Assembly (NCBI RefSeq): GCF_004959775.1
Contig: NZ_SJZG01000015.1
Coordinates: forward strand, 1-64,000
DNA: 64,000 bases
Reading direction: 5' to 3'
Source: Agromyces sp. H66
Lineage (GTDB): Bacteria; Actinomycetota; Actinomycetes; Actinomycetales; Microbacteriaceae
In this document: in pieces, positions 1 through 64,000 of the stretch
Layout of the letters: each line of letters opens with the position of its first letter
Position numbering within the stretch: the first letter of the stretch is position 1
Notes under the pieces: generated by a model
What the model saw: the letters and a program-made list of their open reading frames with translations, nothing else
Databases searched by the model: none
Told to the model about the DNA's origin: nothing
Position numbers and translations under genes: made by a program

Positions 1-26
1 TCAGGCTGCGAACGCCATCCTCACAG

Positions 27-554
27 TCAGCCGAGGAGCCTGCGCAGGGTCCGGAGGTTGCGGTTGGTCGTCGTGGGCTTGTACTCGGCCCTGCCGAGGC
101 GCTTCGCGAAGGGCGTGTCGACCGTGGTGCCCTTCACGGGGTTCCAGTAGACGACGCCGTCGCCGCGGGCGAGCGGATCGACGTCGGGGTCGAACCGCCC
201 GACGTCGTCGAGGAGGTCGTCGAGCACGGCGGCGTCCGACGTGAAGACGACGTACGGCTGCCGGCCCGCGTCACCGGCGTCGAACGGGAACCGCTCGATG
301 GCCCGCTCGAGTTCGTCGTGCGTGATGAGCACGATCCACGCCTGGTATCCGAATCGCGCGGAGAGGGCGCGTTCGATGCGGGACTTGATCGCCGCGGCAT
401 CCGGTCCCTCGCCCGTGAACACGACGTTGCCGCTCGCGAGCACGGTGCGCACGTCGCCGAATCCGAGCTCGTCGAACAGCGCGCGGAGGTCCGCCGAGCG
501 GATCGTGATGCCGCCGACGTTCACCCCGCGGAGGAGCGCGACGTACCGGGTCAT
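27..554 (-). CDS. DUF1697 family protein
   Basis: This 175-residue protein opens with [15 protein letters not shown], the N-terminal signature of the DUF1697 family. It continues with the family's [21 protein letters not shown] segment. The family's molecular function is unknown. The ATG at 554 overlaps the stop codon of pdxT by 4 bp (ATGA), which fixes the start and implies translational coupling to pdxS-pdxT; the longer upstream frame is only the shadow of pdxT. Its length is normal for the family. It is the last gene of the pdxST unit visible in the window, and nothing else is coded in the first 26 bases. A role linked to vitamin B6 is not implied by the sequence; the coupling is the only argument for one. 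Confidence 0.88.
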
Positions 555-1210
555 CCGTTCCGGCTCCGGCTCAGGCTCCGGCTCCGCACCCGGTCGAGGA
601 AGTACTCGTGGAAGCGGTACTCGCCGGTGATCTCGGGGTGGAAGCTCGTGCCGAGCAGGTTGCCCTGCTCGACGGCGACCACGCGTCCGTCGGCGAGGGT
701 CGCGAGCGGCGTGGCACGGGGACCGACCGACTCGACGACCGGGCCGCGGATGAACACCGCGTGCACCGGCTCGGCGCCGAGTGCGGGGATGTCGAGATCG
801 GTCTCGAACGACTGGTTCTGGGAGCCGAACGCGTTGCGGCGAACCACGACGTCGAGGCCGCCGAGCGTCTGCTGGCCGGCGATCGCGTCGAGGATGGTGT
901 CGGCGAGCATGATGAGCCCGGCGCACGTGCCGTACACGGGCATGCCGGCGGCGATGGCGGCCCGCAGCGGCTCGGCGAGGCCGTACGCGCGCGCGAGCTT
1001 GTCCATGACGGTCGACTCGCCACCCGGGATGACGAGACCGTCGACCGCCGCGAGCTCCTCGGGCCTGCGCACGAGCGAGACGTGCGCGCCGAGCCTGGCG
1101 AGCACGTGGGCGTGCTCGCGGAAGTCGCCCTGGAGCGCCAGGACGCCGACGCGGGGGCCGGCCGAAGCCGCCTCCCCCGCGCCGATCGACTCGCTGCGGA
1201 GCGTCGTCAC
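551..1210 (-). CDS. pdxT: PdxT, glutaminase subunit of pyridoxal 5'-phosphate synthase
   Basis: PdxT hydrolyses glutamine and passes ammonia to PdxS for synthesis of pyridoxal 5'-phosphate in the cytoplasm. The 219-residue protein is a class I glutamine amidotransferase. The fold begins at [10 protein letters not shown] (about residue 21), the oxyanion segment is IPGGEST, the nucleophile is Cys96 in GTCAGL, and the other triad residues are His191 and Glu193 in SFHPEIT. The GTG start at 1210 overlaps the pdxS stop by 4 bp (GTGA), so the roughly 20 residues before the fold are probably real. The C-terminus is unusual: a run of Arg-Ser dipeptides encoded by a tandem hexamer. Confidence 0.95.
561..584. 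repeat. Four tandem hexamers at the 3' end of pdxT
   Basis: Four copies of CGGCTC (the third is AGGCTC) lie in tandem. Read on the minus strand in the pdxT frame they encode alternating Arg and Ser residues, giving PdxT an RS-rich tail just before its stop codon. Such a repeat can change length by slippage without changing the frame. Confidence 0.85.
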
Positions 1211-2097
1211 CAGCCGCGCTCGGCGAGCCGGTGCGGAGCGGCGAGGTCGCCGACGTTGATGCCGACCATGGCCTCGCCGAGGCCGCGCGAGACATCCGCG
1301 ATGACCGACGGGTCGTCGTAGAAGGTGGTCGCCTTGACGATGGCCGCGGCGCGCTGCTCGGGGTTGCCCGACTTGAAGATGCCCGAGCCCACGAAGACGC
1401 CGTCGGCGCCGAGCTGCATCATCATCGCGGCATCCGCCGGCGTCGCGACGCCACCGGCCGTGAACAGCACGACCGGGAGCTTGCCGGTCTCGGCGACCTC
1501 GAGCACGAGCTCGTACGGCGCCTGCAGCTCCTTGGCGGCCACGTAGATCTCGTCGCGGGTCATCGACTTCAGCTGGTTGATCTCGCCCGTGATCTTGCGG
1601 ATGTGCTTGGTGGCCTCGGAGACGTCGCCCGTGCCGGCCTCGCCCTTCGAGCGGATCATGGCCGCACCCTCGTTGATGCGGCGCAGCGCCTCGCCGAGGT
1701 TGGTGGCGCCGCACACGAAGGGCGTGTTGAACTGCCACTTGTCGATGTGGTTCACGTAGTCGGCGGGCGAGAGCACCTCGGACTCGTCGATGTAGTCGAC
1801 GTCGAGGGCCTGCAGCACCTGTGCCTCGACGAAGTGGCCGATGCGGGCCTTCGCCATCACGGGGATCGAGACTTCGGCGATGATCGCCTCGATGAGGTCG
1901 GGGTCGCTCATCCGGGCGACGCCGCCTTGGGCGCGGATGTCGGCCGGCACGCGCTCGAGCGCCATGACCGCGACGGCGCCGGCGTCCTCGGCGATGCGCG
2001 CCTGCTCGGGGGTGACGACGTCCATGATGACGCCGCCCTTCAGCATCTCGGCGAGGCCGCGCTTCACGCGGCTGGAGCCGGTCTGGGCAGTGCTCAT
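1207..2097 (-). CDS. pdxS: PdxS, pyridoxal 5'-phosphate synthase lyase subunit
   Basis: PdxS makes pyridoxal 5'-phosphate from ribose 5-phosphate, glyceraldehyde 3-phosphate and ammonia delivered by PdxT, in a dodecamer coated by PdxT. The 296-residue TIM-barrel protein is full length. The two Schiff-base lysines are visible: Lys83 in VMAKARIGH and Lys151 in [15 protein letters not shown], which includes the phosphate loop. The ATG at 2097 is preceded by AAGGGA. It is the first gene of a coupled pdxS-pdxT-DUF1697 unit, divergent from the MocR gene pdxR. The 123-bp gap to pdxR holds a palindrome that is a likely PdxR site. Confidence 0.97.
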
Positions 2098-2156
2098 CAG
2101 GGATTCCCTTCAATGGATGACGCGAACTCGCACAGCTCGTCGCACAACGCGTCGGC

Positions 2157-2170
2157 TTGGCCTAGGCCAA
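2157..2170. promoter_or_regulatory. Palindromic candidate PdxR operator between pdxS and pdxR
   Basis: TTGGCCTAGGCCAA is a perfect 14-bp palindrome in the middle of the divergent pdxS/pdxR gap. On the minus strand it contains TGGCCTA, and a related heptamer TGGTCCA lies upstream in the same orientation, so the pair may form a direct repeat. Characterised PdxR proteins, such as that of Corynebacterium glutamicum, bind sites with a similar TGG-C-TA core. A plausible -10 box for pdxR (TAGCAT) follows within about 10 bp, placing the palindrome inside the promoter. The assignment to PdxR is inferred from position and family. Confidence 0.55.
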
Positions 2171-2220
2171 AACGATAGCATGGACCAGACGCTCCACCGA
2201 GAGCAGCCAGGAAGCGTGAC

Positions 2221-3564
2221 ATGACCCTCGAGATCACCGGCCGATCGGCCGCCGACATCGCCGCGAGCGTGCGCGCGCTCATCGAACGCGGCGCGCTGCG
2301 GCCCGGCGACCCGCTCCCGCCCGTGCGCAACCTCGCCGACGACCTCGGCGTCAACCGCAACACGGCCGTCGCGGCCTATCGGCAGCTCACCGCGGCGGGC
2401 ATGGTCGTCACCCGCGGACGCGGTGGCACGCACGTGGCCGGCCGGTCCGCCGTCGCGCAGGAGGGGTTCGCCGCCGACAGCGTGCTCCGCGACGTCGCGA
2501 CCGGGAACCCCGACCCCGACCTCATCCCCGACCCGTCCCGCGCGCTCGCGGGCATGGCCGGCCGGCCGGTGCTGTACGGCGAGCCGGTCATCGATCCCGG
2601 CCTCGAGCGTTGGGCCGACGCGTGGATGCGCGCCGATCTCGCGCCGTCGGACCTCCGGCTCACGATCACGAGCGGCGCGGCCGACGCGGTGGAGCGACTC
2701 CTCGCGCAGGCGCTCGTCCGCGACGACGCGGTGGCGCTCGAGGATCCGTGCTTCCTGACGAGCATCCACACGGTCCACGTCGGCGGGTACCGGGCCGTTC
2801 CGGTCCCGGTCGACGACGAGGGCATGACGGTGGAAGGGCTGCGTTCCGCGCTCGACCAGGGCGTGCGCGCGGTCGTCTGCACGCCGAGGGCGCAGAATCC
2901 GACCGGCGCGAGCCTGTCGGAGCGGCGGGCGGAGCAACTGCGCGAGGTGCTGCGAGCGCATCCGTACGTCCTCGTCATCGAGGACGACCACTTCTCGATG
3001 CTCTCGCGTCGCCCGTTCCGCTCGCTCATCGGCGCCGACCACCGGCGGTGGGCGCTCGTGCGCTCGGTGTCGAAGTTCCTCGGCCCCGACATGTGCCTCG
3101 CGGTCACCGCATCCGATCCCGAGACCGCGGAGCGGCTCGCGATGCGGCTCACGCCCGGCACCACCTGGGTGAGCCACCTCCTGCAGCGCCTCGTGCTCAC
3201 GCTGGCGACCGACCCCGAGGTCGCCGCGCAGATCGCGGAGGCCGGTGCGCAGTACGCCGCCCGCAACGACGCGTTCGCCGCCCGTCTCTCCGCGCTCGGC
3301 GTTCCCGCCGCGGCCGGCGACGGGCTCAACCTCTGGGTCGCGCTGCCGGTGCCGGCGCGCGACGTGTCGGAGCAGTTGATGCGACGCGGCTGGCTCGTCC
3401 GCGCGGGCGACGAGTTCGCCCTCGCCGACGCGTCCGACGCGAGCCGCAGGCTGCGACTCACCGTGCACGACCTCGGCGATGCCGACGCCGATCGGCTCGC
3501 CGCCGACATCGCCGCCGCCGTGCGGGCCGCCGGCGGGCGCCTCGTCGCTCCCGAGGTGGAATGA
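2221..3564 (+). CDS. pdxR: MocR-family regulator of vitamin B6 synthesis (PdxR-type)
   Basis: This 447-residue protein joins an N-terminal GntR-type winged helix to a class I aminotransferase-like domain. The helix region is about residues 10-75 and includes LADDLGVNRNTAVAAYRQL. The PLP-binding lysine is Lys285 in SVSKFLGPD, so the fold can bind pyridoxal phosphate as effector. MocR proteins divergent from pdxST are the known activators of that operon (PdxR), sensing PLP and usually repressing their own gene. The ATG has AGGAAG 7-8 bases upstream. pdxY follows after 7 bp, so regulator and salvage kinase are probably co-transcribed. The context supports pdxR rather than GABA or taurine MocR regulators. 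Confidence 0.9.
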   Translation: MTLEITGRSAADIAASVRALIERGALRPGDPLPPVRNLADDLGVNRNTAVAAYRQLTAAGMVVTRGRGGTHVAGRSAVAQEGFAADSVLRDVATGNPDPDLIPDPSRALAGMAGRPVLYGEPVIDPGLERWADAWMRADLAPSDLRLTITSGAADAVERLLAQALVRDDAVALEDPCFLTSIHTVHVGGYRAVPVPVDDEGMTVEGLRSALDQGVRAVVCTPRAQNPTGASLSERRAEQLREVLRAHPYVLVIEDDHFSMLSRRPFRSLIGADHRRWALVRSVSKFLGPDMCLAVTASDPETAERLAMRLTPGTTWVSHLLQRLVLTLATDPEVAAQIAEAGAQYAARNDAFAARLSALGVPAAAGDGLNLWVALPVPARDVSEQLMRRGWLVRAGDEFALADASDASRRLRLTVHDLGDADADRLAADIAAAVRAAGGRLVAPEVE

Positions 3565-3571
3565 TCGAGGG

Positions 3572-4423
3572 GTGAAGGTCCTCTCCATCCAGTCCGCCGT
3601 CGCCTACGGCCACGTCGGCAACTCCGCGGCCGTCTTCCCGCTCCAGCGCATCGGCGTCGAGGTCATGCCGGTCTACACCGTCAACTTCTCGAACCACACC
3701 GGCTACGGGGCATGGCGCGGCCCCCTGATCAGCCCCGACGACGTGCGCGAGGTGATCGCCGGCGTCGAGGACCGCGGCGTGTTCCCGCAGATCGACGTCG
3801 TCCTCTCGGGCTACCAGGGCTCGGAGGGCATCGCCGACGTCATCCTCGACACGGTCGCCCGCGTCAAGGCCGCCAACCCGGCCGCCATCTACTCGTGCGA
3901 CCCGGTGATGGGCAACGCGAAGAGCGGATGCTTCGTCGCGCCGGCGATCCCCGTGCTGCTGCGCGACCGCGTGGTGCCCGCCGCCGATCTCATCACGCCG
4001 AACCAGTTCGAGCTCGGCTACCTCACCGGAACGGAGCCGGGCTCGCTCGAGTCGACGCTCGAGTCGGTCGACCTGGCACGGGCCTCGGGCCCGCGCACCG
4101 TGCTCGTCACGAGCGTCGAGCGGCCCGATCGCGAGGACGGCACGATCGAGATGCTCGCCGTCGACGACCGCGGTGCGTGGATCGTGCAGACCCCGCTCCT
4201 GCCGCTGAAGGCGAACGGCTCGGGGGATGTCACGGCGGCGCTCTTCACCGCCCACTACCGCCACACGGGCGACGCGGCCGACGCCCTCGCGCGCAGCGCG
4301 TCGAGCGTGTTCGACCTGCTCGAGAACACCTTCGAGTCGGGCGAACGCGAGCTGCAGCTCGTCGAGTCGCAGGAGGCGTACGCGCACCCGCGGATGCAGT
4401 TCGAGGTGCGTCAGGTCCGCTGA
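3572..4423 (+). CDS. pdxY: Pyridoxal kinase PdxY
   Basis: PdxY phosphorylates pyridoxal for vitamin B6 salvage. The 283-residue protein belongs to the ribokinase-like superfamily. It starts VKVLSIQSAVAYGHVGNSA, the typical PdxK/PdxY opening, has the CDPVMGN segment, and ends with the catalytic LLPLKANGSGDVTAALF region holding the anion hole and base (GSGD). I chose the GTG at 3572 because the conserved N-terminus begins exactly there; a frame opening 31 codons earlier runs inside pdxR. It lies 7 bp after pdxR, which puts salvage and regulation in one transcript opposite the de novo genes. A strong hairpin follows the stop. Confidence 0.93.
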   Translation: MKVLSIQSAVAYGHVGNSAAVFPLQRIGVEVMPVYTVNFSNHTGYGAWRGPLISPDDVREVIAGVEDRGVFPQIDVVLSGYQGSEGIADVILDTVARVKAANPAAIYSCDPVMGNAKSGCFVAPAIPVLLRDRVVPAADLITPNQFELGYLTGTEPGSLESTLESVDLARASGPRTVLVTSVERPDREDGTIEMLAVDDRGAWIVQTPLLPLKANGSGDVTAALFTAHYRHTGDAADALARSASSVFDLLENTFESGERELQLVESQEAYAHPRMQFEVRQVR

Positions 4424-4429
4424 GACGGC

Positions 4430-4463
4430 GGATGCCCCGACTGCGCGTGCAGCCGGGGCATCC
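4430..4463. terminator. Hairpin between convergent pdxY and the HIT gene
   Basis: GGATGCCCCG at 4430-4439 pairs perfectly with CGGGGCATCC at 4454-4463 around a 14-base loop. It sits 6 bp after the pdxY stop and 29 bp from the stop of the converging HIT gene, so it can end both transcripts. There is no U-run, which is common for actinobacterial terminators. Confidence 0.7.
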
Positions 4464-4492
4464 GGAACCCGAGCGTGTCACGGCGCCGCCGC

Positions 4493-5056
4493 TCAGGCCG
4501 GCCAGGCCTCGGCGATCTCGTGCCGCACCTCGCCGAGCAGGCGCGGCAGCGCCTTCGTGCCGGCGATGATCGGGAAGAAGTTCGAGTCGAGCGCCCACCG
4601 CGGCACGATGTGCTGGTGCAGGTGCTCGGCGATGCCCGCGCCGGCGATGCGACCCTGGTTCATGCCGATGTTGAAGCCGTCGCACCGCGACACCCGCTTG
4701 ACGACGCGCATCGCGACCTGCGTGAGCTCGCCGATCTCAGCGACCTCCTCCTCGGACGCCTCGTCGTAGGTCGCGACGTGCCGGTACGGGCACACGAGCA
4801 GGTGACCGCTGTTGTATGGATACAGGTTGAGCAGCACGAACGCGTGCGTGCCGCGTGCGACGATCAGCGACTCCTCGTCGGTCAGCTCGGGCGCGCGACA
4901 GAACGGGCAGGCGTGCTCGTCGGGCTGCTGGCCGTGCTGGATGTAGACGAGCCGATGCGGCGTCCACAGCCGCTGGAACGCGTCGGGGACCCCGGCGATG
5001 GCGGCGGAGGCATCCGTCGGCACGCCCTCGAACTCATCCGGCTGGTAGGCGCTCAC
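4493..5056 (-). CDS. HIT-domain nucleotide hydrolase/phosphorylase (Ap4A-type)
   Basis: This 187-residue protein carries the histidine-triad motif HLHQHIVPRW near its C-terminus and a zinc-type CPFC pair near residue 50. That pattern is typical of actinobacterial HIT proteins related to Ap4A phosphorylase. Such enzymes cleave dinucleoside polyphosphates or similar AMP conjugates. The GTG start at 5056 lies 1 bp after the thrS stop, so the two genes are translationally linked, an arrangement widespread in actinobacteria. In many relatives pgsA follows; here a convergent pdxY is found instead. The substrate cannot be read from the sequence. Confidence 0.9.
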   Translation of the reverse strand: MSAYQPDEFEGVPTDASAAIAGVPDAFQRLWTPHRLVYIQHGQQPDEHACPFCRAPELTDEESLIVARGTHAFVLLNLYPYNSGHLLVCPYRHVATYDEASEEEVAEIGELTQVAMRVVKRVSRCDGFNIGMNQGRIAGAGIAEHLHQHIVPRWALDSNFFPIIAGTKALPRLLGEVRHEIAEAWPA

Positions 5057-5057
5057 G

Positions 5058-7004
5058 TCAGAGTTCGTCCTTCGTCGTCACCTGGCGTCGGTCGTCGATG
5101 GCGGCCCGGATACGCCGGACGGCGTCCGCGATCGGCACGCCGTTCTCCTGGCTGCCGTCGCGGAACCGGAAGCTGACGGTCTCGCCCGCCCGGTCGTTCT
5201 CGCCCGCGATGAGCTGGAACGGCACCTTCTGCTGGGTGTGCGTGCGGATCTTCTTCTGCATGCGATCGTCGCTCGTGTCGAGCTCGGCGCGCACCCCGGC
5301 CCGGCGGAGCTCCTCGATGATCCCGCCGAGGTACTCGGCGTACTCGTCGGCGACGGGGATGCCGACCACCTGCACCGGCGCGAGCCACACCGGGAAGGCA
5401 CCGGCGTAGTGCTCGGTGAGCACGCCGAAGAACCGCTCGATCGAGCCGAACTTCGCCGAGTGGATCATGACCGGCTGCTGGTGCGTGCCGTCGGCTGCGG
5501 TGTACTCGAGGCCGAAGCCCTCGGGCTGGTTGAAGTCGTACTGGATGGTCGACATCTGCCAGGTCCGGCCGATGGCGTCGCGCGCCTGCACCGAGATCTT
5601 GGGCCCATAGAAGGCGGCGCCGCCCGGGTCGGGCACGAGCTCGAGCCCGGAGGCCTCCGCGACCTCGCGAAGGACGTTCGTGGCGACCTCCCACTGCTCG
5701 TCGGAGCCCTTGAACTTGTCGGAGTTCTCGTCGCGAGTGGACAGCTCGAGATAGAAGTCCTCGAGTCCGAAGTCTCGCAGCAGGCCGAGCACGAAATCGA
5801 GCAGGTGCTTGATCTCCCCCGGCGCCTGTTCGGGCGTGACGTAGCTGTGCGAGTCGTCCTGGGTGAGGCCGCGCACGCGGGTGAGGCCCTGCACGACGCC
5901 TGACTTCTCGTAGCGGTAGACCGTTCCGAACTCGAAGAACCGCAGCGGCAACTCGCGATAGGAACGGCCCCGCGACCGGAAGATGAGGTTCTGCATCGGG
6001 CAGTTCATCGCCTTGAGGTAGTACTCGCTGTTCTCGAGCTCCATCGGCGGGAACATGGTGTCCTTGTAGTACGGCAGGTGACCCGACAGCTCGAAGACGT
6101 GCGCCTTCGTGATGTGCGGGGTCGAGACGTACTGGAACCCCTCCTCGATGTGGCGGCGGCGAACGTAGTCCTCCATCTCGCGCCTGATGACCCCGCCCTT
6201 GGGGTGGAACACCGGCAGGCCCGAGCCGATCTCCTCCGGGAACGAGAACAGGTCGAGCTCGGTGCCGAGCTTGCGGTGATCGCGACGCGCCGCCTCCTCG
6301 AGGCGGTGCTGGTACGCGCGCAGCTCGTCCTTCGTCGGCCAGGCGGTGCCGTAGATGCGCTGCAACTGCTGGTTCTTCTCCGACCCGCGCCAGTACGCCG
6401 CCGCCACGCGCATGAGCGCCCAGCCGTTGCCGATCATGCGCGTGTTCGGGAGGTGCGGACCCCGGCAGAGATCCTTCCATGCGACCTCGCCGGTCTTCGG
6501 GTCGACGTTGTCGTAGATCGTGAGCTCGGCCCCGCCGACCTCCACCGACTCGCTCTCCTCGAACTGCTCGGTGCCGCTCGCGTGGCCCTTGAGCCCGATG
6601 AGCTCGAGCTTGTAGGGCTCGCTCGCGAGCTCCGCGCGGGCCTCGTCGTCGCTCACGGCGCGTCGTACGAAGCGCTGGCCGGCGCGGATGATGCGGGCCA
6701 TCTCCTTGTCGAGGGCCTTGAGGTCGTCGGGTGTGAACGGCTCGGCCACGTCGAAGTCGTAGTAGAAGCCGTCGGTGACGGGCGGGCCGATGCCGAGCTT
6801 CGCCTCGGGATTGACGTTCTGCACGGCCTGGGCGAGCACGTGCGCGGTGGAGTGGCGCAGGATGCTCAGGCCGTCGGGCGAGTCGATCGTCACCGGCTCG
6901 ACGACGTCGGCGTCGGTCACCGTCGTGGCGAGGTCCTTGAGCTCGCCGTTGACGCGCATCGCGACAACGGATCGATCGGTGAAGAGCTCGAAGCCATCGG
7001 CCAC
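5058..7004 (-). CDS. thrS: Threonyl-tRNA synthetase
   Basis: ThrRS charges tRNA-Thr. The 648-residue enzyme has the N-terminal editing domain with HSTAH (His51, His55) and the CRGPH motif. The class II catalytic core has zinc-ligand Cys in MNCPMQ and His in QDDSHSY and HSAKFGS. The anticodon-binding domain follows PVWLAPVQV at the C-terminus. The motif reads QDDSHSY where enteric enzymes have QDDAHIF. The start is GTG at 7004, chosen because AGGAG lies about 9 bases upstream. The gene is followed by the HIT gene 1 bp later and is preceded by the end of the accessory ABC operon, whose transcription runs in the same direction. Confidence 0.97.
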
Positions 7005-7074
7005 TGTGATCCACTCCTGTCAGTCGAATCGAACCCTTCAACTGTAGTGCGACCGGATCACCTCGCCCGCCGCA

Positions 7075-8172
7075 TCAGGCCACGGGCCCCGCCCTCACGG
7101 GCGAACGGACCGGCATCGATGCGCGCAGCGACTCGACCGACACGGTCGGTTCGGTCTCGAGCGGGAAATGGCACGCGACCCGATGGCCCCCGCCGACGTC
7201 CACGGGCCGCGGCTCCTCGACGGCGCAGGTGTCCTGCGCCCTGGGGCAGCGCGTGCGGAACCGGCATCCCGACGGCGGGTGCAGGGGCGACGGCGGCTCG
7301 CCGCGAAGGGTCACGGGGCGTCGCGCGATGCCGGTCTCGGGATCCAGTCCCGGGATCGAATCGAGGAGCGCCCGGGTGTACGGATGCCGCGGCGATCCGT
7401 AGACCCGTTCGGCGGTCCCCACCTCGGCGAGCTGACCGAGATGCATCACGGCGACCACGTCGCTCAGCTGCTTGACCGTGGCGAGATCGTGGGCGATGAA
7501 CACGTAGGACAGCCCCAGCTCGGCCCGGAGCTTCTCGAACAGGTTCATGATCTGCGCCTGGATGAGGACGTCCAGCGAGGAGATGGCCTCGTCGCAGATG
7601 ATGAGCGCGGGATTCGTGGCGATCGCTCGCGCGATGGCGACGCGCTGGGCCTGCCCGCCCGAGAGTTCGAGGGGACGCCGCCGCAGGTAGACGTCGGGGT
7701 TGAGCCCGACGAGGTCCAGGAGCTCGGTCACCCGAGCGCGCCGCTGCGCCTTGCCCAAGTCGGTGTGCCCGATCAACGGCTCGGCCACGACGTCCTCCAC
7801 CCGCCACCTCGGGTTCAACGATCCGAAGGGGTCCTGGTAGACCATCTGGATGTCGCGGCGGGCATGCCGCAGCTCCCGCTTGGACAGCTCCACGAGGTTG
7901 CGGCCCTTGAACCACACCTCGCCCGACTTCGGCCGTTCCACCTGGATCGTCGCTCGCGCGAGGGTGGACTTCCCGGATCCGGTCTCGCCGACGATGCCCA
8001 GCGTCTCGCCGACGCCCAGGTCGAATGAGACATCCGAAACTGCGTGCACGATGCCCGCCTTCACGCCGCCGGGCCCGCGGCTCACGTACTCCTGCACGAT
8101 GTGCCGCACCGACAGCAGCGGCAGGTCCGCGCCGCCCGCCGTCGCCGAGGTCGCGTCATCCCGCTCGTTCAC
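7075..8172 (-). CDS. Peptide/nickel-type ABC importer, second ATPase (DppF/OppF-like)
   Basis: This 365-residue ATPase energises the importer encoded upstream. It shows Walker A GETGSGKST, Q-loop VYQDPFGSLNP, signature LSGGQAQRVAIARAI, Walker B ALIICDEAISSLD and the His-switch FIAHDLA. The C-terminal Opp/Dpp extension contains the Cys-rich CRFRTRCPRAQDTC, which in homologues can bind an iron-sulfur cluster. The GTG start at 8172 overlaps the previous stop by 4 bp; a longer frame to 8319 lies inside the preceding gene. It is the last gene of the long minus-strand catabolic operon, 71 bp before thrS, and I see no clear terminator in that gap. Confidence 0.93.
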   Translation of the reverse strand: MNERDDATSATAGGADLPLLSVRHIVQEYVSRGPGGVKAGIVHAVSDVSFDLGVGETLGIVGETGSGKSTLARATIQVERPKSGEVWFKGRNLVELSKRELRHARRDIQMVYQDPFGSLNPRWRVEDVVAEPLIGHTDLGKAQRRARVTELLDLVGLNPDVYLRRRPLELSGGQAQRVAIARAIATNPALIICDEAISSLDVLIQAQIMNLFEKLRAELGLSYVFIAHDLATVKQLSDVVAVMHLGQLAEVGTAERVYGSPRHPYTRALLDSIPGLDPETGIARRPVTLRGEPPSPLHPPSGCRFRTRCPRAQDTCAVEEPRPVDVGGGHRVACHFPLETEPTVSVESLRASMPVRSPVRAGPVA

Positions 8173-9239
8173 GACTGACCCTCTCCTTCGGTCACGGCGC
8201 CTTCGGGCGGTGTCGCCCGATCGGCGTCGAGGTGAGGGTGCCAGCAGGCGTACCGATGACGCGGCTCGTGCTCGGTCAACTCCGGACGCACCGTGCACTG
8301 CTCGTCGGCGCGCGGGCACCTGGGCTCGAACGCGCAGCCGGGCGGCAGTGCCGAGAGGTCGGGGGGCTGGCCGCCGATGACGGCGAGCAGCGAGTGGGAG
8401 GGCGTCGACAGCTGCGGGATCGCTCCGAGCAGCGCCTTCGTGTACGGCATCCGCACGTTCCGGAACAGGGCTGCGGTCTCGGCCTGTTCGACGATCCGTC
8501 CGGCGTACATCACGAGCACCTCGTCCGCGTAGCTGGCCGCCAGGCCGAGATCGTGACTGATGATGACCACGGCCGTGCCCAGCCGCTGCTGCAGATCCAC
8601 CAGCAGCTCCATGATCTGCGCCTGGGTGGTGACATCCAGCGCCGTGGTCGCCTCATCGGCGATCAGCACCTTCGGATTCGATGCGAGCGCGATGGCGATC
8701 ATCACCCGCTGCCGCATGCCCCCGGACAGCTGGTGCGGATACTCGTGGAATCGGCGTTCCGCGGCGGGAAGGCGCACGAGCTTGAGCAGCTCGACCGCTC
8801 GATCGGCCGCCGCGGCCTTTCGCACCTCCCTGCGATGGGTGCGGATCGCTTCGACGATCTGCGCGCCGACGCTCATGGTGGGGTTGAGTGATCGCGCCGG
8901 ATCCTGGAACACCATGGCGATGTCCCGGCCGCGGATCTGCCGCATCGACCGCTCGTCGAGCCCGACCAGCTCGGTCCCGACGAGCCTGGCCGAACCGGTG
9001 ATGCGGGCGCTGGGCGGGAGCAGGCCCATGAGGGCGCGCACGCTGACCGATTTGCCGGAGCCGGACTCGCCGATGATCGCGAGCATCTGCCCGGCCCTGA
9101 GCTGATAGGAGATACCGTTCACCGCGTGGACGGGAGGGCCGCTCCGCGCGAAGGTCACTCGCAGGTCCTCGACGAGCAGCACGGCGTCGGGGTGGATCTC
9201 GGCCGTGACGGGCACGGCGGTGTCCTCGAGAGTCTTCAT
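8169..9239 (-). CDS. Peptide/nickel-type ABC importer, first ATPase (DppD/OppD-like)
   Basis: This 356-residue ATPase pairs with the next gene to form the nucleotide-binding heterodimer. Walker A is GESGSGKS, followed by Q-loop VFQDPARSLNP, signature LSGGMRQRVMIAIAL, Walker B VLIADEATTALD, switch IISHDLG and the Opp/Dpp C-terminal CAFEPRCPRADEQC. It overlaps its neighbours on both sides by 4 bp, so the transporter genes are translationally coupled. Substrate specificity is set by the binding protein and permeases, not here. Confidence 0.93.
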   Translation of the reverse strand: MKTLEDTAVPVTAEIHPDAVLLVEDLRVTFARSGPPVHAVNGISYQLRAGQMLAIIGESGSGKSVSVRALMGLLPPSARITGSARLVGTELVGLDERSMRQIRGRDIAMVFQDPARSLNPTMSVGAQIVEAIRTHRREVRKAAAADRAVELLKLVRLPAAERRFHEYPHQLSGGMRQRVMIAIALASNPKVLIADEATTALDVTTQAQIMELLVDLQQRLGTAVVIISHDLGLAASYADEVLVMYAGRIVEQAETAALFRNVRMPYTKALLGAIPQLSTPSHSLLAVIGGQPPDLSALPPGCAFEPRCPRADEQCTVRPELTEHEPRHRYACWHPHLDADRATPPEGAVTEGEGQS

Positions 9240-10120
9240 CGACCGCTCATTTCATCTCGTACGTTCTCTCCGAGCATGTTGAAGGAGAGCACGGTGACCA
9301 GCAGTGCGAGGCTCGGCCAGAGCACGAGGAGCGGGGTCGCCGACAGCGACTGCTGCCCCTCGAAGATCATGTTCCCCCAGCTCGGAGCGGGAGCCGGGAT
9401 GCCCATGCCGAGGAAGCTCAGCGCACCCTCGGTGACGATCACGATGCCCATGCCCAGCAGCGCGAAGTTCAGCATCTGCGGGGTGATGTTCGGCACGACG
9501 TGCCGCGTGAGGGTGCGCCACGTCGTGCTGCCGCTCAGCTCCGCCGCCTGGATGAACGGCATGTTCGCGATCTTCAGCGTCGCGGAGCGTGCGATGCGCG
9601 CGACCGCCGGAACGCTGAACGCCGAGAGCGCCAAGATCGTGTTCGGCACGCTCGGGCCCAGGATCTGGGCGATCGCGATGGTCAGGACGAGGGACGGGAA
9701 GGCGATCAGCACGTCCAGGGCGCGCATGATCACGGTGTCCGCCTTGCCGCCCAGGAAGCCCGAGACGGCGCCGATGCCCCCGCCGACGACGAGTCCGATG
9801 ACGTTCGTCGCGATGGCGATCGTGAGCGAGGCCCTGCCCCCGTAGATGAGTCGCGAGAGCACGTCGTTGCCGTTGACGTCGGTGCCGAGCGGATGTCCCG
9901 CGGTGCCCGGCGGAAGGCCGCTGTCCAGCACGCTCCCGCCGATCGGCGAGGGCAGCGGGAGGACGAACGGTCCCACGAAGCAGAGGAGCAGCAGGAACGT
10001 CACGGAGCCGGCCGGCACCCACACCACGAGCCGGCGGCGAATCCTCGCCCAGCGTTCGTTGCGGGATACCGCGTCGCTCGGGACGAGAGCGGCACCGATG
10101 GAGGCGTCAGCGATGGCCAT
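9236..10120 (-). CDS. Peptide/nickel-type ABC importer permease (DppC-like)
   Basis: This 294-residue membrane protein has the DppC/OppC layout. A first transmembrane helix at about residues 33-55 is followed by a periplasmic-type segment with PLGTDVNGNDVLSRLIYGGRASL, the OppC signature. A bundle of helices follows. The EAA coupling segment is AAELSGSTTWRTLTRHVVPN, which contacts the ATPase. It starts 14 bp inside the end of the DppB-like gene and its stop overlaps the first ATPase gene by 4 bp. Confidence 0.92.
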   Translation of the reverse strand: MAIADASIGAALVPSDAVSRNERWARIRRRLVVWVPAGSVTFLLLLCFVGPFVLPLPSPIGGSVLDSGLPPGTAGHPLGTDVNGNDVLSRLIYGGRASLTIAIATNVIGLVVGGGIGAVSGFLGGKADTVIMRALDVLIAFPSLVLTIAIAQILGPSVPNTILALSAFSVPAVARIARSATLKIANMPFIQAAELSGSTTWRTLTRHVVPNITPQMLNFALLGMGIVIVTEGALSFLGMGIPAPAPSWGNMIFEGQQSLSATPLLVLWPSLALLVTVLSFNMLGENVRDEMSGR

Positions 10121-11138
10121 AGCGAATCCTCGGATCGAGCACGGCGTACATCACGTCGACGACCAGGTTCGCGAGGACCGCGACGGCCGCGAAGATGAAG
10201 ACGCAGATCTGGACGACGGCGGTGTCGCGGCTCATCACGCCCTGCAGCATCAGCACGCCCAGGCCGGGCATGGAGAAGATCTGCTCGACGATGACGGTGC
10301 CGCCGACGAGCCCGCCGATGTTGAGGCCGACCAGCGTGAGCAGGCCGAAGGACGAGTTGCGGAAGGCGTGGCCCCAGAGCACCTTCCACGGCGTGACGCC
10401 CTTCGCGCGGGCCGTCTCGACGTAGTCCGCGGAGTTCATCTGCTCGACGAGGTCGCCGCGCAGGAACCTCGCGTAGAAGCACGCGAGGGGGATCGCGAGG
10501 GCGAGCACGGGAAGGGTGACCGATCGGAGGTTGGCCAGCAGTCCGTCGTCGAGGGACACGTAGCCGATCGCGGGGAGCGACCGCAGCGTCACGGCGAACA
10601 CGAGCACGAGCAGCAGTGCCATCACGTAGTTCGGCACGGCCAGCAGCGTCATCGAGATGACCATCACCACGCGATCGAACACCCCGCCGGGCTTGCGAGC
10701 CGCCAGCAGCGCGACCGGGATCGCGATCGCCAGGGAGACGAGGAACGCGAGCGCGACGAGTTCGATCGTGACCGGCATCCGTTCGGCCAGGAGCGACGTG
10801 ACCGGCTGCTCGCTCACCGAGGACCTTCCGAGGTTTCCGGTGACGAACCCGCCGAGCCACGTGAGGTATCGCTCGACGGCGGGGCGATCCAGTCCCATCT
10901 GCTTGCGGACCGCCTCGACCTGCTCCTCGGTCGCATCCATGCCCGCCTGGTTGCGAGCAGGGTCGCCGGGGATGGCCTCGAGCATCGCGAACACGAGGAT
11001 GCTGATGGCGAGCAACAGCGGAGTCGCGATGAGGATGCGCCGCGCGATCAGCCTGGCCAGAGGGGAGCCGAGCACCCGGCCGAGGAGGCTCGCGCGCTCC
11101 TCGGTCCGGATGCTCGTCGTGGCCACCGTCGTGGTCAC
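10107..11138 (-). CDS. Peptide/nickel-type ABC importer permease (DppB-like)
   Basis: This 343-residue permease has the DppB pattern. The first helix is IARRILIATPLLLAISILVF near residue 32, then comes GDPARNQAG in the external segment and the GNLGRS motif. Five further helices follow, with the EAA-loop YVETARAKGVTPWKVLWGHAFRN for ATPase contact. The GTG start at 11138 overlaps the binding-protein stop by 4 bp. Together with the DppC-like subunit it forms the membrane channel for the imported substrate. Confidence 0.92.
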   Translation of the reverse strand: MTTTVATTSIRTEERASLLGRVLGSPLARLIARRILIATPLLLAISILVFAMLEAIPGDPARNQAGMDATEEQVEAVRKQMGLDRPAVERYLTWLGGFVTGNLGRSSVSEQPVTSLLAERMPVTIELVALAFLVSLAIAIPVALLAARKPGGVFDRVVMVISMTLLAVPNYVMALLLVLVFAVTLRSLPAIGYVSLDDGLLANLRSVTLPVLALAIPLACFYARFLRGDLVEQMNSADYVETARAKGVTPWKVLWGHAFRNSSFGLLTLVGLNIGGLVGGTVIVEQIFSMPGLGVLMLQGVMSRDTAVVQICVFIFAAVAVLANLVVDVMYAVLDPRIRYGHR

Positions 11139-12913
11139 TGGCCGCTCGCCACCCAGACCCGGTCGTACAGGACGCCCTGATTGACCGACAGCGCGGGAAT
11201 CGGGTCGTCGAGACCCGGTCCGTGCACGCCCTTGCGGATGACCTGCGCCGGCGAGAACGCCATGCCGAACGGGGCATACGCCTGGTCGGAGATGTACGTG
11301 GCGATCTCCAGGTACTTGGCCTTCCGCTCGTCCTCGTCGTTGGTCGCCACGGCCTCATTGAGGAGGACGTCCAGCTCCGTCTGCAATCCGTTCTGCAACG
11401 CCTCCTGGGCGGAGGCGGCGCCCTCCGGAAGCGGGGTGCCGCTGAACGGCGACGTGGAGCCGAATCGCACGCCGACGCCGATGCCGACGGACGGATCCCA
11501 TGCGCCCGCGGTCTGCAGGAGCGACTGCCAGTCGCCGTTGATGAACCGGGTGATCACGTCGCCGAGCGGCTCGGCGTTGATGGTCACGTCGATGCCGGCC
11601 TCCGCCCACTGCGTCTGCAGCGCGGTGATCACCGATCGTGCGGTGACGATGTCGGTCGTGCCGAGGGTCACCGTCAGGCCTCCGAGCTCCTCGACGAGCG
11701 CCTTCGCCTTGTCGAGATCGTAGGTGCGGTAGCCGTCGACCTCCGGCTCGTAGAACAGCCCGCCGGAGGCGGTGAACGTCTGGCTCATCTCGCCTTCGCC
11801 CTTGAACAGGCCTTCGTTGATCGCCTCGAAGTCGGTGGCGTAGTAGATCGCCTCGCGCGCCCGGATGTCGTCGAACGGCGCGACCCGCGTGTTCAGCTGC
11901 ACGACGTACGGCGAGGTCGGTGCGCCGAGGTGCACCTCCACGTCGGGGTTGTTCGTGGCCTCGGTGATCAGCGGAACCGAGCTGAGACCCTCGATCACGT
12001 CGCCCTGTCCGGCCAGCAGCGTCTGGTAGGCCACCTGGTCACCGGCCACCGACTGGAAGTTGATCGCGTCGAGGTACGGCAGCCCCGGCTTGAAGTAGTC
12101 GGGGTTCTTCGTGAGTTCGAGGCGCTCGCTCATCTTGTTCGACTCGACGACGAAGGGGCCGGCACCCACGGGGTTGAGGCTGAACTCCTCGGGCGTGGTC
12201 GCCGCGTATGCGGTCGGCGACGCGATCAGGTTGAAGCTCGAGGTCGGGAAGCCGTTGATGAGGGCTCCGTTGACGGCCGTCAGAGTCATGGTGACGGTGA
12301 GTTCGTCGGTGGCCTGGATGGCGCCGAGATGCCGTTCGACGGCCTCCCGGTCGACGTCGGCCGGGAGCGCCTCCCACAGGCTCGTCATGAACTCGTCGCC
12401 GAGGTCGGGAGCGGGGATGGTCTCGTCCAGCTGCAGCCGCGGCGTCCCCGTGCTGCCGGAGTTCAGCGCTCGGATCCAGTTCCACACGACGGCCTCGGCG
12501 TTCAGCGGCGTCCCGTCGGTGAACGTGATGCCGTCCCGGAGGGTGATCGTCAGCGTCAGGCCGTCGTCCGACCAGCTGTACGCCTCGGCCTGGTTCGGCA
12601 CGATCTCGCCGCCGCCGTCGCCGTCGGGCTCGAGCGTGAACAGGCCGCCGAAGATGGCGGAATTCTGCGCGAGGTTCGCGCCCGTGGTGTTGCTCGTCGC
12701 TGGGTCCAGGCCCGTGGCCCATCCTCCGGCGAACCCGGAGTCCAGCAGCACCGTCAGTTCGCCGCCGGGCGTCGGGTCGCCGGCCGCACCGGAACTGCCG
12801 CCGTCGCCACCTCCGCTCACGCATCCGGTGGCCGCCATGGCCAGTCCGCTTACGACGGCGAGCGTGCCGATCAGCCGCTTCGCTGATCGCCCGCCCTTCG
12901 CACTTCTCGTCAT
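11135..12913 (-). CDS. ABC importer substrate-binding lipoprotein (family 5)
   Basis: This 592-residue solute-binding protein delivers the substrate to the permease pair. It has a basic N-terminus, a hydrophobic stretch and a lipobox ending MAATGC, so Cys31 should be lipid-anchored. A Gly/Ser-rich linker follows, then the family 5 (SBP_bac_5) signature region with WSDDGLTLTITLRDGITFTDG. The ATG at 12913 has GGGA upstream and is placed correctly for the signal peptide; a longer frame to 13336 lies inside the preceding gene. Family 5 proteins bind peptides, nickel, glycosides, opines and other organics, so the ligand cannot be named. Its stop and start both overlap neighbouring genes. Confidence 0.93.
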   Translation of the reverse strand: MTRSAKGGRSAKRLIGTLAVVSGLAMAATGCVSGGGDGGSSGAAGDPTPGGELTVLLDSGFAGGWATGLDPATSNTTGANLAQNSAIFGGLFTLEPDGDGGGEIVPNQAEAYSWSDDGLTLTITLRDGITFTDGTPLNAEAVVWNWIRALNSGSTGTPRLQLDETIPAPDLGDEFMTSLWEALPADVDREAVERHLGAIQATDELTVTMTLTAVNGALINGFPTSSFNLIASPTAYAATTPEEFSLNPVGAGPFVVESNKMSERLELTKNPDYFKPGLPYLDAINFQSVAGDQVAYQTLLAGQGDVIEGLSSVPLITEATNNPDVEVHLGAPTSPYVVQLNTRVAPFDDIRAREAIYYATDFEAINEGLFKGEGEMSQTFTASGGLFYEPEVDGYRTYDLDKAKALVEELGGLTVTLGTTDIVTARSVITALQTQWAEAGIDVTINAEPLGDVITRFINGDWQSLLQTAGAWDPSVGIGVGVRFGSTSPFSGTPLPEGAASAQEALQNGLQTELDVLLNEAVATNDEDERKAKYLEIATYISDQAYAPFGMAFSPAQVIRKGVHGPGLDDPIPALSVNQGVLYDRVWVASGQ

Positions 12914-14043
12914 GTGATCTTCCCTTGGTATGGGGCAGCGACACCAGTCGCGTCCGCGGTCGTCATTGAGCCGGAACCGATTCCACCGGAAGTCTCGTCC
13001 AGGCCGGGAGAGCGATCTATGGCACTTCCATCCGACGGCAGAGACCGCACGTCGCGGCCGAGCCAGCGCAGGGCGTTCCGCCAGCTGATGTCCTGCCAGG
13101 CGTCGTCGGGAAGCTCCATCGACCTGAGCGTCCGGGCCACCGGATCCTCGCGGAGCATCGCCGGGAAGTCCGAACCGACCAGGAGGCGATCCGCGCCCAG
13201 CAGGTCGACCAGGTACCGGATGGCACGGTGGTCGAAGACCATCGAGTCGTAGTAGAAGCGACGGGCGATCTCGAGGGGCGACGGCCCGTCGTCGGGCATG
13301 ACGGCCCGGTCGAGGTTCCTGGGCTCCTCGTTCCACGCACCGCCCCAGAAGTAGTTGGCGCGCGGCAGCATCATCGCCAGCCCGCCGGCGGCATGGCTGA
13401 ACGAGATCCGAAGGTCGGGACAGGCATGGGCCGTCCCGCCGAGGATCATGGATGCCGCGGCGAACGTCCCCTCGATGCCCACCACGTACGTCCCCATCGC
13501 CGACATCGGGAGCCGGTCCATCGGCGACGGCATCGCATGGACGAACACGGAGATGCCCAGCTTCTCGGCCTCCTGGAAGAACGGCAGGAACTTCTCGTCG
13601 CCGATCGAGCTCCCGAGGATGTTCGAGGCGATCTCGACGCCGGCCAGTCCCAGCTCCGCGATGGCGGCGAGTTCGGCGGTCGCGGCATCCGGATCCTGCA
13701 TCGGCACCATGCCGAGGCCGATCAGCCGGTCAGGCGCGTGGGAACCGAGCTCGGCCGTGAACTCGTTGACGTGGCGGGCGAGGGCGAGTCCGTCGCGCGC
13801 GGGCAGGTCGTACCGCAGCAGGGGCGGCATGGGGCTGAGGACCTCTGCGTCGACCCCCGAGGCATCCTGGGCTTCGAGGCGTCGCTCGGCCTCGAAGAAC
13901 ACCTCCTTCGCCGGGAAGCGCATCGGCCCGAACACCAGGAGGCGATCGGTGCTCCCCTCTATCGGCTCCATGTGCGGGAAGCACTCCGGGGCGTCGTCGG
14001 GATAGTCCTTCGGGAGCAGGTGGGCGTGGGCGTCGATGATCAC
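12910..14043 (-). CDS. Amidohydrolase-2 family metal-dependent hydrolase/decarboxylase (ACMSD-like)
   Basis: This 377-residue TIM-barrel protein starts MIIDAHAHLLP, giving the metal-binding HxH of the amidohydrolase-2 (ACMSD-like) family. Further family residues are the VFVHAMPSP region, a later His in ISFSHAAGG and the catalytic Asp in LLVGSDFPAM. Members are non-oxidative decarboxylases such as ACMSD and gamma-resorcylate decarboxylase, or hydrolases of ring-cleavage products. The GTG at 14043 is chosen because GAGGGG lies about 5 bases upstream and homologues begin here. It sits between the third dehydrogenase (17-bp gap) and the binding protein (4-bp overlap). A second, divergent member is encoded at 22011-22892. 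Confidence 0.87.
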   Translation of the reverse strand: MIIDAHAHLLPKDYPDDAPECFPHMEPIEGSTDRLLVFGPMRFPAKEVFFEAERRLEAQDASGVDAEVLSPMPPLLRYDLPARDGLALARHVNEFTAELGSHAPDRLIGLGMVPMQDPDAATAELAAIAELGLAGVEIASNILGSSIGDEKFLPFFQEAEKLGISVFVHAMPSPMDRLPMSAMGTYVVGIEGTFAAASMILGGTAHACPDLRISFSHAAGGLAMMLPRANYFWGGAWNEEPRNLDRAVMPDDGPSPLEIARRFYYDSMVFDHRAIRYLVDLLGADRLLVGSDFPAMLREDPVARTLRSMELPDDAWQDISWRNALRWLGRDVRSLPSDGSAIDRSPGLDETSGGIGSGSMTTADATGVAAPYQGKIT

Positions 14044-14060
14044 GGTGACCCCTCGTCGCG

Positions 14061-15167
14061 TCAGGCGAAGCTCGGGTGCACCGAGACGTGGATGGCGGAC
14101 GTGTCGTCGGTCTCCCCCGCGAGGGTCTCGATCGCCAGCCCGACGTCGTCCAGGCCGAAGGTGTGCGTGTGCAGCTTCTCGAGGGGGAACCGCCCCGACT
14201 CGAGCAGCGCGATCGCTCGCCGGTTCGCGCTCGCGTCGACACCGAAGGCGCCCTTCACGGTGAGCCCCCGATTGATGATCACGTCGGTGGCGATGGGGAG
14301 CTCGCGATTGCCCTTCAGCCCGGCGAGCACCACCCGCCCGCCGTGGCGTACCGAGCGGAAGGCATCCATGACGGGCCCGCCGGCCATCGGCGTCAGGTCC
14401 AGTGCGACGTCGGCCATGCGGCCTCCGGTGATCTCCGTGACCGCCTCGACGACGTCTCGTCCGTCGTCGCCGTCCACGACGAGGACGTGATCCGCGCCGA
14501 GCTCCGTGGCGACGGCGAGCTTGTGGGCGTCGGCGGCGAGACCCGTGACGATGACGGTGCCCGCACCCACGGACTTGGCGGCGATGACGGCGGCGAGACC
14601 GCGCTGGCCGGCGCCGAGCACGACCAGCGTGTCGCCGAGTCCCACCTCGCCGAGGTCGACGGCCCACCGCACGCCCGCCCCGAGCGGGTTGTACATCGCC
14701 GCGATCTCCGCGGGCAGTGTCTTGTCGATCTTGTGCAGCACCGAGTTCGGCGAGATGTAGAGGTACTCGGCGAATCCGCCCCACAGGCTCGGCGACACCT
14801 CGATCCCCGTGACGCCGTGCCCGTACTTGCGGAACCGGCAGGCCTGATAGCGCCCGAGGAGACAGTCCTCGCAGGCCCGGCACGGCACGATCACCTCGAG
14901 CGCGACGCGGTCGCCCACCTGCACGCCCCAGCGCTCGGCCGCGCGGTCGCCGAGCTCTTCGATGATGCCCATCGGCTCGTGTCCGGGGATGAACGGGTTC
15001 GGGTTCATCCCCATGTGGCCGCGGTAGATCTCGACATCGCTGCCGCAGATCCCGTTGGCCTCGACCCGCAGCAGTCCGTCGTCGGGTCCGATCACCGGAC
15101 GCGGGAACTCGCGCATCTCGATCTGGCGGGGTCCGGTCTGGACGGCGGCACGCACCATGTCTGTCAT
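14061..15167 (-). CDS. Zinc-dependent medium-chain alcohol dehydrogenase
   Basis: This 368-residue protein has the MDR layout. Catalytic zinc ligands are Cys in NGICGSD and His/Glu in PGHEPMG. The structural zinc cluster is CRACEDCLLGRYQAC, and the nucleotide-binding motif is LGAGQRGLAA. It differs from the two NDMA-dependent enzymes upstream in lacking their SDDH, PTGWGS and VTRTY signatures. It is closer to sorbitol/threonine-type dehydrogenases that use free NAD(P). It follows an SDR remnant by 80 bp and precedes the amidohydrolase gene. It probably oxidises or reduces an intermediate of the pathway; the substrate is unknown. Confidence 0.88.
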   Translation of the reverse strand: MTDMVRAAVQTGPRQIEMREFPRPVIGPDDGLLRVEANGICGSDVEIYRGHMGMNPNPFIPGHEPMGIIEELGDRAAERWGVQVGDRVALEVIVPCRACEDCLLGRYQACRFRKYGHGVTGIEVSPSLWGGFAEYLYISPNSVLHKIDKTLPAEIAAMYNPLGAGVRWAVDLGEVGLGDTLVVLGAGQRGLAAVIAAKSVGAGTVIVTGLAADAHKLAVATELGADHVLVVDGDDGRDVVEAVTEITGGRMADVALDLTPMAGGPVMDAFRSVRHGGRVVLAGLKGNRELPIATDVIINRGLTVKGAFGVDASANRRAIALLESGRFPLEKLHTHTFGLDDVGLAIETLAGETDDTSAIHVSVHPSFA

Positions 15168-15247
15168 CTGGGTCTCACATCTCTCGTGGCGATCGGGTCA
15201 GGGTCGGGAACTCGCGGCCGCGCCGTCGGCACGGACGTGATCGGGGG

Positions 15248-15319
15248 TCAGGTTGGCACGTACGCGGGCGGGCCGCCGTCGACCGCGAGGATCCGGCCGG
15301 TGATCCAGCGCGCGGTCAC
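15248..15319 (-). pseudogene. Remnant of a short-chain dehydrogenase gene (both ends kept)
   Basis: A 23-codon frame starts with GTG overlapping the preceding stop by 4 bp (GTGA). It encodes VTA, then RWITGRILAVDGG and a short tail to a stop. The segment WITGRILAVDGG is the conserved C-terminal motif of short-chain dehydrogenases, which normally lies about 230 residues after the start. The simplest reading is an internal deletion that removed nearly the whole gene but left its coupled start codon and last 20 codons. The product would have no Rossmann fold or active site. Confidence 0.75.
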
Positions 15320-16371
15320 TCATGCGACGCCTCCCGTCGGATCGCGACCGGCGTTCCCGACCAGTCGGCGAAGTAGCGCACGACCATCGAGATCCCCGCA
15401 TTGCGCGCGCCCGCCACCGCGATCAGCATCGTGGGCTCTGCCCCCGGAGCGACGGTGCGCTGGAACCCGTCCGGCTCCGCGTCCGTCCCGGGAAAGCGCA
15501 CGCCCGCCTCGGTGGAGTGGTCCTTGCCCGCCCGTGCCAGTTCTCGCGTGGTGCGGCCGGCATGCTCGGCGAGCCACGCCGCGACATCCGCACGGCCGAA
15601 CCCGGCGCCGGCGAGGAGCTGCGCATGCTCGGGACTGAACACGACGCCCGCCATGGCATGCCGGAAGATCCACGCGCCCGAGCGTCCGATCGTGTCGGCG
15701 AAGTCCGCGAGCAACTGCTCGGGATCGGTGGTGTGGCGGTTGTCGACATACTCGCACGTGCGCAGCAGCGTTGCCGAGACGGCGTCGCCGGTCACGCCGC
15801 GTTCCTCGGCGAGCGGCGCCCACGGGCTCTCCTCCTCGTTCTCGGCGATGCAGAGCGACCAGCGGCCCGGCAGGCCCTGGGTCGCCTGTTCGAGCTCGTG
15901 GGGACGGACGCCGAAGACGTTGCGCACGATGAGTCCGATCGCGCGCGCCACCGTCGCATTCGCCCGGAAGCCGGGACCGAAGACGCCACCGGCACCGTTG
16001 AACCCGAGTTCCCCGCGGATCGGGCCGTTCACGATGATCAGGGGTGCGGGGCCGCTCGTCGACTGCCATCCGCCGCCCTTCGTCGCGCGCTCGTTCATGA
16101 GCGCCTCCCATGCCGCGAGCACGACCGGGAAGTACTCGGGCTTGCAGCCCGCCATCGCCGCGTTGATCGCGGCGAGTTCGACCGTGACCGTGCGATCGAG
16201 CTGCGGCATGTGGCCGATCACGTCGTCCGCGCTCCGGCCGCCGGCGGCGAGGAACCGGTCGACGAGCGGCTGTGTCGCGGGAACGAGCGGGAGACCGTCG
16301 GACCATCCCTGTTCATAGCAGTGCTCGACGGCGAGCTGTGCGGCATCGGCGTCGAGGGCGACGTCGCTCAC
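15316..16371 (-). CDS. Conserved partner of the UGSC protein, function unknown
   Basis: This 351-residue protein is of a family I recognise from its opening QGWSDGLPLVPAT and the segments AAMAGCKPEYFPVVLAAWEA, APLIIVNGPIRGELGFN, GPGFRANATVARAIGL and SLCIAENEEESPW. I recall such proteins lying next to UGSC genes in bacterial catabolic clusters, but I know of no established activity. Conserved-looking cysteines include Cys76 and Cys174. No signal peptide or membrane segment is seen. The GTG at 16371 overlaps the UGSC stop by 4 bp, so the two are made together, and its own stop overlapped the now-deleted SDR start. It may form a redox or thiol-transfer complex with the UGSC protein. Confidence 0.7.
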   Translation of the reverse strand: MSDVALDADAAQLAVEHCYEQGWSDGLPLVPATQPLVDRFLAAGGRSADDVIGHMPQLDRTVTVELAAINAAMAGCKPEYFPVVLAAWEALMNERATKGGGWQSTSGPAPLIIVNGPIRGELGFNGAGGVFGPGFRANATVARAIGLIVRNVFGVRPHELEQATQGLPGRWSLCIAENEEESPWAPLAEERGVTGDAVSATLLRTCEYVDNRHTTDPEQLLADFADTIGRSGAWIFRHAMAGVVFSPEHAQLLAGAGFGRADVAAWLAEHAGRTTRELARAGKDHSTEAGVRFPGTDAEPDGFQRTVAPGAEPTMLIAVAGARNAGISMVVRYFADWSGTPVAIRREASHE

Positions 16372-16916
16372 GAGGCCACCCGCGCAAGGGTGTCGACGAT
16401 CTGCGTCATGAGCCCTGCCGCGCGTTCCCGCACCTCGTCGGGGCTCAGCGATGCCATCGGATGCTCCGTGGTGATCCACTCGAAGTCGGGTGCGCCGTGC
16501 ACCTCTGCCATCGTCCGGCCCGTCACGGTGAACGCGTCGGTCAGCACCACCGCGGCCGGGATCCCGGCGCGCTCGAAGTTGATGCCGTCGGCGACCGCGG
16601 CCGCGCTGCACGAGCCGCAGTCGCCCACGCCGGTGATCACGACGTCGCATGCCTGCCGGAACCGGGACACGATCGTCTCGTCGATGGGTACCGAGAAGTT
16701 CGCCTTGGTCTCGACGATGCTCACCGACGCCGCGCCATGCCGGGAGACGAGGAGTTCGCCCACCTCCTCGAGGAACAGCAGCGCGTTGTGCTTCGTGTTG
16801 TCCAGCAGCCCGACCCGGAGCCCCGCGAGGTCGCCATGGCGCTCGGCGCGTCCCCCGCGGGGTGAAGTGACGCTCCCGGCGCCCCGCCCCGTGGGATCCA
16901 GAATGGCATTGGGCAT
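16368..16916 (-). CDS. UGSC family protein, cysteine form (CGSC motif)
   Basis: This 182-residue protein matches the UGSC family, named for the U-G-S-C motif of its selenoprotein members. The N-terminal AILDPTG, the central LRVGLLDNTKHNALLFL and the motif GVGDCGSCSAAAVADGINFE are characteristic. Here the first residue is Cys100, encoded by TGC, so the protein does not need selenocysteine; Cys103 is its partner. The family is thought to be redox active, but no reaction is established to my knowledge. A strong ribosome binding site (GAGGGAGG) precedes the ATG. It is coupled to the next gene and lies between it and an NDMA-type alcohol dehydrogenase. Confidence 0.85.
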   Translation of the reverse strand: MPNAILDPTGRGAGSVTSPRGGRAERHGDLAGLRVGLLDNTKHNALLFLEEVGELLVSRHGAASVSIVETKANFSVPIDETIVSRFRQACDVVITGVGDCGSCSAAAVADGINFERAGIPAAVVLTDAFTVTGRTMAEVHGAPDFEWITTEHPMASLSPDEVRERAAGLMTQIVDTLARVAS

Positions 16917-16956
16917 GACGGTGTTCCTCCCTCTTCGCGAGCGATCTCGGATCGCG

Positions 16957-18078
16957 TCAGCCGTCGTGGACGATGACGCCGCGGATGTTCTTGCCGTCGT
17001 TCAGGTCTCGGTACGCCTCGTTGACCTCGTCCAGCGCGTAGGTGCGCGTGACGAGCTCGTCGAGCTTGAGGTCACCGGCCCGGTAGAGGCCCAGCAGCTT
17101 CGGGATGTCGTACAGGGGGTTGCAGTCGCCGAAGAGCGCACCGCGGATCTGGCGCTGGTAGCCGATCAACATCCCGGCGTGCACGTGGACGGCCTTCTCC
17201 GCCAGATGGCCGACCGCCGTGATGGTCACCTTGCCGCCCTTGCCCGTCATCATGACGGCCCGGTTGACCATCTCCTCGGTCACGACGCCGGGCGTGAGGA
17301 TCGCATGATCGGCAAGCTGGCCCCACGTGGTCGCGTTGACGAAGTCGTGCGCTTCCGCGGCGTCGGCGAACGTGTGGGTCGCCCCGAACCTCATGGCGTT
17401 CTCGCGCTTGAACTCGACGGGGTCGATCACGACGACGTTCTTGGCACCCGCGTAGCGGGCTCCCTGCACGGCGTTGCTGCCGACACCCCCGGCTCCGAAG
17501 ATCACGGCCGTGTCGCCCGGCTTGACGCCGGCCGCATAGACCGCGGATCCCCAGCCGGTGGGGACGCCGCAGCCGACCAGCGAGGCGATCTCGAAGGGGA
17601 TGTCGTCGGCCAGGGGCACCACGGCCCACTCCGAGACGACCGCGTACTGCGAGAACGTGCCCAGCGAGCAGAAGCCGCCGAAGTCCTCGCCGTCCTTGTG
17701 GAACCGGTACGTGCCGTCCAGGAACATGCCGCTGCCGGCGTTGAGCCCCTTCACGCACATGTTCTGGTGCCCGGTGGAACACGGTCGGCACGCACCGCAC
17801 GCCGGGATGTAGGAGCAGACCACGCGGTCGCCCGCCTTGACCCGGGTGACGTTCGGGCCGACCGATTCGACGATGCCGGCGCCCTCGTGGCCGCCGACGA
17901 TCGGGAAGCGCACGGGAGCATCGCCGGCCGTGATGTGATCATCGGAATGGCACAGGCCGGACGCCGCGAACTTGACGCGGACCTCGTGCTCCTTGGGGTC
18001 GTCGAGCTCGAGATCGGTCAGTTCCCAGCCGAGGTGCGGGCCGCGCGCGATCGCGGCGTGTGTCGTGATGGTCGCCAT
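16957..18078 (-). CDS. NDMA-dependent (mycofactocin-type) alcohol dehydrogenase, copy 1
   Basis: This 373-residue zinc MDR enzyme matches the Rxyl_3153/NDMA-dependent alcohol dehydrogenase family. Catalytic ligands are Cys43 in GLCHSDDH and His64-Glu65 in GGHEGAG. The structural zinc is held by Cys94, 97, 100 and 108. Family signatures VGCGVPTGWGSAVYAAGV, VVIDPVEFKRENAM and LDELVTRTY are present, as is the NAD motif GAGGVGSNA. Known members hold NAD non-exchangeably and need an external acceptor, mycofactocin in vivo or NDMA in vitro. It is the third gene of the minus-strand operon, followed by UGSC and preceded by the aldehyde dehydrogenase. Confidence 0.9.
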   Translation of the reverse strand: MATITTHAAIARGPHLGWELTDLELDDPKEHEVRVKFAASGLCHSDDHITAGDAPVRFPIVGGHEGAGIVESVGPNVTRVKAGDRVVCSYIPACGACRPCSTGHQNMCVKGLNAGSGMFLDGTYRFHKDGEDFGGFCSLGTFSQYAVVSEWAVVPLADDIPFEIASLVGCGVPTGWGSAVYAAGVKPGDTAVIFGAGGVGSNAVQGARYAGAKNVVVIDPVEFKRENAMRFGATHTFADAAEAHDFVNATTWGQLADHAILTPGVVTEEMVNRAVMMTGKGGKVTITAVGHLAEKAVHVHAGMLIGYQRQIRGALFGDCNPLYDIPKLLGLYRAGDLKLDELVTRTYALDEVNEAYRDLNDGKNIRGVIVHDG

Positions 18079-18095
18079 GTCTGTTCGTCAACCTC

Positions 18096-19586
18096 TCATC
18101 GACCGAGCGATGCGGCTTCGCGCATCGAGACGGTCTTCACCTGGGTCCAGTCGAGCACCGAGTCGGCGCCCATCGTCCGGCCGAAGCCGCTGTTCTTGTA
18201 GCCGCCGAACGGCGCGCCGATCGCCGGTGCCCCGAGCGCGGTGTTCACGGCGACCTGTCCGGCCTGCAACGCCCGGCTCATCCGCACCGCGGTGCCGAGA
18301 TCCCGCGTCCACACCGAAGCGACCAGGCCGTAGTCGGTGCCGTTGGCGACGCGGATCGCCTCCTGCTCGTCGTCGACCGGGATCACCGAGAGCACCGGAC
18401 CGAAGATCTCCTCCTGGGCGATGCGCATGTCGGGGTCGACCTTGTCGAACAGCGTCGGCGCGACGAAGAATCCGTCGCCGAATCGGTCGCCGGTCGGGGC
18501 CACGCCGCCCGTCACGACCTCCGCGCCCGCCTCCTTGCCCAGCTCGATGTAGCCGAGCACGCGCGCATGCTGCTTCGCGTTGATGAGCGGCCCCATGTTC
18601 ACGGGCTCGTGCCACGGCCCGACGGTCACCGTCTGCATCTGGGCGGCCAGTCGATCGACGACCTCCGCGTGGATGCGCCGGTCGACGACGACCCTCGACC
18701 CCGCCGCGCAGATCTGACCCGTGTTGAGCGTGATGCCGGCGACGATGGCGGGAACGGCCGCATCGAGATCGGCGTCCGAGAAGATGACCTGCGGCGACTT
18801 GCCGCCCAGTTCGAGGTGAAGGGGGGTGAGGTTGCGGGCACACGCCTCCATGACCAGGGCGCCCGTCTGCGGGGAGCCGGTGAACCCCATCCGGCGGATG
18901 CGGGGGTGGGCGGGCAGCGCGGCACCCGCTTCGGTGCCGTAGCCGGTGACCACGTTGATCACGCCCGGCGGGATCCCCGCCTCGAGCGCGAGCTTCGCCA
19001 TCGCGAGCGGAGTCAGCGGGGCATCCTCCGCGGGCTTCATGACCATCGTGTTCCCCGCGGCGATCGCCGCTCCGACCTCCGTGACGAACATCGGCCCCGG
19101 AGCGTTCCACGGGATGATCCCGCCGACGACGCCGTACGGCTCCCGCAGCGTGAACCCGAGCGTGTCGGGCGAGTACGTCGGCAGCGAGACGCCCTGCACC
19201 TTGTCCGCCTGGCCGGCGATGAACCGCAGCTGCCGTGGCGTTCCCAGCGGGCCCCAGCTCGGGCGGCCGACCTCCTGTCGTTCGAGTTCGTCGAGCGCCT
19301 CCGCGTTCTGTTCGATCAGGTCGGCCCAGCGGAACAGCAGGCGTCCGCGCTCGGTCGCATTCAGGTCGCGCCACGCCGGGAATGCCTGCTCCGCCGCCTG
19401 CACCGCCGCCTCGACATCGTCGGCGGTTCCTCGCGGTACCCGGGCGATCAGCTGCCGGTTCGCCGGATTGATCACGTCGATCGTCTCGCCGGCGGCGGCG
19501 GACACCCAGTCGCCGCCGATGAGGTGGACGCCGTCGACGACGAGGTCGCTGTCGATGGTCGTCCGGTCGTTGGAGATGATGGTCAT
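18096..19586 (-). CDS. NAD(P)-dependent aldehyde dehydrogenase
   Basis: This 496-residue protein is a full-length ALDH-superfamily member that oxidises aldehydes to acids. The oxyanion-forming IIPWNAPGPM, the catalytic Glu in LELGGKSP and the nucleophilic Cys in NTGQICAAGSR are all present, as is the cofactor-binding EEIFGPVLSV. It lies between the two NDMA-type alcohol dehydrogenases with gaps of 17 and 15 bp, so it most likely removes the aldehyde they make. ATG at 19586 follows a GAGGG element. The aldehyde itself cannot be named. Confidence 0.93.
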   Translation of the reverse strand: MTIISNDRTTIDSDLVVDGVHLIGGDWVSAAAGETIDVINPANRQLIARVPRGTADDVEAAVQAAEQAFPAWRDLNATERGRLLFRWADLIEQNAEALDELERQEVGRPSWGPLGTPRQLRFIAGQADKVQGVSLPTYSPDTLGFTLREPYGVVGGIIPWNAPGPMFVTEVGAAIAAGNTMVMKPAEDAPLTPLAMAKLALEAGIPPGVINVVTGYGTEAGAALPAHPRIRRMGFTGSPQTGALVMEACARNLTPLHLELGGKSPQVIFSDADLDAAVPAIVAGITLNTGQICAAGSRVVVDRRIHAEVVDRLAAQMQTVTVGPWHEPVNMGPLINAKQHARVLGYIELGKEAGAEVVTGGVAPTGDRFGDGFFVAPTLFDKVDPDMRIAQEEIFGPVLSVIPVDDEQEAIRVANGTDYGLVASVWTRDLGTAVRMSRALQAGQVAVNTALGAPAIGAPFGGYKNSGFGRTMGADSVLDWTQVKTVSMREAASLGR

Positions 19587-19601
19587 GACGATGCCCTCGC
19601 T

Positions 19602-20711
19602 TCAGTGTTCGATTCGGATGACGCCGCGGATGTTCTTGCCGTCATTCATGTCCTGGTAGCCCTGATTGACGTCCTCGAGGCGGTACGTCCTCGTGACGAG
19701 TTCGTCGAGTTTCAGATCGCCCGACTGGTAGAGGCTGAGGAGCCGCGGCACGTCGAACAGCGGGTTGCAGGCGCCGAAGATGGCGCCCTGGATGCGTCGC
19801 TGGAACCCGATCAGCATCCCCGGGTTCTCGTCGATCCACCCGTTGCCCACCGCGGTGATCGTCACCTGTCCGGTCTTGCCGACGATGTTGACGGCGTCGT
19901 GGATGACCTTGTCGTGCAGCACCCCGACCGTGATGATGGCGTGGTCGGCGAGCTCTCCCCAGGTCGACTGGATGACGAACTCGGTCGCCTCCTCGGCGGT
20001 GGCGAAGGTGTGGGTGGCGCCGAAGACCTTCGCCATGTCGCGCTTGAACTCGACCGGATCGACGACCACCACGCGCTGGGCGCCGGCGAGCGCGGCGCCC
20101 TGCACCGCGTTGCTGCCCACGCCGCCGGCGCCGAAGATCACGACCGTCTGCCCGGCCTGGACGCCCGCCGCATGCACTGCCGAGCCCCACCCGGTCGGCA
20201 CGGCGCATCCCACGAGCGCCGCCACCTCGAAGGGGATCTCCTTCGGGATGGGGATGACGGAGTACTCCGAGACGACGGCGTACTCCGAGAACGTGCCCAG
20301 CACGCACAGGCCGCCGAAGTCGGCGCCATCCTGGTGGAACCGGAACGAACCGTCCGCGAACTCGCCGGTCGACGCATTCTTGCCTTCGTCGCACAGGTTC
20401 TGGCGACCGGTCGAACAGTACCGGCACTTCCCGCACGCGGGGATGAACGAGCAGACGACGTGATCGCCCACCTTCACTCGGGTCACGCCCGCGCCGACCG
20501 CGTCGACGACGCCCGCGCCTTCGTGCCCGCCCACCACGGGCATCCGCATGGGCGCGTCGCCCTTCTGGATGTGGTCGTCCGAGTGGCACAGGCCTGCGGC
20601 GTGGATCTTGATGCGAACTTCGTTCGCACGGGGATCGTCGAGTTCGAGTTCCGTGATCTCCCAGGGCGATCCCGGCTCGCGGCAGACGGCCGCACGTGTG
20701 GTCATGCTCAT
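19602..20711 (-). CDS. NDMA-dependent (mycofactocin-type) alcohol dehydrogenase, copy 2
   Basis: This 369-residue enzyme is a close relative of the copy at 16957-18078 and has the same family signatures: GLCHSDDH, GGHEGAG, the four-Cys zinc site PACGKCRYC...C, VGCAVPTGWGSAVHA, VDPVEFKRDM and LDELVTRTY. It is the first gene of the minus-strand operon, with AGGAGAGGGG before its ATG. Two members in one operon suggest either two alcohols in the pathway or a hetero-oligomer. Use of mycofactocin is inferred from family membership; no mft genes are in the window. Confidence 0.9.
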   Translation of the reverse strand: MSMTTRAAVCREPGSPWEITELELDDPRANEVRIKIHAAGLCHSDDHIQKGDAPMRMPVVGGHEGAGVVDAVGAGVTRVKVGDHVVCSFIPACGKCRYCSTGRQNLCDEGKNASTGEFADGSFRFHQDGADFGGLCVLGTFSEYAVVSEYSVIPIPKEIPFEVAALVGCAVPTGWGSAVHAAGVQAGQTVVIFGAGGVGSNAVQGAALAGAQRVVVVDPVEFKRDMAKVFGATHTFATAEEATEFVIQSTWGELADHAIITVGVLHDKVIHDAVNIVGKTGQVTITAVGNGWIDENPGMLIGFQRRIQGAIFGACNPLFDVPRLLSLYQSGDLKLDELVTRTYRLEDVNQGYQDMNDGKNIRGVIRIEH

Positions 20712-21007
20712 GTGACCCCTCTCCTCATGTCCTGCAGATGTGACGGGCCGCGAACCATCGGAGGTCGACGTCGTCGTCGGCTGGCCGCTGCAGCGCGACC
20801 TCCTCCACCGTGGGCCGTCGCCCGCACCCCCGGATAGGCGACTTTCGCCTCACGGAAGAACTCGTTGCGAATCGCCGTCGCCGATCCCACGGGTCGATCC
20901 GGCCTGCCGATTCGGGCCGGACTTCTGCTCGACGGAAGACGCGATGGCAACCCGCGCGGCACTCGCTTGACTGACCTCTACGACGACGAGGCGGAAGAGG
21001 GACCGGC
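20712..21007. promoter_or_regulatory. Divergent control region of the catabolic cluster
   Basis: This 296-bp gap separates the minus-strand operon from the plus-strand CoA-transferase operon, so it must hold both promoters or their control sites. I see no credible gene in it. Short A/T-richer stretches (around 20845-20870) could hold promoter elements, but I cannot name convincing -35/-10 pairs. No exact copy of the IclR-type palindrome found before iclR is present here. Confidence 0.5.
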
Positions 21008-21763
21008 GTGATCGACAAGTACCGAGAGGACGTGATGGCTGCGCTGGACGTCGTGCCGTCCGGCTCCTCGATCGCCGTGGGCGGCTTCGGCAGCTCGGGC
21101 CGACCCGACGCGCTGCTCAACGCGCTCTGCGATCTCGACCGACGCGACCTTCACCTGATCGTCAACAACGTCGGCGACGACTTCACGGGCGTCGGCCGGC
21201 TCCTCGTCGAGGGGCGCGTGCGTCGCTTCACCGGATCCTTTCCGATCCTTCCCGCCTTCTACGAGGCGTACTTCGCCGGAAGGGTCGAACTGGAGTTGAT
21301 CCCCCAGGGCACGCTCGCCGAGCGGATGCGGGCCGGGGGTGCGGGAATCGCGGCGTTCTTCACCCCATCTGCGGCGGACACGATGCTCTCCGACGGAACG
21401 TTCCCGATCAGGTACGCCGACGGACGCGGAGCGGCCCATTTCGCCCCCGAGGAGACACGCGAGTTCGACGGTCGGCTGCACGTGCTCGAGCACGGCATCG
21501 CCGCGGACTTCGGGCTCGTCAAGGCGCAGAAGGGCGATCGGAAGGGCAACCTGCGGTTCCATCTGTCGGCGCGCAACTTCAACCCGCTCGCGGCGATGAG
21601 CGGACGCACGACGTTCGCAGAGGTCGAGCGACTCGTGCCGGTGGATGAGATCGGACCGGACGACATCCATCTCCCTGGCGTGTTCGTCCACCACGTCGTG
21701 ATGACGGCGGAGCCGGTGCCGGCCGGTCCCGAATACACCTCCGCGGCGGAAGGAGCAGCATGA
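21008..21763 (+). CDS. CoA-transferase family I, subunit A (SCOT/AtoD-like)
   Basis: This 251-residue protein matches the alpha subunit of 3-oxoacid CoA-transferases. The N-terminal SSIAVGGFGSSGRPDALLNAL and the segments LIVNNVGDD, LIPQGTLAERMRAGGAGI and ADFGLVKAQKGDRKGNL are diagnostic. It would bind the CoA moiety while subunit B supplies the catalytic Glu. GTG at 21008 has AGAGGGA upstream. The next gene is subunit B, overlapping by 4 bp, but that gene has lost its middle. Subunit A therefore has no intact local partner. Confidence 0.9.
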   Translation: MIDKYREDVMAALDVVPSGSSIAVGGFGSSGRPDALLNALCDLDRRDLHLIVNNVGDDFTGVGRLLVEGRVRRFTGSFPILPAFYEAYFAGRVELELIPQGTLAERMRAGGAGIAAFFTPSAADTMLSDGTFPIRYADGRGAAHFAPEETREFDGRLHVLEHGIAADFGLVKAQKGDRKGNLRFHLSARNFNPLAAMSGRTTFAEVERLVPVDEIGPDDIHLPGVFVHHVVMTAEPVPAGPEYTSAAEGAA

Positions 21764-22014
21764 CCACGATCGACGTCCGCACCCCGGTGCTCGTCGGACG
21801 CACGCGCGACGAGATCGCGCAGCGCCTCGCCGCCGACCTCGTCGACGGCTACACCGTCAACCTCGGGGTCGGCATTCCCCTGGCCGTGCCGAGGTTCATC
21901 CCCGACGGCATCGCGGACGGACGACTCCGGCTCACGGAGTGCGCCCCGGGCATCACGCCCGAGCAGGTCCGCCAGCGGACCGCGGCCGCCTACACCGAGG
22001 AGCTCGACTCATGA
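21760..22014 (+). pseudogene. CoA-transferase subunit B with large internal deletion
   Basis: The 84-codon frame begins like a normal beta subunit (RDEIAQRLAADLVDGYTVNLGVGIPLAVPRFIPDG). It then jumps directly to the normal C-terminus (RLRLTECAPGITPEQVRQRT). About 130 residues are missing, including the ENG segment with the catalytic glutamate. The frame is kept, the start overlaps subunit A (ATGA) and the stop overlaps the next gene (ATGA), so translation of the downstream genes would be unaffected. The product cannot be a working transferase. A clean in-frame deletion is the simplest cause; an assembly collapse is possible. Confidence 0.8.
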
Positions 22015-22892
22015 GCGGACGACCGGCACTCGCGGATCTCGTCGCCATCGACGTGCATGCCCACGTCCACCGAGGCGTCGCCGGCGACGAACACGGACCG
22101 GGCGGCGCCGAGGCGATGGGCGAGTACTTCGGGATCGGGACGATGCCGCGGTACACCGTCCCGGAACTCGCGGCGTACTACCGGGAACGCAGCATGATGG
22201 CGGTGGTCTTCACGGTCGACAGCGCCTCGCAGAGCGGCGCGGAGCCCGAGCCCTCGAACGAGGAGATCGCCCGCCTCGCCGCCGAGAACTCCGACGTTCT
22301 CATCCCGTTCGCGAGCATCGACCCCGCACGCGGCCGTGTCGGCGTCGAGCAGGCGAGGCGCCTGATCACCGAGTTCGGCGTCCGCGGATTCAAGTTCCAC
22401 CCGAGCGCCCAAGGGTTCTATCCCAACGATCGCTCGGCGTATCCGCTGTTCGAGGTGATCGAGGAGCACGGGCTGATCGCCCTGTTCCACTCGGGACAGA
22501 CGGGGGTGGGCGCCGGGCAGCGTGGCGGCGGCGGCATCCGTCTCAAGTACGCGAATCCGCTGTTCATCGACGACGTGGCCGCCGACTTCGCCGACATGGA
22601 CATCATCTTGGCCCACCCGTCCTTCCCATGGCAGGACGAGGCGCTGTCGGTGGCGACGCACAAGCCGCGCGTCTACATCGACCTGTCGGGGTGGTCGCCC
22701 AAGTACTTCCCCCCGCAGCTTGTGCAGTACGCCAACACGCTGCTCAAGCACAAGATGCTGTTCGGATCGGACTTCCCCGTCCTCACGCCGGAGCGATGGA
22801 TGCGCGACTTCGAAGAGCTGCCCATCAAGGACGAGGTCCGCCCGCTCATCCTGAAGGAGAACGCGGCACGCCTGCTGGGATTCGACACCTGA
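22011..22892 (+). CDS. Amidohydrolase-2 family protein (ACMSD-like)
   Basis: This 293-residue TIM-barrel protein starts its fold with IDVHAHVHRG, the HxH metal site. It contains FKFHPSAQGF, the family His in DIILAHPSFPWQDEAL and the final Asp in LFGSDFPVLTP. The sequence resembles actinobacterial amidohydrolases found in aromatic and alicyclic catabolic clusters. The ATG at 22011 overlaps the previous stop by 4 bp, so a longer upstream frame is discarded. It is distinct from the minus-strand amidohydrolase (12910-14043), so the cluster contains two such enzymes for two steps or two substrates. Confidence 0.87.
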   Translation: MSGRPALADLVAIDVHAHVHRGVAGDEHGPGGAEAMGEYFGIGTMPRYTVPELAAYYRERSMMAVVFTVDSASQSGAEPEPSNEEIARLAAENSDVLIPFASIDPARGRVGVEQARRLITEFGVRGFKFHPSAQGFYPNDRSAYPLFEVIEEHGLIALFHSGQTGVGAGQRGGGGIRLKYANPLFIDDVAADFADMDIILAHPSFPWQDEALSVATHKPRVYIDLSGWSPKYFPPQLVQYANTLLKHKMLFGSDFPVLTPERWMRDFEELPIKDEVRPLILKENAARLLGFDT

Positions 22893-22968
22893 CCCGCGTG
22901 CACCGTCGCGTGCCCGCGTACCCGTCGCCGGGGCATCCGCCTCGACCGAGAACGAGGAGACCTGATCC

Positions 22969-23883
22969 ATGGAGAACGTGAGCGGCAAAGTCGCCGTCAT
23001 CACCGGCGGTTCGAGCGGAATCGGCCGCGGCATCGCGACCGCCCTCGCCCGCGCCGGCGCCCGCACCGTCGTGACCGGCCGCCGCCGGGAGGCCCTCGAT
23101 GCGACGGCCTCCGCGTTCGCGGAGGAGGGCCTCGAGGTGCACACGATCCGTGCCGACGTCACCGACCTCGACGCGATGCGCGCGGCGGCCGACGAGGTGG
23201 AGTCCCGTTTCGGCCGCGTCGACATCCTCGTGAACAACGCGGGCATCGGGCTGACCGGTCGCGTGGTCGATGCGACGCCGGACGATTGGAACTGGGTGAT
23301 CGACGTCAACATCCGGGGCGTCGGCAACGGCATCCAGGCGTTCCTTCCCAAGATCCGCGCGCACGGCGACGGCGGCCAGATCGTGAACACCGCATCGATG
23401 GCGGCGCTCATGCCGATCGTCGCCGGCCTGTACTCGATGACCAAGGGCGCCATCGTCGCGCTGTCCGAGGCGATGCACATCGAGCTGCGGGACGAGAACA
23501 TCGGCGTGTCCGCCTACTGTCCCGGTCCGGTGCACAGCGACATCGCCACGAACGTCGCGAACCGCCCCGCCAGGTACGCGGCATCGGGCTACGCCCCGCC
23601 CGACCCCGCGTTCGCAGCGGCGTCGAAGCTGCAGCCCTACATGACGGCCGAGGAGGCCGGCGAGCGCGTGCTGCGGGGAATCCTGCGCGGGGACATGTTC
23701 ATCCTCACGCATCCCGAGTTCAAGGCCGGCGTCGTCGCCCGGCATCGGGCGATCGAGGACGCGTTCCCCGACGAGCCGCTCGACGAGGCGCGGGCTGCGG
23801 CGATCCCGTTCCTCACCTCGTCGCCGGCCTACGCGCCGGAGAACCGCCTCCCGTCCCCCACGTCGCCGGCGGGGGCCGTCTGA
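22969..23883 (+). CDS. Short-chain dehydrogenase/reductase
   Basis: This 304-residue classical SDR has the cofactor motif TGGSSGIGRG, the NNAG motif, the catalytic Ser in NTASMAAL and YxxxK in YSMTKGA. It is longer at the C-terminus than the classical 250-residue form. Residues such as CPGPVHSD fit the usual Rossmann layout. It lies 76 bp after the amidohydrolase and ahead of iclR. It would oxidise a hydroxyl or reduce a carbonyl in the pathway. I do not see the insertion that marks mycofactocin-coupled SDRs, so it probably uses free NAD(P). Confidence 0.9.
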   Translation: MENVSGKVAVITGGSSGIGRGIATALARAGARTVVTGRRREALDATASAFAEEGLEVHTIRADVTDLDAMRAAADEVESRFGRVDILVNNAGIGLTGRVVDATPDDWNWVIDVNIRGVGNGIQAFLPKIRAHGDGGQIVNTASMAALMPIVAGLYSMTKGAIVALSEAMHIELRDENIGVSAYCPGPVHSDIATNVANRPARYAASGYAPPDPAFAAASKLQPYMTAEEAGERVLRGILRGDMFILTHPEFKAGVVARHRAIEDAFPDEPLDEARAAAIPFLTSSPAYAPENRLPSPTSPAGAV

Positions 23884-23893
23884 GCACTCGCAT

Positions 23894-23910
23894 CCGTTCC
23901 GACGGAACGG
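23894..23910. promoter_or_regulatory. Palindrome, candidate IclR-family operator
   Basis: CCGTTCCGACGGAACGG is a perfect inverted repeat with a single central base. It contains TTCC-N3-GGAA, the general shape of IclR-family operators. It lies 75-91 bp before the iclR start and just upstream of an A/T-rich stretch with a possible -10 box (TATAGC at 23935-23940). Autoregulation by the adjacent IclR protein is the likely meaning; a role in ending the SDR transcript is the alternative. Confidence 0.55.
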
Positions 23911-23984
23911 CGAAAATTCTTTCAGCTAGCCTGATATAGCAAGTACCGTGTCTGCAACGCCTCTCGCACGAAGAAGGGTCGACG

Positions 23985-24785
23985 ATGACCATCAGCCAGA
24001 TCCGTTCGGCTCGATCCGGGCCGATGACCGCGGCGCAACGCGCACTCGCCATCCTGGAATGCTTCGATCAGGACCATCTGCTGCTCACGCTGAGCGAGAT
24101 CAGCAGACGCTCCACCCTGAGCCTGAGCACGACGCATCGCCTCGTCGGCGAATTGCGTGAGTGGGGTGCCCTCGAACGCGTCCCCGACGGCCGGTACGCA
24201 ATCGGAATGCGCATCCTCGAACTCGGCTCGCTCGAGCCGCAGGGCATGCGCCTGCGCGAGGTCGCCCTGCCCTTCCTGGGCGACCTGCAGGCCGCGACGA
24301 ACGCGAACGTGCATCTCTCCGTCCGCGACGGACACGACGTCGTCTACGTGGAGTCGCTCCACGCCCGGGGCGGCGCCGACGTGCTCTCCCGCCTCGGTGG
24401 CCGGTGGCCGCTCCATGCCACGGCCACGGGACTCGTCCTGCTCGCGTTCGCGCCGCACGAGTTCCGCGAGGAGGTGCTCTCGAGCCCGCTGAAGCAGTTC
24501 ACCCCCCGCACGGTGACGTGCCCCGACCGACTCCGCCACGTGCTCGCCGACGTGCGACGCACCGGCGTCGGGATGGTGGAGGACTCGATCACGCCCAACT
24601 GCGTCTCGGTCGGCGTGCCGGTGCGCGGCCCCCGCGATCAGATCGTGGGCGCCGTCGCCGTGACCGTGCCCGCGACGAAGTCCTCCCCGCACGCGCTCCT
24701 GCCCGCACTGTCGGCGACCGCGCGGGCGATCTCGCGCGGTCTCGGCGCCCCCTCGGCGAAGGGACGCCCGAACACAGCCGCCTGA
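23985..24785 (+). CDS. IclR-family transcriptional regulator
   Basis: This 266-residue protein has an N-terminal winged helix-turn-helix (about residues 16-75, with LTLSEISRRSTLSLSTTHRLVGEL). The C-terminal IclR effector domain begins near LREVALPFLGDL and includes VVYVESL and HATATGLVLLAF. IclR proteins commonly control a neighbouring catabolic operon in response to a pathway intermediate. It ends the plus-strand gene group and is the only regulator in the accessory region. A good RBS (AAGAAGGG) precedes ATG 23985. A palindrome upstream is a probable binding site. Confidence 0.92.
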   Translation: MTISQIRSARSGPMTAAQRALAILECFDQDHLLLTLSEISRRSTLSLSTTHRLVGELREWGALERVPDGRYAIGMRILELGSLEPQGMRLREVALPFLGDLQAATNANVHLSVRDGHDVVYVESLHARGGADVLSRLGGRWPLHATATGLVLLAFAPHEFREEVLSSPLKQFTPRTVTCPDRLRHVLADVRRTGVGMVEDSITPNCVSVGVPVRGPRDQIVGAVAVTVPATKSSPHALLPALSATARAISRGLGAPSAKGRPNTAA

Positions 24786-24786
24786 G

Positions 24787-24810
24787 CGCGGGGCGGGATC
24801 ATCCCCCGCG
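24787..24810 (+). terminator. Hairpin after iclR
   Basis: CGCGGGG at 24787-24793 pairs with CCCCGCG at 24804-24810 around a 10-base loop, starting directly after the iclR stop. No U-run follows. Confidence 0.5.
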
Positions 24811-24840
24811 GATGGGGTTCTCGCTTCTCCGGAAATGGAA

Positions 24841-24865
24841 CGAGCCCCGGCAATGCCGGGGCTCG
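24841..24865 (-). terminator. Terminator of the minus-strand tRNA transcript
   Basis: An 11-bp perfect stem (CGAGCCCCGGC at 24841-24851 with GCCGGGGCTCG at 24855-24865) closes a 3-base loop. On the minus strand it lies 6 bases after the tRNA-Val gene and is followed by a T-rich stretch, so it should end the Gly-Cys-Val tRNA transcript. Confidence 0.8.
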
Positions 24866-24870
24866 GATGG

Positions 24871-24942
24871 TGGGCGATACTGGGATCGAACCAGTGACCT
24901 CTTCCGTGTCAGGGAAGCGCGCTACCGCTGCGCCAATCGCCC
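24871..24942 (-). tRNA. tRNA-Val (GAC)
   Basis: The minus strand folds into a cloverleaf. The acceptor stem is GGGCGAT paired with ATCGCCC, and discriminator A follows. The anticodon stem is CTTCC/GGAAG around CTGACAC (anticodon GAC), and the T-loop contains GGTTCGATCC. CCA is not encoded. It is the last tRNA of a minus-strand group with Gly and Cys. Confidence 0.93.
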
Positions 24943-24965
24943 AAGTCGAGCGCGAGGACTCGGCT

Positions 24966-25039
24966 TGGAGGTGGATACGGGATTCGAACCCGTGTATACG
25001 GCTTTGCAGGCCGCTGCCTCGCCTCTCGGCCAATCCACC
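24966..25039 (-). tRNA. tRNA-Cys (GCA)
   Basis: The acceptor stem GGTGGAT pairs with ATCCACC. The discriminator is U, as expected for tRNA-Cys, and CCA is encoded (24966-24968). The anticodon loop CTGCAAA gives GCA, and the T-loop has GGTTCGAATCC. Confidence 0.93.
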
Positions 25040-25091
25040 GTTGCTTGGGTTCACCACCAACGAACAAACCGGCTTGCGCCGGCTTGATCAG

Positions 25092-25164
25092 AGCGGATGA
25101 CGAGACTCGAACTCGCGACCCTCACCTTGGCAAGGTGATGCGCTACCAACTGCGCCACATCCGC
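25092..25164 (-). tRNA. tRNA-Gly (GCC)
   Basis: The acceptor stem GCGGATG pairs with CATCCGC. The anticodon arm CACCT-TGCCA-AGGTG gives anticodon GCC. The T-arm has AGTTCGAGTCT, the discriminator is U and CCA is not encoded. It is the first tRNA of the minus-strand group. Confidence 0.92.
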
Positions 25165-25191
25165 GTTGCCCGCTGTTTTGCGTGCAGAGAG

Positions 25192-25221
25192 ACTCTAACG
25201 GATTCGGTGAACGAATGACAA
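25192..25221 (-). promoter_or_regulatory. Promoter of the tRNA Gly-Cys-Val group
   Basis: On the minus strand TTGTCA (25216-25221) and TAGAGT (25192-25197) are separated by 18 bases, a good match to a vegetative sigma-factor promoter. The -10 box ends 27 bases before tRNA-Gly. The rest of the gap to tRNA-Val(CAC) holds only a possible -10 box, TAGTAT, for that plus-strand tRNA at 25349-25354. Confidence 0.7.
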
Positions 25222-25392
25222 ACCGAGCCGGTCGCCTGGCTCGTTCAGCCCGGTCATCGTGCCAATCCGTCCCGGCATCCCGGGCGTGTCTCCAGTTCTC
25301 GACCGCCGGCGGCACCCGGCCGATGTGCATTCGCGTGTCCGCGTCGGCTAGTATCGAATCCGCGGTCGCGACGAGTTCGGACCGCACCTGAT

Positions 25393-25465
25393 GGGCGATT
25401 GGCGCAGCTGGTAGCGCGCTTCCTTCACACGGAAGAGGTCGTCGGTTCGAGCCCGGCATCGCCCA
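25393..25465 (+). tRNA. tRNA-Val (CAC)
   Basis: The cloverleaf has acceptor GGGCGAT/ATCGCCC, anticodon stem CTTCC/GGAAG around TTCACAC (anticodon CAC) and a T-loop with GGTTCGAGCC. The discriminator is A and CCA is not encoded. It is transcribed opposite to the neighbouring tRNA group and is a close relative of tRNA-Val(GAC). Confidence 0.93.
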
Positions 25466-25466
25466 C

Positions 25467-25494
25467 GAACGCCCCCACTCCACTGGGGGCGTTC
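25467..25494 (+). terminator. Terminator of tRNA-Val (CAC)
   Basis: GAACGCCCCC (25467-25476) pairs perfectly with GGGGGCGTTC (25485-25494) around an 8-base loop, followed by TT. It starts 1 base after the tRNA. Confidence 0.85.
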
Positions 25495-25621
25495 TTCGTG
25501 CCCGGCGTTCCTGCCGCACCGAACGTGCAGTCGCCGCCCATCTCAGGGCGCGGACCGCACACTCGGCGCAGGCGCCCACCCGGTGCCCCGCCCGACGCGC
25601 CGCAGCGCGCCGACGAGCGGC

Positions 25622-26164
25622 TCAGTGCCAGCCGTACCGCTCGCGAAGGGCCGACGCGAGTCGTGCGTACCGCTGCGCGTCGAGCGACGCCGCCTCGCGA
25701 CGCATGCCGCCCGTGCGCACCCGGAAGACGCGATCCAGGCGCGCCCAGCTCGGCCGGCCCTCGGCGTCCCAGGCGCCGACGCCGAGCGCCACGTGGTCGC
25801 GATCACCGTCGCGCGGCCTGCTCGTGAGCTGCACCGCGAGGAAGTCACCAGAGCCGGATGCCGCGACGATCACGACCGGGCGATCCTTGCCGCGCCCGTC
25901 GTTCTCGACGTACGGCACCCAGGTCCACACGATCTCGCCCGGGTCGGGCTCGCCGTCCCGCGAGGGCGCGTAGTCGAGCCGCACGCGGCGGATGGCGCGT
26001 GGATCGAGCTCGATCGTGGCGTCGGGCCCGGCCTGCCCCGGCGAGAGCACGCCCGTCGCCGTCGACGCCCGGCCCGGGGCATCCGCCGCTCCCCCGGCAC
26101 CACCCCTCGAGAGCGACCGGATGACGCGACCGAGGGCGGTGAGGAAGCGGCTGGTGTCTGGCAC
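25622..26164 (-). CDS. PemK/MazF-family toxin-like protein, no antitoxin nearby
   Basis: This 180-residue protein has a PemK/MazF-type domain in its C-terminal two thirds, around GEIVWTWVPYVENDGRGKDRPVVIVAA and FLAVQLTSRPRD. That region resembles the beta-barrel that cleaves mRNA in toxins. An N-terminal extension of about 70 residues is rich in Ala, Gly and Pro. Longer proteins like this are common in Micrococcales and usually lack an adjacent antitoxin; none is encoded here, since the flanks are a tRNA and amt. It may therefore be a regulated or inactive RNase, or have another role. The start is ATG at 26164. Confidence 0.75.
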   Translation of the reverse strand: MPDTSRFLTALGRVIRSLSRGGAGGAADAPGRASTATGVLSPGQAGPDATIELDPRAIRRVRLDYAPSRDGEPDPGEIVWTWVPYVENDGRGKDRPVVIVAASGSGDFLAVQLTSRPRDGDRDHVALGVGAWDAEGRPSWARLDRVFRVRTGGMRREAASLDAQRYARLASALRERYGWH

Positions 26165-26229
26165 ACCGGCACACTACCCCACCGCCCTCGCGGCCCTTCG
26201 ACTGGCTCAGGGACCGAAGACCCGCACGT

Positions 26230-27450
26230 CTAGACGGTCTCGAGCTTGTAGCCCTCCTCGCCGTGGACGATGGTGTCGATGCCGGCGATCTCGTCCTCGT
26301 TCTTCACGCGGAAGCCGATGGTCTTCTCGATCGCGAACCCGAGCACGAAGGCCACGACGAACGAGTAGATCATGACGCCGAACGCCGCGATCGACTGCAC
26401 GGCCAGCTGGCCGAGGTCGCCGCCGGTGAAGAGGCCGGTGCCGATCGCGAAGAAGCCGAGGTAGAGCGTGCCGATGACGCCGCCGACGAGGTGGATGCCC
26501 ACGACGTCGAGCGAGTCGTCGAAGCCGAGCTTGAACTTCAGTTCGATCGCGAGCGCGCAGACCGCACCGGCGATGGCGCCGAGGAGAAGGGCCCAGCCGG
26601 GCTCGAGGTTCGCACAGGCAGGGGTGATCGCGACGAGACCGGCGACGGCGCCCGACCCGGCTCCCACCGACGTGGGCTTGCCGTCCTTGATCTTCTCGAC
26701 GATGAGCCAGCCGAGGATCGCCGCTGCGGTCGCGCCGAGCGTGTTGAGCACGATGAGGCCGGTGTTGGCGAGCTCGTTGAGGAACTCGGCGCCCGCGTTG
26801 AAACCGAACCAGCCGAACCACAGCACGGCCGCGCCGAGCAGCGTGAGGGGCACGTTGTGGGGCTTGTCCATGCCCTTCTGGAAGCCGACGCGCTTGCCGA
26901 GCACGAGCGCGAGGGCGAGGGCCGCCGCTCCGGCGTTGATGTGCACCGCGGTACCGCCGGCGTAGTCGATGACGGCGGGAAGGCCGAGGATGTCGCCGAG
27001 GTTGAGGATCCAGCCGCCGCCCCACACCCACGCCGCGACCGGGAAGTAGACGAGGGTCGCCCAGACGCCCGCGAAGATCATCCACGAACCGAACTTCGCC
27101 CGGTCCGCGATCGCACCCGAGATCAGGGCGACCGTGATGATCGCGAACGTCGCGCCGAACGCCACGCCGATGAGGTCGGTGTTGGCCGTCTCACCCGTGG
27201 CGAGCCCGCCGAGCGCGAAGTCCGAGAACGGGTTGCCCGAGAAGTCCCAGACGCCTCCGACCGCGCTCATGTTGAAGCCGTACAGCACCCAGAGCACGCT
27301 CACGAGCCCGAGGGCCCCGAAGCTCATCATCATCATGCTGACGACGCTCTTGGCCTTGACGAGGCCGCCGTAGAAGAAGGCGACACCCGGCGTCATGAAC
27401 AGCACGAGTGCCGTGGCCGTGATCGCCCACGCAATGCTTCCCGTATCCAT
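26230..27450 (-). CDS. amt: Ammonium transporter
   Basis: This 406-residue membrane protein is of the Amt/MEP/Rh family. It has about 11 transmembrane helices, beginning ITATALVLFMTPGVAFFYGGL. The signature DYAGGTAVHINAGAAALALAL includes the first pore His, and GIHLVGGVIG includes the second. It conducts ammonium into the cell under nitrogen limitation. Unlike many actinobacterial amt genes it has no glnK or glnD after it; the next gene is the toxin-like protein. The 273-bp upstream gap holds GlnR-like boxes, which suggests nitrogen control. Confidence 0.95.
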   Translation of the reverse strand: MDTGSIAWAITATALVLFMTPGVAFFYGGLVKAKSVVSMMMMSFGALGLVSVLWVLYGFNMSAVGGVWDFSGNPFSDFALGGLATGETANTDLIGVAFGATFAIITVALISGAIADRAKFGSWMIFAGVWATLVYFPVAAWVWGGGWILNLGDILGLPAVIDYAGGTAVHINAGAAALALALVLGKRVGFQKGMDKPHNVPLTLLGAAVLWFGWFGFNAGAEFLNELANTGLIVLNTLGATAAAILGWLIVEKIKDGKPTSVGAGSGAVAGLVAITPACANLEPGWALLLGAIAGAVCALAIELKFKLGFDDSLDVVGIHLVGGVIGTLYLGFFAIGTGLFTGGDLGQLAVQSIAAFGVMIYSFVVAFVLGFAIEKTIGFRVKNEDEIAGIDTIVHGEEGYKLETV

Positions 27451-27569
27451 TGGTTTTCCTCACACCTCGTAGATCTGCAGGGGACGTACCGCGAGGGGTC
27501 GAGACGTGGTCCGGACTCGGGTACGGCTTCAGAATGGTGTCGGGACGTTTCGGCGAACGGCCACCGCAC

Positions 27570-27616
27570 GTTTCGTATCGGTTACGAGATCGACGGTTGT
27601 GTAACGAAGATGTTTC
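27570..27616 (-). promoter_or_regulatory. GlnR-like boxes upstream of amt
   Basis: On the minus strand GTAAC-CGATAC-GAAAC (27585 to 27570) fits the GlnR consensus gTnAC-n6-GaAAc exactly. A second pair, GAAAC-ATCTTC-GTTAC (27616 to 27601), has the same half-sites in the order found at the centre of four-box operators. They lie 120-166 bp before the amt start. GlnR is the known activator of amt genes in streptomycetes and mycobacteria; its presence in this organism is inferred. Confidence 0.6.
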
Positions 27617-27723
27617 GGAGCGCCGAAGGTGTGCTCACAGATCGCGCGCAGGACTGGCGCTCGACGGCCGGAACGGTCGCGGCATCCGTCCGGCATCCGG
27701 TGCGGGATGCCACGACGCGCACG

Positions 27724-28779
27724 TCAGTCGTGGGGCGGAAGTTCGCCCGTGGTGAGCGCGATCATGCGGCTCATCGAGCGGAGGTACTTCTTGCGGTACC
27801 CGCCCGCCATCATCTCGTCATCGAAGACCCGGTCGATCGGCAGTCCGCTCGCCACGATGGGCACCTCGGCGTCGTACACGCGGTCGATGAACGCGACGAG
27901 CCGGAGGGCGGCGTTCTGGTCGTTCAACTCGTGCACGTCCTGCAGGGCGATGATCTCGATCCCGTCGATGAGCTTGATGTACTTCGACGGGTGCACGGTG
28001 GCCAGATGCGCGATGAGGTCGTCGAAGCGGTCGAGCGACACGCGGTGCCCGCGCCCCGCGAGCGCGTCGGCCGCGTGGGCGACGGCCGCGTCGTCGGGGA
28101 GCGTCTCGGCGTTGCCCTCGGTGTCGCGGCGCCGGTAGTCGAGCCCGTCGATGCGGAGGGTCTCGAAGTTCGCGGAGAGCGCGTGGATCTCGCGCAGGAA
28201 GTCGGCCGCGGCGAAACGCCCCTCGCCGAGCGCATTCGGCGGCGTGTTGCTCGTGGCGGCGACCCGAGTGCCGCCGGCCATGAGCTCGCCCAGGAGGCGC
28301 GTCATGAGCATGGTGTCGCCCGGGTCGTCGAGCTCGAACTCGTCGATGCAGATCAGGCGGGCGCCGCGAAGCAGTTCCACCGCCTGCGCGTATCCCAGCG
28401 CGCCCACGAGCGCCGTGTACTCGATGAAGGTGCCGAAGTACTTCGGCCCGTGCGCGACGTGCCAGAGCGCGGCGAGGAGGTGGGTCTTGCCGACGCCGAA
28501 GCCGCCGTCGAGGTACACGCCGGGAAGCTCGATGCGCGCCGGGCGGCGGCGCGAGAAGAAGCCGCCCGGACGCTGCGCGGCTCGCCAGGCGCCGGCGAAC
28601 TCCTTGAGACGATCGAGGGCGGCCTGCTGCGACGGGTGGTCGGGGTCGGGCCGGTACGACTCGAACGACGCGTGCTCGAACTGGGGCGGCGGGACGAGCT
28701 CCGACGCGATCTCGGCCGCGGAGATCGAGGGGTTCCGCTCGACGAGTCGGACGAGGGCATGGCTCGAGGCCGTGGTCAT
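27724..28779 (-). CDS. zapE: ZapE/AFG1-like ATPase
   Basis: This 351-residue P-loop ATPase has Walker A GGFGVGKTHLLAAL, Walker B RLICIDEFEL and sensor-type ATSNTPPNAL, the pattern of the AFG1/ZapE family. In proteobacteria ZapE acts at the division site; in actinobacteria the role is not settled. I place the start at ATG 28779, with GGGGAG about 9 bases upstream; an in-frame extension to 28887 has no family-like sequence. It is divergent from the sulfurtransferase gene. Confidence 0.85.
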   Translation of the reverse strand: MTTASSHALVRLVERNPSISAAEIASELVPPPQFEHASFESYRPDPDHPSQQAALDRLKEFAGAWRAAQRPGGFFSRRRPARIELPGVYLDGGFGVGKTHLLAALWHVAHGPKYFGTFIEYTALVGALGYAQAVELLRGARLICIDEFELDDPGDTMLMTRLLGELMAGGTRVAATSNTPPNALGEGRFAAADFLREIHALSANFETLRIDGLDYRRRDTEGNAETLPDDAAVAHAADALAGRGHRVSLDRFDDLIAHLATVHPSKYIKLIDGIEIIALQDVHELNDQNAALRLVAFIDRVYDAEVPIVASGLPIDRVFDDEMMAGGYRKKYLRSMSRMIALTTGELPPHD

Positions 28780-28919
28780 CTGGAGGGGCTCCCCTGTTGC
28801 ACCGGATGTCGCGCATGCTGACTTCCACCCGCATGCCGCGTAGATTCGAGGTGGACAGGTCACCAGCCTAGTCCGCTCCCCGCACACCCCCGTCCGACCG
28901 GACGATCCCTGGAGGTTCC

Positions 28920-29822
28920 ATGCCCGCCGAGTTCGACTCCGCTGCCAAGTTCGCCGAGTACGCCCACCCCGAGCGCCTCGTGAGCACCGACTGGCTCGCC
29001 GAACACCTCGGGCGACCGGGCCTCGTCGTCGTCGAGTCCGACGAGGACGTGCTGCTCTACGAGACCGGGCACATCCCCGGCGCCGTGAAGGTCGACTGGC
29101 ACACCGAGCTCAACGACCCGGTCGTGCGCGACTACGTGAACGGCGAGCAGTTCGCCGCCCTCGTCGGCTCGAAGGGCATCGGCCGCGACACCACCGTGGT
29201 GATCTACGGCGACAAGAACAACTGGTGGGCGGCCTACGCCCTGTGGGTGTTCACGCTGTTCGGCCACGAGGACGTGCGCCTGCTCGACGGCGGCCGCGAC
29301 CTCTGGATCGCCGAGGGCCGCCCGATCACGACCGAGGCCCCGGTGGTCAGGCCCGTCGAGTACCCGGTGGTCGAACGCGACGACTCCCGCGTGCGCGCCT
29401 TCAGGGAGGACGTGCTCGACAATCTCGGCAAGCTGCCGCTCATCGACGTCCGCTCCCCCGAGGAGTACACGGGCGAGCGAACCCACATGCCGGCGTACCC
29501 CGATGAGGGCGCGCTGCGCGGCGGGCACATCCCGACCGCGGCATCCGTGCCCTGGGCTCGCGCAGCCGCCTCCGACGGCACCTTCAAGGCGCGCGAGGAG
29601 CTCGACGCCATCTACCGCGACGAGGTCGGCCTCGCCGAGGGCGACGACGTGATCGCGTACTGCCGCATCGGCGAGCGATCGAGCCACACCTGGTTCGTGC
29701 TCACCCACCTGCTGGGCTTCGAGAACGTGCGCAACTACGACGGTTCGTGGACCGAGTGGGGCAGCGCGGTGCGCGTGCCCATCGTCACCGGTCCCGAGCG
29801 GGGCGAGGCACCCGGCCGTTGA
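28920..29822 (+). CDS. sseA: Thiosulfate/3-mercaptopyruvate sulfurtransferase
   Basis: This 300-residue protein has two rhodanese domains. The second carries the catalytic Cys in [13 protein letters not shown], the loop type of actinobacterial SseA/CysA thiosulfate sulfurtransferases. It moves sulfane sulfur to acceptors such as thioredoxin or cyanide. A strong GGAGG precedes the ATG. sufE follows after 53 bp, so both genes may serve sulfur trafficking for iron-sulfur clusters. The N-terminal domain ([11 protein letters not shown]...) is the non-catalytic rhodanese repeat. Confidence 0.92.
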
Positions 29823-29875
29823 CGCCCGGCGCCGGTCGGGCGGGCCGGGCCCGGATCGGTGGGAGAATGGACCGG

Positions 29876-30316
29876 ATGGATGCCACGACCCTGCCCGCCC
29901 GACTGGCCGAGACCCGCGAGGACTTCCTCGACCTCGGCGTGAAGGACCGCCTGCAGCTGCTGCTCGAGTTCTCGAACGAGCTGCCCGAGCTGCCCGCGCG
30001 CTACGCCGACCACCCCGACCTGCTCGAGCGCGTACTGGAGTGCCAGTCGCCGGTCTACATCTTCGTCGAGCTCGACGACGAGGGACGCGTGCACATGCAC
30101 GCCACCGCCCCCGCCGAGTCGCCGACCACTCGGGGTTTCGCGTCGATCCTCGCGCAGGGGCTCGAGGGACTCACCGCCGACGAGGTGTTCGGCATCCCCG
30201 ACGACTACCCGCAGTCGCTCGGCCTCGGCGAGGCGGTATCGCCGCTCCGCGTCCGCGGCATGACCGGCATGCTCGCGCGCGCCAAGCGGCAGCTCCGGGA
30301 GCGCGTCGCCGCCTAG
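29876..30316 (+). CDS. sufE: SufE-family cysteine desulfurase activator
   Basis: This 146-residue protein is of the SufE/YgdK family, which accepts persulfide from the cysteine desulfurase SufS. The acceptor is Cys56 in VLECQSPVYI, and the family signature TRGFASILAQGLEGLTADEV follows. Of two in-frame ATGs (29867 and 29876) I choose the second because GGGAG at 29861-29865 is then at normal distance; the first would be only 1 base away. It follows the sulfurtransferase gene. Its stop codon TAG overlaps the stop codon of the converging hydrolase gene (CTAG). Confidence 0.92.
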   Translation: MDATTLPARLAETREDFLDLGVKDRLQLLLEFSNELPELPARYADHPDLLERVLECQSPVYIFVELDDEGRVHMHATAPAESPTTRGFASILAQGLEGLTADEVFGIPDDYPQSLGLGEAVSPLRVRGMTGMLARAKRQLRERVAA

Positions 30317-31527
30317 CCGGCGATCTCGGCCTCCTCGCCGATGCGCGCCGGCGACTCCGAGCTGCGCTCGAGCCACCCGCGCACCAGACCGGTCCACCGC
30401 TCGGGGTCGTGGTTCCACAGCTTGGTGTGCCGGGCGCCCTCGAACTCCTCGAACTCGATGAGGTCGGGTCGCGCCTCGGCGAAGCGCCGCGACCCGTCGA
30501 TGGGCACGAATCCGTCGTCGACGCTGTGCATGAGGAGCATCGGCACGTCGAACTCCTCGGCTCGCGCCACGGGGTCGAGGTCGGTGACGTCGATGGGCGC
30601 CGCGAGTCCGGTGAGCCCGCCGCTCCACGGCCCGCCGATGAGCCGCGAGACGACGTCGCCGAGACCGCGCGGGAAACCGAGCGCCTCACCTTGGAAGCGC
30701 AGGATGTCGATCCAGTCGATCGCCGGCGAATCGAGCACGACGCCCACGAGGCGCTCCCTCGCCGCGGGCGAGCGGAGCACCGACTGCAACACGATGGCCC
30801 CGCCCATCGACCAGCCCATGAGCACGATGCGTTCGGCGCCGTGATCGATCGCGTAGTGGACGGCGGCGACCACGTCGGCCCATTCGGTGCCGCCGAGCCC
30901 GTACCGCCGATCCTCGCTCTCGGGGGCCTCGCCGTCGTTGCGGTACGAGATGAGGAGCGACGTCCATCCGGCCTCGTGCGCCGGCGGCACGGCACGCAGG
31001 CCCTCCTGCCGCTTCGCGCCGCGACCGTGCACCTGGATCACCCAACGGTTCGATCCGCCCTCGGCCGGCACGACCCAGGCCGGCGCCGGACCGAGCGGCG
31101 TCTCGACCACGGCGTTCTCGTACGGCAGGCCGAGCTCCCATGGTCCGAGGTGGTAGAAGCCGTTGATGCGGCCTCGCTCGGCGCGCTCGAGGCGCCCGAA
31201 GTCGACCCGCTCGACGTGGCGGCGCACCTGCCGGGCGTCTTCGTCGATGACGTCGCCGAGGCGGGCGTGTCCCGACTCGCGCTCGAACCAGAGCCCGTAC
31301 CGCCCGCGCATCCGGGATTCGTCGGATGCCGCGAGCACGATCTCCCCGCTCGGCAGGTCGACCGCGGTGATCCGCACGTCCTCCTCCCGCACGGCGGGCG
31401 GGATGACGACCTTCCGCGCGAACCGCACCACGATGAACGCGCCGACCGCGGCCAGGCCTGCCGCGAGCAATCCGGTCGCGGCGGCGGCCACGGCGACGGT
31501 ATCGCGGGCTCCCGTGCGACGACTCAT
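30313..31527 (-). CDS. Membrane-anchored alpha/beta hydrolase
   Basis: This 404-residue protein has one N-terminal transmembrane helix (about residues 11-33, Ala/Gly/Val-rich) and then an alpha/beta-hydrolase domain. The nucleophile elbow is GWSMGGAIV, the acid is in HSVDDGFVP and the His is in GARHTKLW. Such proteins are serine esterases or peptidases facing the outside or membrane surface. The ATG at 31527 has AGGAAGGGG upstream; in-frame extensions upstream are shadows. It converges on sufE, with the two stop codons overlapping. The substrate is unknown. Confidence 0.87.
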   Translation of the reverse strand: MSRRTGARDTVAVAAAATGLLAAGLAAVGAFIVVRFARKVVIPPAVREEDVRITAVDLPSGEIVLAASDESRMRGRYGLWFERESGHARLGDVIDEDARQVRRHVERVDFGRLERAERGRINGFYHLGPWELGLPYENAVVETPLGPAPAWVVPAEGGSNRWVIQVHGRGAKRQEGLRAVPPAHEAGWTSLLISYRNDGEAPESEDRRYGLGGTEWADVVAAVHYAIDHGAERIVLMGWSMGGAIVLQSVLRSPAARERLVGVVLDSPAIDWIDILRFQGEALGFPRGLGDVVSRLIGGPWSGGLTGLAAPIDVTDLDPVARAEEFDVPMLLMHSVDDGFVPIDGSRRFAEARPDLIEFEEFEGARHTKLWNHDPERWTGLVRGWLERSSESPARIGEEAEIAG

Positions 31528-31617
31528 CCGCACCCCTTCCTGCGAAGCGATCCCTGTGGACGACGGTGCGCGGCGTGCCGCCGACATCCGCCCCATCCGA
31601 GACTCTAGTCTGCACTC

Positions 31618-32208
31618 GTGCCCGAGTCCGCGACGCGTCTGCCAGCCGAGTTCGGGGCCGCGCTCGAATCGCTGCGAGCGGCCTCGCCACGGCCGGAGCT
31701 GCGCGTGTCGGAGATCCCCGCGCCCGGGTCGCTCGCGCCGTATGCGGTGGCGTTGTCGGCGGATGTCTCGCCCAGCCGTCACGGCGACGATTCCGATCTC
31801 GGAACGGGGCGATTCGTGCTGCTGTACGACCCGAGCGAGCCCGAGGCCTGGGGCGGCCGCTTCCGCGTCGTCTGCTTCGCGCAGGCGCCGCTCGAGACCG
31901 ACATCGGCCTCGACCCGTTCCTCGCGGATGTCGCGTGGTCGTGGCTCGTCGATGCGCTCGATGCCCGTGGAGCGCGCTACGTCGCGGCATCCGGCACCGC
32001 GACCAAGATCCTCTCGACCGGATTCGGCGAGTTGGCGCGTCAGGGCGACGGCGCCCAGATCGAGTTGCGTGCCTCCTGGACCCCGCTCGACGCCGACATC
32101 GGCCCCCATGTGGAAGGCTGGGGTGAGTTGTTGTGCATGCTCGCGGGGCTGCCGCCCCGATCAGAGGGGGTGACCGCCCTGCCCCGACGGAGGACCAAGC
32201 GTGGATGA
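31618..32208 (+). CDS. DUF3000 family protein
   Basis: This 196-residue protein matches DUF3000, an actinobacterial family of unknown function encoded next to ribonuclease D. Conserved parts seen are the GRFVLLYDP region, FAQAPLETDIG and ASWTPLDADIGPHVEGWGELLCMLAGLPP. It starts at GTG 31618 and its end overlaps the start of the RNase D gene by 8 bp, so the two are coupled. No membrane segment or signal peptide is seen. A role in RNA processing would be guesswork from context. Confidence 0.85.
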   Translation: MPESATRLPAEFGAALESLRAASPRPELRVSEIPAPGSLAPYAVALSADVSPSRHGDDSDLGTGRFVLLYDPSEPEAWGGRFRVVCFAQAPLETDIGLDPFLADVAWSWLVDALDARGARYVAASGTATKILSTGFGELARQGDGAQIELRASWTPLDADIGPHVEGWGELLCMLAGLPPRSEGVTALPRRRTKRG

Positions 32209-33397
32209 GTTCCGGGTGATCGCCTCGCCCGCCGAGTTCGACGAGGCCGTGCGACGGCTCGCCGGCGGCGAGGGACCGGTCGCCGTCGACGCCGAACGGG
32301 CGAGCGGCTTCCGCTACTCGCAACGGGCCTACCTCATCCAGCTGTTCCGCCGCGGAGCGGGCACGTTCCTCATCGACCCGCCCGAGATCCCCGACTTCTC
32401 CGAGCTGCAGGCCGTGCTCCGACCCGAGGAATGGGTGCTGCACGCCGCGAGCCAGGACCTCGCATGCCTCCGCGAGGTCGGCCTCGACCCCGAGCGCATC
32501 TTCGACACCGAGCTCGCGGCACGCCTGCTCGGGATGCCGCGGGTCGGACTGGCCTCGGTCGTCGAGGAGCTGCTCGGCATCCGGCTCGCCAAGGAGCACT
32601 CCGCGTCGGACTGGTCCACGCGCCCGCTCCCGCAGTCGTGGCTGCAGTACGCGGCGCTCGATGTCGAGCTGCTCGTGGACGTGCGCGACCGGCTGGTCGA
32701 GCGACTCGACGAGACCGACAAGGCCGAGCTCGCGCGCCAGGAGTTCGAAGCCGTGCTGCACCGCGAGGCCAAGCCGCCGGCGGCCGAACCCTGGCGTCGC
32801 CTCTCGGGGATCCACGGCATGCGCGGCCAGCGCAACCTCGCCGTCGCCAGGGAACTCTGGCTCGCGCGCGACGCGCGAGCCGCCGAGCTCGACATCGCGC
32901 CGGGCCGCATGGTGCCCGACGCGGCGATCCTCGCCGTGGCGAAGGCGTTGCCGCAGAGCCGGCGCGCCCTCGCCGACCTCCGCGAGTTCACCGGACGCGC
33001 CAGCCGCACGGAGCTCGACCGCTGGTGGGCCGCCGTCGAACGCGGGCTCGCCACCACCGACCTGCCGGCCGTGCGGGTCCCGAGCGATGCGCCCCCGCCG
33101 CCCCGCGCCTGGGCGATGCGCAACCCCGAGGCCGACGCGCGGCTCCGGCTCGCGAAGCAGGCCGTCGCCGAGATCGCCGATCGACTGGAGATGCCGGTCG
33201 AGAACGTGCTGACCCCCGACCACCTTCGCCGCGTCGCATGGTGGCCGCCGGCCGAGGCGACCGCCGACGCGATCGCCGCGGCACTCGCCCACCTCGGCGC
33301 GCGACCGTGGCAGGTTGAGGCAACCTCACAGAGGATCGCCGAAGCCTTTGTCGACGCGGCACAATCCCTCGAGGATGCCGTCCACGGGGCTTCGTAG
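32201..33397 (+). CDS. rnd: Ribonuclease D-like 3'-5' exoribonuclease with HRDC domain
   Basis: This 398-residue protein has an N-terminal DEDD exonuclease domain and a C-terminal HRDC region. The acidic residues lie in VAVDAERASGFRYSQRAYL, AASQDLACLREV and YAALDVELLVDV, and the HRDC region follows near residue 215. RNase D trims the 3' ends of tRNAs and other stable RNAs. GTG 32201 has GGAGG upstream and overlaps DUF3000. An AGGTTG-AGG-CAACCT dyad lies in its last codons. Confidence 0.9.
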   Translation: MDEFRVIASPAEFDEAVRRLAGGEGPVAVDAERASGFRYSQRAYLIQLFRRGAGTFLIDPPEIPDFSELQAVLRPEEWVLHAASQDLACLREVGLDPERIFDTELAARLLGMPRVGLASVVEELLGIRLAKEHSASDWSTRPLPQSWLQYAALDVELLVDVRDRLVERLDETDKAELARQEFEAVLHREAKPPAAEPWRRLSGIHGMRGQRNLAVARELWLARDARAAELDIAPGRMVPDAAILAVAKALPQSRRALADLREFTGRASRTELDRWWAAVERGLATTDLPAVRVPSDAPPPPRAWAMRNPEADARLRLAKQAVAEIADRLEMPVENVLTPDHLRRVAWWPPAEATADAIAAALAHLGARPWQVEATSQRIAEAFVDAAQSLEDAVHGAS

Positions 33398-33475
33398 GTT
33401 CCGTCAAGCGATTCCGCCCCCTCCGACGGCCTTCATAGGATCGAGGCATCCTGACCGACATGAGGGAGCTGCAGC

Positions 33476-34684
33476 GTGGCTGAACGAACTGAAGTCGTCT
33501 TCGTCGACGGGGTCCGCACCCCGTTCGGGCGAGCCGGCGAGAAGGGCATGTACTGGAACACGAGGGCGGACGACCTCGTGGTGAAGGCGATCGTCGGATT
33601 GCTCGAACGCAACCCCAGCGTGCCGAAGGATCGCATCGACGACGTCGCGATCGCCGCCACCACGCAGACGGGCGACCAAGGCCTCACGATCGGCCGTTCG
33701 GCCTCGATCCTCGCGGGCATCCCCAAGTCAGTCCCCGGGTTCGCGATCGACCGGATGTGCGCCGGCGCCATGACGGCCGCGGCCATGATGTCGAGTTCGA
33801 TCGGCTTCGGCATGTACGACCTCGCCATCGCCGGCGGCGTGGAGCACATGGGCCACCACCCCATGGGATCGGGAGCCGATCCGAACCCGCGATTCGTGAG
33901 CGAGAAGCTCGTCGCCGAGGATGCACTCGTGATGGGCGCGACCGCCGAACGGATCCACGACCGGTTCCCGCGGCTCACCAAGGAGCGCAGCGATCGGTAC
34001 GCGCTCGGGAGCCAGCAGAAGACCGCCGCCGCGTACGAGGCCGGCAAGATCCAGCAGGACCTGATCCCGGTCGCCATCCGGAGCCACCAGGGCTGGGGCC
34101 TCGCGACCCGCGACGAGGTGATGCGTCCCGAGACGACGCTCGAGGGCCTCGCCGGGCTGAAGACCCCGTTCCGTCCGCACGGCCGCGTGACCGCCGGCAA
34201 CGCATCAGGGCTCAACGACGGCGCCACCGCCGCGATCATCGCGTCGGGCGCCCTCGCGAAGGAACTCGGCATCGCGCCCAAGATGAAGCTCCTGAGCTTC
34301 GCCTTCGCCGGCGTCGACCCCGAGATCATGGGCATCGGTCCGATCCCCGCGACCGAGAAGGCACTCCGCAAGGCGGGCCTGAAGATCGAGGACATCGGCC
34401 TCTTCGAGATCAACGAGGCGTTCGCCGTGCAGGTGCTCTCGTTCCTCGACCACTACGGCATCGACGACGACGACCCGCGCGTCAACCCGTGGGGCGGCGC
34501 CATCGCGGTCGGTCACCCGCTCGCCTCCTCGGGCGTCCGTCTCATGAATCAGCTCGCGAGCCAGTTCGCCGAGCGCCCCGACGTGCGCTACGGCATGACG
34601 ACCATGTGCGTCGGCCTCGGACAGGGCGGCACGATGATCTGGGAGAACCCGAACTACTCGCGCAAGGCAGCGAAGAAGGCCTGA
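33476..34684 (+). CDS. fadA: Acetyl-CoA C-acyltransferase (thiolase) of fatty-acid beta-oxidation
   Basis: This 402-residue thiolase cleaves 3-oxoacyl-CoA. The acyl-accepting Cys is in DRMCAGAMTAAA, the His is in AVGHPLASSG and the second Cys is in MCVGLGQGG, all normal. Its N-terminus VVFVDGVRTPFGRAGEKG fits FadA-type enzymes. It is followed 10 bp later by the multifunctional FadB-type gene, the standard pair for beta-oxidation. GTG 33476 has GAGGGAG upstream. A possible -10 box TAGGAT lies at 33436-33441. Confidence 0.95.
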   Translation: MAERTEVVFVDGVRTPFGRAGEKGMYWNTRADDLVVKAIVGLLERNPSVPKDRIDDVAIAATTQTGDQGLTIGRSASILAGIPKSVPGFAIDRMCAGAMTAAAMMSSSIGFGMYDLAIAGGVEHMGHHPMGSGADPNPRFVSEKLVAEDALVMGATAERIHDRFPRLTKERSDRYALGSQQKTAAAYEAGKIQQDLIPVAIRSHQGWGLATRDEVMRPETTLEGLAGLKTPFRPHGRVTAGNASGLNDGATAAIIASGALAKELGIAPKMKLLSFAFAGVDPEIMGIGPIPATEKALRKAGLKIEDIGLFEINEAFAVQVLSFLDHYGIDDDDPRVNPWGGAIAVGHPLASSGVRLMNQLASQFAERPDVRYGMTTMCVGLGQGGTMIWENPNYSRKAAKKA

Positions 34685-34694
34685 GGACGACACG

Positions 34695-36833
34695 ATGACC
34701 GACTACACCACGATCGACTTCGAGCCGCTCACCGCCCTGTCCGAGGACGAGGTCGTCACGCACTCGTACGTGCGCGACATCCCCCTCTCGGGCGGCAAGA
34801 CGCTCGCCCTCGTGACGCTCGACAACGGTCGCGACCACACGCGGCCGAACACCCTCGGCCCGGTCTCGCTGCTCGAGTACGCGACAACGCTCGACGCCCT
34901 GAAGGACCGCGCCGCGGCGGGCGAGATCCACGCCGTCGCGGTGACGGGCAAGCCCTTCATCCTCGCGGCGGGCGCCGACCTCTCCAAGGTCGCCGAGATC
35001 CCGAGCCGCGAGGTCGCGCTGCGGATGGGGCAGCTCGGTCACTACGCGCTCGGCAAGGCGTCGGAGCTCGGCGTGCCGTCGTTCGCGTTCATCAACGGCC
35101 TCGCCCTCGGCGGCGGACTCGAGATCGCGCTCAATGCCGACTACCGCACGGTGGATGCCTCGGTGCCGGCCGTCGCGCTTCCCGAGGTGTTCCTCGGCCT
35201 CATCCCGGGCTGGGGCGGCGCATACCTGCTGCCGAACCTCATCGGCATCGAGAACGCCCTCAAGGTCGTGATCGAGAACCCGCTCAAGCAGAACCGCACG
35301 CTCAAGGCCGGCGACGTGCTGGAGCTCGGCATCGCCGACGCGCTCTTCCCGTCGGTGACGTTCCTCGAGAGCTCCATCCGCTGGGCCGACGATGTCGTCT
35401 CGGGCCGTGTGAAGGTGAAGCGCCCCAACGAGCCCGGCAAGGTCGAGCGACTCGTCAAGTGGGATGCCGCCATCGGTATCGCCACGAAGATGCTGAAGAG
35501 CCGCATCGGCACCGTGCCGAAGTCCCCGTACGCCGCGCTCGAGCTCCTGAAGGCCGCGAAGAGCGGAACGAAGGCCGAGGGCTTCGAGCGCGAGGACGAG
35601 GTGCTCGCCGACCTCATCGCAGGCGACCAGCTCCAGGCATCCGTCTACGCCTTCAACCTCGTGCAGAAGCGAGCGAAGCGCCCCGCCGGCGCCCCCGACA
35701 AGGCCCTCGCGAAGCCTGTCACGAAGGTCGGCGTGCTCGGCGCGGGGTACATGGCGAGCCAGCTCGCGCTGCTGTTCGTGCGCCGTCTGCGAGTGCCCGT
35801 CGTCATCACCGACATCGACCAGGAGCGTGTCGACAAGGGCGTGGGCTACATCGCGGCCGAGATCGACAAGCTGCTCGACAAGGAGCGCATCTCGCCCGAC
35901 GAGGCGAACCGCCTGAAGGCGCTCGTCACCGGCACCACCGACAAGGCCGAATTCGCCGACTGCGACTGGGTCATCGAGGCCGTCTTCGAGGAGCTCGAGA
36001 TCAAGCAGCAGGTGTTCGCGGAGGTCGAGCAGTTCGTCTCCGCTGAGGCCGTGCTGGCCACGAACACGTCGTCGCTCTCGGTCGAGCAGATCGGTGCGAA
36101 GCTGGCGCATCCCGAGCGGGTCGTGGGCTTCCACTTCTTCACGCCGGTGGCCGTGATGCCCCTCATCGAGGTCGTGAAGACCCCGGCGACGGACGACGCC
36201 ACGCTGTCGACCGCGATGGTCATCGCGTCGAAGCTCAAGAAGAACGCCGTGATCACGGCCGACACCCCCGGGTTCGTCGTGAACCGCCTGCTCGCGGTGC
36301 TGCTCGGCGAGGCCATGCGTGCGGTCGACGAGGGCACGTCCTTCGCGACGGTCGATGAGGCCATCGCACCGCTCGGCCTGCCCATGCCACCCTCGCAGCT
36401 CCTCGATCTCGTGGGGCTCAAGGTCGGCGCGCACGTGCTCGACACGCACCACGCCGCGTTCCCCGACCGGTTCTACCGCTCGGAGAACCTCCACCGGCTG
36501 GCCGACCACGGCACGCTGCTCGACAAGGACGACAAGGGCAAGGTCAAGGGCTTCGACAAGGGCGCACTCAAGCTCGTGGCGGGCGGGACGAACCCCTCGA
36601 CGCCCGAGGATATCCTCACCCGGCTGCAGGACGGCCTCGCTCGCGAGGCGAAGCTCATGCTCGACGACGGCGTCGTCGCCGCGGCTGAAGACCTCGACCT
36701 CTGCATGATCCTCGGAGCGGGCTTCCCGTTCCAGATGGGCGGGCTCACGCCGTACCTCGACCGGGTGGGTGCGTCGGAGCGGGTCTTCGGCGACACGTTC
36801 CACAACCCGCCGATCCGGGGTGTCGACGCCTGA
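34695..36833 (+). CDS. fadB: Enoyl-CoA hydratase/3-hydroxyacyl-CoA dehydrogenase
   Basis: This 712-residue fusion has an N-terminal crotonase domain (FILAAGADLSKV, oxyanion hole GLALGGGLEIAL) and a central NAD-binding 3-hydroxyacyl-CoA dehydrogenase domain. The latter starts near VGVLGAGYMASQ and has the catalytic HFFTPVAVMPL. Two C-terminal helical dehydrogenase repeats follow. It performs the middle two steps of beta-oxidation and passes 3-oxoacyl-CoA to the thiolase encoded just before it. A very strong hairpin follows the stop. Confidence 0.95.
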   Translation: MTDYTTIDFEPLTALSEDEVVTHSYVRDIPLSGGKTLALVTLDNGRDHTRPNTLGPVSLLEYATTLDALKDRAAAGEIHAVAVTGKPFILAAGADLSKVAEIPSREVALRMGQLGHYALGKASELGVPSFAFINGLALGGGLEIALNADYRTVDASVPAVALPEVFLGLIPGWGGAYLLPNLIGIENALKVVIENPLKQNRTLKAGDVLELGIADALFPSVTFLESSIRWADDVVSGRVKVKRPNEPGKVERLVKWDAAIGIATKMLKSRIGTVPKSPYAALELLKAAKSGTKAEGFEREDEVLADLIAGDQLQASVYAFNLVQKRAKRPAGAPDKALAKPVTKVGVLGAGYMASQLALLFVRRLRVPVVITDIDQERVDKGVGYIAAEIDKLLDKERISPDEANRLKALVTGTTDKAEFADCDWVIEAVFEELEIKQQVFAEVEQFVSAEAVLATNTSSLSVEQIGAKLAHPERVVGFHFFTPVAVMPLIEVVKTPATDDATLSTAMVIASKLKKNAVITADTPGFVVNRLLAVLLGEAMRAVDEGTSFATVDEAIAPLGLPMPPSQLLDLVGLKVGAHVLDTHHAAFPDRFYRSENLHRLADHGTLLDKDDKGKVKGFDKGALKLVAGGTNPSTPEDILTRLQDGLAREAKLMLDDGVVAAAEDLDLCMILGAGFPFQMGGLTPYLDRVGASERVFGDTFHNPPIRGVDA

Positions 36834-36846
36834 CGTCGAACACGAA

Positions 36847-36882
36847 GCGGCCCCCGGCGACCTCGTTGTCGCCGGGGGCCGC
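36847..36882. terminator. Bidirectional terminator between fadB and dxs
   Basis: A 15-bp perfect stem, GCGGCCCCCGGCGAC at 36847-36861 with its complement at 36868-36882, closes a 6-base loop. It lies between two convergent genes and can stop both transcripts. Confidence 0.88.
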
Positions 36883-36914
36883 TCTGTCGTTGCCGACGCG
36901 TCAGCGGGGCCGCG

Positions 36915-38861
36915 TCACACCCGGGGTTGCGGTCGAGTGTCGCTCGACACGGTATCGAGCCCGGCGCCCCGGGCGTGCGGCAGCTTCGATCCGAGGACCA
37001 TGGCCGTGACGTCGCGGGCGATGTGCTGCGGGGTGAGCCCGACGCGCTCGAGGATGTCGCTGCGCGAACCGTGCTCGAGGAACTCGTCGGGCAGGCCGAT
37101 CTCGGTGACCGCGGTGTCGACACCCGCCTCGCGGAGATCCTGGCGGATCCGCGTGCCGATGCCGCCGACCCGGATGCCGTCTTCGAGGCTCACGACGATG
37201 CGGTGCTCGCGGGCGAGGTCGACGACGCTCGCCGGCACCGGGACGACCCAGCGCGGATCCACGACGGTGGCGCCGATGCCCTGGGCCTCGAGGCGCTCGG
37301 CGACCTCGAGGCCGATCCCGGCCATGGGGCCGACCGTGACGAGCAACACGTCCCGGCGTCCCGACTCGGCGAGCACGTCGACGCCGTCTCGCGTGCGACG
37401 GACGGCCTCGTAGTCGACGCCCACGGTGCCCTTCGGGAATCGCAGCACGGTCGGGCCGTCCTCGACGACCACGGCTTCGGCGAGCTCCTCCGCGAGCCGC
37501 ACGGAGTCGCGCGGCGCGGCGATGCGGATGCCGGGCACGACCTGGAGGATCGACAGGTCCCACACGCCGTGGTGGCTCGGTCCGTCGGGGCCCGTGACGC
37601 CGGCCCGGTCGAGCACGAACGTGACGCCGGCCTTGTGCAGCGCGACATCCATGAGCACCTGATCGAAGGCTCGGTTGATGAAGGTGGCGTACACGGCGAC
37701 GACCGGATGGAGACCGCCGAACGCGAGGCCGGCCGCGGACGTGGCGGCGTGCTGCTCGGCGATGCCGACGTCGAAGACCCGACCCGGGAACCGCTCCGCC
37801 ATGCGGTGCAGCCCCGTGGGGCGGAGCATCGCCGCCGTGATGCCGACGAGGCGCTCGTTGTGCTCGGCGAGGCGCACGAGCTCATCGGCGAACACGCTCG
37901 TCCACGACGGGGCCGACGTGGACTCGAGCGACTCCCCCGTCTCTGGATCGATCTGGCCGACCGCGTGGAACTGGTCGGCGATGTCGTTGCGAGCGGGCTC
38001 GTAGCCGCGGCCCTTGTCGGTGATGGCGTGCACGATGACGGGCGCGCCGTAGTCCTTGGCCTGCCGGAGCGCCTCCTCCATGGCGCGCTCGTCGTGTCCG
38101 TCGATCGGGCCGATGTACTTGATGTCGAGGTTGGAGTACAGCGCCTCGTTGTTGGTGAACCGGCTGAGGAACCCGTGCAATCCGCCGCGGACGCCGCGGT
38201 AGAAGGCGCGCGCGGGCCCGCCCATCCGGTCGAACGCGCGACGGCTCGAGAGGTGCAGCGCGCGATAGGTCTGCTTCGTGCGCACGGAGTTCAGGAACCT
38301 GGCCATGCCGCCGATGGTGGGCGCGTACGATCGGCCGTTGTCGTTCACGACCACGACGAGACGGCGGGTGTTGTCGTCGGAGATGTTGTTGAGCGCCTCC
38401 CACGTCATGCCGCCCGTCAAGGCACCGTCGCCGACCACGGCGACGACGTGCCGGTCGTCCTGGCCGGTCATCTCGAACGCCTTCGAGATGCCGTCGGCCC
38501 ACGAGAGCGAACTGGAGGCGTGCGAGCTCTCGACGATGTCGTGCTCGGACTCGGAGCGCTGCGGGTAGCCCGCGAGCCCGCCGGTCTGGCGCAGGGTCGA
38601 GAGGTCCCTGCGGCCCGTCAGCAGCTTGTGCACGTACGACTGGTGACCCGTGTCGAACACGATGGCGTCGCGCGGCGAATCGAAGACCCGGTGGATGGCG
38701 ATCGTCAGCTCCACGACGCCGAGGTTCGGGCCGAGGTGACCGCCCGTCTTCGAGACGGATGCCACGAGGTATTCGCGCACCTCGCGGGCCAGCTGCTCGA
38801 GCTGCTCCTGGTCCAGCGAATCGAGATCGCGTGGTCCTGAGATCGTCTCGAGAAGGGTCAT
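36915..38861 (-). CDS. dxs: 1-deoxy-D-xylulose-5-phosphate synthase
   Basis: This 648-residue TPP enzyme joins pyruvate and glyceraldehyde 3-phosphate in the first step of the MEP isoprenoid pathway. The TPP/Mg motif is [16 protein letters not shown], with an early [12 protein letters not shown] and [16 protein letters not shown]. The transketolase pyrimidine domain has DVGIAEQHA, and HHGVWDLS follows. It lies 131 bp after aconitase in the same direction, behind a terminator, so it probably has its own promoter. ATG 38861 is preceded by a reasonable RBS region. Confidence 0.96.
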
Positions 38862-38943
38862 GGGTGGCGCCTCCGGGTGCTCGCGGCGGGTGCCGCGGAT
38901 CGAATCGAGTCTACGCCGGGCATGCTGGGAGGCCGGGCAGAGT

Positions 38944-38976
38944 TCGGGGCGATCGGCGAAGTGCCGACCGCCCCGA
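38944..38976 (-). terminator. Hairpin after aconitase
   Basis: TCGGGGCG-A-TCGGC (38944-38957) pairs with GCCGA-C-CGCCCCGA (38963-38976), 13 base pairs with one mismatch and a 5-base loop. It begins 17 bases past the aconitase stop on the minus strand. Confidence 0.7.
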
Positions 38977-38992
38977 TTCGCGAGCTGCGACG

Positions 38993-41809
<2,817 letters not shown>

Positions 41810-41839
41810 GATGTCCTCTCCTTCGCGGATGACGCGTAT

Positions 41840-41859
41840 TTATCTTGACGTCGAGATAA
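41840..41859. promoter_or_regulatory. 20-bp dyad in the aconitase promoter region
   Basis: TTATCTTGACGTCGAGATAA pairs at 9 of 10 positions with itself reversed, centred on GACGTC. It lies 31-50 bp before the acnA start codon, and its A/T-rich arms could overlap the core promoter. Position and form suggest an operator for a repressor of aconitase; the protein cannot be named from this window. Confidence 0.6.
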
Positions 41860-41864
41860 CTCTA

Positions 41865-42620
41865 TCACTCGGGCGCACGAGGCGCCGACGGGTACACTGC
41901 CCGCACCACCAGCCACGTGAACACCAGCACGAGTGCGTACAACGGCACGCCCATGAGCAGGCGCGTGGCCCCGAGCGCCTCCACGTTCCCGGCGAAGTAG
42001 AACGGCACCTGCACGACGAGTCGCGCCGTGAAGAGTCCGAGCCAGATGAGCGTGAGGAACTGCATGGCCCGGAGCTTTCGCCGTTCCGTGCGCCACGAGG
42101 TGCCGTCACCGAGGAGGAAGCCGACGATGAGGCCGATGAGCGGCCATCCCACGAGGAGCGAGACCAGGAGCGCGACGGCGTAGGCGGCGTTCGTGTAGAA
42201 GCCGAGCACGTAGTTGTCCTCGGCTCGCCCGGTCCACAGGGCGAGGGCGGCGGATGCCCCGACCCCGATGAGTCCCGCGATGGCCTGCGTCGGCCCGCTC
42301 CGGCGCACGAGCCGCACGACCGTGAAGATCACGGCGAGGCCGAGGGATGCCGCGAGCGCGGGGACGAGCTCTTTGGTGAATGTGTAGACGACGAGGAACA
42401 CGAGGCCGGGCAGGATCGCCTCGGCGAGACCGCGCACGCCGCCGAGGGCGCCGAGCAGGTCGCGACCCGTCAAGGTCTCCTCGCGGGCGATGCCGCCGAG
42501 TCCGGAGCGCTCGGCCGCGGCCGCGAGCTGTCGGCCGAACTCGTTCGCACCGTCCTGCTCGGGGCCCGCGGCATCCGCTCGCTGGTCGTCGGGCTCGCGC
42601 CGGGCGTCGGGATCGGCCAT
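41865..42620 (-). CDS. DUF3159 family membrane protein
   Basis: This 251-residue protein has a charged N-terminus of about 60 residues and six or so hydrophobic segments, including ILPGLVFLVVYTF, LVPALAASLGLAVIFTVVRL and LLVSLLVGWPLIGLIVGFLLG. It matches DUF3159, a membrane family of unknown function found in actinobacteria near dut and DUF3710. It follows DUF3710 by 4 bp and precedes acnA. Its stop lies only 5 bp beyond the aconitase dyad, so its transcript may read into acnA. Confidence 0.85.
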   Translation of the reverse strand: MADPDARREPDDQRADAAGPEQDGANEFGRQLAAAAERSGLGGIAREETLTGRDLLGALGGVRGLAEAILPGLVFLVVYTFTKELVPALAASLGLAVIFTVVRLVRRSGPTQAIAGLIGVGASAALALWTGRAEDNYVLGFYTNAAYAVALLVSLLVGWPLIGLIVGFLLGDGTSWRTERRKLRAMQFLTLIWLGLFTARLVVQVPFYFAGNVEALGATRLLMGVPLYALVLVFTWLVVRAVYPSAPRAPE

Positions 42621-42624
42621 CGGG

Positions 42625-43239
42625 CTACGCGGTGGGCGCGCCGGCGGCCGGCATGCGCAACGGGATCAGGTCGCGGGGCGGCATGGGCGTGGTTCCGCGC
42701 ACGACGACGATGGACCGGAAGAGGTCTTCGACCTGGGCCGCGGCGGTCGGGTCGACCGCCGCCTCGCCGGCGATGACGCCGCGCAGGAACCATCGCGGGC
42801 CGTCCACGCCGATGAAGCGCGCGAGGCGCATGTGGCCGGCCTGGCCCTCGCCCGCGGCGACGGGGATCTGGGCGAGCAGTTCGGGGCCGAAGGTTCCCTC
42901 GCGGACGGTGGTCGTGCCGCCCTGGCGCGCGATCTGCTCGGCGATCTGCGCGCGGATCTCGTGCCACAGCCCGCTCGACCGCGGCGCCGCGAACGGCTGC
43001 ACCTGCAGGGTGGAGTTGGCGTAGTCGAGGCCGACGGCCACGACGCGCTTCGTGCCCTCCTCCACCTCGAGCCGGAGGTGGAGGCCCTCACGGGGCAGCA
43101 CCTTCACGCCGCCGAGGTCGACGTAGGGCCGTACCGGATTCGCCTCCGCCTCGTCGAACGGGCCGGCCACCTCACGGTCGTCGGGCGCCGACTTGGGCTG
43201 GTCGACGGGGATGTCGTCGATGTTCTCGATGTCGCTCAC
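42625..43239 (-). CDS. DUF3710 family protein
   Basis: This 204-residue soluble protein matches DUF3710. Conserved features are the acidic N-terminus, VDLGGVKVLPREGLHLRLEVEE and RWFLRGVIAGEAA. The family is actinobacterial, its role is unknown and it is typically next to dut. I start it at GTG 43239, which overlaps the dut stop by 4 bp; a longer frame runs inside dut. It is followed 4 bp later by DUF3159. Confidence 0.88.
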   Translation of the reverse strand: MSDIENIDDIPVDQPKSAPDDREVAGPFDEAEANPVRPYVDLGGVKVLPREGLHLRLEVEEGTKRVVAVGLDYANSTLQVQPFAAPRSSGLWHEIRAQIAEQIARQGGTTTVREGTFGPELLAQIPVAAGEGQAGHMRLARFIGVDGPRWFLRGVIAGEAAVDPTAAAQVEDLFRSIVVVRGTTPMPPRDLIPLRMPAAGAPTA

Positions 43240-43694
43240 GCGTTCACTCCTGACTTGTGCTCCCCGAATCCCGTCGATCCGAATCCACCCTCGCCGCGCA
43301 GGCTTCCGGGAAGCCGCTCGACCTCGACGAACCGAGCGCGGCTGACCGGCATCACGACGAGCTGGGCGATGCGATCGCCCGCCTCGATCGAATACGACTC
43401 GCTCGCGTCGGTGTTGAGCAGGGCCACCTTGATCTCGCCCCGATACCCGGCATCGACGGTACCGGGTGCATTCACGATCGTGATGCCGTGCTTGAAGGCG
43501 AGGCCGGACCGCGGCACGACGAAGGCGACATACCCGTCGGGCAGCGCGATCGCGACGCCGGTGCCCACCGTCGCACGCGCGCCAGGCGCGAGCACGACGG
43601 ACTCGGCAGCGTGCAGATCGGCCCCCGCATCGCCGGGATGGGCGTAGGTCGGGAGGCGGTCGGCCGTGATCAGCACATCGACGGAATCGGTCAC
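43236..43694 (-). CDS. dut: dUTP diphosphatase
   Basis: This 152-residue trimeric-type dUTPase cleaves dUTP to dUMP. The five motifs are visible: GDAGADLHA, VVPRSGLAFKHGI with the catalytic environment, NAPGTVDAGYRGEIKV, GDRIAQLVV, and the C-terminal GGFGSTG arm that closes over the base. It starts at GTG 43694 and is coupled to DUF3710 and DUF3159 downstream. DUF3093 is divergent, 38 bp away. Confidence 0.96.
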   Translation of the reverse strand: MTDSVDVLITADRLPTYAHPGDAGADLHAAESVVLAPGARATVGTGVAIALPDGYVAFVVPRSGLAFKHGITIVNAPGTVDAGYRGEIKVALLNTDASESYSIEAGDRIAQLVVMPVSRARFVEVERLPGSLRGEGGFGSTGFGEHKSGVNA

Positions 43695-43732
43695 TGTTCG
43701 AGGGTAGTGCAGAAGTCTGATCGAATAGAGCC

Positions 43733-44197
43733 ATGCCCGACTACCACGAGAAACTGTGGCCGACGCCCTGGATCTACCTCGCGACCCTGCTGCTCGTTCC
43801 CGCGAGCATCCTGGTGCTCGCGCCCGTCTCGATGCCCGCCGGCATCGCGACGGGGGTGATCCTCTACCTCGCCGTGGTCGGGTCGCTCACGATCACCTCG
43901 CCGGTCGTCGAGGTGCAGGAGGGGATGCTCCGCGCCGGTCGCGCCGAGATCTCGCTCGCGCACACGGGCGAGGCGATCCCCTCCTTCGATGCGGACGCCC
44001 GGGTCGAACGCGGCACCGGCCTCGATGCGCGGGCCTTCCTCGTCATCCGCGGATGGGTGCGGCCCGTCGTTCGGGTGCCGATCACCGACCCGGCCGACCC
44101 CACGCCGTACTGGCTGATCTCGACCCGCCGACCGAACGAACTGGCCGCCGCGATCAACGGATCGCGGCGGCCGGGCGGTGCGGAGCGCGACGTCTAG
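43733..44197 (+). CDS. DUF3093 family membrane protein
   Basis: This 154-residue protein starts MPDYHEKLWPTPWIYLATLLLVPASILVLAPV and has two close N-terminal transmembrane helices followed by a soluble beta-rich domain ending PYWLISTRRPNELAAAI. It matches DUF3093, of unknown function, divergent from dut in many actinobacteria. Its TAG stop overlaps the stop of the convergent DUF4193 gene in a shared CTAG. Confidence 0.87.
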   Translation: MPDYHEKLWPTPWIYLATLLLVPASILVLAPVSMPAGIATGVILYLAVVGSLTITSPVVEVQEGMLRAGRAEISLAHTGEAIPSFDADARVERGTGLDARAFLVIRGWVRPVVRVPITDPADPTPYWLISTRRPNELAAAINGSRRPGGAERDV

Positions 44198-44487
44198 GAC
44201 GCGCACTCCAGGCAGATCGGGCCGAGCTTGGTCTCGTGGTCGATCTGCGAGCGATGCTTCACGAGGAAGCAGTTCACGCACGTGAACTCGTCAGCCTGGG
44301 GCGGAAGCACGACGACGTCGAGCTCGACGTCGGAGAGATCGGCACCGGGCAGGTCGAAGCCTCCTGGGTTGTCGGCGTCATCGACATCCACCACTCCCGA
44401 CATCTTGTCGGGGACGCGCTCCTTGAGGGCCTCGATCGACTCGGAGTCGTCCTCGGTCTTCCGCGGTGCGTCGTAATCCGTTGCCAT
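44194..44487 (-). CDS. DUF4193 family zinc-ribbon protein
   Basis: This 97-residue acidic protein ends in a zinc ribbon with CVNC and, 18 residues later, CLEC. It matches DUF4193, an actinobacterial family of unknown function. Known relatives start MATDYDAPRKT, so I use ATG 44487; an ATG two codons earlier is the alternative. It converges on DUF3093 with overlapping stop codons and is divergent from sepH, 195 bp away. Confidence 0.85.
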   Translation of the reverse strand: MATDYDAPRKTEDDSESIEALKERVPDKMSGVVDVDDADNPGGFDLPGADLSDVELDVVVLPPQADEFTCVNCFLVKHRSQIDHETKLGPICLECAS

Positions 44488-44682
44488 TCCCATCCATTTC
44501 TTCGGTGCCGATGATTCGGCGGGCATAGTCTGCATCAATTCGGGTGCGTAAGCAAACCACTTGCGGCCACCCTGCAACCTGCTACGTGCTCAACTTCCGG
44601 CGCGCCCGTGCTATTCCCGGCGGCGCCTTCCACGGCATGGCATCCTTGGGCGGAGACGATGGCACGGAAGGGCTTTGTCGCG

Positions 44683-45765
44683 ATGCAGGAACTCAAGGTA
44701 ATCGGAGTCGAGAACGGCGCGTTGCTCGCCGCGTCCGACGATGGAGCGCGCTTCCGGATCGAGATCGACGAGGTGCTGCAGTCCCGGATCCGGCAGGCGC
44801 AGCCCGAGACTCACACGGGGCCCAAACCCTCGCCCCGCGAGGTGCAGTCCCTCATCCGCTCCGGCCTGTCGGCCGAGGACGTCGCGCAGGTCACCGGCGC
44901 GTCGATCGACTACATCCGTCGATTCGAGGGCCCCGTGCTCGCCGAGCGCGAGCACATCGTGACCTCCGCCCTGGCCGTGCCCGTGCACGTCGCGGCCGAG
45001 GTCGACCCCGCCGACGACCCGGCCACGTTCGGCAGCGTCATCCGCGAGCGCCTCGCGAAGCTGGGCGTGCACGGCGAACGCTGGGCCAGCTGGAAGGACG
45101 AGGAACGCGGCTGGATCGTCAAGCTCGAGTTCACGGCCGACACCATCGACCACGACGCCCGCTGGGGTTTCGAGCCGCGCACGCAGGCGCTGCATCCACT
45201 GAACTCCGAGGCCACCACGCTCTCGCAGCAGGGCGAACTGAAGGGCGGACTGATTCCGCGGCTGCGCGCGGTCGCGCCCGACGCCGCTGAGCCGACCCGC
45301 TTCGACAGCGGGGCGTTCACGTTCGAGGAGACCGATCAGGGCGAGTTCGACACCGCGCCGCACCTCGAGCCCCTGCCGTATGCGCGCACGACGCCCGCGG
45401 CGTCGAGCCCCGCGGTGGCGCGTGCGGCGATCAAGCGGGCCGACGAGCCGAAGCCGACGCTCGGCGAGACGGCGGACCTGCTCGAGGCGCTCCGCCGGCG
45501 GCGCGGCGAACGCGAGGCCGCCGGAGCCGACGCCGAGCGGCCGGCCGCACCCGTACCGGAGCCTGCGGCGCCGGCCGCCGAGACACCGGCGGTGCCCGAG
45601 GCCAAGCCGGCGAGCGACGACAAGCCCGGAACGGGTGCCCGCACGCTCTGGGGCGGCAAGCCGGCCGGCGCCCCGGCCACTCGTCCGGCGAAGAAGGGGC
45701 GCGCCTCGATGCCGAGCTGGGACGAGATCGTCTTCGGCGCGCGCAGCGACGACGACCTGGCCTGA
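44683..45765 (+). CDS. sepH: Septation protein SepH
   Basis: SepH helps assemble FtsZ rings in actinobacteria. The 360-residue protein begins MQELKVIGVENGALLAAS, the DUF3071 domain. It has a helix-turn-helix (about residues 60-90, SAEDVAQVTGASIDYIRRFE). The C-terminal half is low-complexity, rich in Ala, Pro and Glu, and ends in the conserved MPSWDEIVFG motif. I chose ATG 44683, with GGAAGGG upstream, as it matches the family N-terminus; ATG 44659 is the alternative. Confidence 0.9.
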   Translation: MQELKVIGVENGALLAASDDGARFRIEIDEVLQSRIRQAQPETHTGPKPSPREVQSLIRSGLSAEDVAQVTGASIDYIRRFEGPVLAEREHIVTSALAVPVHVAAEVDPADDPATFGSVIRERLAKLGVHGERWASWKDEERGWIVKLEFTADTIDHDARWGFEPRTQALHPLNSEATTLSQQGELKGGLIPRLRAVAPDAAEPTRFDSGAFTFEETDQGEFDTAPHLEPLPYARTTPAASSPAVARAAIKRADEPKPTLGETADLLEALRRRRGEREAAGADAERPAAPVPEPAAPAAETPAVPEAKPASDDKPGTGARTLWGGKPAGAPATRPAKKGRASMPSWDEIVFGARSDDDLA

Positions 45766-45832
45766 TCGCCGGCGTTCGAGGCATCCGCCCGCCCGGGCCT
45801 GCGACGAACGCATCGCTCCCGCGTCAGAAATG

Positions 45833-45898
45833 GCGGATATACGATCCGACGCGCCGTGAGATCCGGCCTCGCCTCGGCGTGCCGGATCGTATATCCGC
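45833..45898. repeat. Large inverted repeat made of two palindromic units
   Basis: GCGGATATACGATCCG (45833-45848) and its exact complement (45883-45898) form 16-bp arms 34 bases apart. Each arm contains the smaller dyad CGGAT-N5-ATCCG, so two possible operator-like units sit about 49 bp centre to centre. The A/T-rich ATAT core is unusual here. It lies between sepH and the DUF6504 gene, 68 bp after the sepH stop. It could be a terminator, a pair of operators or a mobile-element trace. Confidence 0.75.
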
Positions 45899-45979
45899 AG
45901 GAAGGTGCACCGGCGTGTGGGCCGCCCGCCAGTCCGGATGCCACGACCACTCGTGAGCCACGGTGCGCGGTGCTACCAT

Positions 45980-45995
45980 TCGAACATACATTCGA
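45980..45995 (+). promoter_or_regulatory. LexA-like SOS box before the DUF6504 gene
   Basis: TCGAACATACATTCGA differs at one position from the actinobacterial LexA consensus TCGAAC-N4-GTTCGA, with flanking T and A extending the symmetry. It lies 17-32 bp before the ATG and overlaps a possible extended -10 element (TGCTACCAT). LexA repression is therefore likely. Confidence 0.65.
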
Positions 45996-46011
45996 ACGGG
46001 TGGAGGTCGGC

Positions 46012-46296
46012 ATGCCACGGGTGCAGGAGGCCGTCGAGGTCTGGACGAGCGCCGCTGGTGAGCCCGAGCGGCTCGTGTGGCGAGCACGCCGGTACCGCGT
46101 CACCGACATGCCGACCGCGCTGGTGGGCCCGTGCGACTGGTGGGGTCCCTTCTCGGGCCACGACGTCTCCCCCGGCCGCGTGCCGCTCTCCATCTCGGGC
46201 TGGCGGTTCCAGGCGAGCGCCGACGACGGCGAGACGCACGTGTTCGACGTCGAGCACGACGGCGCGCACTGGCAGCTCGTGCGGGTGTACGACTGA
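46012..46296 (+). CDS. DUF6504 family small protein, probably SOS-regulated
   Basis: This 94-residue protein (MPRVQEAVEVWTSAAGEPERLVWRARRYRV, then GPCDWWGPF) resembles DUF6504. Its members are often encoded beside or fused to the ImuB-type Y-family polymerase of the actinobacterial mutasome. ATG 46012 has a GGAGG-like element (GTGGAGG) about 5 bases upstream; an upstream in-frame extension crosses the LexA-like box and is rejected. No imuA, imuB or dnaE2 gene is adjacent, so it is an orphan here. It converges on clpX, with 1 bp between stop codons. Confidence 0.7.
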   Translation: MPRVQEAVEVWTSAAGEPERLVWRARRYRVTDMPTALVGPCDWWGPFSGHDVSPGRVPLSISGWRFQASADDGETHVFDVEHDGAHWQLVRVYD

Positions 46297-46297
46297 G

Positions 46298-47575
46298 CTA
46301 GGCGGACTTCTCCGCGCGGCGGGGCTTGTGCGGCACTATGGTCGGCGCGGCGTTGTCGAGCACCGCGGCCTTCGTGACGACGACTCGCGCGACGCCGGTG
46401 GACGACGGCACCTCGAACATGATCGGTCCGAGCACCTCCTCCATGATGGCGCGCAGGCCCCGGGCCCCGGTCTGACGCAGCACCGCGAGGTCGGCGATGG
46501 CCTCGAGGGCGGCCTGCTCGAAGTCGAGTTCGACGCCGTCGAGCTCGAACATGCGCTGGTACTGGCGCACGAGCGCGTTGCGCGGCACCGTGAGGATCTC
46601 CATGAGCGCATCGCGATCGAGCGGCATCACGGTGGCGACCACGGGCAGCCGGCCGATGAACTCGGGGATGAGGCCGTACTTGTGCAGGTCTTCGGGCAGC
46701 ACCTCGCTGAAGATGTCGGCCTCGTCCTCCTTGCTGTGCAGGGGGGCGCCGAAGCCGATGCCGCGCTTGCCGGCCCGCGACGAGATGATGTCTTCCAGAC
46801 CCGCGAATGCGCCCGCCACGATGAACAGCACGTTCGTCGTGTCGATCTGGATGAACTCCTGGTGCGGGTGCTTGCGTCCGCCCTGCGGCGGCACGGATGC
46901 CACGGTGCCCTCGAGGATCTTCAGCAACGCCTGCTGCACGCCCTCGCCCGAGACATCCCTCGTGATCGACGGGTTCTCGGCCTTGCGGGCGATCTTGTCG
47001 ATCTCGTCGATGTAGATGATGCCGGTCTCGGCTCGCTTGACGTCGTAGTCGGCGGCCTGGATGAGCTTGAGGAGGATGTTCTCGACATCCTCGCCGACGT
47101 ACCCGGCCTCGGTGAGGGCCGTGGCATCGGCGACGGCGAAGGGCACGTTGAGCTGCTTCGCCAAGGTCTGCGCGAGGTAGGTCTTGCCGCAGCCCGTCGG
47201 GCCGATGAGCAGGATGTTCGACTTCGCGATCTCGACGTCGTCGTGCGCGCGGTCGGCCGAGGTGAGGGTCGTGCGGGCGCGCACGCGCTTGTAGTGGTTG
47301 TAGACCGCGACGGCGAGCGCCTTCTTCGCGGCCTCCTGCCCGATGACGTACTCCTCGAGGAAGGCGAAGATCTCCTTGGGCTTCGGCAGCTCGAACTCGC
47401 CGGACTCGGTCTCGCCCGCCTCGGCGAGTCGCTCCTCGATGATCTCGTTGCAGAGCTCGACGCACTCGTCGCAGATGTAGACCCCGGGTCCGGCGATGAG
47501 CTGCTGGACCTGCTTCTGACTCTTTCCGCAGAAGGAGCACTTGAGCAGATCGGCGCTCTCCCCGATGCGTGCCAT
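46298..47575 (-). CDS. clpX: ATP-dependent Clp protease ATP-binding subunit ClpX
   Basis: ClpX unfolds tagged proteins and feeds them to ClpP1P2. The 425-residue protein has the N-terminal zinc-binding domain (Cys13, Cys16, Cys35, Cys38), Walker [12 protein letters not shown], Walker [12 protein letters not shown], the pore loop GYVGEDV and the IGF-type loop [15 protein letters not shown] 47575 has GGGAGGG upstream. It lies after the clpP2 gene but is separated by a strong terminator and has its own upstream ClgR-like site, so it is probably transcribed alone. Confidence 0.97.
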
Positions 47576-47664
47576 CGAACCCTCCCTGTCGACGAGTCTG
47601 ATTCGAGCCTAGCCCGAGAACCGGGGCATGCGGCATGACGCGCCCGGATTGGCAGGCGCGAGTG

Positions 47665-47681
47665 GTTCGCGGTCCGCGAAC
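47665..47681. promoter_or_regulatory. ClgR-like box upstream of clpX
   Basis: GTTCGC-GGTCC-GCGAAC fits the ClgR motif GTTCGC-N5-GCG reported in streptomycetes and relatives, and is fully palindromic, extended by G/C on each side. It lies about 90 bp upstream of the clpX start. ClgR activates clp genes when protein quality falls. Confidence 0.6.
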
Positions 47682-47745
47682 CGTCGAGGCGCGCACCGGA
47701 TCCGCGCACCGACGGGGCATCCGACCCACGGAGCCGACATGCGAC

Positions 47746-47785
47746 GAGGCGGGTGACCCGTCCCGTGGGACCGGTCACCCGCCTC
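47746..47785 (-). terminator. Terminator after clpP2
   Basis: GAGGCGGGTGACC (47746-47758) pairs with GGTCACCCGCCTC (47773-47785), and inner GTCCC/GGGAC extends the stem past one C/C mismatch. It starts 16 bases beyond the clpP2 stop on the minus strand and isolates clpX. Confidence 0.88.
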
Positions 47786-47800
47786 GGGTCGGCGCGTCGG

Positions 47801-48484
47801 CTAGCGCGTGAGCGCGGGAACGCTCTTGCGCGACGAGAGCACCTGGTCGATGAGGCCGTACTCGAGCGACTCCTCGGCCGACAGGATCTTGTCGCGGTCG
47901 ATGTCGTTGTTCACCTGCTCCTTGGTGCGGTTCGAGTGCCGCGAGAGCGTCTCCTCGAGCCAGGTGCGCATGCGCATGATCTCGGCCGCCTGGATCTCGA
48001 TGTCGGATGCCTGGCCGTGACCGGCCTCGCCCATGGCCGGCTGGTGGATGAGCACCCGGGCGTTCGGCAGCGCGAGGCGCTTGCCGGGCGTGCCGGCCGC
48101 CGCGATGACGGCCGCCGCCGACGCGGCCTGGCCGAGCACGACGGTCTGGATCTCGGGACGGATGTACTGCATCGTGTCGTAGATCGCGGTCATGGCCGTG
48201 AACGAACCGCCCGGCGAGTTGATGTAGAGGATGATGTCGCGGTCGGGATCCATCGACTCGAGCACCAGGAGCTGGGCCATGATGTCGTCGGCCGATGCGT
48301 CGTCGACCTGCACGCCGAGGAAGATGATGCGGTCCTCGAAGAGCTTCGCGTACGGGTCCTGGCGCTTGTAGCCGTAGGCCGTGCGCTCCTCGAAGCTCGG
48401 CAGGATGTAGCGCGAACCCGGCGCCTGCATGCCGCTGAATGCGGTGCCGCCGAAGGCAGGGCCACTAGAAGTAGGTACTGACAT
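47801..48484 (-). CDS. clpP2: ATP-dependent Clp protease proteolytic subunit ClpP2
   Basis: This 227-residue peptidase has its catalytic Ser in VVLGQAASAAAVIAAAG, His in VLIHQPAMGEAGHGQ and a downstream Asp. It carries an N-terminal propeptide-like extension of about 25 residues. In actinobacteria ClpP1 and ClpP2 form a mixed tetradecamer that works with ClpX or ClpC. It follows clpP1 by 26 bp and shares its transcript. The stop is followed by a strong terminator. Confidence 0.96.
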   Translation of the reverse strand: MSVPTSSGPAFGGTAFSGMQAPGSRYILPSFEERTAYGYKRQDPYAKLFEDRIIFLGVQVDDASADDIMAQLLVLESMDPDRDIILYINSPGGSFTAMTAIYDTMQYIRPEIQTVVLGQAASAAAVIAAAGTPGKRLALPNARVLIHQPAMGEAGHGQASDIEIQAAEIMRMRTWLEETLSRHSNRTKEQVNNDIDRDKILSAEESLEYGLIDQVLSSRKSVPALTR

Positions 48485-48510
48485 TCGCTCGTTCTCTCTT
48501 CTCTGGATGC

Positions 48511-49098
48511 TTACGCCTGGTCGGTTCCGCCGCCGCCGGACACGTCGAGGGCCGACTCGCGGATGTGGTCGACGAAGCCGTATTCGAGCGCTTCCTGCGC
48601 GTTGAACCAGCGGTCGCGGTCGCCGTCGGCGTTGATCTGCTCGACGGTCTTGCCGGTCTGCGCGGCGGTGATCTCGGCGAGACGGCGCTTCATGTCGAGG
48701 ATGAGCTGCGCCTGGGTCTGGATGTCGCTCGCCGTGCCGCCGAAGCCGCCGTGCGGCTGGTGCAGCAGCACGCGCGCGTTGGGCGTGATGTAGCGCTTGC
48801 CCTTGGTGCCCGCGGTGAGCAGGAGCTGGCCCATCGACGCCGCCATGCCGATGCCGACGGTGACGATGTCGTTCGGCACGAACTGCATGGTGTCGTAGAT
48901 CGCCATGCCGGCCGTGATCGACCCGCCGGGCGAGTTGACGTAGAGGTAGATGTCCTTCTTGGGGTCCTCGGCGGCCAGGAGCAGCAGCTTCGCCGCGATC
49001 TCGTTGGCGTTCTCGTCACGAACCTCGGAACCCAGCCAGATGATGCGGTCCTTCAGCAGTCGATCGAAAACACCGGGGCTGGGTGTCACTTCGGCCAT
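48511..49098 (-). CDS. clpP1: ATP-dependent Clp protease proteolytic subunit ClpP1
   Basis: This 195-residue peptidase has the catalytic Ser in [13 protein letters not shown], His in [11 protein letters not shown] and Asp in the [16 protein letters not shown] region context of ClpP. It begins [16 protein letters not shown] place the start at ATG 49098, which has ACGGAG at 6-base spacing; a GTG at 49128 would add 10 residues but has no RBS. It is the first gene of clpP1-clpP2. Confidence 0.95.
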
Positions 49099-49171
49099 GT
49101 GTCGCTCCGTTTCGGTTGTCGCGTTCACTCGAATCTATCCGGTGCAACACGCGCCGACGGGGCTGTTCGCC

Positions 49172-49654
49172 CTAGGCGGATGCCCCGAGCTCCGTCGCGT
49201 ATGCCGCGAGCGACACGCGGTAGCGCGGAAGGTGCGCCGCGAGTGCGAGGAGCGCCTCGGATGCCGCGCGGCGGGGGTCGCCCGCGTCGACCCGGGCCAG
49301 CGCTCGAAATGCGACGACGGCGTCGTGGAGGTCGCCGGCGTCGGCCTCGACGGCGTCGAGGAGTGCGATCGACTCGGTGGGCCGACCGAGGTTGCGGATC
49401 GTCGACGCGAGCTGGATATGCGCCTGCACGCGCTCGGAGCCGTCGAGTCCCCGGTCGAGCGCCTCCCGGTAGAGGGTCTCGGCCTCCGCCTCGAGGCCGG
49501 CCGAATCGCGGGCTCCCGCGCGTTCGAACAACGCGATCGGGTCGCCGGCGGACCGCTCGGCGGCGAGCGCGTCGATGCGGCGGATCACCTCGTCGTCGCC
49601 GAGTTCGTCCGCGGCCGACCACACGGCGTCCACACGGTGCTGCCAGTCGTCCAT
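49172..49654 (-). CDS. Tetratricopeptide repeat protein
   Basis: This 160-residue helical protein matches the actinobacterial tetratricopeptide-repeat family often found near tig and clpP. TPR-like helices are seen in EAETLYREALDRGLDGSERVQAHIQLASTIRNLGRPTESIALL, and it starts MDDWQHRVDAVW. No enzyme motif, signal or membrane segment is seen, so it probably mediates protein contacts. ATG 49654 has GAGAGGAG upstream. It lies between tig and clpP1 on the same strand. Confidence 0.8.
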   Translation of the reverse strand: MDDWQHRVDAVWSAADELGDDEVIRRIDALAAERSAGDPIALFERAGARDSAGLEAEAETLYREALDRGLDGSERVQAHIQLASTIRNLGRPTESIALLDAVEADAGDLHDAVVAFRALARVDAGDPRRAASEALLALAAHLPRYRVSLAAYATELGASA

Positions 49655-49706
49655 CGGACTCCTCTCTCGGCGGATGGTGGTTCGACCGTATCGCCCGGCG
49701 ACGACG

Positions 49707-49738
49707 GAGGGCCGGATGCCCCGTGGCATCCGGCCCTC
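49707..49738 (-). terminator. Terminator after tig
   Basis: GAGGGCCGGATGCC (49707-49720) pairs with GGCATCCGGCCCTC (49725-49738), 14 perfect base pairs around a 4-base loop. It starts 15 bases past the tig stop on the minus strand. Confidence 0.88.
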
Positions 49739-49752
49739 GCGTGCGATGGCGA

Positions 49753-51180
49753 CTACTCGGCGTCGGCCTTCTTGGCCGCACGCTTGCGTGCCGGCTTCTT
49801 CTTCTCCTCCGCGGGAGCCTCGGCGGGCTCCTCCGCGGCGTTCTCGGGCTGCTCGCCTTCGGCCTCGGCTTCGGCTTCGGCTTCGGCGGCGTCGTCGGAC
49901 TCGGCCACGGCCGTGAACTCGGAGAGGTCGACGGCGTTGCCCGCGGCATCCGTGACCTTGACCTTGCCGAGCGCGATCGCGAGCGCTTTGTTGCGCGCGA
50001 CCTCGCCGACCATGGCGGGGATCTGGCCGTTCTGGCTGAGGACCTGCACGAACTCGTTGGGGTCCATGCCGTACTGGGCGGCGCCCTGCACGAGGTACTG
50101 GGTGAGCTCGTCCTGGCTCACCTGCACCTGCTCGGCCTCGGCGATCTTGTCGAGCACGATCTGCGTCTTGAACGCCTTGGTGCTGGACTCGGTGACCTCA
50201 GCGCGGTGCTCGTCGTCTTCGAGGCGACCCTCGGACTCGAGGTGGCGGTGCACCTCGTCCTCGATGACGCTGTCGGCGACGGGCACGTCGACGAGTTCGA
50301 GGAGCTTCTCGACGAGGAGGTCGCGGGCCTGGGTGCCCTGCCCGAACGACTTGTTGCGCGCGACCTGCTGCTTCAGGCTCTCGGTGAGCTCGTCGAGCGT
50401 GTCGAACTCGCTCGCGATCTGCGCGAAGTCGTCGTCGGCGGCGGGCAGCTCGCGCTCCTTGACGGCGCCGATGGTGACGGTGATCTCGGCGGTCTCGCCC
50501 TCGTGGTCGCCGCCCAGGAGCTTCGACTCGAACGTGGTGGTCTCACCGGCGGTGAGCGACTCGAGCGCCTCGTCGATGCCCTCGAGCAGTTCGCCCGAGC
50601 CGAGCTCGTAGGAGATGCCGCTGGCGGTGTCGACCTCGGTGCCGTCGATGGTGGCGACGAGGTCGAGGGTCACGAAGTCGCCCGTGGTCGCGGGGCGGTC
50701 GACCGTGATGAGGGTGCCGAAGCGGCTGCGGAGGCGCTCGAGCTCGGCCTCGACCTCGTCGTCGCCCACCTCGACCGAGTCGACCGTGAGCTCGAGGCCC
50801 GCGTAGTCGGGGAGCTCCACGTCGGGGCGCACGTCGACCTCGATGGCCAGCAGCAGGTCGCCCGTGAAGTCCTTCTCGCTCGGCCATTCGACGATGTCGG
50901 CCTCGGGTCGGCCGAGCGGGCGGAGCTCGTGCTCGGTGACCGCGGCGCGGTAGAAGCCGTCGAGGCCCTCGTTCACCGCGTGCTCGAGCACGGCGGCCTT
51001 GCCGACCCGCTGGTCGATGATGGGCGGCGGCACCTTGCCCTTGCGGAAGCCGGGCACGTTGATCTGCTCGGCGATGTGCTCGTAGGCGTGGGTGATGCTG
51101 GGCTTCAGCTCCTCGGGCGTCACCGAGATGGTGAGCTTGGCGCGCGTGGGGCTCAGCTTCTCAACCGAAGTGGTCGGCAT
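49753..51180 (-). CDS. tig: Trigger factor, ribosome-associated chaperone
   Basis: Trigger factor binds nascent chains at the ribosome exit tunnel and has prolyl isomerase activity. The 475-residue protein has the ribosome-docking loop GFRKGKVP, the FKBP-type domain in the middle ([13 protein letters not shown]) and the C-terminal helical cradle. An acidic Glu/Ala-rich tail ends in a lysine-rich [16 protein letters not shown], typical of actinobacteria. It lies 51 bp after tRNA-Pro in the same direction and is followed by a strong terminator. Confidence 0.96.
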
Positions 51181-51231
51181 GTGGAAGATCTCCTGTTGTG
51201 TGGAAGTTCGTGTCGAGCCGCTGGCGACTCG

Positions 51232-51305
51232 TCGGGGCGACAGGATTCGAACCTGCGACCTCCCGCTCCCAAAGCGGGCGCTCTACCAAGCTGAGCTACG
51301 CCCCG
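51232..51305 (-). tRNA. tRNA-Pro (TGG)
   Basis: The cloverleaf has acceptor CGGGGCG/CGCCCCG, discriminator A and anticodon arm CCCGC/GCGGG around TTTGGGA, which gives anticodon TGG. The T-loop has GGTTCGAATCC, and CCA is not encoded. It lies just upstream of tig on the same strand and may be co-transcribed with it. Confidence 0.93.
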
Positions 51306-51340
51306 AGTCGCTGACTCAACTCGTCGAACCATCCGCACGG

Positions 51341-51360
51341 GCACGCCGAAGCACGCCGAG
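51341..51360. repeat. Two tandem 10-mers upstream of tRNA-Pro
   Basis: GCACGCCGA(A/G) is repeated twice in tandem in the 191-bp gap between tRNA-Pro and the SCO7613-type gene. The rest of the gap shows no gene. Confidence 0.6.
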
Positions 51361-51496
51361 GCACGGATGGACCCACGAAAGTCTACTGCACGGGCGACCC
51401 CGCCGGCGCGGGCGGGAGCCGACCTCGGCGGTGACCCCCGAACGGGCGCTGTGGATGATCCGACGATGCGGCGCCCGCGCGTGGGAGAGTGTGCGC

Positions 51497-54400
51497 ATGA
51501 CCGACCGTCTCCCCCGCGACGGGGCCGGGGATCTCCGTCGCTGGCCGTCCGATCCGGCCCTCCTCATCGACACCACGCGTTGCCCCGCGTGCTTCGCGGG
51601 GCTCTTCTCCTCCCGCTGCCTCGAGTGCGGGCTCGACCTCGCCGTGCCCGAGTCGGCCGAGGTGCTGGCCGCGGGCACGAGGGTCTACGAGGCGGAGGCG
51701 GCGCGGCAACGGCTCATCACGGGCATGCGCGAGGCGCAGGCGGGGCGGGAGTCGCGCCAGGCACGTGCGGCGCGGGCTCCCGTCGCCGCCCCGGTTTCCG
51801 CTCCCACGACTGTTCCGACGGCTCCGTCGCCGACCGCCGCGCCGGCTCCCGCGGCCGCCCCGGCTCCCGTCGCCGCACCGACTCCGCCTTCGGACGCGCT
51901 CCCGACGCCGCCGGCACGACGCCGCTCGGGCGTGCAGGTCTTCCTCCTCACGCTCGGCGTGGTGCTCATCTCGGTGGCGGCGATCGTGTTCCTCTTCGTC
52001 GCCTACCTCGTCGCGAGCCTCGAGGTGCGGTCGGCGATCATCGCCGGGGCCAGCGTGCTGGTGCTCGGCGTCGCGTGGCTCCTGCGCGCCCGCCGCCTCC
52101 CCGGTACAGCCGAGGGCGTGGCATCCGTCGCCGTCGTGCTGCTCCTGCTCGACGTGTGGATCGTGCGCGCGAACCGGCTCTTCGGCACCGAGGCGCTCGA
52201 CGCCGCGGCCTATACCGGCCTGGCGTTCGCGATCGTCGCCGCCGTGCTGGCCGCGACGCGTGCAGCGAGCGGCATCCGCGTCCCGGGCCTCGCCGCAGCG
52301 GCGCTCGCGCCGACCGCCGCGTTCCTGCTGGGCTACGCGATCGACCCCGAGACCGCGACGGGCGTGTGGCTCGGCGGGCTGGCGGCGGTGGTCGTCGGCG
52401 CGGCGGCGATCGCCATGGCACCGCGGTCGCTCGAGCGCACGATCATGGCATCAGCCGGATTCGCGGGCGGGGTGGCCTCTGCCGGGGCCGCATTCTGGGC
52501 GCTTCCCGAGGTGCGATGGGGAGAATCCTGGACGTTCGTCGCGGTCGCGGCGGGAGGTGTTCTGGTGATCGTCGCGACGCGCCTCGCCCGAGCGGAGGTC
52601 GCATCCGGATGGGCGGCCGCCGCGGCGATCGGTGTCGGGATCACCGCGACACTCGCCCCGGCGGTCGGCATCGCGGCGGAACTCGACCAAGGGGTCGCCA
52701 TCTGGCTCGCTCCCGCCGCATCCGGCGTGATCGCGGCGGTTGCGGCGGGCGCGGTGCGTCGTCCCGCCTCGCTCCGCGCCGAAGTAGCCCGCGCCGCGTT
52801 CATCTCGTCGGCGGCGGTGGCGGCCGTCACGGCGGCGCCGGGGCTGCTGGCCGGCCTCGCCTCGCTCGGCTGGCGCGCGATGGCGAGCTCCCCCGCCTGG
52901 CAGGTGGAGCCGGATGCTCGCGTGACGAGGTTGCCCGCGGAGCTCGACCTCGGCGCGATGCTGGTGCCCTTCGTCGCCGCGGCGGGCGCGACCGTGGTGC
53001 TCCTCGTCCTCGGTTCGCTGCGCCGATTCGCCGCCGTTCCGATCGCCGCCGTCCTGACGGGGTTGCTCGTGATCGGGGCGACGCTGCCCGGCGCGGCGGC
53101 GCCGGCCGCGATCTTCGCGGCCGTCGCGGCGGCCTGTCTCATCGCCGCATCGACCCGGTTCGAAGAACTGGTGCCGAGCTCGGTGCCGACCCTCGCCGTG
53201 TTCGGCCTCGGCGGGGCAGGCCTGACGGTGCTGGCCGCGTACTCGAACGCGATGGTCTGGCCGTGGGCGATCGCCGCGGTCCTCGCGACCGCGGTCGCCG
53301 GCCGCCTGCTCGCGCCGCGCGCCTGGCCGGTCGGCGCGGCTCGCGGCGTCGGGGTGGCGCACCTCGTCGTGGCGATGCTCCTGGTCGCCGCGGCCGCGCT
53401 CACCCTGCCGAGCTGGTTCGACGCATCGGGAACGCCGATCGCGCCGCCGTGGGACTCGCCGTGGATGTGGCTCGGCACGGTCGGCGCGGCGCTGCTCGCG
53501 GTCCCACTGTTCGCCCCGCGCATCACCGATGCGGATCGCATCGGGCTGTTCCTGCCGGCCCTGGTCGCAACGATGACCGGTGCGGTCGTGACGGCGCTCG
53601 TCGGGTCCGATCCGCTGCGGTGGCTGCCCGCCGCCGCCGCGGCCGTGGTCGTCCTGCCCGCGCTGCGCCGGGCCCTCCCCACGCTCGTCCGCGTGCTGTC
53701 GGCCGCGGCCGGTCCGATCCTGCTCGTGTTCGCGCTGGAACGCATCGTCGCCGACATCCCGGACGCCCCGCCCTCGATCCTCGGTGCGGCGGCCGCCGTG
53801 CTGCTCGCCGCCGCCATCACCCCGGTCGTGATCGGCCGCGGTGAGCGCGCCGCGCGACTCGCGTGGTGCACCGCCCTCGGCATCGGCGGTCTCATCACCC
53901 TCGTGTCGGGTCCCGCCGCCGGCGACCAGGCGTGGCTGCTCCTCCTGCTGCTCACCCCGGTGCCGTTGCTCGTCGCGGCACTCGACGGCGACCCGGTGGG
54001 CGGTTCGTCGCCCAGCCGGCACCTCTCCTGGCTGAGCCTGGCCCTCGCGATCGCGACCGTCTGGACGCGGCTCGCGGGCGACGGCGTGGACGAGATCGAG
54101 GCCTACTCGCTGCCCCTTGCGGCGGCGCTCGCCGTCGCGGCCGCGCTCATCACCTGGCGCCGCGCCGCATCGGCGCCGACGGCCGGTGGCCGCACCGCAC
54201 TCGTCGCGGCCGCCGCCGCCGTCGCCGTGCTCCCGAGCGTCGGCTCGAGCGCCGACTCGGAACTCCGCACGCTCGTGCTCGTGGCGGCGGGATCGGTGAT
54301 CGCGATCGCGTCGGCCTTCCTCCCCGAGGCGGCGCGCGGCGTGCCCATCCGCGTCCTCGGCGTGGCGACCGGCTGGGTGGCGTTCACCGGGGCCGCGATG

Positions 54401-55204
54401 GTGCGCGGGTCGGCCGTCGCGGCAGGCGAGCGCAGCGCGCTGCCCATCGAGTTCTGGCCGGTGCTCGCGCTCGCAGCGGGAGTCGCGGCCGCCGTGGCGT
54501 GGGCTCGGACCGGGTCGCGGCCCGCCGTCGTCGCGGAGACCATGCTCGCGGCATCCGTCGTCTCGGTCTCGATCCCCACGACCATCGCGATCGTCCTCGG
54601 CGAGGAGCCGACGCTGCGCGCCGCGGTGCTCTTCCCGTTGCTGGCGGCCGTGCACGTGGCTGCGGTGGCGCTTCGCGTGCGGCCGATCGCCGGGCCGATC
54701 CTCGAGTGGAGCGCCCTCGGCGTGCTCGTGCTCGGCGGCATCATCGTGCTCGTGGCGAGCAGCGTCGACCCGTTCGACGTCGTCACCGTGCCGGTCGCTG
54801 CAGCCCTCATCGGCGCCGGAGCGTTCCGGATGCTGCGGTCCCCGACACTGCGGAGTTGGCCTGCGCTGGGCCCCGGTCTCGCGGTGCTCCTCCTGCCCGC
54901 CCTCATCGCGGACTTCACCGATCCGGTGCTGTGGCGGATCATCGCGCTCGGGATCGTCGCCGCGGCGGCCGTGGTGGTGGGTGCGGTACGCCGGCTGCAG
55001 GCGCCGCTGCTCGTCGGCGGCGGCGTGCTCCTCGTGCACGCGGTCGACCAGCTGTGGCCGTGGATCACGGAGCTCTACGAGGCGGTCTGGTGGTGGTTGT
55101 GGCTCGGGATCGCCGGCGTCATCCTCGTGGCGCTCGCGGCGACCTACGAGCGACAGCTGCGCCTGGTGCGCAGGGTCGCCCACTCGATCGCGGAGCTGCG
55201 ATAG
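51497..55204 (+). CDS. Giant SCO7613-type polytopic membrane protein with zinc ribbon
   Basis: This 1235-residue protein has an N-terminal zinc ribbon (CPACFAGLFSSRCLEC, residues 29-44), a Pro/Ala-rich linker (about 90-140) and then some 30 or more hydrophobic segments to the end. It resembles the actinobacterial SCO7613 C-terminal domain membrane proteins, whose function is unknown. The C-terminus is basic after the last helix. ATG 51497 has GGGAGAG upstream; the in-frame extension to 51092 crosses the tRNA-Pro gene and is rejected. No enzyme motif is seen. Confidence 0.8.
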   Translation: MTDRLPRDGAGDLRRWPSDPALLIDTTRCPACFAGLFSSRCLECGLDLAVPESAEVLAAGTRVYEAEAARQRLITGMREAQAGRESRQARAARAPVAAPVSAPTTVPTAPSPTAAPAPAAAPAPVAAPTPPSDALPTPPARRRSGVQVFLLTLGVVLISVAAIVFLFVAYLVASLEVRSAIIAGASVLVLGVAWLLRARRLPGTAEGVASVAVVLLLLDVWIVRANRLFGTEALDAAAYTGLAFAIVAAVLAATRAASGIRVPGLAAAALAPTAAFLLGYAIDPETATGVWLGGLAAVVVGAAAIAMAPRSLERTIMASAGFAGGVASAGAAFWALPEVRWGESWTFVAVAAGGVLVIVATRLARAEVASGWAAAAAIGVGITATLAPAVGIAAELDQGVAIWLAPAASGVIAAVAAGAVRRPASLRAEVARAAFISSAAVAAVTAAPGLLAGLASLGWRAMASSPAWQVEPDARVTRLPAELDLGAMLVPFVAAAGATVVLLVLGSLRRFAAVPIAAVLTGLLVIGATLPGAAAPAAIFAAVAAACLIAASTRFEELVPSSVPTLAVFGLGGAGLTVLAAYSNAMVWPWAIAAVLATAVAGRLLAPRAWPVGAARGVGVAHLVVAMLLVAAAALTLPSWFDASGTPIAPPWDSPWMWLGTVGAALLAVPLFAPRITDADRIGLFLPALVATMTGAVVTALVGSDPLRWLPAAAAAVVVLPALRRALPTLVRVLSAAAGPILLVFALERIVADIPDAPPSILGAAAAVLLAAAITPVVIGRGERAARLAWCTALGIGGLITLVSGPAAGDQAWLLLLLLTPVPLLVAALDGDPVGGSSPSRHLSWLSLALAIATVWTRLAGDGVDEIEAYSLPLAAALAVAAALITWRRAASAPTAGGRTALVAAAAAVAVLPSVGSSADSELRTLVLVAAGSVIAIASAFLPEAARGVPIRVLGVATGWVAFTGAAMVRGSAVAAGERSALPIEFWPVLALAAGVAAAVAWARTGSRPAVVAETMLAASVVSVSIPTTIAIVLGEEPTLRAAVLFPLLAAVHVAAVALRVRPIAGPILEWSALGVLVLGGIIVLVASSVDPFDVVTVPVAAALIGAGAFRMLRSPTLRSWPALGPGLAVLLLPALIADFTDPVLWRIIALGIVAAAAVVVGAVRRLQAPLLVGGGVLLVHAVDQLWPWITELYEAVWWWLWLGIAGVILVALAATYERQLRLVRRVAHSIAELR

Positions 55205-55235
55205 CGCAGGCCGCGCGACCGCCTCGCGGCCTCGA

Positions 55236-55607
55236 TCACATGCGCTCGACCCACCGGGCCCGCCAGTCGGGCGCCGGGAAGGGCTGCGTCCAGTACGCGG
55301 TCTCCTTCGCGATCTTCCCGTCGCGCAGCTCGAAGATGAACACCGTCTGGTAGACGGCGCCGTCGCCGTAGTCGAGGTCCGCCTCGGCGACCCAGAGGTC
55401 GCCCTCCCCGGTCAGTCGACGCGGCGTGATCTTCGGCAGCCGCGGGAAGGCGTGGTAGACGCCTCGCCGGTTGTCGCCGCCGACGATGCGCTCGCCCGAC
55501 TGGGGCCATTCCATGACGGCGTCCTCGTGGAAGACGGCATCCATGCCGTCGACGTTCCCGGCGTTCAGCGTCGCGATCAGCGCCTCGACCGTCTCGCGCC
55601 CGTTCAT
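55236..55607 (-). CDS. SnoaL-like/NTF2-fold protein
   Basis: This 123-residue protein has the NTF2-like fold pattern: a helix with ETVEALIATLNAGNVDGMDAVFHEDAVMEWP, then strands ending VFIFELRDGKIAKETAYW. Such proteins are small isomerases, hydrolases or ligand-binding domains. AGGAAG precedes the ATG. It converges on the giant membrane protein gene and stands alone. Confidence 0.85.
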   Translation of the reverse strand: MNGRETVEALIATLNAGNVDGMDAVFHEDAVMEWPQSGERIVGGDNRRGVYHAFPRLPKITPRRLTGEGDLWVAEADLDYGDGAVYQTVFIFELRDGKIAKETAYWTQPFPAPDWRARWVERM

Positions 55608-55702
55608 CTTCCTGCTCCTTCGAACGGATGCCGCGTGCGCTCCGTGAGAAGAGGAACACCTGCCGTGTACTACGATGATCCAGTGCCCGAACGCGGGCGC
55701 GC

Positions 55703-55776
55703 GCGGATGTAGCTCAATGGTAGAGCCTCAGTCTTCCAAACTGATTACGCGGGTTCGATTCCCGTCATCCGCTCCA
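55703..55776 (+). tRNA. tRNA-Gly (TCC)
   Basis: The cloverleaf has acceptor GCGGATG/CATCCGC, discriminator T and an encoded CCA at 55774-55776. The anticodon arm TCAGT/ACTGA around CTTCCAA gives anticodon TCC, and the T-loop has GGTTCGATTCC. Confidence 0.93.
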
Positions 55777-55860
55777 CCGCCACCCGCCCCGTGCCCGATC
55801 GGGCCTCGCCGGCGAGCACCGGGGCGTGCGTTCCCGGTCCGAGATCGCTACCGTGCAGGT

Positions 55861-56418
55861 GTGACCTCATCCGTGAGCAGCACTGCGAACGTGTTCACCG
55901 AACTCGCCGCTGCCGGCCCGCATCCCGAACACCACGCGGCGGTCATGCAGTTCGGCCGGTTCGTGGGCGTCTGGGACATGACGGTCCAGTTCATCGACCC
56001 GCATGGCGATGTCGTGTTCGACGGCGTCGGGCGTTGGGAGTTCACCTGGATCCTCGACGGACTGGGCGTGCAGGACGTGCTCGTTTACGCGCTCCCCGAC
56101 CGATTTTCCGAACCGCGCGGGAACCGTGGTATCGGAACGACGGTTCGCGCGTACCTGCCCGCCGAACGGCGGTGGCGTCAGGTGTGGGCTGCGCCGCGGG
56201 CCGGCAACTTCATCGTCATGGAATCGGAATCCACGGTCGGCGACATCAGGATCACGGGGCTCGACATGGACGGCAGCCACCTCGAATGGGCCTTCACCGA
56301 CATCACGGCCGACTCGTTCACCTGGACGGGCCGAACGTCGACCGACGGCGTGTCGAACTGGCGGGTCGAACAGCGGATGCATGGCCGGCGCCGGCGCATC
56401 CCCGAGCCCGGCGCCTGA
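55861..56418 (+). CDS. Conserved hypothetical protein, lipocalin-like beta-rich
   Basis: This 185-residue protein has no clear family name for me. GRFVGVWDMTVQFIDPHGDV, GRWEFTWILDGLGVQDVL and SHLEWAFTDITADSFTWTGRTSTDG suggest a beta-rich barrel like the DUF1579 proteins. No cysteine cluster, signal peptide or membrane segment is seen. GTG 55861 is chosen because the in-frame region upstream crosses tRNA-Gly. It stands alone between tRNA-Gly and dps. Confidence 0.65.
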   Translation: MTSSVSSTANVFTELAAAGPHPEHHAAVMQFGRFVGVWDMTVQFIDPHGDVVFDGVGRWEFTWILDGLGVQDVLVYALPDRFSEPRGNRGIGTTVRAYLPAERRWRQVWAAPRAGNFIVMESESTVGDIRITGLDMDGSHLEWAFTDITADSFTWTGRTSTDGVSNWRVEQRMHGRRRRIPEPGA

Positions 56419-56470
56419 GGCATCCGTCCGTCGTCGCTGTCAACCCCGACCCGGTCGGGCCGTCCCGTCC

Positions 56471-56498
56471 TTGAAATACGCAGGCGCCCGCGTAGCGT
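56471..56498 (+). promoter_or_regulatory. Promoter before dps
   Basis: TTGAAA (56471-56476) and TAGCGT (56493-56498) are 16 bases apart, about 37 bp before the dps start. The -35 box is close to consensus; the -10 is weak. Confidence 0.45.
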
Positions 56499-56534
56499 TA
56501 CGAAAGGACAGACGTTCCAGGGAAGGTGGACACG

Positions 56535-57059
56535 ATGACCGACACGAAGACCGCACCGAAGAAGACCACGAAGGCGGCCGACGCGCCGAAGGCCACCAAG
56601 GGCTCGAGCGCGGATGTCGCGGCCGGCGTCGCCCAGTACCTCACGCCCGTCGTGCAGGAGCTCGTCGCGCTCGCCGTGAACGGCAAGCAGGCGCACTGGC
56701 ATGTGCGCGGCGTCAACTTCATCGCCGTGCACGAACTGCTCGATGAGGTCGTCGCCCATGCGCAGGCGTGGGCCGACCTGGCGGCGGAGCGGGTGGTCGC
56801 GCTCGGGCTGCCGGTCGACGGCCGCCTGAAGGCGGTCGCCGACAAGAGCGGTGCCGTGAATCCGAAGCTCGGCTTCCAGCCGTACGACGAGGCGATCGCC
56901 GACGTGGTCGCGCAGATCGACCTCGCCACCGAGAAGGTCAACGAGGCGATCGAGGGCCTCGAAGAGCTCGACCCCACGAGCCAGGATGTCGCGATCGAGA
57001 TCCGTCGCGGCCTCGACAAGGACCGCTGGTTCCTCTTCTCGCACGTCGCCGTGAAGTAG
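56535..57059 (+). CDS. dps: Dps, DNA-protecting ferritin-like protein
   Basis: Dps stores iron and protects DNA from oxidative damage as a dodecamer. The 174-residue protein has the ferroxidase residues in KQAHWHVRGVNFIAVHELLDEVVAHAQAWADLAAER. The N-terminal tail is lysine-rich (KTAPKKTTKAADAPKATK), which suits DNA binding. I choose ATG 56535 rather than GTG 56526, because GGAAGG lies 8 bases before the ATG but overlaps the GTG. Confidence 0.93.
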   Translation: MTDTKTAPKKTTKAADAPKATKGSSADVAAGVAQYLTPVVQELVALAVNGKQAHWHVRGVNFIAVHELLDEVVAHAQAWADLAAERVVALGLPVDGRLKAVADKSGAVNPKLGFQPYDEAIADVVAQIDLATEKVNEAIEGLEELDPTSQDVAIEIRRGLDKDRWFLFSHVAVK

Positions 57060-57088
57060 TCGCCGAGACCGGCGATCCCGAGGCCGCC

Positions 57089-57120
57089 GGGGGTCATGCC
57101 AGAATCGCGGCATGACCCCC
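57089..57120. promoter_or_regulatory. Hairpin enclosing the start codon of the LysE gene
   Basis: GGGGGTCATGCC (57089-57100) pairs perfectly with GGCATGACCCCC (57109-57120) around 8 bases. The start codon of the LysE gene (57112-57114) lies in the right arm. In mRNA the structure would mask initiation. It could instead end the dps transcript, which stops 30 bp earlier. Confidence 0.7.
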
Positions 57121-57741
57121 GCCGCGTTCCTCGCCTTCTGCGGCCTTGCGCTGATCCTCGCCCTCACGCCGGGACCCGACAGCTTCCTCACCCTCCGCTA
57201 CAGCCTGCGCGGCCTGCGTTCGGGCATCGCCGCCGGCACCGGCGCCGCCCTCGGGCAGCTCGGCTGGGCGATGCTCGTCGGCGTCGGGCTCGCCGCGATC
57301 ATCGAGCAGTCGGCAGAGGTCTACCAGGTGATCAAGCTCGTCGGTGGCCTCTACCTCGTCTACCTCGGCGTCCAGGCGTTCCTCAGCCACCGCAGGAACG
57401 GTGGCGCGGATGCCGCGACGCCGCTCGTTCCGGGTTCGGTCCGGCGCGCGTTCGGCGCCGGCCTCGTCTCGAACCTGACGAATCCCAAGGTGGGCCTGTT
57501 CTTCCTCGCCGTGGTGCCGCAGTTCCTCCCCGACGGGGCGTCCGCGTTCTGGATGACGATGCTGCTGGGCGCGACGCTCACCGTCATCGGCGGGCTCTAC
57601 CTGATGCTGCTCGCCCTGGTCGCCGCGAAGGCCAACGCCTGGCTGAACCGGCCGCGCGTGAGCCGCAACCTCGAGCGCACCTCGGGCGGCATCCTCGCGG
57701 CGCTCGGCATCGGCACGATCGCCTCCGCCGCGCAGCCCTGA
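57112..57741 (+). CDS. LysE-family amino acid/metabolite exporter
   Basis: This 209-residue membrane protein is of the LysE/RhtB family. It has the N-terminal signature LALTPGPDSFLTLRYSLRG, six hydrophobic segments and the central GAGLVSNLTNPKVGLFFLAVVPQFLP. Such proteins export amino acids or related small molecules. It follows dps by 52 bp and converges on the response regulator gene. Its start codon is buried in a strong hairpin. Confidence 0.9.
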   Translation: MTPAAFLAFCGLALILALTPGPDSFLTLRYSLRGLRSGIAAGTGAALGQLGWAMLVGVGLAAIIEQSAEVYQVIKLVGGLYLVYLGVQAFLSHRRNGGADAATPLVPGSVRRAFGAGLVSNLTNPKVGLFFLAVVPQFLPDGASAFWMTMLLGATLTVIGGLYLMLLALVAAKANAWLNRPRVSRNLERTSGGILAALGIGTIASAAQP

Positions 57742-57754
57742 GGGCGGACGACGC

Positions 57755-58384
57755 CTACCGCTGCAGCCAGGTGAGCACCGCGAGCACCCGCCGGTGGTCG
57801 GTGCCCGAGTCCTCGAGCCCGAGCTTCTGGAAGATCGACGTCACGTTCTTCTCCACGGCGCCGACGCCGATGTAGAGCTGCTTCGCGATCCCCGCATTGG
57901 TGCGGCCCTCGGCCATCAGCGTCATGACCTCCCGTTCACGCGGGGTCAGCGTGGCGAGCGGGTCGCTGCGCCGCGACAGCAGCTCGGCGACGACCTGCGG
58001 GTCGAGCACGGTGCCGCCCTGGCTCACGCGCTCGACGGCATCCTCGAGCTCGTCGAGCGAGGCGACACGGTCCTTGAGCAGGTAGCCCATGCCCCCGTCT
58101 CCCGACGAGAGCAGCTCCTGCGCATAGGTGCCCTCGACGTACTGGCTGAGCAGGAGCACGCCGAGTCGTGGCATCCGCCGGCGAAGCTCGATCGCGGCAC
58201 GCACGCCCTCGTCACGGAACGTGGGCGGCATGCGCACGTCGAGCACCGCGACGTCGGGCTTCGCCTCGTCGATCCCGGCGAGCAGCGACTCGGCATCGCC
58301 GTAGGAGCCGACCGTCTCGAACCCGGCCTCGTCGAAGAGCCGCACCAGCCCCTCGCGCAACAGCACCGAGTCCTCGGCGAGCAC
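57755..58384 (-). CDS. LuxR/NarL-type response regulator, N-terminus possibly frameshifted
   Basis: The 209-residue frame has a receiver domain with the acidic start LAEDS, phospho-acceptor Asp in VAVLDVRMPP and Lys in YLLKDRV. The LuxR helix-turn-helix is LTPREREVMTLMAEGRTNAGIAKQLYIGVGAVEKNV. The frame opens at GTG 58384, which omits most of the first beta-strand. Immediately upstream, LRI is encoded in the same frame, but an ATG at 58416 that would start MTDAAPAP lies in another frame. The two are separated by two C5 runs (58393-58403), so a 1-base deletion or a sequencing error is likely. It follows the histidine kinase gene by 23 to 55 bp and should be its partner. Confidence 0.85.
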   Translation of the reverse strand: MLAEDSVLLREGLVRLFDEAGFETVGSYGDAESLLAGIDEAKPDVAVLDVRMPPTFRDEGVRAAIELRRRMPRLGVLLLSQYVEGTYAQELLSSGDGGMGYLLKDRVASLDELEDAVERVSQGGTVLDPQVVAELLSRRSDPLATLTPREREVMTLMAEGRTNAGIAKQLYIGVGAVEKNVTSIFQKLGLEDSGTDHRRVLAVLTWLQR

Positions 58385-58439
58385 GATGCGCAGGGGGCGG
58401 GGGCGGCATCCGTCATGCCGTCCAGACTAGCGACGAGCG

Positions 58440-59861
58440 TCAGGCGGTGCCGGATGCCGCCGCGGGAGCGAGCGGCACGAACGGCACGTGCGCGCCGATC
58501 GACGTCGGGCCGCCAGTGGGGCTGTCGATCACGAGTATGCCGCGCAGGCCTCGGACGCGCTCGTCGAGTCCGGCGAGTCCGTGACCCGGTACCGCGGAGG
58601 CGCCGCCGCGCCCGTTGTCGGTGACCCAGAGGTCGATCCAGTGCCCGGCCGCGCCCTCGTCGCGCGTGGTCACCCGGAGCCGGATCGCGCTCGCCCCGGC
58701 GTGCTTCGCCGCATTCGTGAGGAGCTCGGCGGCGATGAAGTACGCGTTGCGTTCGATGGCCGCGGGCAGCGCCACGTCGTCGAGGTCGATCTCGACCGTG
58801 ACGGGCACGGGGCTGCGCAGTGCGAGCGACTCGAGCGCGACCGCGAGCCCGCGGTCCTGCAGGATCGGCGGCGCGAACCCGCGTGACAGGGCGCGCAGCT
58901 CGTCGAGGGTCTCCCGGGCCTGGTCGCGTGCCTCGACGAGGAGCTCGCGTGCCGAGTCGGGGTCGCGCTCGAGCTTGCGCTCGATGGCGGCGAGGTCCAT
59001 CTGCAGGCGCACGAGGCGCTGCTGCGGACCGTCGTGGATGTCCCGCTCGAGGCGGCGCAGCGATGCGTCCTCCGCCTGCACGGCGGCACCGCGCGAGGCG
59101 GACAGCTGCGCGACCTCGACCTCGAGGGCCTCGGAACGCCAGGCGCCGAGCAGGCCCCGTGCGATGACGTCGTGGAGCAGCGTGAGGCCCCGGAAGACGA
59201 ACGGCAGGGTGAGCAGGAAGACGACGCCGAGGATGAACTCGAACACGCGCTCGCCGACGATCGGGTCGATCTCGAACGTGTTGCCGGGGAAGACCCAGTC
59301 GAGGATCACGTCGTGCAGCCAGAAGCCCCGATCGGACTCGGGAATGAAGCGCTGCCAGATCCAGCCGGTCGTGCCGCCGAGCGCGACCGAGGTCCATACG
59401 ACGGTGACGGCCCAGGTGAAGACGCTGATGATCGGGTTGATCACCATGCCGTGCAGGAGGTACAGCCAGTAGTGCCCGTTCACGAAGGGGGCGAGCATCA
59501 TGCGCCAGAAGCCCTGCTCGCGGTCGGCGCGCTCCCAGCGCGGCGGGGTGATGGCGGGCCGGCCGGCCCAGCGCAGTCGCACGAGCTCGAGCATCCCGAA
59601 GCCGCGAGCCGTGTAGAGCGCGGCGACGACGATGAAGATGCCGAAGACGAGGAAGATCATCCCGAGGCCCGTGAAGAACACCGTCGACAGCAGCGCCAGC
59701 CCGGTGATCGCGATCGGCATCGTCAGGATGAGGAACCCGAGCTCGCGCGGCACGCTCGCCCAGAGGGCGCCGTAGCCGCGGCGACGCGGCGCGGCATCCG
59801 CTCGCTCGGTGGTGGTGGTCTCGGTCGTCATGCGGTCGATGCTCGTGCTCTCAGTGCTCAT
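58440..59861 (-). CDS. Sensor histidine kinase (NarL-partner type, putative-sensor domain)
   Basis: This 473-residue kinase has an N-terminal membrane sensor region with about four to five helices (LGFLILTMPIAITGLALLSTVFF, LGMIFLVFGIFIVVAAL, others near 130-150 and 210-230). The HisKA_3 dimerisation helix has the phospho-accepting His in RRLERDIHDGPQQRLVRLQ. The HATPase domain has N-box AAELLTNAAKHAGAS and DNGRGG. Its start overlaps the end of the multicopper oxidase gene by 11 bp, and the response regulator follows, so the three form one operon. The signal is unknown; copper or envelope stress is suggested by the neighbour. Confidence 0.9.
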   Translation of the reverse strand: MSTESTSIDRMTTETTTTERADAAPRRRGYGALWASVPRELGFLILTMPIAITGLALLSTVFFTGLGMIFLVFGIFIVVAALYTARGFGMLELVRLRWAGRPAITPPRWERADREQGFWRMMLAPFVNGHYWLYLLHGMVINPIISVFTWAVTVVWTSVALGGTTGWIWQRFIPESDRGFWLHDVILDWVFPGNTFEIDPIVGERVFEFILGVVFLLTLPFVFRGLTLLHDVIARGLLGAWRSEALEVEVAQLSASRGAAVQAEDASLRRLERDIHDGPQQRLVRLQMDLAAIERKLERDPDSARELLVEARDQARETLDELRALSRGFAPPILQDRGLAVALESLALRSPVPVTVEIDLDDVALPAAIERNAYFIAAELLTNAAKHAGASAIRLRVTTRDEGAAGHWIDLWVTDNGRGGASAVPGHGLAGLDERVRGLRGILVIDSPTGGPTSIGAHVPFVPLAPAAASGTA

Positions 59862-61395
59862 GGTGCGTGGTTCCTTCTGTCATCGTGGCAGACTGGCCGG
59901 GCTCGACGACGGCGAACTGGCCCATCATGCCCTGGTCCTCGTGCCACAGCAGGTGGCAGTGGTACATGTACGGGGTGTCGGGGTCGGCGTAGTCCTCGAA
60001 TCGGAGGATGAGCTCGAACTCGGTCTCAGGGGTGGCGAAGATCGTGTCCTTCCAGCCCGCGAGGTGCGGCGGCGGCGGTGAGCCGTCGATCGACGCGATG
60101 CGGAACTGCACGTCGTGCACGTGGAAGCTGTGCGGCATCTGGCTGGTGTTCTCGACGATCCAGCGCTCGGTCGTGTCGACCGTGACGGTCTCGTCGATGC
60201 GCCCCATGTCCATCTGGTGGCCGTTGATCTCGAAGCCGTCGAGCGTGAACGTGCGGGTCGTGGCGACCCCGCTCGCATCGACGGGCGGCAGCTCGGCGAG
60301 ACGTGCCGGCACCGCAGGCGACGGGTCGAGGGAGTCGGCCGCTCGCAGCTCGAGCACGTCGAACGAGTCCGTGCTTCCGTTCATCGCGGCGATCGAGCCG
60401 ATCATGCCCGCGGCCTCGGCGGTCATCTCGGAGCGCAGCACGAGCCGCTCCCCCGGCGTCGGGCGCACGAGCACCTCCGCGCGTTCGCCGGGTGACAGCA
60501 TGACCCGGTCGAGTTCGACGGATGCCTCGAGCAGTCCGCCGTCGGTGGCGATGAGCTCGACGGGCCGGCCGTCGCTCCAGGTGAAGGCGTAGCTGCGTGC
60601 GGTCGACCCGTTGAGGAGGCGCAGTCGCACGACCTCGTCGGAGACCTCGAGAAATGGGCCGCGGGTGCCGTTCACGAGGAGCTCGTCGCCGAGCCCGCCC
60701 GCGAACCCGCGCTGCGGATCGTCGCGTCTGCCGTCGGCCGAGAAGCCGGTGTCCTGCACGATGACGGGCACGTCGTCGACGCCGTACTCCCGCGGCAGCG
60801 GCAGCGCCCGCTCGGCGTCGTCCTGGATGAGGAACATTCCGGCGAGGCCCCGCCTGACGTGCGATTCGGTCTCGCCGTGCGGGTGCGGGTGGTACCAGAG
60901 CGTCGCCGCCTGCTGGTCGATGTCCCACTCGGGCGACCACGTGGCATCCGGGTCGACCATCTGGTGCGGGCCGCCGTCCATCTCGGCGGGCAGGTGCATG
61001 CCGTGCCAGTGCACGGTGGTCGGCACCTCGAGCGCGTTCGTCACGTCGACGCGCACGCGCTCGCCGCGCTTCGCGACGAGGGTCGGACCGAGGTACGAGC
61101 CGTTGAAGCCCCACGTGTCGCTCAGCGCGCCGGGCGTGAACTCGGTCGTGCCCGACTGCGCCTCGAGCGAGAAGACGCGCGTGCCGTCGGCGTCGACCGT
61201 CGACTCGGCGAGGGGCGGAATCGTGAGCGGCGTCTCGAAGTCGACCTTGTCGACGGTGGAGACCGGCGTCGGGCCGGCGAGGCCGCAGCCGGCCAGGGAG
61301 ACGGCCACGACGGCGCCGGCGGCGACCGCCGCGAGGGCGCCGCCGACGGCGCGCGGCCTGCGGATCGGGATCGGGGTCGAACGTGTGGGAAGCAT
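59851..61395 (-). CDS. Multicopper oxidase lipoprotein (CueO/bilirubin-oxidase-like)
   Basis: This 514-residue oxidase is exported as a lipoprotein, with Cys37 in the lipobox VSLAGC. The copper ligands are HWHGMHL, WYHPHPHGETESH, HSFHVHDVQF and YHCHLLWHEDQGMM, giving the type 1 site and the trinuclear cluster. Such enzymes oxidise Cu(I), phenols or other substrates with oxygen. The ATG at 61395 precedes a twin-basic N-terminus (RRP) and a hydrophobic segment. It leads the operon with the histidine kinase and response regulator, so it may be under their control or part of their signal. Confidence 0.93.
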   Translation of the reverse strand: MLPTRSTPIPIRRPRAVGGALAAVAAGAVVAVSLAGCGLAGPTPVSTVDKVDFETPLTIPPLAESTVDADGTRVFSLEAQSGTTEFTPGALSDTWGFNGSYLGPTLVAKRGERVRVDVTNALEVPTTVHWHGMHLPAEMDGGPHQMVDPDATWSPEWDIDQQAATLWYHPHPHGETESHVRRGLAGMFLIQDDAERALPLPREYGVDDVPVIVQDTGFSADGRRDDPQRGFAGGLGDELLVNGTRGPFLEVSDEVVRLRLLNGSTARSYAFTWSDGRPVELIATDGGLLEASVELDRVMLSPGERAEVLVRPTPGERLVLRSEMTAEAAGMIGSIAAMNGSTDSFDVLELRAADSLDPSPAVPARLAELPPVDASGVATTRTFTLDGFEINGHQMDMGRIDETVTVDTTERWIVENTSQMPHSFHVHDVQFRIASIDGSPPPPHLAGWKDTIFATPETEFELILRFEDYADPDTPYMYHCHLLWHEDQGMMGQFAVVEPGQSATMTEGTTHHEH

Positions 61396-61469
61396 GATTC
61401 CAGCGTCGCGGCGCGCGCGCCTGCGCCCCAGCCGGTGTGCGCCCGGATCGCGGCGGGGGTTTTCCCCCG

Positions 61470-63002
61470 TCAGCGCGCGTAGTGCGTGATGCGACCGGCG
61501 AGCAGCGTCATCGCGACCGGCATCGTGCGGAGTTCTTCGGCGGATGTCGCGAGCGGATCCAGCTCGACGACCGCGAGGTCGGCCGGTCCGCCGACCGCGA
61601 TATCGGCGCCGTGCCCGCCGGTCGACGCGGCGAGCGCGGCACGGGCCTCGATCGCCTGTTCGGGATGCCACGGCTCGCGCCCGTCGCGGGCGCGGCCGAC
61701 GGCCGCCGAGATGGCGACCCACGGGTCGAGGGGCGCGACGGGTGCGTCGGAGCCGAGCGCGAGCTCGACACCCGCCGCGACGAGGTCGGCGAGCATGAAC
61801 GCGCGTTCGGTGCGTCCGGCCCAGTACCGGTCGGCGACGTCGCGATCGTCCATGGCGTGCTCGGGCTGCACGCTCGCGACCACGCCGAGGCGTGCGAACC
61901 TCGTGACGTCCTCGTGGCGGAGGAGCTGGGCGTGCTCGATCGAGCCGCGCCCGTGCCAGTCGCCGGGGTCGACGGCCTCGAATGCGTCGAGCACGGCGGC
62001 GTTGGCGCGGTCGCCGATCGCGTGCACCGCGGGGGCGATGCCCGCGGCATGCGCGCGGCGCATGAGGGGCACGAGCTCGTCGTACGGCACGGTCGCGAGC
62101 CCGTACGGGTGCTCGGCGTCGCCGAGACCCGGGTAGCGGTCGAAGCACCACGCGGTTCGGGTGTTGAGCGACCCGTCGGTGATGACCTTGTAGCCGCCGA
62201 CGGTGACGAGCCCGCCCGTGCCGGGCAGCTCGTCTCCCGTGCGCATGCCCTCGTCGACGGCACGGTCGAGGTGCTGGGTGTACACGCCGAACGACACGCG
62301 CAACGTGTCGAACCCCGAGGCGGCGCGCCGCGCCCAGTCGTCGCGATTCCAGCGCATCTCGTAGTCGGTGATACCGACCACGCCGCGCGCGGCGGCGGCG
62401 GCCGCGGCCTCGGCGACCCACGCGTCGAGCACGTCGTCGGCGACGTCGTCGAGCTCGCGGGTGAGCGTGAAGCAGTCGTCCTCCCGAAGGAGGCCGCTCT
62501 CCCCTGCGAGGTGTTCCACGCCGTGGCGGCGGGCCGCCGCCGTGTTCACCCAGCAGGCGTGCAGGTCGCCCGCGATGAGTACGACGGGCACGTCGCCCGA
62601 TACCCGGTCGAGGAGCTCGCGGCTCGGGGCATCGGGCCACAGTCCGTCACGGTAGCCGCCGCCGACGACTTCGGCGTCGCCGCGCTCGATCCAGCCCGCG
62701 ACGAGCGCCGCGGCCGCGGCCGCCGAGTCGGCGCCTGCGAGGTCGAGGCGCCGCGACCACATCGACCACTGGGAGAAGTGCACGTGCCGGTCGTGGAGGC
62801 CGGGCACGACGAAGCGGCCGTCGAGGTCGATGCGTCGCGCACCGGCCGGCGTGGCGGTTCCCGCCGGCGCGATCGAGGTGACCACGCCGTTCGCCACGTG
62901 CACGTCGACGCGCCCGTCGCGCCCCGGGATGCGCGCGTCAGCGAGGAGCAGCGGCGTCGTGGCATCCGTCGCCCGCCCTCGAGCGGGAACCTCGGCGCTC
63001 AT
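61470..63002 (-). CDS. Amidohydrolase family 3 protein (YtcJ-like)
   Basis: This 510-residue protein belongs to the YtcJ/N-substituted formamide deformylase type of amidohydrolases. The metal site begins HDRHVHFSQW, followed by DGSLNTRTAWCF, the metal His in PAVHAIGDRANAA and GSDAPVAPLDPWVAI. Members hydrolyse amides or formamides, but substrates are rarely known. The ATG at 63002 overlaps the PaiB stop by 4 bp, so the genes are coupled; a longer frame runs inside paiB. It is 74 bp after the start of the oxidase gene. Confidence 0.9.
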   Translation of the reverse strand: MSAEVPARGRATDATTPLLLADARIPGRDGRVDVHVANGVVTSIAPAGTATPAGARRIDLDGRFVVPGLHDRHVHFSQWSMWSRRLDLAGADSAAAAAALVAGWIERGDAEVVGGGYRDGLWPDAPSRELLDRVSGDVPVVLIAGDLHACWVNTAAARRHGVEHLAGESGLLREDDCFTLTRELDDVADDVLDAWVAEAAAAAAARGVVGITDYEMRWNRDDWARRAASGFDTLRVSFGVYTQHLDRAVDEGMRTGDELPGTGGLVTVGGYKVITDGSLNTRTAWCFDRYPGLGDAEHPYGLATVPYDELVPLMRRAHAAGIAPAVHAIGDRANAAVLDAFEAVDPGDWHGRGSIEHAQLLRHEDVTRFARLGVVASVQPEHAMDDRDVADRYWAGRTERAFMLADLVAAGVELALGSDAPVAPLDPWVAISAAVGRARDGREPWHPEQAIEARAALAASTGGHGADIAVGGPADLAVVELDPLATSAEELRTMPVAMTLLAGRITHYAR

Positions 63003-63643
63003 GCCCGAGCGGCCCGGAGCGCCTCGTGCGTACGACGCATCTCCGCGGCGAGCGCGGGACTCGCGTAGGGGCCGTCGCCCTCGAGCTCGGCGATGATGCG
63101 GTCGACCGTCTCGGCCGGGCGGTTCTGGCTCATCTTGTTCTTGGCGACGAACCTCGTGATCGGGATGCGCAGGCCGACCGTGCCCACGGCGATGCGGTCG
63201 GCGTAGGCGGAGTTCTCCGCGGTGCTCCGCATGCGCCGCGGCTCGGGCATGGCGTCTTCGAAGTGGTCGACGAGCGCCTCGAGCACGCGGAGGTTGTCGT
63301 CGTGGGCGAGGAGCTCGGGTGTGCCGTACAGGTGCGCCGTCACGAAGTTCCAGGTGGGCACGGCGGGATTCGCGTCGTACCAGCCGGGCGAGATGTAGCC
63401 GTGCGGTCCCTGCACGATGACCATGACCTCGTGCGAGCCGAGCTCGTGCACGACCTCGTCGGGGCGGCCGACGTGTGTGAGCAGCACGATGCCGTCGGCC
63501 TCCTCGTCGAGGAGCACCGGGTAGTGGGATGCCACGAGGCCCGCGGCATCCGTCTGGCTCACGATCGTCGCCCACGGGTGCTCGCGGACGAGGCGCTTCA
63601 CGCCTTCGTCGCTCGCCAGGGTGAAGCTCGGGTTCTGCCGCAT
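62999..63643 (-). CDS. FMN-binding PaiB-family protein
   Basis: This 214-residue protein matches the PaiB/FMN-binding negative transcriptional regulator family. It shows ATIVSQTDAAGLVASHYPVLLDEEADGIVLLTHVGR and VPTWNFVTAHLYG, a split-barrel flavin fold, and the C-terminal KNKMSQNRPAE. The family was named from Bacillus PaiB, a repressor, but may have enzymatic roles. It precedes and is coupled to the amidohydrolase. The start is ATG 63643. Confidence 0.9.
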   Translation of the reverse strand: MRQNPSFTLASDEGVKRLVREHPWATIVSQTDAAGLVASHYPVLLDEEADGIVLLTHVGRPDEVVHELGSHEVMVIVQGPHGYISPGWYDANPAVPTWNFVTAHLYGTPELLAHDDNLRVLEALVDHFEDAMPEPRRMRSTAENSAYADRIAVGTVGLRIPITRFVAKNKMSQNRPAETVDRIIAELEGDGPYASPALAAEMRRTHEALRAARA

Positions 63644-63718
63644 CGGCGTCCTTCCGGTCGGATGCCTCCACGCTACCTTCGGGCGGGCGTGGCACCGAGT
63701 GCCGATAGGCTGGCGCCG

Positions 63719-64000
63719 ATGAGCAGGCGAGGCGGGGACGAGCGGGCGAACCTCAGCCGCACCCCGCCGACGTGGCCGATCATCGCCGTGCTCGCGTTCG
63801 CGGGCGCGTGCTCGTCGTTCATGTTCACGATCGTCGTGCCGATCCAGGCCGAACTGCCCGAACTGCTCGACGAGAGCCGCGAGGCGACGGCGTGGGTCGT
63901 GACGGTGACCCTGCTGACCGCGGCCATCACCACCCCCATCGCGGGTCGGCTCGGCGACCTCTACGGCAAGCGGCGCATCGTGCTGGCGCTCATCGCCGTG
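63719..64000 (+). CDS. MFS drug exporter (DHA2-type), 5' part, runs off the window
   Basis: The first 94 codons encode a short charged N-terminus, a helix (IIAVLAFAGACSSFMFTIVV), a loop, a second helix and the start of a third. The MFS motif A follows helix 2 as GRLGDLYGKRR. This fits the 14-helix drug/H+ antiporters. ATG 63719 is divergent from the PaiB gene, and the gene continues past the window end. Confidence 0.85.
   Translation, partial: MSRRGGDERANLSRTPPTWPIIAVLAFAGACSSFMFTIVVPIQAELPELLDESREATAWVVTVTLLTAAITTPIAGRLGDLYGKRRIVLALIAV

Follow-up and report, generated by a model that had tools for sequence, protein, structure and literature searches.

Gene content and setting of the block

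Within the window, that is, the whole stretch of 64,000 nucleotides of Agromyces sp. H66 DNA that was analysed, an accessory block of 17.8 kb, apparently acquired by lateral transfer, lies between thrS and tRNA-Val(gac), at a site which blastn comparison with three same-genus loci showed to be variable among genomes of the genus. Twelve close-packed genes occupy its minus strand (7075-20711) and a divergent set its plus strand (21008-24785).

7049..24867, no strand: accessory block, delimited by blastn against three same-genus loci and by tRNAs
5058-7004: thrS, left-hand neighbour of the block (named by reading of the frame, without a family scan)
24868-24942: tRNA-Val(gac), right-hand neighbour of the block (tRNA calls)
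19602..20711, minus: ADH1, NDMA-type (mycofactocin-linked) alcohol dehydrogenase, 369 aa (TIGR03989, 528 bits, cut-off 440)
18096..19586, minus: aldehyde dehydrogenase (ALDH), 496 aa (PF00171, 4.8e-164)
16957..18078, minus: ADH2, second NDMA-type alcohol dehydrogenase, 373 aa (TIGR03989, 517 bits, cut-off 440; dedicated clade)
16368..16916, minus: UGSC protein, 182 aa, C100-G-S-C103 (PF24696, NF041046; AF2 pLDDT 91.4; match to the GrdB Sec domain)
15316..16371, minus: UGSC partner PART, 351 aa, GTG start, 4-nt overlap with UGSC
14061..15167, minus: ADH3, zinc dehydrogenase of threonine/sorbitol dehydrogenase type (PF08240/PF00107)
12910..14043, minus: AMH1, amidohydrolase-superfamily protein (Amidohydro_2), ACMSD-like, decarboxylase branch (ACMSD match)
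11135..12913, minus: solute-binding lipoprotein (SBP), SBP_bac_5, 592 aa (PF00496, 2.2e-69)
10107..11138, minus: importer permease 1, PERM1 (PF00528, PF19300)
9236..10120, minus: importer permease 2 (PF00528)
8169..9239, minus: importer ATPase 1 (PF00005 and PF08352)
7075..8172, minus: importer ATPase 2 (PF00005 and PF08352, matched by the longer frame 7075-8319; start as given by the gene caller)
21008..21763, plus: 3-oxoacid CoA-transferase subunit A (TIGR02429, 231 bits, cut-off 128.5)
21760..22014, plus: CoA-transferase subunit B remnant, 84 aa left after an internal deletion (219-234 aa in relatives)
22011..22892, plus: AMH2, second Amidohydro_2 protein (PF04909)
22969..23883, plus: SDR oxidoreductase (PF00106)
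23985..24785, plus: IclR-family regulator (PF01614, PF09339)

Neighbouring genes on the minus strand either overlap by 4-14 nt or are separated by 15-40 nt, the exception being a 148-nt gap between PART and ADH3. A consensus scan of 6900-25100 returned no promoter-like sites (0.8 expected) and two terminator-like sites (4.7 expected), one within the SBP gene on the opposite strand and the other at the tRNA. Profile matches confirmed the continuous minus-strand series from 20711 to 7075 described in an earlier note on this DNA, with the genes and families named there, including a complete peptide/nickel-type ABC importer composed of an SBP_bac_5 protein, two permeases and two ATPases with oligo_HPY domains. 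The SBP frame starting at 12913 encodes a lipoprotein-like precursor, whose relatives are YliB and heme-, dipeptide- and nickel-binding proteins. As for the divergent set, subunit A of the CoA-transferase, the second Amidohydro_2 protein, the SDR and the IclR regulator were all found as described, but an intact CoA-transferase was not: the B-subunit frame has kept the first 50 and the last 34 residues and lost the 139 between them, whereas in related loci 12 genes of B type were called, at 219-234 aa. The paired intact A and B subunits of an active 3-oxoacid CoA-transferase are thus missing, and the pathway may be incomplete in this strain, in which CoA activation of the product has probably been lost or is provided elsewhere.

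AMH1 resembles the ACMSD (2-amino-3-carboxymuconate semialdehyde decarboxylase) group, to which residues 1-331 of its 377 align (2.4e-37), and is putatively a decarboxylase of that type; the setting differs, as the block shows no gene of the kynurenine pathway. For AMH2 the uncharacterised protein BB4693 was the only solved-structure match at E up to 1e-5, and for ADH3 the top such match was L-threonine 3-dehydrogenase (7e-36).

Recurrence of the gene set and the mycofactocin link

Gene order is largely kept, with insertions, across several actinobacterial genera, including distant ones. Among 80 loci carrying PART, 13 hold an 11-gene core within one locus, with two ADH genes in each, and 38 hold ADH, UGSC, PART, ADH3 and AMH1 together. 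An NDMA-ADH-like gene, taken as one with at least 45% identity across at least 60 residues, is present in 58 of these loci and absent from the fetched DNA of the other 22, some of which are short contigs; for 8 of the 22 the mycofactocin maturase gene mftC is still found in the genome. The existence of these 22 loci suggests that UGSC and PART serve other pathways too. Pairwise distances of PART, ADH3, AMH1, PERM1 and SBP correlate across 28 loci and the window, with r of 0.57-0.95 uncorrected for relatedness.

ADH1 and ADH2 both exceed the cut-off of TIGR03989, the family that represents mycofactocin-coupled NDMA-dependent alcohol dehydrogenases in the part of Haft (2011; PMC3023750) drawn on here. 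At E up to 1e-100 the host genome has no further NDMA-type dehydrogenase, and those of the block form a dedicated clade within the NDMA-type family. Dehydrogenases of this kind are characterised by a tightly bound NAD that does not exchange and by transfer of electrons to NDMA or mycofactocin. MftC, D, E, F and G are encoded in the host genome outside the block (G000:C23), all over their cut-offs, in a set counted without MftA and MftB. Of the 47 genomes behind the PART loci, 43 contain mftC, compared with 16 of 297 genomes of the host's order (its own included), a comparison that spans mixed lineages. Since Pseudonocardia- and Amycolatopsis-type genomes may often carry mft genes anyway, only the Micrococcales subset, 11 of the 47 genomes classed by their names, offers a like-for-like test, and there mftC is present in 9 of 11 against 16 of 297 (Fisher p 1.7e-9). 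In 6 of 13 genomes checked mftC lies within about 26 kb of PART, and in locus L017 MftD adjoins the cluster. The present case differs from the characterised role of mycofactocin considered here, in ethanol metabolism of mycobacteria (PMC11778925; PMC6529628), where no part is mentioned for UGSC, for an ABC importer or for proteins like ACMSD.

Comparison of sequences thus shows that these genes travel together in actinobacteria, that the dehydrogenases are of the mycofactocin-dependent (NDMA) type and that mftC nearly always accompanies the cluster. The proposal that the genes form one system gains strong support from this co-occurrence, from the tie to mycofactocin and from the dedicated dehydrogenase clade. 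The recurrence of the UGSC pair with NDMA-type dehydrogenases and the importer, which the earlier note had asked for, was borne out, but not in the 22 loci that have no NDMA-type dehydrogenase.

The UGSC protein and its partner

The UGSC protein of the block belongs to the C/U-G-S-C family by both profiles (PF24696, 208 bits; NF041046, 158 bits against a cut-off of 125) and by its CGSC motif, in which the first position is cysteine, not selenocysteine; both cysteines are invariant across 67 aligned UGSC proteins. In four related loci, all with PART and an NDMA-ADH-like gene, the codon of the first cysteine is TGA, and the same holds for a plasmid of Paracoccus on which selB is close by; for UGSC genes that bear TGA, the SECIS and SelB evidence is mixed. 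UGSC and PART are fused in Variovorax boronicumulans, with CGSC kept, and in Vibrio and Sporomusa, with MGTS in its place, so that not all relatives can use these cysteines.

When compared by hhalign with GrdB of glycine-reductase type (PF07355), UGSC scored 39.5 (E 2.5e-5) over about 89 columns, with Cys100 aligned to the GrdB selenocysteine. None of 45 other families scored above 21.2 and none of 40 column shuffles above 19.8, and masking of the Sec position left 36.8-37.6. The probability of the match was 61-75%, or 36-38% with a narrower UGSC alignment, in what is a pairwise profile comparison of shallow alignments as opposed to a database search, and the 67 UGSC proteins matched 21 families in all at E up to 5, Pfam GRDB not being one of them. 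UGSC appears to share the Sec/Cys-bearing domain of GrdB and to be a distant relative of glycine reductase, which is a new finding. Likeness to GrdB and PrdB of the glycine, sarcosine, betaine and D-proline reductases extends to thioredoxin reductase (TrxR) genes near several UGSC relatives: genes over the TIGR01292 cut-off lie close to UGSC/PART in loci L041, L047, L052 and L056 and in three plasmid records, a partial one is found in L093, and a thioredoxin-type gene, in one case annotated trxA, adjoins the pair in two loci. A TrxR or thioredoxin gene was found neither in the cluster of the window nor, as judged by gene clustering, in 75 of the 80 PART loci. The rest of GrdB is missing from UGSC, PART matched none of GrdE, GrdC and GrdB, and Pfam assigned no GrdE- or GrdC-type protein among the other genes of the cluster. 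Classic GrdB hosts are amino-acid-fermenting anaerobes, whereas the present host has a respiration-type mft set that includes MftG.

The AF2 model of UGSC alternates strands and helices, and its matches in a fold comparison not directed at thioredoxin chains are mostly Rossmann/flavodoxin-like. In the passages of the selenoproteome survey drawn on here, a thioredoxin-like fold and a redox role, and nothing further, are suggested for UGSC-containing selenoproteins, some with a fused domain termed 'Unknown_1' (PMC2398784); the present data add the strand/helix-alternating model and the tie to PART and mycofactocin-linked catabolism. PART itself matched no Pfam or NCBIfam family and had no clear PDB match; its structure model is confident, Cys76 is identical in all 18 distant relatives aligned, and a set of polar residues is invariant from bacteria through archaea.

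Proposed pathway and its alternatives

Our working hypothesis, to which we give an even chance, is that the block is one laterally acquired catabolic system in which UGSC and PART carry out a thioredoxin-fed, GrdB-like cleavage of a carbon-heteroatom bond. The importer would take up a compound with a primary alcohol, which ADH1 and ADH2 would oxidize to the aldehyde, passing electrons via the rare cofactor mycofactocin and MftG to respiration, and ALDH would convert the aldehyde to the acid. ADH3 or the SDR could turn a secondary alcohol into a ketone, and AMH1 could decarboxylate. UGSC and PART would then cut a carbon-heteroatom bond beside a carbonyl through attack by the Cys100 thiolate, replaced in some relatives by a selenolate, and the resulting Cys100-Cys103 disulfide would be re-reduced by thioredoxin and thioredoxin reductase. 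The IclR protein may regulate both divergent operons.

It is conceivable, at perhaps half that likelihood, that the operon is one pathway in which UGSC/PART is no reductase but a non-redox lyase, hydratase or isomerase, with a covalent thiol or none. Such a role fits poorly with the invariance of both cysteines, with TGA as the first-cysteine codon in five other loci and with the TrxR and thioredoxin-type neighbours of some members. Those TrxR neighbours, together with the place of UGSC among probable redox proteins in the selenoproteome surveys, as far as the passages drawn on go (PMC2398784), would also suit an accessory thiol-protection or maintenance pair, serving for example the importer or the dehydrogenases and not acting as a pathway enzyme; this is less probable still, as UGSC/PART also sit in differing clusters, each with its own transporters, and the invariant polar residues of PART, common to bacteria and archaea, look like an active site. 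The difference of the block's site between same-genus genomes and the decay of the CoA-transferase would suit an ordinary pile-up, at a hot spot beside the tRNA, of catabolic genes that have nothing to do with one another. We regard such a pile-up as very improbable, since it is already contradicted by the largely conserved gene order in distant genera, and the dedicated ADH clade and the co-occurring mycofactocin genes speak against it too.

The suggestion that the UGSC pair performs an undescribed step is upheld by the GrdB-like domain, the TGA variants and the TrxR neighbours, which also sharpen it. More tentatively than the pathway itself, we propose that UGSC and PART may constitute a new two-component enzyme class, in which a Cys/Sec protein related to GrdB and a partner whose fold is unrecognised carry out thioredoxin-fed reductive carbon-heteroatom cleavage in bacteria and archaea that respire; in the present block it would act within a mycofactocin-dependent pathway, one substrate being oxidized via mycofactocin and then reductively cleaved. 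The conserved operon joins mycofactocin-linked catabolism and UGSC and so provides a concrete setting for each. With an importer, two dehydrogenases and a decarboxylase-like enzyme in the operon the substrate should be findable, and the relation to GrdB, together with the exchange of Cys and Sec at a single position, makes the mechanism of UGSC directly testable.

Gene content and setting of the block

The accessory catabolic genes of Agromyces sp. H66 lie between thrS and a tRNA-Val gene (7049-24867). Gene calling together with family scans bore out the gene list that an earlier note had read from the sequence, save that CoA-transferase B is present only as a remnant.

Minus strand, 12 genes in order: NDMA-type (mycofactocin-linked) alcohol dehydrogenase ADH1, aldehyde dehydrogenase (ALDH), second NDMA-type dehydrogenase ADH2, UGSC protein, UGSC partner (PART, 351 aa), zinc dehydrogenase ADH3, amidohydrolase AMH1, importer lipoprotein SBP, two permeases, two ATPases
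Divergent genes in order: CoA-transferase A, CoA-transferase B remnant, amidohydrolase AMH2, SDR, IclR regulator
24841-24865, minus strand: terminator-like hairpin at the block's right edge, immediately downstream of tRNA-Val

Neighbouring minus-strand genes overlap by 4-14 nt or are separated by at most 40 nt, the exception being 148 nt before ADH3. The CoA-transferase B frame lacks 139 central residues relative to an intact relative, and therefore CoA transfer by the A/B pair has probably been lost in this strain.

Judged by sequence comparison, the block is apparently acquired. The same site, flanked by thrS and a tRNA-Val/Cys/Gly cluster, was found in three genomes of the genus, in which approximately 1.2, 2.4 and 7.3 kb with no blastn match to the window lie between the matched flanks, as against 17.8 kb here. 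PART was detected in 2/297 genomes of the order, that of H66 included (E up to 1e-40); the H66 genome holds three copies, and the nearest named UGSC protein is that of Agromyces bauzanensis (86%). Its two further UGSC/PART pairs, on other contigs (locus coordinates L013 7837-9433 and L014 10424-12018), stand alongside other transporter, amidohydrolase or acyl-CoA-type genes and, in the stretch read, without NDMA-type dehydrogenases.

Recurrence of the gene set and the mycofactocin link

The earlier proposal that these genes form one system is favoured by the recurrence of the same gene order around PART in several genera, whereas the absence of a detectable NDMA-ADH-like gene (tblastn) from 22/80 loci counts against it. 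The window order is kept, with insertions in some cases, in Microbacterium, Citricoccus, Phytoactinopolyspora, Frigoribacterium, Pseudonocardia, Saccharopolyspora and Streptosporangiaceae MAGs, and is partial or rearranged in Geodermatophilus, Amycolatopsis, Acidimicrobiales and Solirubrobacterales. Genes were counted by tblastn (identity of 45% or more across 60 residues) in the best 80 of 155 loci confirmed in a PART-alignment scan, a choice biased towards close PART relatives; ADH1 and ADH2 cross-match and were counted jointly. Among the enzymes, NDMA-ADH-like genes were present in 58 loci, UGSC in 75, ADH3 in 50, AMH1 in 48 and ALDH in 35; among the importer genes, the permeases PERM1 and PERM2 in 37 each, the ATPases ATP1 and ATP2 in 40 and 37, and SBP in 25; and on the divergent side, IclR in 40, SDR in 16, AMH2 in 13 and CoA-transferase A in 11. 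The full set of ADH1, ADH2, ALDH, UGSC, PART, ADH3, AMH1, SBP, PERM1, PERM2 and ATP1 occurs in 13 loci, each with two ADH genes. Of 101 cluster-associated ADHs, nine were removed by a 330-420 aa length filter, and 90 of the remaining 92 group in a single clade (support 0.88 in a midpoint-rooted tree), separate from 29 further TIGR03989 proteins from the phylum. We found no printed description of the gene set in the literature searched.

The mycofactocin maturase gene mftC was sought behind 50 of the 80 loci, those omitted being mostly MAG fragments; with L030 excluded and two genomes contributing two loci each, 47 genomes remained, of which 43 carry mftC. The gene occurs in 16/297 genomes of the order, that of H66 included, and in none of the six same-genus genomes listed. 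In the Micrococcales subset, classed by name, it is present in 9/11 (Fisher p 1.7e-9 vs 16/297, on the assumption that this group and the order searched coincide). The genomes lacking it are those of L021, L044 and L049, whose loci yielded no NDMA-ADH-like gene, and L090, where the genes are in pieces; it is present in the genomes of L050-L053, L055, L056, L062 and L075 though their loci are without an NDMA-ADH-like gene. In a linkage sample of 13 genomes, several of them picked for close-looking coordinates, mftC is on a contig equal in length to that of the cluster in seven (within ~26 kb of PART in six, ~137 kb off in one) and on another contig in six. MftD adjoins the cluster in L017, and clustering places the same gene in L018. 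The H66 mft locus (L015) encodes MftC, D, E, F and G, all over cut-offs, and four mycofactocin-coupled SDRs, and the two block ADHs are the only TIGR03989 proteins that this genome contains at E up to 1e-100.

The UGSC motif and its apparent relation to GrdB

The CGSC motif is invariant in 67/67 aligned UGSC proteins, a set from which stop-cut frames are excluded. In the predicted structure (pLDDT 91.4) strands and helices alternate and C100 follows strand 92-98 and precedes helix 101-116, an arrangement that appears unlike the thioredoxin-like fold suggested for UGSC in PMC2398784. A UGSC profile of 81 sequences, including plasmid-borne relatives, matched the selenocysteine (Sec) domain of GrdB, the glycine-reductase-type selenoprotein B (PF07355 genes from 11 actinobacterial genomes, nine sequences aligned, Sec entered as Cys), across 89 columns at a score of 39.5 (E 2.5e-5; probability 75%), Sec-Gly of GrdB being aligned with Cys-Gly of UGSC. 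The controls scored lower (45 other families, at most 21.2; reversed profile, 12.4; 40 column shuffles, at most 19.8), and the match stood at 36.8 with the Sec position masked and at 37.6 when the Paracoccus row was dropped as well; a narrower UGSC alignment gave a probability of 36%, or 38% masked.

Of the 84 UGSC genes called, 79 contain CGSC, four have frames ending at TGA followed by GSC, and the fifth without the motif (L034) looks frameshifted. The four TGA loci (L078, L079, L086 and L092), from Solirubrobacterales MAGs of one naming series, also hold PART and an NDMA-ADH-like gene, and a Paracoccus plasmid UGSC gene has TGA at the same place with selB close by. We infer from these sequences that TGA would be read as Sec, the SECIS and SelB evidence being mixed.

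Redox neighbours and a putative pathway

Thioredoxin reductase (TrxR) genes were assigned by clustering at 40% identity to 5/80 loci (L041, L047, L052, L056 and L093, the last partial and under the cut-off), and occur also in Arthrobacter, Variovorax SRS16 and Roseovarius plasmids; near those of Haloterrigena and V. boronicumulans are related flavoproteins under the TrxR cut-off. Plasmid annotation covered 17/24 hits, among which the Embleya stretch is without listed genes and no TrxR is annotated in the stretch for Paracoccus, Vibrio, Sporomusa, Acidovorax or the remaining haloarchaea.

A protein of ~80 aa with a conserved AC-x2-C motif is encoded in 26 loci (e.g. L017 4210-4452), frequently next to UGSC or PART; it belongs to no Pfam family, was not found in the window and is possibly a third component. 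A similar stretch is the C-terminal part of UGSC on an Arthrobacter plasmid (L096 8997-9812). Single-chain UGSC-PART fusions, in which MGTS replaces CGSC, occur on Vibrio and Sporomusa plasmids (L101 7344-9029; L102 7299-9023), with aconitase X genes nearby. In haloarchaea UGSC lies between two PART-like genes (L097 7983-10645; L125 4279-6978), which suggests a putative heteromeric partner there. A sulfur link of UGSC/PART is possible. Annotated phosphosulfolactate synthase genes lie near the pair on the Arthrobacter plasmid (L096 5668-6456) and a haloarchaeal plasmid (L121 2835-3302), and TusA, DsrE and cysteine desulfurase genes in Paracoccus (L103).

The gene families suggest an order of steps in which a primary alcohol would be oxidised by the NDMA-type ADHs and ALDH, and a secondary alcohol by ADH3 and the SDR, with decarboxylation by the ACMSD-like AMH1 and reductive cleavage by UGSC/PART.
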